In this document: in pieces, positions 1 through 32,073 of the stretch
Layout of the letters: each line of letters opens with the position of its first letter
Numbering within the stretch: position 1 is the stretch's first letter
Origin: a virus
Length of the DNA stretch: 32,073 nt
Virus record (IMG/VR): IMGVR_UViG_3300036845_000127
Span: 1-32,073 of that record
Reading direction: 5' to 3' (one strand)
Made by a program: the position numbers and the translations under genes
Notes under the pieces: generated by a model
Seen by the model: only the letters and a program-made list of their open reading frames with translations
Told to the model about the DNA's origin: nothing
Database searches by the model: none

Positions 1-99
1 GAGATTTGCCGCTTAGCGATCTTTGGGAGGATACCCCCCGAGGAAATGGAAGCTGAAGCGGCCAAGCTCTTGACCACAAGGAAACAAACCCATGTCTAA
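1..99 (+). CDS. 3' end of an unknown protein (partial)
   Basis: The first frame is open from the window edge to a TAA at 97-99. It encodes about 32 residues ending in an acidic helical stretch (PPEEMEAEAAKLL) and a short basic tail. The stop falls 6 bases inside the next gene, the kind of short overlap common in this genome. The other two forward frames are closed. No start is visible and the tail is too short to recognise. It may be the real C terminus of the preceding gene, but chance cannot be excluded at this length. Confidence 0.35.
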   Translation, partial: EICRLAIFGRIPPEEMEAEAAKLLTTRKQTHV

Positions 100-424
100 G
101 CTGAACCTCTATCGTTACTTCCTGCCCCTCGCGACGAATGCGGGGCTCTCGACCGAACGCGCCCGCAAGGCGTGGGAGGCTGAAGCTTTAAAGGTCGCTG
201 GGGGCTACACGCTGAACGCCTTCGCGGATGGCGTGTGGCAAGGGGAAGGCGGCAAGGTCTACAAGGACCGTATCGCCCCCTATGACGTGGCGACGGATCG
301 GGAGGGGGCCGCCAAGCTCACTGAGGCTTGGTTTAAGGCCTTCCCGGATCAAGAAGCCCTCTTCGTCGCCAAGCTGGGGGAGGCGACCATTCTCCCCCGT
401 GAGCTGGCGGCCCTCGGCGCGTAG
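92..424 (+). CDS. Hypothetical phage protein, 110 aa
   Basis: ATG start with AAGGA about 9 bases upstream. The product is a small soluble protein with no signal peptide or membrane segment. It has a helical N-terminal part (STERARKAWEAEALK) and a C-terminal half with a YDVATDREGAAKL segment and a WFKAFPDQEALFVAKLGEA segment. I do not recognise a named family, although the layout resembles small conserved early proteins of proteobacterial phages. A TTTAAA core at 187-192 lies in the codons for Leu-Lys, giving a TTA leucine codon that is rare here. The gene is followed directly by a strong terminator, so it closes a transcription unit that starts left of the window. Confidence 0.8.
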   Translation: MSKLNLYRYFLPLATNAGLSTERARKAWEAEALKVAGGYTLNAFADGVWQGEGGKVYKDRIAPYDVATDREGAAKLTEAWFKAFPDQEALFVAKLGEATILPRELAALGA

Positions 425-434
425 CTTCAAACTC

Positions 435-466
435 AAGCCCCCTGGAGTGATCCGGGGGGCTTTTTT
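435..466 (+). terminator. Intrinsic terminator after the first gene
   Basis: An inverted repeat of about 12 bp (435-446 with 451-462) closes on a GTGA loop, a GNRA-type tetraloop. It contains one T-G wobble and is followed by a run of six T at 461-466. It starts 11 bases after the stop codon of the 92-424 gene and points in the same direction, so it should end that transcript. Confidence 0.9.
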
Positions 467-564
467 GTTGTCCCGAGTTTGCGGGGCCGCGCCCCTCGCT
501 GGAATGCCTAGGCCAGCCGACGCGGAACCGTGGCTTCGATCACGGAAACGTGAAGCTTCCAAGG

Positions 565-593
565 TTGACAAACTCAATTCCCCATGGTATCGT
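565..593 (+). promoter_or_regulatory. Candidate sigma70-type promoter (distal of two)
   Basis: TTGACA at 565-570, a 17-base spacer and TATCGT at 588-593. It is the first of two tandem promoters in the gene-free stretch 425-753, which otherwise holds the terminator at 435-466 and a small inverted repeat (CGGCAT 630-635, ATGCCG 650-655) that could be an operator or RNA hairpin. The -35 is a perfect consensus; the -10 keeps T-A and the final T. Confidence 0.6.
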
Positions 594-694
594 CCGCAGG
601 ACGGCGACCCGCAGGGAGCGGGGCCTTAGCGGCATTCGATACCTAGCATATGCCGAAACGGGTAAACTTAGCAAAGCCGCTCACACAAGCAAAT

Positions 695-723
695 TTGACA
701 AGCTTATCAAACCCGTGTATATC
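695..723 (+). promoter_or_regulatory. Candidate sigma70-type promoter for the protease operon
   Basis: TTGACA at 695-700, a 17-base spacer and TATATC at 718-723. The predicted transcript starts near 730, just upstream of the Shine-Dalgarno sequence AGGAGG and the ATG at 754. This is the better of the two tandem promoters before the operon 754-2689. Confidence 0.7.
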
Positions 724-753
724 GCGGGCTCTCACGGTCAACAGGAGGACCCA

Positions 754-1644
754 ATGACCGACCTACTTACAGCCCCCAACGTCGGGACTGGCCCCCATGG
801 CGTCGAGCATGACGCCTCGGACGGCTTCTATTACCTGACGCTCCACGGGACGCGCACGGGCAAGAGCTACCCCCTCGGGAAGACCGCCTATCGCACGGCC
901 CGCAAGCTCAACGATGAGCACGGCCCCGAGGCTGTGCCCGGCTTCCTGGAGGACCCGGAACCGAAGGCGACGGCCCCCGCGCCCAAGCCCAAGGCTCCCA
1001 AGCCCGCGCCAACTCCCAAGGCTCCCCCGAAGATCGAGGAGCCCGGCAAGGTCTTTAAAGGCACGCGCGAGGAGTGGCTTAACGGCTTCATCGCGGCGGC
1101 CCGCCCCGTGTTCAAGGCGCATGGGCTGGAGCTTCCCGAGAAAATCCGGGCGAGCGTCGGCTTCATGTTCCGGGGCGGCAAGGCTATCGGGCAATGCTGG
1201 CACGAAGCCAGCTCGACGGACGGGACGCGCGAAATCTTCGTGATCCCGACGCTCGACGACAGCGCGCGGATCGCGGACGTGCTCACGCATGAGCTGTGTC
1301 ACACGCTGTTCGGCCCGGACGAGAAGCACGGCAAGAACTTTAAAGCCGCCGTGACGAAGCTGGGGCTCGAAGGCAAGGCGACGGCTACGGTCGCCGGGCC
1401 GGGCTGGCTCGAATGGGCCGGGCCGATCCTGGAGGACTTGGGGCGCATCCCCCATGCCGCCATCGACCCCGCGCTCTCCGGCGTCAAGAAGCAGAAGACC
1501 TACCTCCTCAAGTGCGAGTGCGAGGAGTGCGGCCTGATCTTCCGGGCGACCGCGAAGGCGATCAACGGCAAGACCCTGCGCTGCACCGACGCGGACTGCG
1601 ACGGACTGGTCAAGGTCGAGGGCGCGGAGGAGACCGGCGAGTGA
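754..1644 (+). CDS. SprT-like zinc metalloprotease with C-terminal zinc ribbon
   Basis: I chose ATG 754 because AGGAGG sits 6 bases upstream and a promoter ends just before it; the frame is open further upstream but across both promoters. The 296-residue product has an N-terminal module of about 60 residues, a Pro/Lys/Ala-rich linker (PKPKAPKPAPTPKAPP), a central domain with the metalloprotease motif HELCH (residues about 180-190), and a C-terminal ribbon with the cysteines CECEEC and CTDADC. HExxH plus a zinc ribbon is the layout of SprT/SprT-like proteins, known elsewhere for cleaving protein-DNA adducts. Its role in the phage is inferred only. Two TTTAAA cores (1054, 1339) encode Phe-Lys. 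The gene overlaps the next by 4 bases. Confidence 0.75.
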   Translation: MTDLLTAPNVGTGPHGVEHDASDGFYYLTLHGTRTGKSYPLGKTAYRTARKLNDEHGPEAVPGFLEDPEPKATAPAPKPKAPKPAPTPKAPPKIEEPGKVFKGTREEWLNGFIAAARPVFKAHGLELPEKIRASVGFMFRGGKAIGQCWHEASSTDGTREIFVIPTLDDSARIADVLTHELCHTLFGPDEKHGKNFKAAVTKLGLEGKATATVAGPGWLEWAGPILEDLGRIPHAAIDPALSGVKKQKTYLLKCECEECGLIFRATAKAINGKTLRCTDADCDGLVKVEGAEETGE

Positions 1645-2042
1645 TCCTTGCCGACCTCCACCCGCGCCTGCGAAGGCACAAGGTGCAGGAGGCTCTGGGA
1701 GCGGCCCTTCGTCAGATCGAGGGGCCGACCTCAACCTCCGACCTCGTGAAGCGCATAGCTGTGATCTTGGGAACCCCCAAGGAGACCACGGCTATCGCGC
1801 GGCTTGTCGGCGAGCTGGCCCCGGATCACCCGAGCGCCAGGGAGACCGGCGAGACCTTCATGAAGTATGGGCGCTTGATGAAGCGGCGCGAATGGCTTCC
1901 GTCGCACGCCAAGCGGACGAACAAGAGCCGGGTCGAGCTAGACCCGGATGAGCTGGCGCGGCGACGCGCTGTGATTGCCTCCCATGAGGAGGCGGATGAG
2001 TGGACCGTCCAGCCGGACGAGCCGGAATTTTTGGAGGACTAG
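1641..2042 (+). CDS. Hypothetical protein, 133 aa, possible winged-helix fold
   Basis: The start is GTG 1641, which overlaps the upstream TGA as GTGA and has GGAGGAG about 8 bases upstream. The protein is charged and mostly helical. Residues 25-60 (TSTSDLVKRIAVILGTPKE and following) could be a small helix-turn-helix; a basic middle (KYGRLMKRREWLPSHAKR) and an acidic tail (VQPDEPEFLED) follow. No family is recognised. Position in a translationally coupled early operon suggests an accessory role in host takeover or replication. Confidence 0.7.
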   Translation: MILADLHPRLRRHKVQEALGAALRQIEGPTSTSDLVKRIAVILGTPKETTAIARLVGELAPDHPSARETGETFMKYGRLMKRREWLPSHAKRTNKSRVELDPDELARRRAVIASHEEADEWTVQPDEPEFLED

Positions 2043-2045
2043 ACT

Positions 2046-2429
2046 ATGGGTAAGAGCTTTAAAGCCCTCGTGCATGTGGGCGAAACGCTGAGCGACGACT
2101 TCACCCAGATCGTGGCGTGCATCGACGGCCAGCTCTGGGAGCTGGACAGCGTGCTCTCGGCGATCAACAAGGATGCGGTCGGCTACCGCCGCTCCAACGC
2201 GGCCAACCTGACGGGCGGGGCGAACTACGTGCCCGGCGAGCTGGAGCAAGCCGTGGGCCGCTCGGCTGAACTGCTGCAAGCCCTCAAGCCGGTCGCCGAG
2301 CTGGCGGCCAAGTGGGCTGCGGAGGACGCGGCGCTCGCCGCCGATCCCGGAGCCGCCGCACGCGCCGCGAAGACCTACGAGGCTAGCGCCGATCCGCGCA
2401 AGCCGGGCCGCTACGAGATCAGGGCATGA
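2046..2429 (+). CDS. Hypothetical helical protein, 127 aa
   Basis: ATG with GGAGGA 7 bases upstream, starting 3 bases after the previous stop. The product is soluble and Ala-rich. Its C-terminal half is predicted helical (PGELEQAVGRSAELLQALKP, then an AAKWAAEDAALAADPGAAAR-type stretch). No motif is recognised. A TTTAAA core at 2058 encodes Phe-Lys at residues 5-6. The stop overlaps the next start as ATGA. Confidence 0.7.
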   Translation: MGKSFKALVHVGETLSDDFTQIVACIDGQLWELDSVLSAINKDAVGYRRSNAANLTGGANYVPGELEQAVGRSAELLQALKPVAELAAKWAAEDAALAADPGAAARAAKTYEASADPRKPGRYEIRA

Positions 2430-2689
2430 AGTGGCGCACACAACCGGGCCTCCCCTCGCGGGGGGCTCGCGTCGTGCTCCAGGGCCATGAGGCTCCGGTC
2501 ATGACGGTCGCCCGCCACACCCAGTATGACAACGGCGAGGTGGAGTGCATCTGGTTCACTCCCGATCACGTGGTCCAACGGGCGTGGCTCCCTGCCTCCC
2601 TGCTGCGCGCCCCGCCGCGCAAGCCCTTCCTTCCCGGCTCCGTGCGAGCTGGCGTTATGGGGCTTGACCGGGGCCGCCGGAGGGGCTAG
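2426..2689 (+). CDS. YodC/DUF2158-like small protein
   Basis: 87 residues, ATGA overlap with the upstream gene. The segment GARVVLQGHEAPVMTV, followed by GEVECIWFTPDHVVQRAWLP, matches the DUF2158/YodC pattern (a residue run before VVxLxSGGPxMTV, then GxVxCxWF). These are small beta-barrel proteins of unknown role found in bacteria and phages. The C terminus is basic (GLDRGRRRG). The TAG stop forms the first three bases of the -10 element of a promoter for the next gene. Confidence 0.6.
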   Translation: MKWRTQPGLPSRGARVVLQGHEAPVMTVARHTQYDNGEVECIWFTPDHVVQRAWLPASLLRAPPRKPFLPGSVRAGVMGLDRGRRRG

Positions 2690-2692
2690 GCT
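2664..2692 (+). promoter_or_regulatory. Candidate promoter TTGACC-N17-TAGGCT
   Basis: TTGACC at 2664-2669, a 17-base spacer and TAGGCT at 2687-2692, lying inside the end of the DUF2158-like gene. The same -10 hexamer and spacing recur at 9651-9679. In both places a stem-loop with a T-run lies between the promoter and the gene. Confidence 0.55.
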
Positions 2693-2717
2693 CATCCGGC
2701 ATGAGGTTGCGTCACCT

Positions 2718-2750
2718 GGGGGAGGGCTTCGGCCTTCCCCCTTTTTCTTT
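2718..2750 (+). terminator. C(UUCG)G hairpin with T-run: terminator or attenuator
   Basis: A 10-bp stem (2718-2727 with 2732-2741, one G-T wobble) is capped by C-TTCG-G, the very stable UUCG tetraloop, and followed by TTTTTCTTT at 2742-2750. It is a strong intrinsic terminator for the 754-2689 operon. Because it lies downstream of the promoter at 2664-2692 and upstream of the ATG at 2761, it could also attenuate that promoter. Confidence 0.8.
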
Positions 2751-2760
2751 GGAGCTGAGC

Positions 2761-3162
2761 ATGGCGACCGTCTTCGAGACCCCGAGCGCAGAGACCGCGA
2801 GCTGGCAGTACAAGGCCATCGTCGCCACGCGCGGCAATCAGACCCTCCTCGGCGCGATCTTCCTCCAGATCATCGGCAAGCAGGCGAAGCACCCCCCGCA
2901 GATCATCGGGACCGCGACGGTCGATGAGGAGGGGCTGTGCTGGACCCTGATACGCAAGCAGCACGGCGCAGAGATCGCCGAAGGCATGGTGTGCGTCGGG
3001 CTGATCGGCGACCTCGTTGACGAGTTCCGCAGGCTGGCCGACTTCCTCAAGCTGGATGACCAGGAGCGCGTCGAGCTGTTCGACGAACTGCGGAAGTGGG
3101 TCGCGGTTGACCTACGCGCAGATCACGCCGAGATGCAGCACGAGGGGCAGACCCTCCACTAG
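2761..3162 (+). CDS. Hypothetical protein, 133 aa
   Basis: I chose ATG 2761 because GGAG lies 7 bases upstream and the frame before it crosses the terminator hairpin. Soluble, no clear motif. The N-terminal part looks beta-rich (ASWQYKAIVATRGNQTLLGA, then PPQIIGTATVDEEGLCWTLI); the C-terminal part is an acidic helical region (DLVDEFRRLADFLKLDDQER). The stop is tail-to-tail with the primase-helicase gene: CTAG at 3159-3162 provides TAG on both strands. Confidence 0.7.
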   Translation: MATVFETPSAETASWQYKAIVATRGNQTLLGAIFLQIIGKQAKHPPQIIGTATVDEEGLCWTLIRKQHGAEIAEGMVCVGLIGDLVDEFRRLADFLKLDDQERVELFDELRKWVAVDLRADHAEMQHEGQTLH

Positions 3163-5033
3163 GGCAGGAACCACAGGAGGCTCGGGCCAACCCCGATGCA
3201 GTAGGCCTCCAGGCGCGTCCGCGCCAGCTTCGCCAGCACCTTCTCCTGCCTAGAGATCAGCGCCTCGCGCGCCTCCTCGGTCATGTCCGGGTTCGCCTTG
3301 CTCACCATCTCGACGGCCAGGACCCGCGTCGCCACGCCGTTGTCCGCGCCGACCGCGCCCATGTCCCGCAGCATCGCGCCAATCTCCTTGGGGGCGAGCA
3401 CGTCCTGGACACGGGTGAGCGCGGAGTAGTCTTTAAAGTCAATGGGCTGGAGCACCATCTGGCCCATAATCTCCCGGCCCTCGAAGCACCAGGGCTCCTC
3501 ACGCTCGGGGGCGTCCTTCTGCCTGACGCACCGCACGCTCACCGCGCGCAGGCCCTTGTTGCGCGAGACCTGGAACGCCGCATCGACCGCACCCTCAAGC
3601 GCGTTGGAGCCGCGCATGCCGCGCCCCTCTTCCTTGCCGGTGTGGTGGACCACGAGGACGGCGCACTTCAGGTGCGTCTTGATTGCGTCGAGGAAGGAGA
3701 TCATCAGGCCCATGTCGCGGGCGTCGTTCTCGTTCAGGCCTACAGCCGTCCGCGCCAGCGTGTCGATGACCACGAGGCCGGGCCGCAGCACCTCAATCTC
3801 CTTGATGAATTCGAGCTTCGCCTCATCGTCGGCGGCCCATGGGGCTTCGTTGATGAGGTAGAACGGGATGGGACCATCGACGCCGCGCGCCGCCTTCCAG
3901 GCGTTCTTGCGCTCCTTCACGCCGCGCCCGCCTTCGCCCGCCACGTAGACCACGCACGTCCCGAGGGTCGCCAGCTCGGCGCTCCAGTTGACGGCAAGGT
4001 AGGTCTTTAAAGAGCCCGGCGGCCCGAACAGGACGCTCACGCCTTCGTCGGGGAACAGGTCGGGTATGAGCCAGCTCGGGGCAGGCCAGTTGTCGGCTTC
4101 TTCCTCCGTCCACGGACGGAACCGGCGACGCCGGGGCTTGGGGTCGGGCGGGGGCTCCTCATCGGGTAGGTCTCCGAGATCAAGCGTGTCTAGGACTGAT
4201 CCGAAGGCCTCCTCTGAGGAGCCCGCCGCCCATGCGCCCGCCTCGTTCTGGGCGTAGCGAGCTGCGTTTTCGACCTTGCACGCCAGCTCATCTTCGTCCC
4301 ATGGCGGTACGCAATGAGGGTTCCAGAGTTCGCACAGGAGCGCCAGCGCCATCTCCTCGGAGATGCCCAGGTTCATCACCTTGCACGAAATTACAAACGT
4401 AAACTGATCGCCCATGTGCCCCTCGACCGCGACCTTGCCTTGGGCCACACAGTCGAGCAGGAACTTCCGGGCGCGGTTGACATTGATCGGCGCGTCGAGG
4501 TCATCGACCGCTGCCTTGACATGCTCCCGCTTTAAAGCTTCAAGGAACTGCCCGACTTCGGGGGGCAGGGGCGCGGGCGAGCGGTCATCCTCGACCACAT
4601 ACGGCTTACCGCCGACCACCGAAGGCGGTACAAGCGCATAAGAGCCAACGCCTCGGGTGTCGATATGCTCGCCGAGCTTCGACTGAGTTGCCGGGAGAAT
4701 GCCGGTGTAATACTCGTGGAGCCCGCCGCGAGGCGTGCGGACTTTGTAAGTTGCCGGGAGGCGAACGTGCTCATCTTGCCACTTCTCCCACGCGATGATC
4801 CCCTCCTGGCCGTCGAGGTCAACGATACCCTGCCCGACCATGTGAGGACTGAACGCGATATTGTATTGCGGGTTCTCCGACCACCAAGCGTCAATAACCG
4901 CAAGATCAGTCGAAGCATCGTGGAACCCATTCGGCGTGGCGGGTTGCTTTAAATCCACCTTGCAGGGGAATACAGGGACGCCGTTGCTGGCGAGGCGCTG
5001 TGCTTCTGCGTGGAGTGCTGAGAGAGGTTGCAT
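3159..5033 (-). CDS. Prim-Pol (AEP) primase fused to RepA-like helicase
   Basis: 624 residues. Residues 1-150 are a bifunctional primase/polymerase (AEP) domain: DxD metal ligands in VDLDG (D72, D74), a GGLHEYY segment with H106, and DTRGVGSYALVPPS near 125-139. A helical linker domain follows (about 180-265). Residues about 315-530 form a RecA-like ATPase: Walker A GPPGSLKT (K343), Walker B LVVIDTLAR (about 419-427) and a VVHHTGKEEGRGMRGS loop, as in RSF1010 RepA-type helicases. It should prime and unwind at the fork. The Walker A Leu-Lys is encoded across a TTTAAA core, forcing TTA for Leu; three more cores lie at 3432, 4531 and 4948. It is the only - strand gene in the replication arm and has only a weak GGA Shine-Dalgarno. 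Confidence 0.9.
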   Translation of the reverse strand: MQPLSALHAEAQRLASNGVPVFPCKVDLKQPATPNGFHDASTDLAVIDAWWSENPQYNIAFSPHMVGQGIVDLDGQEGIIAWEKWQDEHVRLPATYKVRTPRGGLHEYYTGILPATQSKLGEHIDTRGVGSYALVPPSVVGGKPYVVEDDRSPAPLPPEVGQFLEALKREHVKAAVDDLDAPINVNRARKFLLDCVAQGKVAVEGHMGDQFTFVISCKVMNLGISEEMALALLCELWNPHCVPPWDEDELACKVENAARYAQNEAGAWAAGSSEEAFGSVLDTLDLGDLPDEEPPPDPKPRRRRFRPWTEEEADNWPAPSWLIPDLFPDEGVSVLFGPPGSLKTYLAVNWSAELATLGTCVVYVAGEGGRGVKERKNAWKAARGVDGPIPFYLINEAPWAADDEAKLEFIKEIEVLRPGLVVIDTLARTAVGLNENDARDMGLMISFLDAIKTHLKCAVLVVHHTGKEEGRGMRGSNALEGAVDAAFQVSRNKGLRAVSVRCVRQKDAPEREEPWCFEGREIMGQMVLQPIDFKDYSALTRVQDVLAPKEIGAMLRDMGAVGADNGVATRVLAVEMVSKANPDMTEEAREALISRQEKVLAKLARTRLEAYCIGVGPSLLWFLP

Positions 5034-5041
5034 GTTTCCGC

Positions 5042-5070
5042 TTGACGGGGGTCCTAGACAGCCTTAGAAA
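5042..5070 (+). promoter_or_regulatory. Candidate rightward promoter in the divergent region
   Basis: TTGACG at 5042-5047, a 17-base spacer and TAGAAA at 5065-5070, in the 81-base gap between the leftward primase-helicase and the rightward replication genes. It would drive the genes from 5115 to about 7019. Confidence 0.5.
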
Positions 5071-5094
5071 GCACCCTTCACCACCCGTTGTCAA
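5065..5094 (-). promoter_or_regulatory. Candidate leftward promoter for the primase-helicase
   Basis: On the - strand TTGACA occupies 5094-5089. With an 18-base spacer the -10 would be TTTCTA at 5070-5065, the same bases that form the -10 of the rightward promoter. The -35 is perfect but the -10 and spacing are weak. Shared -10 bases would make the two promoters mutually exclusive. Confidence 0.35.
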
Positions 5095-5114
5095 CCCCAG
5101 GCATGGAGACCCCG

Positions 5115-5369
5115 ATGACGAAATCCCTGCATCAACAGATCAAGAGCGCCACCGCGCTCCAGAGCATCCGACAGGCCGAAGCGATGGCCGGTCACACGGT
5201 CGGGCAGCACTATCGCCCGTTCCGCCAGTTTCCGCAACTGCTCGCCACCACGCCGCGCCGCCACAAGGCGAACCGGCAGGAGAGCAAGGCCCGCGCCCGC
5301 TGGATGGGGCTCTACCGCTTCTTCCGGCCCGAGAGCTTCCACGACGGCGAATACGGCTTGGGGCTTTAA
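5115..5369 (+). CDS. Hypothetical basic protein, 84 aa
   Basis: I chose ATG 5115 (GGAG 6 bases upstream); the ATG at 5103 and a TTG at 5088 in the same frame have poorer signals. The protein is small and rich in Arg, Lys, His and Gln, with aromatic residues near the C terminus (ARWMGLYRFFRPESFHDGEY). It may bind nucleic acid, but no family is recognised. Its TAA stop is formed inside a CTTTAAAG palindrome at 5364-5371. Confidence 0.65.
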   Translation: MTKSLHQQIKSATALQSIRQAEAMAGHTVGQHYRPFRQFPQLLATTPRRHKANRQESKARARWMGLYRFFRPESFHDGEYGLGL

Positions 5370-5378
5370 AGCCCTCCG

Positions 5379-7019
5379 ATGATCCTCGACTACAACCCCA
5401 GCTCCCGCATCTTCCTCCTCCGGGTGCCCCGTGTCGCGGGCGCACCGGACGTGAAGTCGCTCATGACCGAACATGGTCTGGACTTCTCCGCGTCTGCCTC
5501 CAGGCCGGGGGAGGCGGTGCTGTTCACGAACCAGCCCTATGCGGCGTGCGCGTTCTTCGAGTACGCGACCGACCGCGCGAAGGCGCAGCTCATCGGGCTC
5601 CAGGGCCAGATCGAGATGAGCTGGGCGAAGGAGAGCAAGGGGCATATCAAGGTCCCGGACGACGAGGAGCTTGCCCCGTTCCAGATCGCGGGCGTGGAGT
5701 ACGCGCTCCAGCGGCAATGCACCCTGTTCGGCGACGTGCCCGGCCTCGGCAAGAGCCCGGAGGCCATCGCGTTCTGCAATGAGATCGGCGCGAAGCGCGT
5801 GCTGGTCATCTGCCCGGCGAACATTCGGCTCCAGTGGGTCAAGGTGATCCGGCGCTGGACCACTTTAAAGTTCCCCTACACCGTCTACCCCATCGTCCAC
5901 GGGCGGCACGGCGTCCACCCGTCCGCCAATTTTACAGTCGTAAGTTACGACCTCGCTTCGAGCCCCGCCATCTGGAAGGCGCTCGCGAAAGGGACCTATG
6001 ACGTACTCATCATCGACGAGGGCCACTACCTTAAGACCGTTGATACCAAGCGCACCCGCGCCGTCTTTGGAGGAGGCCTGCACCCGGTTGCGGAGGCGCT
6101 GTTTACTCGCGCTGGAGCGATCCTCGCCCTCACGGGAACACCCCTACCTAATCGCCCTCGCGAGGCTTACACGCTAGCCCGTGGGCTCTGCTTCGACAGC
6201 ATCGACTGGATGAGCGAGGACACCTTTAAATCCCGCTTCAACCCGAGCCGCCGGATCACCACGGAGAAGGGCAAGGTGTTCATCGACGAGCGGGCGGGCC
6301 GCCACGGTGAGCTGCAAGCCCGGCTGCGGTCGAACTTCATGGTCCGACGAGAGAAGTACGGGCCGAACGGCGTGGGCTACCAGCTCGGCATGCTCCAGAT
6401 GCCACAGTTTGAGGTGATCCAGGTCGAAGAGAACGCCGCCATCAAGCGCGCGCTGCAAGCGGAGCGCATGCTGGACATTGACCCGGAGGAGCTGGAGGGC
6501 GCGGACGCCGAATGCCTCGGGCAGGTTGCCACCGTGCGCCGCCTGATGGGCGTCGCCATGGCCCCGCTCGCCGCCGAGTACGTGGACATGCTCTTGGACG
6601 GGGGCGAGGAGAAGATCGTCCTGTTCGCCCACCATCACCAAGTGCTCGACATTCTGTGCAAGGAGCTGGCCCCTTGGGGCGTGCTGCGGATCGACGGCAA
6701 CACGTCGCAGGCGGGCAAGCAGCGCAACGTCAACGCCTTCATCTCCAACCCGCGCGTCCAGGTTCTCGTCGGCAACATGATGAGCATGGGGACGGGCACG
6801 GACGGGCTCCAGGAGGTGGCGCACCGCGCCGTGTTCGCCGAGCCGGACTGGGTGCCGGGCGTGAACCAGCAAGCCGTGGACCGACTGGATCGCGGCGGCC
6901 AGAACGTGCAGGTCCAAGCGGACTTCCTCGTGGCCCCCGGCTCCTTCATCGAGCGCATCCTGGCGTCGGCGCTGCGGAAGCACCAGAACACTCACAAGTC
7001 TCTGGATCGGAGGCTTTAA
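5379..7019 (+). CDS. SNF2-family DNA helicase/translocase
   Basis: 546 residues with the SF2/SNF2 set: motif I GDVPGLGKS (about 118-126), motif II IIDEGH (DEGH in place of DEAH, about 210-215), motif III LALTGTPLPNR, a C-terminal lobe with KIVLFAHHHQVLDIL, and motif VI QQAVDRLDRGGQ (about 497-508). The first 110 residues are a beta-rich extension as in annealing-helicase (SMARCAL1-like) proteins of phages. These enzymes move on duplex DNA and remodel forks or recombination intermediates. No good Shine-Dalgarno precedes ATG 5379, so translation may be coupled to the gene ending 9 bases upstream. TTTAAA cores at 5864 and 6225 are coding; the one at 7015 supplies the TAA stop. Confidence 0.9.
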   Translation: MILDYNPSSRIFLLRVPRVAGAPDVKSLMTEHGLDFSASASRPGEAVLFTNQPYAACAFFEYATDRAKAQLIGLQGQIEMSWAKESKGHIKVPDDEELAPFQIAGVEYALQRQCTLFGDVPGLGKSPEAIAFCNEIGAKRVLVICPANIRLQWVKVIRRWTTLKFPYTVYPIVHGRHGVHPSANFTVVSYDLASSPAIWKALAKGTYDVLIIDEGHYLKTVDTKRTRAVFGGGLHPVAEALFTRAGAILALTGTPLPNRPREAYTLARGLCFDSIDWMSEDTFKSRFNPSRRITTEKGKVFIDERAGRHGELQARLRSNFMVRREKYGPNGVGYQLGMLQMPQFEVIQVEENAAIKRALQAERMLDIDPEELEGADAECLGQVATVRRLMGVAMAPLAAEYVDMLLDGGEEKIVLFAHHHQVLDILCKELAPWGVLRIDGNTSQAGKQRNVNAFISNPRVQVLVGNMMSMGTGTDGLQEVAHRAVFAEPDWVPGVNQQAVDRLDRGGQNVQVQADFLVAPGSFIERILASALRKHQNTHKSLDRRL

Positions 7020-7020
7020 A

Positions 7021-7788
7021 GTGATAGAGCTGGAGGACTTCGAGTACGACGAGATCATGTACCAGCTACAGCGCGCACTAGAACTTGTTGACAGGCTCGA
7101 AAAACGCGGCTACTGCTGCGGAACTACTAAACCCCAGGCCAAGGAGGACTTCAGCATGGGACAGATCAGCAACATCACCGTTCGCGCCAGCGACGGGATC
7201 AAGACGGCGGACTACGCGCCGCCGAAGCTCTACGATATCACCGCCATCATCATCCCCACGGACGATGACAACGTGGACCAGCTCCTCACCGACACGCTCG
7301 CGCGCATCAACCGCGCCGGGCAGGCCTACCTGACGGGCCGCGTCACCGCTCCGGCGGCGACTGGCGGTAGCGATCCGGCGGCGGTCGAGGAGACCCCGGC
7401 GACCCCGCGCAGGAAGCGTCGCACGGCTGCGGAGATCGCGGCTGACGAAGCCCTGGCGCGCGCCGCCCACCCGAAGGGCGAGACCCCCAAGGACCCGGCG
7501 GCGGTCGGCGACGACGACTTCCAGATCGAGGGCGAGACCCCGGCGGAAGGCGGCGAGGACGACTTCGCCATCGAGCCGGAGACGGCTGACGAGGAGATCA
7601 CGGACGCGGCCCTGAACGCCGCCGTCCAGCGCAAGAACGCCGAGCTGAGCGACCCCGAAGCCATCCGGGGCCTCATCAAGCAGTACAACCCCGACCCGAC
7701 CAAGGCCTTCCAGCTCCGGGAAATCCCGCAGACCAAGCGCGCGGAATTCATCACGAAGCTCGGCGGCCTGACGAAGGCGTCGGCCTAA
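7021..7788 (+). CDS. Acidic replication-region protein with two possible starts
   Basis: Two starts in one frame are supported. GTG 7021 follows GGAGG by 7 bases and gives 255 residues. ATG 7156 follows AAGGAGG by 8 bases, has its own promoter (7088-7116), and gives 210 residues. The extra N terminus is acidic and helical with a Cys-Cys pair (EYDEIMYQLQRALELVDRLE, then KRGYCCG). The shared part has a beta-rich N terminus (GQISNITVRASDGIKTADYA), an Ala/Pro/Glu-rich disordered middle with two similar acidic segments (DDDFQIEGETPAEGG and EDDFAIEPETADEE), and a helical end. No family is recognised. Its place before the nuclease, SSB and polymerase suggests a replication or recombination accessory. 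Confidence 0.75.
   Translation: MIELEDFEYDEIMYQLQRALELVDRLEKRGYCCGTTKPQAKEDFSMGQISNITVRASDGIKTADYAPPKLYDITAIIIPTDDDNVDQLLTDTLARINRAGQAYLTGRVTAPAATGGSDPAAVEETPATPRRKRRTAAEIAADEALARAAHPKGETPKDPAAVGDDDFQIEGETPAEGGEDDFAIEPETADEEITDAALNAAVQRKNAELSDPEAIRGLIKQYNPDPTKAFQLREIPQTKRAEFITKLGGLTKASA
7088..7116 (+). promoter_or_regulatory. Candidate internal promoter TTGACA-N17-TACTGC
   Basis: TTGACA at 7088-7093, 17 bases, TACTGC at 7111-7116. It lies inside the N-terminal extension of the acidic protein gene and just before the internal AAGGAGG and ATG 7156, so it could make a transcript for the short form only. Codon use around it is less GC-rich at third positions than upstream. Confidence 0.5.
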
Positions 7789-7796
7789 AGCTTCCT

Positions 7797-7888
7797 TGCC
7801 TGGAAGATGGGGTTAGCGCCCCTACCCCCGCCCCGAGCTATTACAGCAGACAGGGCGGGGGAACCAGGCACTTTAAAGGACCCAGGCA
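7797..7888 (+). promoter_or_regulatory. Structured leader with alternative pairing at the RBS
   Basis: The gap before the nuclease gene can fold as a three-way junction. TGCCTGG (7797-7803) pairs with CCAGGCA (7864-7870) and encloses a small GGGG/CCCC hairpin (7809-7822) and a 9-bp hairpin CCCCCGCCC/GGGCGGGGG (7825-7833, 7853-7861). A second copy of CCAGGCA at 7882-7888 directly abuts the ATG at 7889. Between the two copies lies CTTTAAAGGA, which contains the Shine-Dalgarno. If TGCCTGG pairs with the second copy, the ribosome binding site becomes enclosed. No T-run follows, so it is not an intrinsic terminator. Confidence 0.5.
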
Positions 7889-9130
7889 ATGGACCAACCA
7901 GATCACAGCAAGCGCGCGCACTCGCCCCTCGGGGCCTCGGGTGCGGAACGCTGGATGAACTGCCCCGGCAGCGTGTCCCTCCTGCGCGAGCTTCAGCTCC
8001 CGGAGAGCGATGAGCCGGATTACCGCCGCGAGGGTACGGCGATGCACGAGGCCGCCGAGCACTGTCTCCGGGGCGGGCTGGACACGTGGGAGATCGTCGG
8101 CCAGACGTTCAACGAGACCGTGATCGACGCGCCCATGGCGGACGCCATTCAGGTCTACCTCGACTGCGTGCGGAAGGACATTGACCGCGCTTCTTGGTGG
8201 CAAGTCGAGTACCGCATCTCCTCGCCGGTCCACCCCGACTTCTACGGGAGCGCCGACCTCGCCGCGCTGATCCCCGCCGAGGGGCGGACGGCCATGGCGG
8301 ACATGGGGAAGGACCCGAACGAGTGTCTGATCGTCACCGACCTCAAGGGCGGCGAGGGCATTATCGTGGAGCCGGAGGAGAACCCGCAGGGCATGTACTA
8401 CGCCTTCGGCGTGATCGACCAGACGGAGCGCCAGAGCGCGATCACCTTCCGCGACGACCTCAAGGTCTGCATCCGCATCGTCCAGCCGCGCGCCTTCCAC
8501 CACGCCGGGCCGATCCGAGAGTGGTGGACCACGGTCGGTGAGCTGAAGGAGTGGGTCCACTCCGTGCTGGTGCCTGCCATGGCAAACGCGGAGATCGACA
8601 ACACGCTTGACGCTGGCCCCTGGTGCCGCTTCTGCCCCGCCAAGCTGGTCTGCCCCCTGCTGACTGGGCTCTTTAAAGCCGCCGCCGTGGCGAACCCCGC
8701 CGAGGTGGTGAACTACAGCGACGAGAGCTTGGGCCGTAGCTGGCGCTACCGCGAGGCGGTGAAGTTCTATCTCGGGGCGCTCGACGCGGAAATCTTCCGC
8801 CGCATGAACAAGGGCCACGTCTTCACCGACGTTGCCAAGCTGGTTCCGAAGCGCGCCAACCGGGTGTTTAAGCCCGAGGCCCCGGAGCTGGCGAAGAAGA
8901 AGTTCGGGGCCGACGCCTTCACGAAGCCGGAGATCAAGAGCCCGGCTGAGCTGGAGAAGCTGGGGCCGGACGCCAAGGAGTTTGTGAAGGAGTATGCGTA
9001 CATGCCCTCCACCGGCCTGACAGTCGCCCCGTGGGACGACCCGAAGCCCGGCGTGCGGGTAGAGACAACCGAAGAAGCCTTCGGCTCCGTTGTGGAGGCG
9101 CTAGGCCTAGCAGAAGGATCGAGCGAATGA
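7889..9130 (+). CDS. DUF2800 PD-(D/E)XK nuclease (Cas4-like)
   Basis: 413 residues. The N terminus HSPLGASGAERWMNCPGSV and the early REGTAMHEAAEHCL are hallmarks of DUF2800 phage nucleases. The PD-(D/E)XK core is seen as FYGSADLAAL (acidic ligand) and VTDLKGGEGIIVEPEENPQG (D-x-K, then helical N-x-Q). A Cys cluster, WCRFCPAKLVCP, follows at about 248-259, as in Cas4/AddB-type nucleases that hold iron-sulphur clusters. It most likely acts as an exonuclease in phage recombination or end processing, with the DUF2815 protein two genes on. Shine-Dalgarno AAAGGA lies 8 bases before the ATG. TTTAAA at 8672 encodes Phe-Lys. Confidence 0.85.
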   Translation: MDQPDHSKRAHSPLGASGAERWMNCPGSVSLLRELQLPESDEPDYRREGTAMHEAAEHCLRGGLDTWEIVGQTFNETVIDAPMADAIQVYLDCVRKDIDRASWWQVEYRISSPVHPDFYGSADLAALIPAEGRTAMADMGKDPNECLIVTDLKGGEGIIVEPEENPQGMYYAFGVIDQTERQSAITFRDDLKVCIRIVQPRAFHHAGPIREWWTTVGELKEWVHSVLVPAMANAEIDNTLDAGPWCRFCPAKLVCPLLTGLFKAAAVANPAEVVNYSDESLGRSWRYREAVKFYLGALDAEIFRRMNKGHVFTDVAKLVPKRANRVFKPEAPELAKKKFGADAFTKPEIKSPAELEKLGPDAKEFVKEYAYMPSTGLTVAPWDDPKPGVRVETTEEAFGSVVEALGLAEGSSE

Positions 9131-9654
9131 CCAGACTGACCAACGCTTTAAAGCGCACAATCATCGACGCCGTGCTGGAAGACCTCCCGAAGACCGACTT
9201 CTCCGAGACCGCCCGCAAGCGCGCCCTGGAGCTGGCGGTCGCCCATCTCCCGCCGGAAGCCCAGCGCATCTGGAAGGACGGCGCGCGGCGCGGCCTGCTG
9301 AAGACCTCCTCGCTCTACGTCTGGGGCAAGGACGACCGGGGCGTCGTGGTGAGCGTGAGCCTGCCCGGCTTCGAGACCTACCACGACGAGATCAAGAAGG
9401 ACCCGCAGTTCGCGGCGGCCTGCGCTGCGGTCCAGGAGCAGAAGAAGACGTTCGACGAGCTGAAGCTGAAGCTCAAGGGCCAGCTAAACGCCTGCCCGAA
9501 CGTGAAGACCTTCTGCGAGCGGTTCCCCGATCTGGCCTGCTACGTCCCGGAGAGCGAGGCCGAGCCGGTCAACCTCCCGGCGACCACCGACCTGATCGAC
9601 AACCTGAAGGCGGCGGGCCTGAAGCTGCCGCGCCCCCTGAAGAAGGCCGCTTGA
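9127..9654 (+). CDS. Nmad5-like protein, 175 aa
   Basis: ATG 9127 overlaps the nuclease stop as ATGA and follows AAGGA by 9 bases. The N terminus MTRLTNALKRTIIDAVLEDL and the later WKDGARRGLLKTSSLYV resemble the family named Nmad5 (nucleotide modification associated domain 5), whose members begin with LTxAIRxxI and carry a LPTSSS-like segment. That family was named for its neighbourhood with DNA-modification genes; its activity is not established. The match is by eye and moderate. The C-terminal half is helical with a Lys/Leu-rich coil (TFDELKLKLKGQL). TTTAAA at 9147 encodes Leu-Lys. The TGA stop lies within the TTGACA of the next promoter. Confidence 0.55.
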   Translation: MTRLTNALKRTIIDAVLEDLPKTDFSETARKRALELAVAHLPPEAQRIWKDGARRGLLKTSSLYVWGKDDRGVVVSVSLPGFETYHDEIKKDPQFAAACAAVQEQKKTFDELKLKLKGQLNACPNVKTFCERFPDLACYVPESEAEPVNLPATTDLIDNLKAAGLKLPRPLKKAA

Positions 9655-9679
9655 CACGACGGGAGGGCCGCGCTAGGCT
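9651..9679 (+). promoter_or_regulatory. Promoter TTGACA-N17-TAGGCT
   Basis: Perfect -35 at 9651-9656, a 17-base spacer and TAGGCT at 9674-9679, overlapping the end of the Nmad5-like gene. The -10 and spacing equal those of the candidate at 2664-2692. It should drive the ssDNA-binding protein and possibly the polymerase operon. Confidence 0.65.
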
Positions 9680-9690
9680 CTCCCGGTAGT

Positions 9691-9709
9691 CCCCCATTCC
9701 GGGGGTTTT
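9691..9709 (+). terminator. Stem-loop with T-run at the start of the SSB transcript
   Basis: CCCCC (9691-9695) pairs with GGGGG (9701-9705) around ATTCC, followed by TTTT. It lies about 5 bases after the predicted transcription start of the 9651 promoter, so it may end upstream transcripts or act as a 5' protective hairpin or attenuator for the DUF2815 gene. The stem is short, so termination may be partial. Confidence 0.5.
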
Positions 9710-9743
9710 CAGCCCGCGCTTTTGCGGTAAGGAGTTAGACGAT

Positions 9744-10388
9744 ATGTCTGAAGCAACGAACGAAGGTCGCGCGAAAACGACCAAGCCCCAAGTCCTCACC
9801 TTCCCGAACCTCGACGAGCCCCGCGCCGTCAAGCGGAACGGCAAGGACACCGGCAAGCCTAAGTACAGCATCAACCTGGAATTCGAGCCGGAGAGCGAAG
9901 ACCTCGCCGCGTTCAAGGCCCAGGCTGTGGCGGTCGCTCGGGCGAAGTGGCCGGGCGTGGACCTCAAGACCCTGAAGTTCCCCTTCACCTCCGGCGACCA
10001 GCTCGCCGACAAGGCGAAGGCGAAGGGCAAGGATCGCGAGTTCTCGCGGGGCAAGGCCGTGTTCACGGCGCGCACCGAGTTCCAGCCGAACCTCTCCGTC
10101 CTCAAGGACGGCAAGGTCATCGACCTGGACGGCACCGACAAGGGCCAGATCAAGAAGCTGTTCTATTCCGGCTGCGCGGTCCTGGTCGAGGTGCAGTTCT
10201 CGGCCTACGATGCTGTCCAGGAGGACGGCAAGCCCGGCGTCAACGCCTACGTCAACAAGGTGCTGTCCTTCAACAAGGGCAAGCGTCTGACCGGCGGCGC
10301 GTCGAGCGAAGAAGCGTTCAAGGACTACATCGGCTCGGTCAGCGACTACGACCCGACCGATGGTCTGGACGACGAAATCCCGTTCTAG
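9744..10388 (+). CDS. DUF2815 single-stranded DNA-binding protein
   Basis: 214 residues, AAGGAG 8 bases before ATG. The sequence fits DUF2815, the OB-fold ssDNA-binding proteins found beside DUF2800 nucleases and PolA-type polymerases in many phages: an N-terminal strand set (KPQVLTFPNLDEPRAV), KPKYSINLEFEP, an internal basic helix region, and VNAYVNKVLSFNKGKRL. The C terminus DGLDDEIPF is an acidic tip ending in Phe, like the protein-docking tail of SSB proteins. It should coat ssDNA at the fork and during recombination. It has its own promoter, which fits the need for many copies. No TTTAAA core lies inside it. Confidence 0.85.
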   Translation: MSEATNEGRAKTTKPQVLTFPNLDEPRAVKRNGKDTGKPKYSINLEFEPESEDLAAFKAQAVAVARAKWPGVDLKTLKFPFTSGDQLADKAKAKGKDREFSRGKAVFTARTEFQPNLSVLKDGKVIDLDGTDKGQIKKLFYSGCAVLVEVQFSAYDAVQEDGKPGVNAYVNKVLSFNKGKRLTGGASSEEAFKDYIGSVSDYDPTDGLDDEIPF

Positions 10389-10530
10389 CTGGGGGTCAGC
10401 CGCCCGGCGTAAACTCCCCGGTATGCAGGGGCGAGGCGGCAATCAGCTAGAAGGTCCCGTGAGTTTAGGCTAGCACCCACGCAACGCTTGGCAGATGCAG
10501 CACACCTCACGGGACCACCCTTTAAAGGAG
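10385..10530 (+). promoter_or_regulatory. Highly structured leader of the DNA polymerase gene
   Basis: Two folded elements fill the gap. Element 1 is a nested hairpin: CTAGCTG (10385-10391) with CAGCTAG (10444-10450), GCCGCC (10399-10404) with GGCGGC (10435-10440), and CCCC (10416-10419) with GGGG (10428-10431). Element 2 is an 11-bp perfect inverted repeat, GGTCCCGTGAG (10453-10463) and CTCACGGGACC (10506-10516), spanning a 42-base loop that contains another TAGGCT (10466-10471). It ends 4 bases before CTTTAAAGGAG, which holds the polymerase Shine-Dalgarno. No T-run follows. It is likely a translation or mRNA-stability control element or a small RNA. Confidence 0.5.
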
Positions 10531-10535
10531 CGCAC

Positions 10536-12572
10536 GTGATCGTCACTGTCGTCCCCGACTTCGAGACAGCTTCCGCCTGTGACCTGAAGAAGGCCGGGGC
10601 CTGGAGGTATGCCGAGGACCCGACGACGGAGGTGCTGTGCCTCTCGTGGGACGTGGACGGCTGCGAACCCCTGGTGTGGTTCCCCGGCGCTCCCTGCCCG
10701 CCCGCGCTCCTGGAGCGCATCCTCGATCCGAACACCGTCTTCATCGCCCACAACGCGGGCTTCGAGAAGGCGATCTGGCGGCTTATCATGGTCCCCCTGT
10801 TCGGGTGGCCGGACATTCCCAACAACCGCTGGCACGACACCGCCGCGCGCTGCGCGCAACTCGTGATCCCGCAAGAGCTGGAGAAGGTGCTCGGCACTTT
10901 AAAGCTCGGCGTCGAGAAGGACATGGCGGGCAACCGGCTGACCCTCGCGCAGTCCAAGGTGGACAAGAAGACGGGCATGTACCCGGCGCGCACGCCCGAG
11001 GTGCTGGCGCGGATCGGGGAGTATTGCAAGACCGACGTGTTCGACCAGCGCAAGCTGCACGAGCGCATCGGCTTCCTGCCCGCCGACGAGCGCCGCGTCT
11101 ACCTGATGGACCAGGAGATCAACGAGCGCGGCATCCGCCTGGACATGCCTCTGGTGCGCGCCATGCGGAGCATCGTGGATCAGGCCTGCCCGCCTCTGGC
11201 CGAGGAGTTCAAGCAGCTCACGGGCGGCCTGAAGATGACCCAGATCGCCAAGGTCAAGAGCTGGATGATGGACCGGGGCGTGTGGCTCCCGGACATGACC
11301 AAGGACACCCTCGCCGCCGTGCTGGGGGAGACAGACGAAGGAGAAGAAGTTGAAGCGGACGAACGCATCAAGATCGACCTCCCGCCCGAGGTCGAACGCG
11401 CACTTCATATCCGACAGCTCATTGGCTCAGCGTCGATCAAGAAGCTTGATGCAATGGAAAGCTGTGTCTCCCAGATCGACGGGCGTGCCCGAGGCCTGCT
11501 CCGTTACCATCGCGCGGGTCCGGGGCGCTGGGCTGGGACGCTCATCCAGCCGCAGAACTTCCCGCGCGGGTCAGTGATCGAAGAGGATCGCCAGCAACTC
11601 GTGGATGCGATCATGACGCGCGACCCCGGCTACCTGGAGTGCCTGTACGGGCCGCCGGTCGAGGCGGTCATCTCCGCGCTGCGGAACACGCTGATCGCGG
11701 CGGACGGGCACACGTTCATCGCGCAGGACTACAGCGGGGTCGAGGCCAGGATCGTGCTCGCTCTCGCCGGGCAGCACGACAAGTGCGCGCTCATGGCGTC
11801 GGGCGTGGACGTGTACATCGACATGGCGTGCGACATTTACAACCAGCGGAAGGTCAGCCCCAACGACCCCGAGTACAAGGCGTGGGTCAAGGCCTTTAAA
11901 GAACTGCACCTGGAGTGGCGGCAGATCGGGAAGAACACGATCCTGGGCTGCGGCTTCCAGATGGGGGTGGACAAGTTCCACGACCGCTACTGCCCCGACC
12001 AGCCGCGCGAGTTCGCGGCGGCGGTGATCGAAGCCTACCGCAAGGTCTGGGCTCCCAAGGTCCCCGAGCTGTGGCGGGCGCTGGAGGACGCGGCGAAGTA
12101 CGCGGTGAAGGACCGGCGCGCGACGCAGGCGTTCGGCTGCACCTTCCAGCTCCGCGACGAGTGGCTGACGTGCCGCCTGCCTTCGGGCCGGGAGCTGCAC
12201 TACTTCGAGCCGCGCTCGATCCGCAAGGCCATGCCGTGGGACGAGGACGACGTTCGTCTGGCCTGGACCTACCGGGCGACGAAGATGGGGTCCATGCGGA
12301 CCATCGACGCCTACGGCGGGAGCCTGACGGAGAACGTCGTGCAGGCGCTCGCCCGCGACCTCCTGGTCAGCGCCATGTTCGGTTGCCGCAGGGCCGGGCT
12401 CCCCATCGTCTTGACAGTCCACGACGAGATCGTTACTGAGGTTCCGCTGGAGCAAGCCGAGACGGCGAATGCCCGGATGGAAGAGATCATGACGACCCTG
12501 CCCCAGTGGGCGAAGGATATCCAGGTCCCGATCCAGGTCGAGGGCTGGGTGAGCGAGAGGTACAAGAAGTGA
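10536..12572 (+). CDS. Family A DNA polymerase with 3'-5' exonuclease
   Basis: I chose GTG 10536 because AAAGGAG lies 5 bases upstream; an ATG at 10488 in the same frame lies inside the structured leader and lacks a Shine-Dalgarno. The 678-residue product has exonuclease motifs DFETAS (D8, E10), FIAHNAGFEKAIW (about 69-81) and YCKTDVFDQRKL (about 163-175). Polymerase motifs are DYSGVEARIVLALAG (motif A, about 396), RQIGKNTILGCGFQMG (O helix, about 464) and HDEIVTE (motif C, about 629). No 5'-3' exonuclease domain is present. At the place of E. coli Pol I F762 there is Leu, and Phe replaces the O-helix Tyr. It is the replicative polymerase of the phage. TTTAAA cores at 10898 and 11895 are coding. 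Confidence 0.93.
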   Translation: MIVTVVPDFETASACDLKKAGAWRYAEDPTTEVLCLSWDVDGCEPLVWFPGAPCPPALLERILDPNTVFIAHNAGFEKAIWRLIMVPLFGWPDIPNNRWHDTAARCAQLVIPQELEKVLGTLKLGVEKDMAGNRLTLAQSKVDKKTGMYPARTPEVLARIGEYCKTDVFDQRKLHERIGFLPADERRVYLMDQEINERGIRLDMPLVRAMRSIVDQACPPLAEEFKQLTGGLKMTQIAKVKSWMMDRGVWLPDMTKDTLAAVLGETDEGEEVEADERIKIDLPPEVERALHIRQLIGSASIKKLDAMESCVSQIDGRARGLLRYHRAGPGRWAGTLIQPQNFPRGSVIEEDRQQLVDAIMTRDPGYLECLYGPPVEAVISALRNTLIAADGHTFIAQDYSGVEARIVLALAGQHDKCALMASGVDVYIDMACDIYNQRKVSPNDPEYKAWVKAFKELHLEWRQIGKNTILGCGFQMGVDKFHDRYCPDQPREFAAAVIEAYRKVWAPKVPELWRALEDAAKYAVKDRRATQAFGCTFQLRDEWLTCRLPSGRELHYFEPRSIRKAMPWDEDDVRLAWTYRATKMGSMRTIDAYGGSLTENVVQALARDLLVSAMFGCRRAGLPIVLTVHDEIVTEVPLEQAETANARMEEIMTTLPQWAKDIQVPIQVEGWVSERYKK

Positions 12573-12721
12573 GCAACAAGCACAGCGACTACCGCTCGAC
12601 CTACGGGATCGACAAGGGCGGCAAGCGCCGCTTCGCGGACGGGACCTACCACAAGCCGAGCCGGTCGGTCGGCAAGCGCATGGCGAACTACCCGCCGCCG
12701 CAAAAGGGGAGAACCCAATGA
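12569..12721 (+). CDS. Small basic hypothetical protein, 50 aa
   Basis: GTG 12569 overlaps the polymerase stop as GTGA and has GAGAGG about 8 bases upstream. The product is short and strongly basic with Gly, Lys and Arg throughout (GIDKGGKRRFADGTYHKPSR) and a C-terminal PPPQKGRTQ. It may bind nucleic acid or the polymerase. Its stop overlaps the next start. No family is recognised, and it is supported mainly by the tight overlap on both sides. Confidence 0.5.
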   Translation: MSNKHSDYRSTYGIDKGGKRRFADGTYHKPSRSVGKRMANYPPPQKGRTQ

Positions 12722-12921
12722 GGCTGATCGTCTGGGCCGACCGGGGGAAAGCCCCGGAGTGGAGCACGCCCTGCCCCGAGTGCGGCCATGGGACGCTCCA
12801 GTCCTACGAGGCCGGGGAGCTGGTCTCCTTTAAAGGCGACGAGTACGTCTGCGTCAACACCCACAAGCGCAGCATCTTCCCGCCGCCGACCTCCAACCTC
12901 TGGGCTCGCGTGCTGCGATGA
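12718..12921 (+). CDS. Small hypothetical protein, CPEC motif, 67 aa
   Basis: ATG 12718 overlaps the upstream stop. Residues about 19-22 read CPEC and a further Cys occurs in DEYVCVNTH, so a partial zinc-ribbon-like fold is possible. TTTAAA at 12829 encodes Phe-Lys in LVSFKGDEYV. The stop overlaps the next start as ATGA. Function unknown. Confidence 0.6.
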   Translation: MRLIVWADRGKAPEWSTPCPECGHGTLQSYEAGELVSFKGDEYVCVNTHKRSIFPPPTSNLWARVLR

Positions 12922-13250
12922 CGCACCCCAGTCGAGCCAAGGGCGACCGCTTCGAGCGGTGGTGCGTGAACGTCCTGAAGGATGAGTACGGCATCGACGC
13001 CGAGCGCGTGCCACTCTCGGGCGCGGCGGGCGGAAGCCACACCGACGACCTCACCATGCCCGTCTGCGGCGAGCTGGCGCGGATCGAATGCAAGACGCGG
13101 AAGCGGGCGTGGTCCGATCTTTTCGGCTGGCTCAACCCGCCGCATCATGCTACAAAGCCGTTCGCCTTGTTCATCAAGGCCGACCGAACCGAAACACTGG
13201 TAGTCATGCCGCTGGCGACGTTCGCCCGGCTCAGCAAGGGAATTCTTTAA
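12918..13250 (+). CDS. PD-(D/E)XK endonuclease, Holliday junction resolvase-like
   Basis: 110 residues. RAKGDRFERWCVNVLKD gives the N-terminal helix glutamate, RVPLSGAAGGSHTDDLTMPV the acidic ligand, and ARIECKTRKRAW the E-x-K catalytic pair. This order and size match small archaeal-type/phage Holliday junction resolvase and related PD-(D/E)XK endonucleases. It probably cuts branched DNA during recombination and packaging. It could instead be a VRR-NUC-like enzyme; the fold is clearer than the substrate. The stop TAA (13248-13250) lies in the CTTTAAATG that also begins the next gene. Confidence 0.7.
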   Translation: MTHPSRAKGDRFERWCVNVLKDEYGIDAERVPLSGAAGGSHTDDLTMPVCGELARIECKTRKRAWSDLFGWLNPPHHATKPFALFIKADRTETLVVMPLATFARLSKGIL

Positions 13251-14474
13251 ATGACAGATCGCCTCACGGACGCACAGCTCGTAGAGACCCTGAAGACCGT
13301 TCGCGCGCAAGGCTCCCAGTCAGCCGCCGCCCGCTACCTGGGCCTGTCCCGCAGCACCCTGAAGGACCGGGTGATGGAGGCGAAGGAGCGGCAGCTCACC
13401 GCCGACACGCCGATCCGGGATGAGCTGTCCAAAGCGAAGGCAGAGCTGGTCGCGGCGCGGGCGGATATCCGTCACCTCCAGAAGGACCACGACACCGCCG
13501 AGCTGATCCGGTCGCGCATCTACAAGCTGGCCGAGCGCACCCCCGAGCCGCCGGACTGGATCAACCCGCTCAAGAAGCCCAAGGGCTCGCGCGGCGTGCC
13601 GGTCATGATCTGGTCCGACTGGCACTACGGCGAGGTGGTCCGGCCCGAGGAGGTCGGCGGCGTCAATGAGTTCAACGCGGAGATCGCGGCGGCCAGGATC
13701 ACGAAGCTGGTCGATACCTCCATCGACCTCGCGTTCAACCACATGGGCCGGGCGACCAAGGAGTACCCCGGAGCCATCGTCTGCCTGGGCGGCGACATGC
13801 TGAGCGGCGATATCCACGAGGAGCTGTTCGCCACCAACGACCGCACCACACAACAATGCATCAACGACCTCACCGATCTGCTGGCGGGCGCGCTGGAGAC
13901 GGTCGCCGACAAGTTCGGCAAGGTGTTCGTCCCCTGCGTCGTCGGCAACCATGGACGGGCGAGCCGGAAGCCGCGCATGAAGGGCCGCATCTACACGAGC
14001 CACGAGTGGAATATCTACTGCAACCTGGAGCGCCACTTCCGCCGCGACCCCCGCATCCAGTTCTTCATCCCGAACGAGACCGACGCCTACTTTAAAGTGT
14101 ACGGTCATCGCTTCCTCCTGACCCACGGCGACAGCCTGGGCGTCAAGGGCGGCGACGGGATCATCGGAGCCATCGGCCCGATCATGCGGGGCTCTATCAA
14201 GATCGGGCGCAGCGAGGCCCAGATCGGGCGCGACGTGGATACGATCCTGATGGGTCACTGGCACCAGATGCTCTGGCTCCCCGGCTGCATCGTCAACGGC
14301 GCGCTGAAAGGCTACGACGAGTACGCTCGTCTGGCCATGCGCGCCCCCTACAGCCCGCCGTCGCAGGCGCTCTTCTTCGTCCACCCCGAGCACGGCATCA
14401 CCGCCCGCTGGGAAGTGCTCCTGGACGGGCAGCGAAGCACGGTTGACAAGGAGTGGCTTAGCTGGCAAGGCTAA
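13251..14474 (+). CDS. Metallophosphoesterase with N-terminal helix-turn-helix
   Basis: 407 residues. The first 50 residues resemble a Fis/resolvase-type helix-turn-helix (GSQSAAARYLGLSRSTLKDR), followed by a coiled linker to about residue 90. The calcineurin-like phosphoesterase signature is complete: SDWHYG (D-x-H), LGGDML, VVGNHGR, THGDS and GHWHQ. The enzyme should hold two metal ions and hydrolyse phosphodiester or phosphomonoester bonds. The HTH suggests DNA binding, so a nuclease or DNA end-processing role is possible, but the substrate is unknown. ATG abuts the upstream stop in CTTTAAATG. TTTAAA at 14091 encodes Phe-Lys. Confidence 0.8.
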   Translation: MTDRLTDAQLVETLKTVRAQGSQSAAARYLGLSRSTLKDRVMEAKERQLTADTPIRDELSKAKAELVAARADIRHLQKDHDTAELIRSRIYKLAERTPEPPDWINPLKKPKGSRGVPVMIWSDWHYGEVVRPEEVGGVNEFNAEIAAARITKLVDTSIDLAFNHMGRATKEYPGAIVCLGGDMLSGDIHEELFATNDRTTQQCINDLTDLLAGALETVADKFGKVFVPCVVGNHGRASRKPRMKGRIYTSHEWNIYCNLERHFRRDPRIQFFIPNETDAYFKVYGHRFLLTHGDSLGVKGGDGIIGAIGPIMRGSIKIGRSEAQIGRDVDTILMGHWHQMLWLPGCIVNGALKGYDEYARLAMRAPYSPPSQALFFVHPEHGITARWEVLLDGQRSTVDKEWLSWQG

Positions 14475-14476
14475 GC
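14443..14476 (+). promoter_or_regulatory. Candidate promoter with overlapping hairpin
   Basis: TTGACA at 14443-14448 and AAGGCT at 14467-14472 with an 18-base spacer; the -10 is poor. A 7-bp inverted repeat GCTTAGC/GCTAAGC (14456-14462, 14470-14476) overlaps it. It could drive the cupin and diphosphohydrolase genes. The TTGACA encodes Val-Asp-Lys at the end of the upstream gene, so it could be chance. Confidence 0.3.
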
Positions 14477-14500
14477 TCCACCGCCCACGAGGAGGACCCC

Positions 14501-15046
14501 ATGAGCGTTCTGGACATTCTGAGCAACGACGACTTCGCGAAGGTCCGGGCGATCCTGCCCGGCGGCGTGAGGGAGCCGGACCTGACCATCGCGGGCGAGG
14601 ACGGTGCGCCGTATCTCCACCGCTGGTACGTCATCCCCCGCAGCGTGGACGCCAACGTCTACCTCCACCTCCAGGTCGCCAGCGACCCCGAGCGCCCGCT
14701 CCACGATCACCCGTGGGACAACCAGTCCGTGATCCTGTCCGGCGGCTACGATGAGGTGCTGGAGGATCACCCGCCGCACGGGCACCGCCGCACCAGGAAG
14801 GTGCGTCAGGGCCAGACCTGGACGCGGCGCGCGGAGGCGGCTCACCGGCTGATCCTGCCCGAGGGTACGCCCTACACCCTGACGCTCTTCAGCACCGGCC
14901 CCGTGGTCCGGCAATGGGGCTTCTGGGTTCCGAACCACAGCGGCACCTGTCGGTGGTTCCCCGCCGACGAGTGCATCACCCACACCCCGGATGGCGTCTC
15001 CCGCTTCCGGGACCTTTCAGCCTTGAGGACCCCCGAGCATGCCTGA
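14501..15046 (+). CDS. Cupin-fold protein (metal-binding, LHDHPW)
   Basis: 181 residues, ATG with GAGGAGGA about 6 bases upstream. The segment RPLHDHPWDNQSVILSGGYD carries the two His of a cupin metal site; a second motif EAAHRLILPEGTPYTLTLF and GPVVRQWGFWVP complete a double-stranded beta-helix. The sequence resembles a cupin family found in phages and related to cysteine-dioxygenase-like folds; the reaction is unknown. It overlaps the next gene by 8 bases, and the pair may be one functional unit of nucleotide or small-molecule metabolism. Confidence 0.65.
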   Translation: MSVLDILSNDDFAKVRAILPGGVREPDLTIAGEDGAPYLHRWYVIPRSVDANVYLHLQVASDPERPLHDHPWDNQSVILSGGYDEVLEDHPPHGHRRTRKVRQGQTWTRRAEAAHRLILPEGTPYTLTLFSTGPVVRQWGFWVPNHSGTCRWFPADECITHTPDGVSRFRDLSALRTPEHA

Positions 15047-15560
15047 CCATCCCGTCACCAGCGCCGAGCGCCTTGCCGCCGTGCGCCTCCCCACCCACGA
15101 GAGCGAGCAGGAGCGGGCCATCGCGGGCCGCGCCGACGCGGACATTCGCCCGACCCACGAGCGGTACTACCCGCTCGACCGTCCGCTGCCCTCCGTCCTG
15201 GACGAGATCGACCTCCCAGCGCCCCAGGAGCCCGCCACAGCCCTTCCGACGAATGCCCTGGCCCGGAAGCACGTCCCGCTGGTCTCCGGCCTCCTGGACT
15301 ACTTCCCTGCGGCTCTGGCGGCGGTCGCGATCTTGAGCGAGGTCGGCAACGAGCAGCACAACCCTGGTCAGCCCCTCGCCTGGGACCGCTCGAAGTCCGG
15401 CGACGAGGCCGACGCGCTGCTGCGCCACCTCACGGAGCGCGGCACCATCGACACGGACGGCATGCGCCATTCGGTGAAGGTGGCGTGGCGGGCGCTGGCC
15501 CTGCTTCAGAAGGAGCTGGAGGCGGCGGGCGAGGCCCCGGTCTCCAGGGGCTCCCGCTAA
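15039..15560 (+). CDS. dATP/dGTP diphosphohydrolase-like protein (DUF5664, MazZ family)
   Basis: 173 residues, ATG with GAGGA about 10 bases upstream, overlapping the cupin gene. From residue about 80 it follows the DUF5664 pattern closely: RKHVPLVSGLLDYFPAAL, AILSEVGNEQHNPGQPLAWD, RSKSGDEADALLRHL, then DGMRHSVKVAWRALALLQKE. This family includes the MazG-like MazZ enzymes that turn dATP/dGTP into monophosphates in phages that replace adenine by 2-aminoadenine, but homologues also occur in phages without that pathway. The first 75 residues are unconserved and disordered. PurZ and DatZ are not seen in this window. It ends the rightward arm, facing the late genes. Confidence 0.75.
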   Translation: MPDHPVTSAERLAAVRLPTHESEQERAIAGRADADIRPTHERYYPLDRPLPSVLDEIDLPAPQEPATALPTNALARKHVPLVSGLLDYFPAALAAVAILSEVGNEQHNPGQPLAWDRSKSGDEADALLRHLTERGTIDTDGMRHSVKVAWRALALLQKELEAAGEAPVSRGSR

Positions 15561-15586
15561 TTCGTCATCCGTGACGACCGCCCACG

Positions 15587-15620
15587 AAAAACCCCCAGGC
15601 TCATCACCTGGGGGTCGTCA
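15587..15620 (-). terminator. Terminator between convergent early and late arms
   Basis: A 9-bp perfect stem, ACCCCCAGG (15591-15599) with CCTGGGGGT (15607-15615), and a 7-base loop. Read leftward it is followed by TTTTT (15591-15587), so it ends the late - strand transcript. Read rightward there is no T-run. An outer pair TGACGACC (15572-15579) and GGTCGTCA (15613-15620) gives an alternative fold that might slow rightward transcription. Confidence 0.85.
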
Positions 15621-15642
15621 TATCTGCCGAGTTGTGGAAGCC

Positions 15643-15879
15643 CTAGGCGGGCTGGCCGTCCGGCGGAACCGCCGGGGGAGCGCCGAGGGCGTCCAGCTTG
15701 GCGGTCAGCTCAGCGGTGTCTTCGTCGGATTGACCGGCGGCCCCACCCTTGAGCGTGTTGACGAAGGCCTCCAGGCGCGTGACCTGGGCCTCGAAAGAAG
15801 CGGCGATGGACAAGAGCAGTTCTCCTTCTGTGGAATGCACGTGGTGGTGATGCTCGTGGATCACCTTGATCGTGAGCAT
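15643..15879 (-). CDS. His-rich small hypothetical protein, 78 aa
   Basis: I chose the ATG at 15879-15877 because AAAGGAGG lies about 10 bases upstream; the frame stays open further but without a Shine-Dalgarno. The N terminus has an unusual histidine cluster (VIHEHHHHVHST) that could bind metal, then a helical region (LLLSIAASFEAQVTRLEAFV) and a Pro-rich tail. It follows the spanin gene and is the last gene of the late operon. Function unknown. Confidence 0.65.
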   Translation of the reverse strand: MLTIKVIHEHHHHVHSTEGELLLSIAASFEAQVTRLEAFVNTLKGGAAGQSDEDTAELTAKLDALGAPPAVPPDGQPA

Positions 15880-15895
15880 GGTCGAAGTCCTCCTT

Positions 15896-16447
15896 TTACT
15901 GCTTCGGGGCGGTCGCGTCAACCTTGCCCTTGACGTTGGCGATCAGATCGTTCAGTTGGGCGGCGTTGGCGCGGGCGGCGGCGTAGTTGTCGGCGATGGC
16001 CCCTGCCAGTTCAGCGTTCGTAGTGGCCGAGCAGGCGTCGTCAGTGACGCCGGAGGGGAGTGGAAGCGTGTCGGGATCAACGCCGAGAGCCGCTGCGTCG
16101 TGCTGGCGCACGAGGCCAACGCTAACGCAGCCAACAGCGTGAGGAGAAACCGGGTCGTGGACATGGATATAGACCTTCTGCTTGATGACCGCTGCGGCCT
16201 GGGCCTCGTGGGTCTGGTGAGCGGCGCTGTCCTCTGCGGACTTGGCGTCGATGTTGGACTGGGCGGCGTCGATCTTGGCCCCGGCCTCATTGACCTGGGC
16301 GGCGTGCGCCGTGTCCTGGGCGACGATGTTCTTGATCGCGCCCTGCTGGATCGTATGCACGACCATCCACCCGGCGAAGACGACGGCTGCTGCCATGCCT
16401 GCATAGACGCCCAGCTTGATCGCGAGGGCCGAGGGGATGGGGAACAT
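15896..16447 (-). CDS. Rz-like inner-membrane spanin
   Basis: 183 residues. A short cytoplasmic start is followed by one transmembrane segment at about 8-30 (LAIKLGVYAGMAAAVVFAGW), then a long Ala/Gln-rich periplasmic coiled coil (VAQDTAHAAQVNEAGAKIDA) and a C-terminal helical domain. This is the topology of an i-spanin, which joins an outer-membrane lipoprotein to fuse the two membranes at the end of lysis. It directly follows the endolysin, and an Rz1 lipoprotein is encoded inside it in another frame. Stop and start of the two genes meet in CTTTAAATG, a TTTAAA core on the junction. Confidence 0.8.
   Translation of the reverse strand: MFPIPSALAIKLGVYAGMAAAVVFAGWMVVHTIQQGAIKNIVAQDTAHAAQVNEAGAKIDAAQSNIDAKSAEDSAAHQTHEAQAAAVIKQKVYIHVHDPVSPHAVGCVSVGLVRQHDAAALGVDPDTLPLPSGVTDDACSATTNAELAGAIADNYAAARANAAQLNDLIANVKGKVDATAPKQ
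15952..16164 (-). CDS. Rz1-like outer-membrane lipoprotein spanin, embedded in Rz
   Basis: 70 residues in a different frame wholly inside the Rz gene. ATG at 16164-16162 with AGAAGG about 10 bases upstream. The N terminus MSTTRFLLTLLAALALASC is a lipoprotein signal with lipobox LASC; the acylated Cys is residue 19. The mature part is Pro/Thr-rich (PSPTTTPPPAPTPP), typical of Rz1 o-spanins. The same frame is open further upstream, but that part is Arg/Ser/Pro-rich shadow. With Rz it should span the periplasm and drive outer-membrane disruption. Confidence 0.85.
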   Translation of the reverse strand: MSTTRFLLTLLAALALASCASTTQRLSALIPTRFHSPPASLTTPARPLRTLNWQGPSPTTTPPPAPTPPN

Positions 16448-17263
16448 TTAAAGCTTCGCCTTCTGCTGTTGCTCGATATGCACGAGGTACTGCGCGCCCG
16501 CCATCACGAGGATCGCGGCGGCCAGGACGGAGAGCAGCGCCGGGCCGAAGTGACCCAGCTCCGAGGAGTGGGACGCCACGGTGTCGTGGAAGCCCGAGAG
16601 CTGCTGCGCGTTGTCGGGGGTGGCGACCTTGGCCGCGAGCCCGGTCAGGCCCGTGCCGCCGAGGAGCTGCCCGATCTTCAGGCCGAGGCTCGTCTTCGCC
16701 AGCGCCTTCGGGGCGTCCGGGGTCGGCGGGGTGACTTGCTCCGTCATCGCGGAGCTGGCCGTATGGCCCCCGGCGTTGGCGACCGTGATGGCCACGTTCA
16801 CGTCGGCGGTGTTCCACAGGGCCTTCTCGGCGGCGCGGCGGTTCTTCAGCCCTTGGCTCGTGACGGCGGGCTTGCCGGGGCCGGGATGGACCCAGATGAA
16901 GCGGTCGAACTCGTCGGGGATGCTGCCCGCCTGGGTGCCGTTGGCGACCTTCCAGATCGTCCAGTCGGGGTTGGCTCCGGCGTTGAACACGAAGTCCAGG
17001 AGCGCGGCCTTCTCGTGCTCGTCCAGCTTCGCCAGCGCCTCGGGCGTGCAGCGTTGTTTCAGGCGGTGATCGGCCAGGGCTTGGTCAACCTTGAAGTAGG
17101 TCTCGGCTTCGACGGGGCTGATCGACTGACCGACCTTCACCTCCGGCCCGGTGTGGCCCCAGCCCCAGGTCGGGGTGTTGTCACCGTGAACGTAGCCCAC
17201 GAGGACGCAGTTCTCCGACTTCTTGGTGAAGGCCTCCTGGATATCGAGATAGCTCTGGCTCAT
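16448..17263 (-). CDS. Lysozyme-type endolysin with C-terminal membrane segment
   Basis: 271 residues. Residues 1-150 resemble GH24/T4-type lysozymes: E17 and T32 in TPTWGWGHT are 15 apart, as E11 and T26 in T4 lysozyme; D28 is near the expected acidic position but not exactly aligned. DEHEKAALLDFVFNAGA and a Lys-Asn-Arg-Arg segment follow as in phage R-type lysozymes. The C-terminal 120 residues are a linker and one hydrophobic helix at about 240-261 (ALLSVLAAAILVMAGAQYLV) ending in a charged tail. A C-terminal anchor, rather than an N-terminal SAR signal, is unusual. The Shine-Dalgarno AAAGGAGG is part of a CTTTAAAGGAGG stretch upstream of the ATG. Confidence 0.8.
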   Translation of the reverse strand: MSQSYLDIQEAFTKKSENCVLVGYVHGDNTPTWGWGHTGPEVKVGQSISPVEAETYFKVDQALADHRLKQRCTPEALAKLDEHEKAALLDFVFNAGANPDWTIWKVANGTQAGSIPDEFDRFIWVHPGPGKPAVTSQGLKNRRAAEKALWNTADVNVAITVANAGGHTASSAMTEQVTPPTPDAPKALAKTSLGLKIGQLLGGTGLTGLAAKVATPDNAQQLSGFHDTVASHSSELGHFGPALLSVLAAAILVMAGAQYLVHIEQQQKAKL

Positions 17264-17275
17264 AGTGGTCCTCCT

Positions 17276-17569
17276 TTAAAGGGCCGGGGGCTCCAGCCTA
17301 TGGACCGCTTTCTGCTGCACGACTTGCCGGACCAACCGGTTGTGGCGCTTCAGCGAGCGGTAGGTGCGGCGGTGCCGCAGATGAAGCCGCACCCACTTCT
17401 GCACGGTGTGGCTCTCCCAAATCTGGACGAGATACCAGATCGTGGCGACGAAGGCCGCAAGCGGGGGCAGTAGACCGACGAAGGTGCCGAGGATCGCCCC
17501 CGCGCTGATCGTGTCAGCGACGTGGGTCAACAGCTTAACGTGGGTATCGTGGTCGATCTGCGCTGACAT
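17276..17569 (-). CDS. Holin-like membrane protein, 97 aa
   Basis: I chose the ATG at 17569-17567 (GAGG 7 bases upstream, after the promoter). The protein has a short hydrophilic N terminus, a hydrophobic stretch at about residues 20-52 (ISAGAILGTFVGLLPPLAAF then VATIWYLVQIW) that can form one long or two short membrane helices around a Pro-Pro turn, and a very basic C terminus rich in Arg/His/Lys. Size, topology and position directly before the endolysin fit a holin. Its TAA stop lies inside CTTTAAAG (17274-17281). Confidence 0.75.
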   Translation of the reverse strand: MSAQIDHDTHVKLLTHVADTISAGAILGTFVGLLPPLAAFVATIWYLVQIWESHTVQKWVRLHLRHRRTYRSLKRHNRLVRQVVQQKAVHRLEPPAL

Positions 17570-17592
17570 TGTGGCCTCAGAATGAAGGGCCG

Positions 17593-17621
17593 ACCGTACT
17601 CGACTGGACATGCCTTGTCAA
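17593..17621 (-). promoter_or_regulatory. Leftward promoter for the lysis genes
   Basis: On the - strand TTGACA at 17621-17616, a 17-base spacer and TACGGT at 17598-17593. The predicted start lies just upstream of the holin Shine-Dalgarno. It overlaps the end of the preceding gene by no more than a few bases and would give lysis genes their own transcript. Confidence 0.6.
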
Positions 17622-17849
17622 CTACCAGAGCAGCGTTACGTTCCCCCAATACGTGATCCCGAGGGGGGCGAACCGGCGGTGCGGCTGGATCGTGGGACGG
17701 CCATCGAACAGGCCGGGCGGCAGAGCCCTACGTTTAAAGCCCGTGTAGGAGCTGACCGGCGCGACGCCCGTCTGGAATAGGCGGTGTCGCTGCCAGTAGG
17801 CTTGGTGCCACTTCGGCCTGAAGAAGACTGTCGGGTCGCTGTCGGCCAC
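17622..17849 (-). CDS. Hypothetical protein, 75 aa
   Basis: The start is GTG at 17849-17847, 12 bases after the upstream stop, with only a distant AAGG. The sequence is aromatic- and Arg-rich (RPKWHQAYWQRHRLFQTGVA, then GLFDGRPTIQPHRRFAPLG) and ends in WGNVTLLW. No signal peptide or membrane helix. It is compact and could be a small virion component. TTTAAA at 17733 encodes Phe-Lys. Confidence 0.5.
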   Translation of the reverse strand: MADSDPTVFFRPKWHQAYWQRHRLFQTGVAPVSSYTGFKRRALPPGLFDGRPTIQPHRRFAPLGITYWGNVTLLW

Positions 17850-17861
17850 AGCCGCTCGACC

Positions 17862-18326
17862 TTAGAACAGTTCTTCGATCAGCATGTAGCCCGAGGCGGT
17901 CATGGACGCGGACGGGGCCGTGTCCAGGCGCAGGGCGACACCCTCACTCGGGCGGATGATCGGGCGTTGCTCGGGGGCGGGGAGCCAGAAGAACCCGTTC
18001 AGGAACTCCCACTCGCGCGCCCAGATATCCGTCGCCGTGCCGCTCGTGGTCTGGCCGGTCGTGTCATTGATCCGGGCCGTCACGGTGGCCGCCACGTCGG
18101 ACGGATTGAGGGGCTTCAGCGTGCCCGCGCCGCCGCCGGAGCCGGTGGTCACGGTCGCCGGGTTGCGGGTCAGCTTGACGTTCTTCGCCTCCCAGGTCGC
18201 CAGCGTCCGCTGGCCTAGCTCGATGGCGTGGATTTTGAACGCCATGTTGGCGGTCGCGGTGAGGTTGATGAGGTCTTGAGCCGCAGCCACCGCCACGTCT
18301 TTAAAGACCACAGAGTACAGGCGCAT
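17862..18326 (-). CDS. Hypothetical structural-region protein, 154 aa
   Basis: ATG at 18326 with AAAGGA 7 bases upstream. The protein is mostly predicted beta strand, with a helical N-terminal part (QDLINLTATANMAFKIHAIE), a Gly/Thr-rich turn region, and a C-terminal strand set (PSEGVALRLDTAPSASMTAS, then GYMLIEELF). It lies between fibre genes and lysis genes and is probably a virion or tail-tip component. TTTAAA at 18300 encodes Phe-Lys near the N terminus (VVFKDV). Confidence 0.65.
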   Translation of the reverse strand: MRLYSVVFKDVAVAAAQDLINLTATANMAFKIHAIELGQRTLATWEAKNVKLTRNPATVTTGSGGGAGTLKPLNPSDVAATVTARINDTTGQTTSGTATDIWAREWEFLNGFFWLPAPEQRPIIRPSEGVALRLDTAPSASMTASGYMLIEELF

Positions 18327-18337
18327 CGGTCAATCCT

Positions 18338-19150
18338 TTACATTCGCAGGTATGCGTAGAGCCTCGACTTCGAGGGGACGTTGTCGTTCTTCGGGCGCAG
18401 GATAGCATATCCGCTCATTTTGTAAACACTGGCAGCGGCCTGGGGCGGCATCAGCAGCGCCTCGCCCGAGAACTTGTAGGCGTTGGCGGCGGCCTGGGGT
18501 GGTATGAGGATTGCCTCGCCCGAGAACTTGGGGACCGCCTCGAAGGCCTGGACGTTCGTGTCCAGGGTGGAGAACCCGGAGGGGGTCGGATACCACATAT
18601 CCGCCGCGCCGAAGCGCGCTGTGACGCTCGCGGTGGTGCTCCCGTTGATGTTGTCCACCATGGGGAAGTACGGGCCAGCGGCCAGGGTCGAGAGCGACAA
18701 GCCGCCCGTCCCGGCTACCGGGTCCGCCGTGGTCGAGCCGTTCCAGAATTGGAGGTTGCCGCCCGCCGTGACCGGCATGGCCCACCAGAGCCCGGTCGTG
18801 AAGTTGACCGCGACGCGGATGGTGTAGGGGATCGCGTTCTGCTGGGTCGAGTGCTCGAAGCCGCCGATGGTCGCGTTGTTGATCGAGACCGCGTTGTTAC
18901 CAGGGACGACGCCCACACTGTTGAGGGAGCTGCCGACGTTCCCGGCGAGGCTCTGGGTGGCGTTCGCCCAGCCGACAGACAGGTTCCCCAACGGGGCCAC
19001 GGCGGCGTACAGCTCGAAGTACCGGAGCCCGCCCGCGAAGCTCGTGTCGCAGCGCACGCCGCCTTGCGTGTTGGAGGTCCAGGTCGCCGTCAGGTTGCCG
19101 CCCGACAGAGTGACGTTGGCGCTCTTGTCGGTGGTTGACCAAGCGACCAC
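18338..19150 (-). CDS. SPRY-like tail protein with C-terminal repeats
   Basis: 270 residues from GTG 19150, which overlaps the upstream TAG by one base. Residues about 1-185 show a SPRY/B30.2-like beta sandwich: RYFELYAAVAPLGNLSVGWA, a Gly-rich loop, then YTIRVAVNFTTGLWWAMPV and NLQFWNGSTTADP. The C terminus carries 2.5 copies of an 18-residue repeat of the form YKFSGEALLMPPQAAASV. SPRY-like domains in phage tails are thought to serve in protein or glycan binding, so this is a candidate receptor-binding part. No TTTAAA core is present. Confidence 0.65.
   Translation of the reverse strand: MVAWSTTDKSANVTLSGGNLTATWTSNTQGGVRCDTSFAGGLRYFELYAAVAPLGNLSVGWANATQSLAGNVGSSLNSVGVVPGNNAVSINNATIGGFEHSTQQNAIPYTIRVAVNFTTGLWWAMPVTAGGNLQFWNGSTTADPVAGTGGLSLSTLAAGPYFPMVDNINGSTTASVTARFGAADMWYPTPSGFSTLDTNVQAFEAVPKFSGEAILIPPQAAANAYKFSGEALLMPPQAAASVYKMSGYAILRPKNDNVPSKSRLYAYLRM
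18405..18530 (-). repeat. 54-bp direct repeats in the SPRY-like tail gene
   Basis: The stretch CGAGAACTTG recurs at 18467-18476 and 18521-18530, exactly 54 bases apart, with most of the intervening bases conserved. A third, degenerate half-copy encoding YKMSGYAIL follows toward 18405. The repeats encode 18-residue units and could vary in copy number by recombination. Confidence 0.8.
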
Positions 19151-20172
19151 TAGGTGATGCTCTTCACGCCGATGTTGAACCCGGCGGTGCTACCGATCTG
19201 GGTGGTGAGCCAGTTGCCCCCGCCGGGGTTCGTCGTCCACCAGTTCTGGTAGTTCTGGTAGAAGGTCGTCAGGCTGAAGTCGGACGACAGGAAGTCGGTG
19301 CCGCCCGTCCGCACGACCGCATCCATCTTGGTCGGGCCGCTCGTGCCCTTGGAGGCGATGAAGGACACGCCGTAGGCCATCACGTCGAAGGTCCCGGTGA
19401 TGACCGCAGCGGTCGTGTATTCGTCAATCTGGTTGGCCGTGGTCGAGCCGTCCAGGGTGTTGAAGTTGAGCGTGACCTCGTTGACGTTGGCCGCCGCCGG
19501 AGTGCCGGTGTCGAAGGTGTGGGTGTTGCCGTTGGCGACCGGCGGGAAGACCTGGAGCCCGGCGGTGCGGCAGTCGAAGTCCACGACCATGATCTCCGAC
19601 CAGAAGCAGTTGTTGCCGCCGCCGGAGCCCTTGACGGCCACGTAGGAGAGCGAGGTCAGGCTGTTGGTCGTCACGTCGCCGCTGAAGGAGCCGAGGCTCA
19701 CGCCCTTGTACCAGACCTGGACCGACCCGGCGACGGCGTAGTTGACTTGCCACGTGAGCTGCGTCGCCTCGGTCCCGGTGTTCGGCACGTCCCACGTCAC
19801 CGACCCGCTGAACAGCACGGTCTCCGTGCCGCTGGCGTCCGTCTTCACGACGCTGAAGGTGTTCGTCGGGCCGCCGCCGTTGGTCACTTTAAAGCGAAGG
19901 CGCGGGAGGTGATCGCTCGACCGCAGCTCCATGATGTAGGAGTTGGCGACCATGCCCGCCGCGAAGGAGTTGCAGAAGCGGGCCTGCGCCCAGAAGGTGG
20001 TTGCGGTGAAAGCCGTCGCATTCTCCGCAGCCGATGCGGAGCTTCCCTGAATGTCGCCGACGCCCGACCGGACCCACGCGGGCCGGAAGCGCGCGGTGCT
20101 GGTCACGATCCCCATGGCCGCGTAGAAGTTGAAGTCCATGTCGTCGGACCCGGCGAAGTAGACGGTCGTCAT
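19150..20172 (-). CDS. Tail fibre-type protein, 340 aa
   Basis: ATG 20172 overlaps the upstream stop as ATGA. The protein is beta-rich and low in charge, with a lectin-like (concanavalin-type) arrangement: YIMELRSSDHLPRLRFKVTN, then TEATQLTWQVNYAVAGSVQV and WYKGVSLGSFSGDV. This pattern, a strand set followed by a W-x-G-x-x-x-G-S-F turn, is common in phage receptor-binding proteins with LamG-like folds. It likely lies at the tail periphery. TTTAAA at 19888 encodes Phe-Lys in RFKV. Confidence 0.6.
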   Translation of the reverse strand: MTTVYFAGSDDMDFNFYAAMGIVTSTARFRPAWVRSGVGDIQGSSASAAENATAFTATTFWAQARFCNSFAAGMVANSYIMELRSSDHLPRLRFKVTNGGGPTNTFSVVKTDASGTETVLFSGSVTWDVPNTGTEATQLTWQVNYAVAGSVQVWYKGVSLGSFSGDVTTNSLTSLSYVAVKGSGGGNNCFWSEIMVVDFDCRTAGLQVFPPVANGNTHTFDTGTPAAANVNEVTLNFNTLDGSTTANQIDEYTTAAVITGTFDVMAYGVSFIASKGTSGPTKMDAVVRTGGTDFLSSDFSLTTFYQNYQNWWTTNPGGGNWLTTQIGSTAGFNIGVKSIT

Positions 20173-20696
20173 GTGCGCTGTCCCAAGATCGTGCCATACA
20201 GGTTGCCGGTCATGCCGTTGAGGCTGGCCGGGGCGACGATGGTCACGGTGTCGTTCACCGCAACCGGGGCGTCCGCCGCGATGCTGAATGTAGCAGACGT
20301 GGCCGCGATTGCAAAGGTCATGGTCCCGATGGTGATGCCCGCGACCTGGATCAGGAAGACGGTCGAGCCACTGGGGCCAGCTCCATCAGTCCGCATCTGA
20401 TGCGAACCGAAGTCCGGCGCGGCACTGATCGTCCAGGCGACGCCCGCGTCCACCTCCCGGATGCTGGTGGCCGGGGTAATGCTATTGATCGGGCGGTCCC
20501 ATGCGAAGCCGAAGTTCTTCGACGCGACCTGGGCCTGGGCGACCTGACCCGTCGAGGCGATGCCGACCCGGCGGAAGTCAGCCGAACTCAGAAGCTCCAC
20601 GTCGCCGTTGCCACGGCTGGAGCGCCCGAGGATATAGCCCTGCGGGATGCCCTTGGAGCGCGCTGCGCCTCGGACCTTGATCTTGGGCGTCGTCAT
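20169..20696 (-). CDS. Tail fibre attachment-type protein, 175 aa
   Basis: ATG 20696 overlaps the stop of the ejection protein as ATGA. The N terminus (SKGIPQGYILGRSSRGNGDV, then ELLSSADFRRVG) resembles the conserved start of phage fibre proteins that dock to the tail (G-x-P-x-G-Y-x-L-G-R-S-S-x-G-x-G). The rest is beta-rich and Ala/Thr-rich, ending NDTVTIVAPASLNG. It is probably a fibre or adaptor to which the 340- and 270-residue proteins add. It has no charge cluster or membrane segment. Confidence 0.6.
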   Translation of the reverse strand: MTTPKIKVRGAARSKGIPQGYILGRSSRGNGDVELLSSADFRRVGIASTGQVAQAQVASKNFGFAWDRPINSITPATSIREVDAGVAWTISAAPDFGSHQMRTDGAGPSGSTVFLIQVAGITIGTMTFAIAATSATFSIAADAPVAVNDTVTIVAPASLNGMTGNLYGTILGQRT

Positions 20697-23600
20697 GCGA
20701 CAGGCACCTCACCACGGTTCGCCCCCACGGTCGGGGCTACAGGGGGCCGTGCGGGGGCCTGGGGAGCCGCTGGCATGGGTTCAGGGGCGACGTGGGCCGG
20801 AAGGCCGCCGCCGGACGCAGGAGGCCCTGCGGGGCTCGTAGCGGCGTTGGCGCGACCAATGTCGTCAATCGCGTTGATCCCCTGCTTCGCGGTCGCGATG
20901 ATCTGGGGCATGAGCTGGTCCGTCGCCTGACGCTTCTCGTCGGCGGTCATGTTCTTGTTGGCGTTGATCCCCTGGATCACAGCCGTCTGTCGGGCGATGG
21001 CTTCCTTGATCGGGGCGATGGCGGTCGCGTACTGCCCGCTGGCCGCCGTCTGGTCGATCTCCGCAGTCGAGCCGCTGGTCTGGACGCGCTTCATCGCCAA
21101 GGCGAAGTCCGCGTGCTCGGCTTCGATCTTCTGGGCCAGATCATAGAACTTCGAGATGGGCGCGGCGGACGTGCCGGGGTTGCGCGCCAGGAAGCTGCCG
21201 ACGAACGGGAGGTCGGCGGCCTGACCGGGCTTCTTCCCGACTTCCCACGGACTGTCCGTGACGTGCTGGACGGCGGTGATCGGCATGTCGAGAGCCTTTA
21301 AAGCGGCGGCTCCCAAGGTCCCGGTCCATCCCTGAACGAGATGGTCAAACTGAATAGGGCTGAAATTAGCAACATCAAGACCAGGAGGACCAAGCACACG
21401 AGACAGTGCCTTACCAGTCTCCGAAGTCGCCGGAGTGTATTGCATATACCCACTGTCTTTCTCCATCGAGCCGGGGACTAGCGATTGACCCGTGTAGAAG
21501 CTGTGGTTGGCGGCGACTTCGAGGGGCGCTTGAACAACGGTCGGCATCAGCGGGGGAATGTATTGGTCGAGGAACTGCTTCGCCCAACCCTCGAAGGCGT
21601 GCTGGTCATGCTGGACGGCGAAGTCCAGGAAGCGGTTGACCAAGCCGCCGAGGACGAAGCCCACGTTCGGGGGCGTCTTCAGACGGAAGCGCACGCCCGC
21701 GATCTCCGGCGTGGTGAAGTAGTTGTCCTTGAGGAACTGCGGCTCGTTGGCGAACTTGCGGTCATCGGGCAAGTCCTTGTCCTGGAAGTAGTTCAGCGCG
21801 TAGAGCGCGATCATCGGGAGCGCCACGCCCGCGACGGAGTAGGCCGCCGTCTCGGCAGTCCGGCCCCACATGGTCTCGCCCGGCTTGTTCGGCTCGAAGC
21901 CCTCGAAGCCTTGCTTCATCCCGAGAAGGTGCGGGCGGAAGAAGGGGATGGCCTGGGCGAGCCGCTGCACCACGACCGACGTGCCACGCTCGGCGTAGTC
22001 GAGGTACGCCTTCCGGCTCATGGTCGCGGCCTTGATGCTGTCGATCCCCTGCGCCTGGGCTTGCTTGATATAGCCTATCCTGGCCGCCGCATCCATGCGC
22101 TCGCTGACGATCTGGGCGAACTGGATCGGGTGCTGGAGGGCGTTCGTCACGCCGCTCCAGGTGTTGGTCTCCGTGAACACCTTGTCCATGTCGCGGGCGA
22201 GCCAGTTGGCGTCCATGTCGGCGAGGCTCACGCCAAGCGCGCCGGTCGAGATGGCCTGCTTGTAGAGGTCGTCCTGCTTGATGACGTGGCTGATCCCGTT
22301 GAGCCACGTGAGGAACGGCGGCGGGTGCAGCGGGTCCATGATGAAGGCGGTGATCTGGTGCCGGAGCTGGACCTTCGTGGGGAAGTCCGGGCTGATGACG
22401 ATACCGCTGCGCTCTAGGCTGGCGAAGGTCTGGAAGGTCTTCGTGATGAAGTCCGCCTCACCGGGGCTGTCCGCGCCCCGCAGGAGACGGGCGAGCGCCG
22501 GGTCAGTCGCGCGCCACACCTCGGGCTTGCCGTCGCGCATGAAGAGGAAATCGTTCGGGTTGCCGCCCTTCATCTGGCGCTGGGCCAGCTCAGCCGAGTA
22601 CGTATCGCCCGGCGTCGCTTCCGGCGGCAGGCCGTAGGGTTTAAAGACGCTCTCGTCCGGGTTCTTGATCGTCTGGCTATCCTCGATCTTGAGGAGGCCG
22701 GGGTTCTCGATCTCGCCGCGCTCGATCTGCCCGATGATATGCCCGATGGCCCGGTTCCGGTCAGCCATCTTCACAATCAGGCGCATGTTGTCCAGGGTCG
22801 CGGCGATGGGGTCCACGATCTGACGGTCGCTGCCCTCCATGCGGCGCAGCGGATCGGTGGCGCTGAAGGTGCGCCCGCCGCCCGGCTGGAAGCTCGCGTC
22901 ATCGCCCATGATCCGGCGCATCGAAATGTAGGCCGGGTTGTCGCGCATCATGGCGTCAATGTCGGCCTGGGAGTGGACCCCGCTGTCGCGGCTATAGCGC
23001 AGCACGCCATCCATGACGCTGTTCCACAGGATGGAGGCGTCCTCGTACTTCTTGATCGCGCCCTTCTGGGAGGCGAGGTTCGTCGCGGCCTCGGGGTTGA
23101 AGCCGGTGTCGATCCCCTGCCCCATCTTGTCCACGGTGCGCTTGGCGAGGAGGTAGGCGGTGAAACCCTGGAGGTCGCCGCCCTTGTCCTTGACCGACTT
23201 GATCGCGTCCATGATCGACGGGGAGCCGACCTTGAGCTTTAAAGTAATCGGGTCGATCTCGCCGTACTTGATGAACGCGCCCGTCCGCATGTCGCTGGCG
23301 TAGGTCTGGCGGAACATATCCTCCGCACCCAGGTCGCGGGTACGGTCCATCTCACCGGCCTTGATGAGGCGGTTGTCGATGGCGCGGGCCGGGCTCAGCT
23401 CGCTCACGAACTGGGAGGCGATGCGGTCCAGGTTGAAGACGCTCGGGGCCTTCGGGTCCTCGCCGATGTTCCGCAGCATCTCATCCGTCGCGGCGCTCTC
23501 GCTGGCCTTGGCCCAGAACTTCGTGTGCTCCTCTTCGGGAGGCTCGCCGCCTACCGCCGGGGGTCCACCGCTGGGAGGCTCGCCGCCACCGCCCGCGCCT

Positions 23601-25384
23601 CCTCCAGTAGTCGCAAGGCTGTAGCTCGGGACCTTGGGTTCCTCGCCCGCGCCAGGAGGGCCTTCGCCGCCCCCACCGCCGCCCGTGCGCCTGCGCTCGT
23701 TAGCGAGGTACTTCTGGGTCTCGGTGGGGAGGAAGCTCTCATCGCGCGCAGCGGGCTTGGTCTCATAGCGGATACCTCCTCTGACGGTCTTGTCCGGCAC
23801 GGCGTCCAGGGCTGAGCCGGGGCCAGCTTTCATGTACTCGCCCGCGCGGCCCGGCCCCGCATTGTAGGCGATGGCGATGGCGTTCATGTTGCCCGCGTAC
23901 CGCTTGTAGAGGTCCGCGACGATGCGATCCGCGACGGCGCTGTTGACCTTGGGGTCGAACAGGGTATGCACGTCGAAGTCGTTCCCCATGTACTGGCGCG
24001 CGGTCGCGGGCATGATCTGGTAACGCCCGATGGCTCCCTTCGGGGACACCGCATCGTCGCCGGAGCCTTCGAGCTGGCGCAGCATCTCCTTGGCGTGGGC
24101 CGGGCTCTGGGCGTAGCCGTTCGGGCCGGTGCTGACCAGGGCGGTGCCGGGCTCGCTCGCGGCGGGCGTCTCACTCGGCGGGGAGAACGGTCCCTTCTTC
24201 GGGGTGATGTTCCGCATGGTCTCCGGCTGGAGCCAGCCGACCTGATGCTCCGGCACGAGCCCGGCTTCCCGAACGTCCGGGTTGTAGGGCGGCGGATCGG
24301 CGGGCGCTGCGTTGCGGGTCTGCGGCGCGACCGGATCGCCCTGCGGGTCCTGGGCGTACAGCTCTTGCTTGAAGATCGGATCACGCGCAGCGCGAGCGGC
24401 GGCCTCCCACGGCGGGGTGCCCGTTTGGCGGTACAGCGTCTCCAGGTTGGACTGCACCCGGCCCACCTTGTCGGAGAGGCCGCCCTTCGCCGCCGCGTGC
24501 GCCGCACCCAGACCATGAAGTCCGAGGGTCAGGAGGGCTGCGGTGGTGAAGTCTGCTGCGTCAGGCATGTGCCCGTCCAGGGCCGAGGCGGTGCCGACAG
24601 AGGTCGCAACGGTCGCCGTGCCCGCAACCCCCGACGAGACCAGCTTCGAGGCTCCCATGGCCTCCAGCTTGCCCGCAACGGGGCCGCCGGTCATGTTGGT
24701 CACAGCGCCGACGATCCCGGCCTTGGTGGTCTCCCACAGGCTGCTGGCGATCACGTGGGTCGCATCCTGCCACGTCTTGATCTTCCCGTCGTGCAGCGCG
24801 TAGGCGTCGAGCAAGATTTGACGGCTGGCTTCCGGGGTCGCCCCCATGCCGAAGCCCGCGCCGCCGACCGCGCCGATGGCTTCAGTCACGCCCGTCTCAC
24901 CGCCCACCGGGACGGCTGCGCCCGCCGTAGTACCCGCCGCCGCGCCGCCGAAGAAGCCCGCCACGCTGGCCGGGGCGTCACCCGCGAACTGCCCGACCGC
25001 GTTCAGCACCTTGTTCGTGATGCTGGCGTTCTGGGGGAGGACGGTCGTGGGCGCGCGACGGTTGACGATCAGCCCGGTCACGCTGCGATCCCAGCCCGCC
25101 GCGAAGGCGTCCCAAGGGGTCTGGGCCAGCTTAGGGTCCTGGTTGGCGTAGGCGGTGTAGTTCGTGGCGACGTGCGCGCTCAGCGCCGCGTTCGCGGGCA
25201 CGGAGTTGCCCCAGTAGTGGTCGATCTCATCGGCTTTAAAGCCACCCGCCTGAAGCTTGGCGGTCTGCCCCTGCGCCCACTGGGCGACTTCGCCATCCGA
25301 GAAGCCCGCCGCCTTGAGCTGCTGAGCCTTGGCTACGCCAGGGGCGACGGGATAGGGGGCAGCAACTCCGGGTACATCGGTCAT
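20693..25384 (-). CDS. Internal-virion ejection protein with lytic transglycosylase domain
   Basis: 1563 residues, ATG 25384 overlapping the upstream stop (ATGA). A helical start, a Gly/Ala-rich hydrophobic region (about 115-300) that could form membrane helices, an SLT lytic transglycosylase domain (about 425-528) with DDAVSPKGAIGRYQIMPATA and IAIAYNAGPGRAGEY, a Gly/Pro-rich linker (about 585-640), then about 900 mostly helical residues. It corresponds in order and content to T7 gp16, with the enzyme inside rather than at the N terminus. It should open the cell wall and form part of the DNA channel during ejection. TTTAAA cores at 21297, 22640, 23238 and 25235 all encode Lys pairs (LK or FK). 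Confidence 0.85.
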   Translation of the reverse strand: MTDVPGVAAPYPVAPGVAKAQQLKAAGFSDGEVAQWAQGQTAKLQAGGFKADEIDHYWGNSVPANAALSAHVATNYTAYANQDPKLAQTPWDAFAAGWDRSVTGLIVNRRAPTTVLPQNASITNKVLNAVGQFAGDAPASVAGFFGGAAAGTTAGAAVPVGGETGVTEAIGAVGGAGFGMGATPEASRQILLDAYALHDGKIKTWQDATHVIASSLWETTKAGIVGAVTNMTGGPVAGKLEAMGASKLVSSGVAGTATVATSVGTASALDGHMPDAADFTTAALLTLGLHGLGAAHAAAKGGLSDKVGRVQSNLETLYRQTGTPPWEAAARAARDPIFKQELYAQDPQGDPVAPQTRNAAPADPPPYNPDVREAGLVPEHQVGWLQPETMRNITPKKGPFSPPSETPAASEPGTALVSTGPNGYAQSPAHAKEMLRQLEGSGDDAVSPKGAIGRYQIMPATARQYMGNDFDVHTLFDPKVNSAVADRIVADLYKRYAGNMNAIAIAYNAGPGRAGEYMKAGPGSALDAVPDKTVRGGIRYETKPAARDESFLPTETQKYLANERRRTGGGGGGEGPPGAGEEPKVPSYSLATTGGGAGGGGEPPSGGPPAVGGEPPEEEHTKFWAKASESAATDEMLRNIGEDPKAPSVFNLDRIASQFVSELSPARAIDNRLIKAGEMDRTRDLGAEDMFRQTYASDMRTGAFIKYGEIDPITLKLKVGSPSIMDAIKSVKDKGGDLQGFTAYLLAKRTVDKMGQGIDTGFNPEAATNLASQKGAIKKYEDASILWNSVMDGVLRYSRDSGVHSQADIDAMMRDNPAYISMRRIMGDDASFQPGGGRTFSATDPLRRMEGSDRQIVDPIAATLDNMRLIVKMADRNRAIGHIIGQIERGEIENPGLLKIEDSQTIKNPDESVFKPYGLPPEATPGDTYSAELAQRQMKGGNPNDFLFMRDGKPEVWRATDPALARLLRGADSPGEADFITKTFQTFASLERSGIVISPDFPTKVQLRHQITAFIMDPLHPPPFLTWLNGISHVIKQDDLYKQAISTGALGVSLADMDANWLARDMDKVFTETNTWSGVTNALQHPIQFAQIVSERMDAAARIGYIKQAQAQGIDSIKAATMSRKAYLDYAERGTSVVVQRLAQAIPFFRPHLLGMKQGFEGFEPNKPGETMWGRTAETAAYSVAGVALPMIALYALNYFQDKDLPDDRKFANEPQFLKDNYFTTPEIAGVRFRLKTPPNVGFVLGGLVNRFLDFAVQHDQHAFEGWAKQFLDQYIPPLMPTVVQAPLEVAANHSFYTGQSLVPGSMEKDSGYMQYTPATSETGKALSRVLGPPGLDVANFSPIQFDHLVQGWTGTLGAAALKALDMPITAVQHVTDSPWEVGKKPGQAADLPFVGSFLARNPGTSAAPISKFYDLAQKIEAEHADFALAMKRVQTSGSTAEIDQTAASGQYATAIAPIKEAIARQTAVIQGINANKNMTADEKRQATDQLMPQIIATAKQGINAIDDIGRANAATSPAGPPASGGGLPAHVAPEPMPAAPQAPARPPVAPTVGANRGEVPVA

Positions 25385-26979
25385 CCACCAGTCCTCTTGA
25401 GGTAATCGGCGGCACTCTCACCCGGTTGGCGGGGCGTTGTCAAGGGGGCAGCGGTGTGCTGGGGCAGAGAAGCCGCGCCGCCGACGCCGACCTTGCTCTT
25501 CAGCGCGGCGAGCCCGGCCTTGTTGTCGGTCATGTAATGGGGCAGCATGGAGCTGATCCCGCGCGGGTCACGGGGGTCGCTCATGACCTTGGCGGCTTCG
25601 GTGGCGGACATGCCGCTCGCCTGGAGCTGCTGGAACCGCTGGAAGGCGTCGAAGTGCAGCTCGTCATAGCGGACCTGACCCGTCTGGTCGAGCGTGCCGC
25701 CATAGATATCCGACTTGACGACCAGGGCCTTGTTGCGCTCCAGGGCTTGGTTGAGCTGGGTCATCGCCGCCGTAGTCTGCGGGTCGCTGCGCTGGGTCTC
25801 CACGGACTGGTGGAGGAAGCGCCAGTCGTGCTCGCTGAGCTGGTGCGCGGCGTAGGCCTGATCGACCATGGCGTGGGTCAGGGCGTCCGGCGAGCTGGGC
25901 GGCTGGCCGATCCGCGACGCGAGCTGGGTCCACACGCCGTTGTTGGTCGTCTGGAAGGTGCCGTTGATCTTGTTCTCGGCGGCGGTCTTGTAGGCGTCCC
26001 CCAGCGCCTTGATCGCGCTCGGGTCCATGAAGGGCCGCTGGGAGAGCTGCACGAGCCGCTGGTTCGCTCCCGGCGGGATGACGGTGCTGCCATCGGGCCG
26101 GAACATTTTCGCGTACTCGCTGCTGAGAAGCGCGTCGTTCTGGACCTTGGCTTGCTCCTTGCTCATCGCCTCGGCGCTGCGCTGATCGGCAAGCTGCTCG
26201 TGGTGGATTTGCGTAGCGAAGCCGAACATGCGGACCTGTTGCTCCGCGTCGAGCACGCCCTCAAACTTGCCGTCCTGCAAGTCCTGCATGGCCTGGATCG
26301 GGTTGGTCAGCGCCCGGCCCTGGAAGCTCGCCTCGCCGATGGCCTTGCGGTCGGCCTGGGATTGCTCGCGCAGCTTCGCCGCCATCTCGTTCGTGATGAA
26401 CGGGTTCGACGCGATGAGAGCTTCGGTCCCCGCGTCCAGCGTGTGGAGGGCGATGTTCCGGGCGCTGTCGCTCGGGTCCTGGAGAACCGTGTTCGTCAGT
26501 CCACGGAGCGTGTCGTGGTAGTTCTGCACCGCCGCGACACCCGCGTTCCGGCTCTGGTCGGCTGTGGTCTTCTCGGTCAGGTGTTGCCTGATCTGCGCCG
26601 CTTGCTCCGTCGCCCACAGACGGCTCTCCTCAGTCGAGAAGCCGGACACCCAGCCGTCGAGCAAGGGCTCCATCTGTTCCGTCCGCCACTTCTCGGCGGC
26701 GGTGTGGTCGTTCGGGTCGGCGTTGTTCATGGCCACGTCCGAAGCCGTGGTCAGGTTGTCGAGGATTTGCGCCTTCTGCGGCAGGCCGACGCTGATATCC
26801 TGTTGCGTCTTGATCTTGTCGTAAGCCTGCCCGGCGGTCGCGATACCCTGGCCCAGCTCGTTGCCGCCGATGGCAAGCACGCGCTCGACGTGCCGCCCCA
26901 GCTCTACGCTGGACTGGACGCCCCGGTCGCTCGGGGCCAGCCCGTCGATGGGGTTCGTGTACTCTCTGATGTTAGCCAC
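25381..26979 (-). CDS. Internal-virion protein (T7 gp15-like position), 532 aa
   Basis: GTG 26979 with GGAGG about 8 bases upstream, overlapping the previous gene. The product is soluble, long and mostly helical, rich in Gln, Ala, Asp and Glu (EKWRTEQMEPLLDGWVSGFS, then LREQSQADRKAIGEASFQGR). It has no enzyme motif. Size, composition and place between the gp14-like and the gp16-like genes match gp15-type ejection-tube proteins of podoviruses. Sequence identity to gp15 itself is not seen, so the call rests on order and composition. The C terminus is Pro/Thr-rich. Confidence 0.65.
   Translation of the reverse strand: MANIREYTNPIDGLAPSDRGVQSSVELGRHVERVLAIGGNELGQGIATAGQAYDKIKTQQDISVGLPQKAQILDNLTTASDVAMNNADPNDHTAAEKWRTEQMEPLLDGWVSGFSTEESRLWATEQAAQIRQHLTEKTTADQSRNAGVAAVQNYHDTLRGLTNTVLQDPSDSARNIALHTLDAGTEALIASNPFITNEMAAKLREQSQADRKAIGEASFQGRALTNPIQAMQDLQDGKFEGVLDAEQQVRMFGFATQIHHEQLADQRSAEAMSKEQAKVQNDALLSSEYAKMFRPDGSTVIPPGANQRLVQLSQRPFMDPSAIKALGDAYKTAAENKINGTFQTTNNGVWTQLASRIGQPPSSPDALTHAMVDQAYAAHQLSEHDWRFLHQSVETQRSDPQTTAAMTQLNQALERNKALVVKSDIYGGTLDQTGQVRYDELHFDAFQRFQQLQASGMSATEAAKVMSDPRDPRGISSMLPHYMTDNKAGLAALKSKVGVGGAASLPQHTAAPLTTPRQPGESAADYLKRTGG
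25415..25443 (-). promoter_or_regulatory. Weak candidate leftward promoter
   Basis: On the - strand TTGACA at 25443-25438 with a 17-base spacer to TGAGAG at 25420-25415. The -35 is perfect; the -10 lacks the usual T-A start. It lies in the end of the 532-residue gene, before the ejection protein, and may be chance. Confidence 0.25.
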
Positions 26980-27646
26980 TGATCGCCTCCGGGAGCACGC
27001 CGATTGCCGAGTAGTTCACTTCGCGCACGCCGCGTTCGTTCACGCGCACCGCCGTTGGATAGACCCTTTCGACTTCGGACGCAAGCACGCCCCGGAACCG
27101 CTGCCCGGAGCCTTTAAAGCTGAACTCGTAGACCCCCACGCCGTCCGGGCGCATGTAGTCCAGGACGATATCCTGCTTCAGGGCGTCGTCGGACGCGGCG
27201 ATGAACGGCGCGGCGAAGCTCGCCACCTTGAGGATGCTGCCGAGGATGCCGCCCGTGCCCGAGGCCTTCGAGGCGGACGCCATGGCGCTGTAGTTCGCGG
27301 CCTCCTCCTCGTACCCGGCGATGTTGATGGCCCCCTGGTTCGCGATGAGCTGCTTCGTCAGGGAGCCTTGCTGCGCGCTATCGCGCATCACGTCGAGCGC
27401 CGACCCGGAAGCCGCCAGTCCCGCGCCCGCCACGTCCGCCTTCTGACCGCCGATGGTCTGGTAGATTTTCCGCTGAGCCTGGGTCTCCTGGATCGCGGTG
27501 GACTGCGCGGCGATCTCCGCGTTCTGCGACGCGAGACCGGCGGCCTTGCTGTAGCCCTTCGCCGAAGCGAACGAACCCACCGCGCCGAAGAGGTCGGAGA
27601 CTGCGCCCCCGAGGTCGGAAAATCCTGCTGCTGAGATGCCGGGCAT
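26972..27646 (-). CDS. Internal-virion protein with S74-like C-terminal domain
   Basis: 224 residues. The N-terminal 150 residues are Ala/Gly/Gln-rich and helical (GYSKAAGLASQNAEIAAQST), like gp14-type internal-virion proteins. The last 75 residues match the intramolecular-chaperone (Peptidase_S74) pattern: SDDALKQDIVLDYM, VGVYEFSFKGSGQRFRGVLA, SEVERVYPTAV, VNYSAIG. S74 domains usually trim tail fibres by self-cleavage at the Ser-Asp; here the domain is on a small internal protein. Whether it cleaves cannot be told. Start and upstream stop meet as TAAATG. TTTAAA at 27113 encodes Phe-Lys in the conserved FSFKGSGQ segment. Confidence 0.7.
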   Translation of the reverse strand: MPGISAAGFSDLGGAVSDLFGAVGSFASAKGYSKAAGLASQNAEIAAQSTAIQETQAQRKIYQTIGGQKADVAGAGLAASGSALDVMRDSAQQGSLTKQLIANQGAINIAGYEEEAANYSAMASASKASGTGGILGSILKVASFAAPFIAASDDALKQDIVLDYMRPDGVGVYEFSFKGSGQRFRGVLASEVERVYPTAVRVNERGVREVNYSAIGVLPEAISG

Positions 27647-30600
27647 TTAGCGGTCCTGCGTGTGGAGGAAGGCCCCCATCGTACTGACGTTGGCCGGGTA
27701 CGGACGGTCGATCTCCCAGCACAACATCGAGTTGAAGCTGTAGGTGTCGTCCAGAGTATCCCAAAGCACGTCGGAATACAAGGTCGTCAAGGGCAGAGTG
27801 GTCTCGTCATCCGCGCCGTGCAGATTGCCGGGCCGCAGGAAGTTGAAGTCCGTGCCGAAGCTGATCCCCTGCGTCTTGAAGAGGAGGGCTCCGAACATAT
27901 GCGAGCGCCGGGTCTTGGCCAGCGCAGGGCCGTTCCGCGAGCCCGCCTCCTGCGGGTTGATGGGCCGGAGGATTTGCCCCTGGCTCGTGAAGGTATAGCC
28001 GATGGCGACAGGGACCGTCCAGAACACGCCGTCGCTCGGCGGGATCGCTGCCGGGATCGGGTTCGGGCTCGGGCCGAGGGTCGCCCAGGAGGTGAAGCTC
28101 GCGGGCGTCGTCCCGATCTGCGGGACCGTGCCGCCGCTCGTGTACTGGAGGTTGACGAAGACGTTGCCGGTCTGGTCATCGGAGAACTGCTGGCTCGGCG
28201 CTCCCGCGATGAAGGTCAGCGAACCGCTGCTGGTCATCACGCCGGTCGCGGTGTTGATCGACCGCATGATCGCCGTCGCGCCGGAACCGTCCAGGAAGTT
28301 GTAGCGCCCGTGCCGCAGCCGCGATTGGTTGACGAGCTGGAACGACGCGAGGGTGTTCGTGATGACGTTGCTCCACATGACCGCGCGGGTGTGGACGTTG
28401 ATCTTCGCGATCCGGGTTTCCCCGGCGGGGCCGCTGACGCCCAGGTCGGTCCAGAACGCCGTGCCACCGATGGTCGGGGTGTGGTTCGTGTTGCTGTTCT
28501 GGAGGCTCACGAAGTCGTGCCCGCTGATGCTCACGAGGTCGCCGATCACGTAGGTCGATATGGCCGACCACGCGGCGAGGGCCTGGGTCGTGAAGTGCCC
28601 GATGATGTTGCCGTCCGTCTGGTCGAGCATGATGCCGGGGCACGTGGTGACGTGGGTCCAGCCGGTCCCGATGTTGGCCGGGGCGACGAAGCCGATCTTG
28701 TCCATCGCCGACGTGCCGAAGGAGATGAGCACGCGGTACAGGCCGATGCTGATAGAGCCGCCCAGGTTGTTCGTGGAGGTCAGCACCCAGGCCCGCCCGC
28801 GCCCGCCGATGGCCGTGCCGGGGCAGACGACGCCCAGGAACTCGTCGGTGTGGTGGTCGGCCCCGTCCCACACGATGGGGTTGAAGGCGAAGTCCGGGTT
28901 AGTCAGCGAGAGCACGCTGATCTGGCCGCTGGTCTGCGACGAATTTAAAGCGGTGCTCACGAGGTAGGTGGCGCGGTTGATCGTCACCGTGCAAACGTCG
29001 CGCGGGTAGGCCCAGTGCGTGGCGTCAGTCGGCATGGCGCTGGAAGCGACCCCGAACGAGGCCAGCTCAGCGAAGGTCTTGCTGTCCATGCGCTTCAGGA
29101 TCGCGACGTTGGTCGCGCCGATCCAGCCGTAGAGGTAGCCGTCGCCCGCGTACATGAGGCCGTTGTTGCCGTTGGGCGAGCTGACCGGGCCGTCGAGCAA
29201 TTTAAAGCTCGTGGCGCTGTAGCTGGCGATCTTGCCGTCGAAGGCGTCGCCGATGAAGAGCCGCCCGCCATCCCAGTCCACGGACGGGCCGCCGTTGTCG
29301 TGGGTCAGCGGGGACAGGTCGAAGTTCTGGATGCCGGTCAGGGTCGGCACGGGCGGCACGCTGTTGGGGGTGCGGACGATGGCGAGACCCAGGCCGTGGA
29401 AGTTGCTGGTCGAGTTGAGGCTGGCGAGCCACCCGTTGGTCAGGAGCGGGTTGCCGGAGCCGTCGATGGGAATGTCCAGGTGGCCGTCCGCCGCGACCGT
29501 CAGCGTCCCCGCGTCGATCCCGCCAGCGAACACGTCCACCGACTGCCCGGCGAGATAGTGGAGGCTGTAGAGGCGCAGGACTTGCGGCGGCCCGACGAGC
29601 ACTTCCCACATGCTGGGGGTCTCGGCGAAGTCCACGTACATCGCGTCGCCGATGGTCCAGTCCACGTCGAACATATCGGTCTGGAGGAGCGACCAACGCT
29701 TGTCGTTGGCGTCCTTCACGATGAGCGCGAGGGCGTCGATGGTGCCGTCGAAGTTCGGCCCGGCCTGGATGCTCTCGACCGTCAGGCCGTGCATGTCGTG
29801 CCGCGCCCAGCCCGCGAAGTCCGGGGGCTCGCTCGCATAGGGCTGCTCGCGCCGATAGGTGCAGCTCAGCAACGCGCCGTTCGTGTCCCTGGCCCAGATC
29901 GTCGGGACCTTCTCCCGCTGGTAGGCCAGCTCAACGATCCCCGGCTGGGTCAGATGCTTGCCGGTCAGGGACAGGTTGTGGGCCGACAGGCCACGGAAGT
30001 CGGTCGTGACGTACTCCAGCACCTTCTTGTTGAGGCGCTGGACGAAGGTGATCGTGATGCCTGTCCGCTTCGGCGGGACGTTGGCGCAGCCGTAGACCGT
30101 CCGGCGGTGGGCCTGGACCGACGTGGGGGTCAGGTTGTCGTTCTGGGCGCTCGCCTGGACGAGCCATTCGCCCGCCTGGGTGCCGCAGATGATGCCGAGG
30201 GTGTCGGGCTCCATCCAGAAAATCTTGTTCACGTCCTTCGAGTTGAAGACGTAGGCGCAGGAGTTGTTGTCCGCGACCGTGCCATCGGAGGCGGTCGGGC
30301 TGAAGTTGAAGGGGTCGTTCGACACGCTGCCGTCCAGGCGGTTGCCGATCACGCCCGCGAGCCACAGGCGGCCCTCGTGGTAGGTGCCGCACGTCGGGTA
30401 GCCCGTCGTGTTGCTGTAGAGGCCCAGCCTCCACGTGGCGCAGGCCGAGGTGCGTGGCAGGTTCGTCACGCCGTCCACGGGCGTCAGGGTGGCCGTGACG
30501 ACGGTCGGCGAGGTGTAGGCCGTGATGGTCGCCCAGACCCAGATCGCCGCCGTGGTCGAGATGGCCCAGTTCACCACGTCGCTGTCCGGCTGCTTGCCGG

Positions 30601-31576
30601 TGTTGGCCTTTAAAGCCTGATAGTACGTGCCGTCGAACTTGACCTGATCGCCGACTGCATATCCCGTGCCAACCGCCCAGGCGGCGGGTTCGCTGAAGAG
30701 GCGGACGAAGCGGCCCACGTCGGTCGCGGCCCAGCGGGTCGAGCCTCCGGCCAGGGTCAGGGTCGTGCTGCCCGAGACCGCGCCGGGAGTGATGGTCGTG
30801 CCATCGGTGGGCGGGTCCAGATATGGACCATCTTTAAAGACCGCCGGGCCGAGGCTGAAGACCGCGAAGTCGGTGCCGGTCTCGGGCTGGGTGCTGATGA
30901 TCGCGTAGGGCTGGTAGGCGTTGTGCAGAAGCAGGAGGTCGGTCTGGTCCTGGACCGTGTTGATGGCCTGGAGGTCCGCCGTCTGATAGGGCGTGGCGAA
31001 GTCGGCGATCCGCGCGACCGTCAGCTCCGTCGAGCCCAGGACCATGCTGGTCCCGTCGATGGTGACGCCCGTCACCGCGTCGGCTATGGTAAAGGTGTTC
31101 GCGCCCGTGACCGTGACCTCAAGCTGGCGACCCAGGAGCGCGGCGATGCTGGCGTTGGCCGTCTGGTTCGGGGCGAGCGTCACCAGAACCTCGTCGCCGG
31201 TCGCCCAGGTGTGCGGGGCGTCCACGGTGACGGTCACGGGGTTGCCGGTGTCCAGGCTGTCGATGACCCGCGTGCCGAAGCTCTCCTGGACGATGCCCGC
31301 GCCCGCGAGGAAGCGGAGGTGGCCGTGCGTCAGCTCCAGGTTGTAGCTGTGGCTCTCGGCGAAGTGGAACTCGCGCAGCACGCCCGGCGCACCCTTGCGC
31401 GTGGGGCCGATGAGGCGCTGGCCGGGACGGCGCACCCACGAGCCCTCCTCAATCGGCAGGCCGTTGCGGCAGACGTTCATGCCCGTGCGGTAGCGCGGGT
31501 CGTCCATGCGGCCTTGGACCAGGGGGCTCCACTCGCCGCCGAGGAAGCTGGTCTGGAGATAGGATGCGTCAGCCAT
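27647..31576 (-). CDS. Giant tail tubular protein B-like protein with inserted domains
   Basis: 1309 residues. The N terminus (YLQTSFLGGEWSPLVQGRMD, then CRNGLPIEEGSWVRRPGQR) is typical of podovirus tail-tube/nozzle proteins analogous to T7 gp12. The C terminus (TSQGQILRPINPQEAG, GPALAKTRRSHMFGALLF, ENDing DRPYPANVS) returns to that family. Between residues about 700 and 1190 is an insert with propeller-like repeats (DWDGGRLFIGDAFDGKIASY, MYAGDGYLYGWIGATNVA). Two short modules look like CBM5/12 carbohydrate binders: WAVGTGYAVGDQVKFDGTYY (about 300-345) and WSAISTYVIGDLVSISGHDF (about 1000-1045). TTTAAA cores: 28944, 29201, 30609, 30833. Residues beyond the core suggest the nozzle also binds host glycans. 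Confidence 0.8.
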   Translation of the reverse strand: MADASYLQTSFLGGEWSPLVQGRMDDPRYRTGMNVCRNGLPIEEGSWVRRPGQRLIGPTRKGAPGVLREFHFAESHSYNLELTHGHLRFLAGAGIVQESFGTRVIDSLDTGNPVTVTVDAPHTWATGDEVLVTLAPNQTANASIAALLGRQLEVTVTGANTFTIADAVTGVTIDGTSMVLGSTELTVARIADFATPYQTADLQAINTVQDQTDLLLLHNAYQPYAIISTQPETGTDFAVFSLGPAVFKDGPYLDPPTDGTTITPGAVSGSTTLTLAGGSTRWAATDVGRFVRLFSEPAAWAVGTGYAVGDQVKFDGTYYQALKANTGKQPDSDVVNWAISTTAAIWVWATITAYTSPTVVTATLTPVDGVTNLPRTSACATWRLGLYSNTTGYPTCGTYHEGRLWLAGVIGNRLDGSVSNDPFNFSPTASDGTVADNNSCAYVFNSKDVNKIFWMEPDTLGIICGTQAGEWLVQASAQNDNLTPTSVQAHRRTVYGCANVPPKRTGITITFVQRLNKKVLEYVTTDFRGLSAHNLSLTGKHLTQPGIVELAYQREKVPTIWARDTNGALLSCTYRREQPYASEPPDFAGWARHDMHGLTVESIQAGPNFDGTIDALALIVKDANDKRWSLLQTDMFDVDWTIGDAMYVDFAETPSMWEVLVGPPQVLRLYSLHYLAGQSVDVFAGGIDAGTLTVAADGHLDIPIDGSGNPLLTNGWLASLNSTSNFHGLGLAIVRTPNSVPPVPTLTGIQNFDLSPLTHDNGGPSVDWDGGRLFIGDAFDGKIASYSATSFKLLDGPVSSPNGNNGLMYAGDGYLYGWIGATNVAILKRMDSKTFAELASFGVASSAMPTDATHWAYPRDVCTVTINRATYLVSTALNSSQTSGQISVLSLTNPDFAFNPIVWDGADHHTDEFLGVVCPGTAIGGRGRAWVLTSTNNLGGSISIGLYRVLISFGTSAMDKIGFVAPANIGTGWTHVTTCPGIMLDQTDGNIIGHFTTQALAAWSAISTYVIGDLVSISGHDFVSLQNSNTNHTPTIGGTAFWTDLGVSGPAGETRIAKINVHTRAVMWSNVITNTLASFQLVNQSRLRHGRYNFLDGSGATAIMRSINTATGVMTSSGSLTFIAGAPSQQFSDDQTGNVFVNLQYTSGGTVPQIGTTPASFTSWATLGPSPNPIPAAIPPSDGVFWTVPVAIGYTFTSQGQILRPINPQEAGSRNGPALAKTRRSHMFGALLFKTQGISFGTDFNFLRPGNLHGADDETTLPLTTLYSDVLWDTLDDTYSFNSMLCWEIDRPYPANVSTMGAFLHTQDR

Positions 31577-32073
31577 TTAGAACCTGCAAACGATGTAGTC
31601 GTCAATCGGGCTCTGCACGGGTCCTTGTTCGATGCCGTTGACTTGGCGGGCGTCGCTCATGAACGTCTTGTAGGCCGCACCGATCATCTGCATCTTCTCG
31701 GTGCTCTGTGTCAAGCTCTCACACACCTCCAGCCCGATCCGCGCGCCCAGGCCTTCGCAGAACATGGGGTCGAACTTCGAGACCGTGGTGACGGACGCGG
31801 CGAAGCGGAAGACGATCAGGCTCGTGGTGGCGCTGACGATGAAGCCGTCGCCGAACTCCCAGTCGTCCGGCTGGTCGCCGTGGGGCGCGCCCAGGAAGTT
31901 GATGTTGCCCTCCTTGGGGTCCTGCGGGGCCTCGCGCAGGAACGCGCCCGGCAGCAGGTAGACGTTGCGGGTGTCGCTGTTGTTGCTCGGGCCAGCGCCA
32001 AGCGGGTACAGGATGTTGAGCGGCGTGCCGATGGCCCCGAGGCTCAGCCAGTTGGCGGACGGCGGGATATCCG
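31577..32073 (-). CDS. Head-tail adaptor (tail tubular protein A-like), 3' part
   Basis: The frame runs without a stop from the right window edge to TAA at 31577, giving about 165 residues; the start is outside. Seen residues include WLSLGAIGTPLNILYPLG, VYLLPGAFLREAPQDPKEGN, WEFGDGFIVSATTSLIVFRF and DPMFCEGLGARIGLEVCESL. The order P-x-x-FLRxAPxDPK, then a beta strand set, VTxxxxFDPMF, and helical end is typical of the podovirus head-tail adaptor (T7 gp11-like). It should join portal and nozzle. It lies directly before the nozzle gene with TAAATG spacing, as in T7-like genomes. An internal ATG (31765) would give only a fragment and is not the real start. Confidence 0.75.
   Translation of the reverse strand, partial: DIPPSANWLSLGAIGTPLNILYPLGAGPSNNSDTRNVYLLPGAFLREAPQDPKEGNINFLGAPHGDQPDDWEFGDGFIVSATTSLIVFRFAASVTTVSKFDPMFCEGLGARIGLEVCESLTQSTEKMQMIGAAYKTFMSDARQVNGIEQGPVQSPIDDYIVCRF

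Follow-up and report, generated by a model that had tools for sequence, protein, structure and literature searches.

A genome-wide phage octamer, very probably recognised by a SprT-like protease of the same phage

Dispersed sites and DNA-binding metalloproteases

Cluster A mycobacteriophages carry stoperators, tens of short dispersed sites read by a phage protein with lineage-dependent specificity; these sites are mainly intergenic, 13 bp long and asymmetric, follow the direction of transcription and bind a repressor. Other short words are repeated elsewhere, such as the SAS of cluster K mycobacteriophages (GGGATAGGAGCCC), which typically lies 3-7 bp before starts, mostly in one orientation, and is non-palindromic (PMC3203893), and the cyanobacterial HIP1 (GCGATCGC), which belongs to cellular chromosomes and is linked to orphan methyltransferases (PMC4390886). 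Among DNA-associated metalloproteases, SPRTN contacts DNA through a zinc-binding subdomain that follows the protease domain, and what it is described as recognising is DNA structure, such as junctions and unpaired bases, with no specificity for sequence (PMC9240642). ArdC of plasmid R388, an anti-restriction metalloprotease whose structure its authors likened to those of Spartan and IrrE, binds single-stranded DNA through its N-terminal domain, again without sequence specificity, and its protease activity is dispensable for anti-restriction (PMC7213743).

We analyzed the viral genome IMGVR_UViG_3300036845_000127, here called the window (the whole stretch of 32,073 nt), in which the octamer CTTTAAAG recurs about once per kilobase. 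Like stoperators, its sites occur in tens of copies dispersed over a phage genome, but they are 8 bp long, lie mostly in genes (28 of 35) and have a metalloprotease as putative reader, and in place of a single orientation the related word GTGTAAAC is split 21/20 between the strands of Streptomyces phage Crosby. The window motif shares with the SAS the repetition of a short word through phage genomes, whereas its positions are not those just upstream of start codons. Like HIP1 it is a highly iterated palindrome, but we found it enriched on mobile elements alone, and its carriers do not all have a methyltransferase in common. The candidate reader is an HExxH metalloprotease, as are SPRTN and Wss1, which lead its list of VIA fold matches, and a zinc ribbon follows its protease domain much as the zinc-binding subdomain does in SPRTN; SPRTN reads DNA structure, whereas the phage protein is predicted to read 8-10 bp of duplex sequence. 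We know of no dispersed cognate sites for SPRTN or Wss1. ArdC is likewise a DNA-binding metalloprotease of a mobile element (DNA binding being predicted for the window protein), but no genome-wide sites have been reported for it and its layout, an N-terminal ssDNA-binding domain and a C-terminal metalloprotease, differs from the order seen here, in which the conserved part runs from protease domain to zinc ribbon.

Motif abundance and sequence context

The window contained 35 TTTAAA hexamers, compared to 0.76, 0.46 and 0.12 expected under zero-, first- and second-order Markov models, and 27 copies of CTTTAAAG (0.083, 0.050 and 0.028 expected), far above all three orders. Our recount reproduced both numbers and the implied positions from the initial annotation, as well as its single AAATTT; the excess that it had put at about 30-fold was real, the factor itself being too low against the Markov expectations. 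Octamers with one mismatch at an inner position were absent from the window, and variation was confined to the outer base (Table 1). Synonymous shuffling within genes, a codon-aware null for which about 35 sites had been named as the outcome that would explain the motif away, returned 0.9 TTTAAA (maximum 3 in 60 shuffles) compared to the 28 observed in genes. Phe-Lys pairs were written TTT AAA in 17 of 27 cases, where codon usage elsewhere predicts 0.06, and each of the 11 TTA codons fell inside the motif. The sites were read as TTT AAA (17), as (C)T TTA AA (11) or lay at gene ends and between genes (7, five of them CTT TAA stops); all three contexts are used, which corrects the initial annotation. 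Sites were spaced more regularly than random placement would give (CV 0.61, P ~0.002; minimum gap 224 bp). A 417-bp gap between sites recurs in the window, which was taken as chance.

A host chromosomal element as the source of the motif is disfavoured: among 398 Pseudomonadota genomes the densest carried CTTTAAAG at ~73/Mb, compared to ~840/Mb in the window, and no chromosomal enrichment was seen when five genomes were scored for the motif family.

Table 1. Candidate reader gene and motif sites in the window. Site positions are from a direct count, with strand given as a dot.
Feature	Position	Strand	Remarks
SprT-like zinc metalloprotease gene, candidate motif reader	754..1644	+	296 aa; phrog_6361; PF10263
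HExxH zinc-protease motif (HELCH)	1288..1302	+	third ligand His at 1327-1329
Putative DNA-reading arm KKQKTYLLK	1486..1512	+	core residues 147-155; from co-variation
Codon of arm residue 148	1489	+	
Codon of arm residue 152	1501	+	
C-terminal zinc ribbon	1492..1638	+	Cys158, Cys161 and second Cys pair; AlphaFold2 model, VIA-align
CTTTAAAG	186..193	.	
CTTTAAAG	1053..1060	.	
CTTTAAAG	1338..1345	.	
CTTTAAAG	2057..2064	.	
CTTTAAAG	3431..3438	.	
CTTTAAAG	4005..4012	.	
CTTTAAAG	4530..4537	.	
CTTTAAAT	4947..4954	.	outer variant
CTTTAAAG	5364..5371	.	overlaps TAA stop
CTTTAAAG	5863..5870	.	
CTTTAAAT	6224..6231	.	outer variant
CTTTAAAG	7014..7021	.	overlaps TAA stop
CTTTAAAG	7871..7878	.	intergenic
CTTTAAAG	8671..8678	.	
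CTTTAAAG	9146..9153	.	
CTTTAAAG	10520..10527	.	intergenic
CTTTAAAG	10897..10904	.	
CTTTAAAG	11894..11901	.	
CTTTAAAG	12828..12835	.	
CTTTAAAT	13245..13252	.	at stop/start overlap
CTTTAAAG	14090..14097	.	
ATTTAAAG	16446..16453	.	gene end
CTTTAAAG	17274..17281	.	gene end and upstream of endolysin gene; kept in L030
GTTTAAAG	17732..17739	.	outer variant
CTTTAAAG	18299..18306	.	
CTTTAAAG	19887..19894	.	
CTTTAAAG	21296..21303	.	kept in L030
GTTTAAAG	22639..22646	.	outer variant
CTTTAAAG	23237..23244	.	kept in L030
CTTTAAAG	25234..25241	.	
CTTTAAAG	27112..27119	.	kept in L030
ATTTAAAG	28943..28950	.	outer variant
ATTTAAAG	29200..29207	.	L030 has CTTTAAAG near same place, in a gapped stretch
CTTTAAAG	30608..30615	.	
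CTTTAAAG	30832..30839	.	kept in L030

The SprT-like gene and its association with the motif

The motif family was scored across loci as [G/C]T[G/T]TA[A/C]A[G/C], and a site was found in 93 of 101 loci carrying the SprT-like gene compared to 0 of 54 loci without it. Homologues of this gene alone could be detected in each of the 11 motif-bearing phage genomes, whose hosts are very different, and the genes flanking it vary from phage to phage. Homologous phages without the motif, which the initial annotation had named as a refuting outcome, do exist, and these (G001, G002, G003, G004, G010) are exactly the ones in which the SprT-like gene is missing as well. Other genes were considered and rejected. 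Homologues of the PDDEXK_15 endonuclease (12918-13250), initially common only to the motif-bearing G006, occur in motif-less L084 and L087; the HTH-Mre11-like exonuclease (13251-14474) is in all relatives, with or without motif; PrimPol, the SNF2 helicase and PolA also occur in motif-less relatives; and no window homologue was found for a 66-aa protein common to G006, G019 and G020. Single-protein scans with PolA and a 1309-aa structural protein returned no relatives.

Isolated phages agreed, with high site counts in Crosby (41 GTGTAAAC compared to 0.05 expected), Microbacterium phage Honk (33), Arthrobacter phage Tweety19 (27) and Dinoroseobacter phage R26L (20 GTTTAAAC). The Arthrobacter, Microbacterium and Streptomyces isolates can be grown on common laboratory strains. 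The gene, found in more than 160 GenBank phage records and 70 plasmid records, also marks motif-rich plasmids: MGMAQ_p has 18 sites (0.39 expected), and pUT1 has 5, with 0 in its transposon block. Site positions were shared between the window and L089 (12/12 compared to 4.0 expected) and between Honk and Zeta1847 (13/16 compared to 2.5). Spacing in carriers was often more even than chance, with G006, G445 and L142 at or above random. GTGTAAAC was also balanced between strands in G006 (13/13), several Arthrobacter and Microbacterium phages showed a strand skew, and no orientation rule held in general. A second motif was sought in Celaena, FP1 and Epa5 and none was found. Among chromosomal homologues, the arm described below is lost in G192, G244 and G334, and these showed no enrichment across the genome; in G208 the arm is near-canonical and there are 0 motifs within ~35 kb, so here the prediction failed.

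The window protein matched phrog_6361 (8e-40) and, in a longer reading of the gene (550-1644), Pfam PF10263 at 27.7 bits (curated cut-off 25.6). H81, E82, H85 and H94 are invariant in two alignments of the family (A4, A5). In the AlphaFold2 model the best VIA fold matches were SPRTN (6MDW, Z 8.2; 6MDX, 8.1) and Wss1 (5XBV, 7.8), with rmsd 3.5-3.7 over ~100 residues, where by VIA's own note a Z near 8 may reflect just a common arrangement; residues 149-197 matched zinc ribbons. A Foldseek comparison of the model with the PDB gave no significant match, and a PDB profile search gave nothing relevant. In homologues such as L041:3546-4169 (207 aa) the protease domain starts almost at the N terminus. 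GenBank records label the gene 'SprT-like protease', 'transcription elongation protein SprT' or hypothetical.

Two residues of the arm leading into the ribbon track the motif's bases. Arg stands at residue 152 in 85/85 elements with outer G, and Tyr, Ala or Ser in 6/6 phages with outer C (CTTTAAAG); this is the only column separating the two groups perfectly, and residue and base each change three times on the tree with 0 mismatches. L088, within the window's own clade, combines Arg152 with GTTTAAAC, and at one identical position L089 has CTTTAAAG. Residue 148 is Lys in 86/86 and Ala or Thr in 5/5 phages with GTGTACAC, departing from Lys only where both half-sites read GTGT. All six held-out phages matched the arm-based prediction: the four with the arm had 16, 16, 17 and 37 sites (reversed control 0), and the two with an altered arm had 0. 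Since phages with GTTTAAAC and those with GTGTAAAC have an identical arm, other residues must set that difference.

Proposed function and competing explanations

The gene-motif association and the residue-base co-variation, both drawn from sequence comparison, strongly support a reading step, and it is very probable that the SprT-like protease encoded by the phage recognises CTTTAAAG. The initial annotation had proposed that some protein binds the element at the level of DNA and that no described system fits, which these results support; none of its specific candidates (nucleoid protein, packaging factor, stoperator silencer, nicking site, host enzyme) is supported, and the evidence points to the SprT-like metalloprotease instead. 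The dimeric reader that it had suggested from the palindrome is a possibility only, because many phages have the asymmetric GTGTAAAC alone and neither of the two symmetric words.

We propose that double-stranded CTTTAAAG would be bound by this Spartan/Wss1-type zinc metalloprotease through the arm KKQxTR/YxLK, with residue 152 setting the outer base and residue 148 the third base; that the arm reads the motif we regard as highly probable. Sites across the whole genome would load the protease at intervals on the element's own DNA, where, tethered and active, it would remove or cleave DNA-bound proteins early in infection or during replication, with covalent adducts, host silencers and defence enzymes as candidate substrates. 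The address may be kept at the expense of codon choice and even of protein sequence, and arm and address would co-evolve between lineages (CTTTAAAG, GTTTAAAC, GTGTAAAC, GTGTACAC). Because SPRTN reads structure and the protease activity of ArdC is dispensable, a proteolytic role is not given by homology; proteolytic clearance, suggested by homology and spacing, is put forward tentatively. Taken as a whole, a phage protease that reads dispersed sites and then clears DNA-bound proteins nearby is the account we favour, with some reserve.

The strongest competing explanation is that the SprT-like protein reads the sites for a mainly architectural or regulatory end (stoperator-like silencing, partition, or condensation for packaging), its protease centre being secondary. 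The genome-wide, two-stranded and frequently even placement of the sites would suit this, as would the plasmid copies adjoining repA and partition genes and the ArdC precedent of a dispensable metalloprotease domain (PMC7213743). However, all aligned members of the family keep the HExxH and the third His unchanged, which would be hard to account for if catalysis were idle, and the sites lie mostly inside genes without a general orientation rule; we consider this explanation unlikely, though worth weighing. It is distinctly improbable that the sites are a self/non-self or dosage device, holding or titrating a protease that otherwise attacks cellular targets or site-less competing elements. Host chromosomes lack such enrichment, SprT-like gp83 of mycobacteriophage LHTSCC, which may or may not belong to this family, was cytotoxic with filamentation in one published screen (PMC7474061), and host-protein cleavage has been proposed for SprT-like peptidases of jumbo phages (PMC7824862), but a sponge requires copy number, not even spacing or site-by-site conservation in place.

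Nicking or processing sites for replication or packaging, with SprT merely accessory, would accord with the regular spacing. Localised interruptions are known from T5 and LUZ24/phiKMV-like phages. However, GTGTAAAC follows no strand rule in Crosby and G006, no nuclease or replication gene is common to all carriers and the bases are tracked by SprT residues rather than a nuclease, making this very improbable. Codon usage, mutational bias or a host-chromosome motif can be set aside almost entirely: TTT AAA and TTA AAG are legal codons, with nothing else found in its favour, whereas the shuffles, the motif-less close relatives of similar base composition, the lack of an enriched host (0/398) and the co-variation all oppose it.

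A literature search that included few subscription papers found no published account of these words as phage motifs or of a phrog_6361 site, and to our knowledge a DNA-addressed protease is a kind without a known description. As a mobile-element strategy, an 8-bp address repeated in the element's own genome, together with a Spartan-like protease with a co-evolving arm, may confine proteolysis to its own DNA, which we offer as a possibility short of an expectation. The same gene-word pairing in unrelated phages and some plasmids would then represent an unrecognised way to direct a protease to an element's own DNA. A molecular function that can be tested is thereby assigned to a gene annotated merely as SprT-like or hypothetical, genome-wide phage motifs of this class acquire a predicted reader, and two arm residues provide a partial recognition code. 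If the protease is active where it is bound, it would be a DNA-addressed protease and, if true, would reveal DNA-bound host proteins that phages and plasmids must remove.

Motif density in the window

The window, an IMG/VR virus record (32,073 bp, 66% GC), has replication genes, mostly on the + strand, on its left and structural genes on the - strand on its right. The initial annotation had described a genome-wide palindrome with other A/T-only hexamers scarce, and both points held. We counted 35 copies of TTTAAA against 0.1-0.8 expected and 27 of the full octamer CTTTAAAG against 0.03-0.08 (ranges over zero- to second-order Markov models; expected motif counts elsewhere are second-order Markov estimates), with TTTAAA the sole frequent hexamer among the 64 A/T-only ones and no inner one-mismatch variants of CTTTAAAG in the window. 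The excess also withstood a codon-aware null, synonymous shuffling giving 0.9 in-gene sites compared with 28 observed. It was noted that Phe-Lys pairs, commoner than composition predicts (27 vs 15.9), were encoded TTT AAA in 17 of 27 cases, and that all 11 TTA codons lay inside the motif. Site spacing was more even than random (CV 0.61, P ~0.002), with a smallest gap of 224 bp.

L030, a 15.5-kb relative with ~76% nucleotide identity across the structural half of the window, carried 13 TTTAAA (0.2 expected) and kept 6 of 9 window sites in place in a gap-free alignment (2.1 expected). At missing sites it sometimes had the common synonymous CTTGAAG (coding strand TTC AAG), so synonymous change can create sites.

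Association with a SprT-like gene

The first relatives were gathered through the exonuclease shared with the window, and genes of metagenomic records were called with our own script. The motif was absent from genomes G001, G002, G003, G004 and G010, some of which resemble the window more closely in their polymerase, helicase and tail genes. In the more distant G006, GTGYAAAC occurred 36 times; G019 and G020 had 8 and 7 copies of GTTTAAAC. Two window genes had homologues only in motif-bearing relatives, a PDDEXK_15 endonuclease and the SprT-like gene; the endonuclease, unlike the SprT-like gene, failed the next test as motif partner. Only the SprT-like gene had detectable homologues in all 11 motif-bearing genomes, a second apparent common gene being its antisense frame.

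When viral contigs were scanned with the SprT-like alignment alone, 80 loci were found, and almost every one showed an excess of a single octamer belonging to the family [G/C]T[G/T]TA[A/C]A[G/C]. This family reached a z of at least 5 in 93 of 101 SprT-like carriers and in none of the 54 loci lacking the gene, an association whose Fisher P is not literal because many carriers are near-identical aquatic phages (58 proteins left at 90% identity). As the family was already known from the initial phages when the larger set came to be scored, the near-independent tests are the isolates, the plasmids and six held-out phages. A SprT-like homologue occurs in 70 plasmid records.

Site counts in completely sequenced isolates and in plasmids, and sites kept in place between relatives
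Element or pair	Observed	Expected
Streptomyces phage Crosby	41 GTGTAAAC	0.05
Microbacterium phages Honk, Zeta1847, Mabodamaca	33, 22, 16	
Arthrobacter phages Tweety19, DrManhattan, Crewmate	27, 26, 21	
Dinoroseobacter phage R26L	20 GTTTAAAC	
Pseudanabaena phage Pan1	16	
Burkholderia phage Mica	7	
Magnetospira plasmid MGMAQ_p	18 GTTTAAAC	0.39
Sphingobium plasmid pUT1	5 GTTTAAAC	0.03
S. yanoikuyae plasmid	8 GTTTAAAC	
Kept, window-L089	12/12	4.0
Kept, Tweety19-DrManhattan	14/17	3.9
Kept, Crewmate-DrManhattan	15/19	5.2
Kept, Honk-Zeta1847	13/16	2.5
Kept, G446-G449	5/6	0.9

Enrichment was weak or nil in Arya, ep3, Mano and Persinger, and carriers Celaena, FP1 and Epa5 showed none; in FP1 and Epa5 the zinc cysteines are gone, as is the arm, a short stretch before the C-terminal zinc ribbon. 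The six held-out isolates were picked from earlier phage matches, their arms being read and GTKTAAAC counted together on complete records. Four with KKQxTR had 16 (GardenState), 16 (Percival), 17 (Maureen) and 37 (Marky) sites against 0 for the reversed pattern, and the two with changed arms, Armstrong (TKSRSGKSIK) and Katzastrophic (GKSRSGRSIK), had 0. A chromosomal homologue in G208 is a counter-example, with the near-canonical arm KKQKNRYHK and no motif within ~35 kb.

The Microbacterium phages Celaena, Armstrong and Katzastrophic keep HExxH with a KSRSGR/KSRSGK arm and have no known site; their proteins may read another word. A ParB-like gene lies directly downstream in Celaena and Katzastrophic. 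A single-stranded DNA-binding protein gene adjoins the SprT-like gene, or is one small gene away from it, in Mica, Arya, Persinger and Mano.

Site words and the arm

Each compared phage used one word: GTGT/GTTT in Crosby (GTGT/GTGT and GTTT/GTTT being outside its frequent combinations), GTTT/GTTT in R26L, GTGT/GTGT in G446, and CTTT/CTTT plus outer-base variants in the window. Percival and Marky had two GTTTAAAC each alongside their GTGTAAAC sites, and the outer flank of G-type phages was usually C...G, giving CGTKTAMACG. Two alignment columns separated the site classes, both in the KKQxTRxLK arm. All 85 outer-G elements had Arg at residue 152 and all six CTTTAAAG phages had Tyr, Ala or Ser there, and no further column split the two groups perfectly; on the FastTree protein tree, residue and outer base changed three times each with no mismatch. 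At residue 148, every one of the 86 elements whose word has one or two TTT halves carried Lys; the five GTGTACAC phages, occupying three tree places, carried Ala or Thr. L088, within the window's clade, has Thr150-Arg152 in place of Lys150-Tyr152 and the word GTTTAAAC, and one homologous position reads CTTTAAAG in L089 and GTTTAAAC in L088; L088 amounts to a natural experiment. Arg-guanine pairing is established chemistry, and we infer its use by residue 152.

Across twelve pairwise comparisons, sites kept their positions at a higher rate than other octamers did. Spacing was significantly even in the window, L030, Crosby (CV 0.55), DrManhattan (0.51), R26L (0.37), L089 (0.39), L090 (0.43), L096 (0.47) and G446 (0.27), and not significantly so in G006, G445 and L142. 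In Crosby, 11 of 37 sites touched intergenic DNA (2.2 expected), a pattern that would follow from sites settling in weakly constrained sequence.

The protein, its possible role and other features

The SprT-like core was modelled with a mean pLDDT of 88. The best VIA matches for residues 1-127 were the SPRTN SprT domain (6MDW, Z 8.2; 6MDX, 8.1) and Wss1 (5XBV, 7.8), Foldseek alone giving nothing significant; residues 149-197 resembled zinc ribbons of MCM and ribosomal proteins (VIA), and HExxH and a third His were invariant in the alignments. SPRTN has the same order of protease and zinc-binding subdomain, the latter contacting DNA, but recognises DNA structure (PMC9240642), whereas the phage protein is proposed to read a sequence word. 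Sequence comparison supports the SprT-like protein as the determinant of the motif and, almost certainly, its reader.

The protein would occupy numerous positions on the DNA of its own element, where its protease would act on bound proteins; candidate targets are host silencers, defence enzymes and covalent DNA-protein adducts. Such tethered clearance is offered tentatively, at somewhat under even chances. The main role is unlikely to be relief of type II restriction, given that many 6-bp palindromes remain completely avoided in the window: 19, each expected ~10 or more times, were absent, including CGGCCG and CCGCGG (0 against 42 expected, each) and GGCGCC and GCCGGC (0 against 39 expected, each). 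This avoidance points to strong pressure from type II restriction; the set of palindromes avoided differs among relatives.

Features of the window and of plasmid pUT1
Feature	Coordinates	Observation
SprT-like gene (+)	754-1644	296 aa, phrog_6361
Nmad5 (nucleotide modification associated) domain protein	9127-9654	in 0/9 compared relatives
Mre11/SbcD-like exonuclease	13251-14474	N-terminal helix-turn-helix varies strongly between relatives, nuclease conserved
dATP/dGTP diphosphohydrolase N-terminal domain (PF18909)	15039-15560	kept in most relatives; family known from 2-aminoadenine (Z) genome phages
pUT1 transposon/IS block	5368-18864	

Other dispersed words were also noted. The relative G004, which lacks the SprT gene, carries at two loci (L047, L048) a different, partly clustered motif around AATAAT (ATTATTGC/GCGCAATAATCT), and Achromobacter anxifer has 7 ATATACTA (0.04 expected) in 21 kb around an exonuclease relative. 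Among the sampled genomes, a 2.9-Mb one from Pseudomonadota (G116) has a striking chromosomal bias, with 179 CTTTAAAG and only 14 copies of the reversed control.

On pUT1, all five GTTTAAAC lie in the backbone and none in the transposon/IS block; site content may date insertions on plasmids of this kind.
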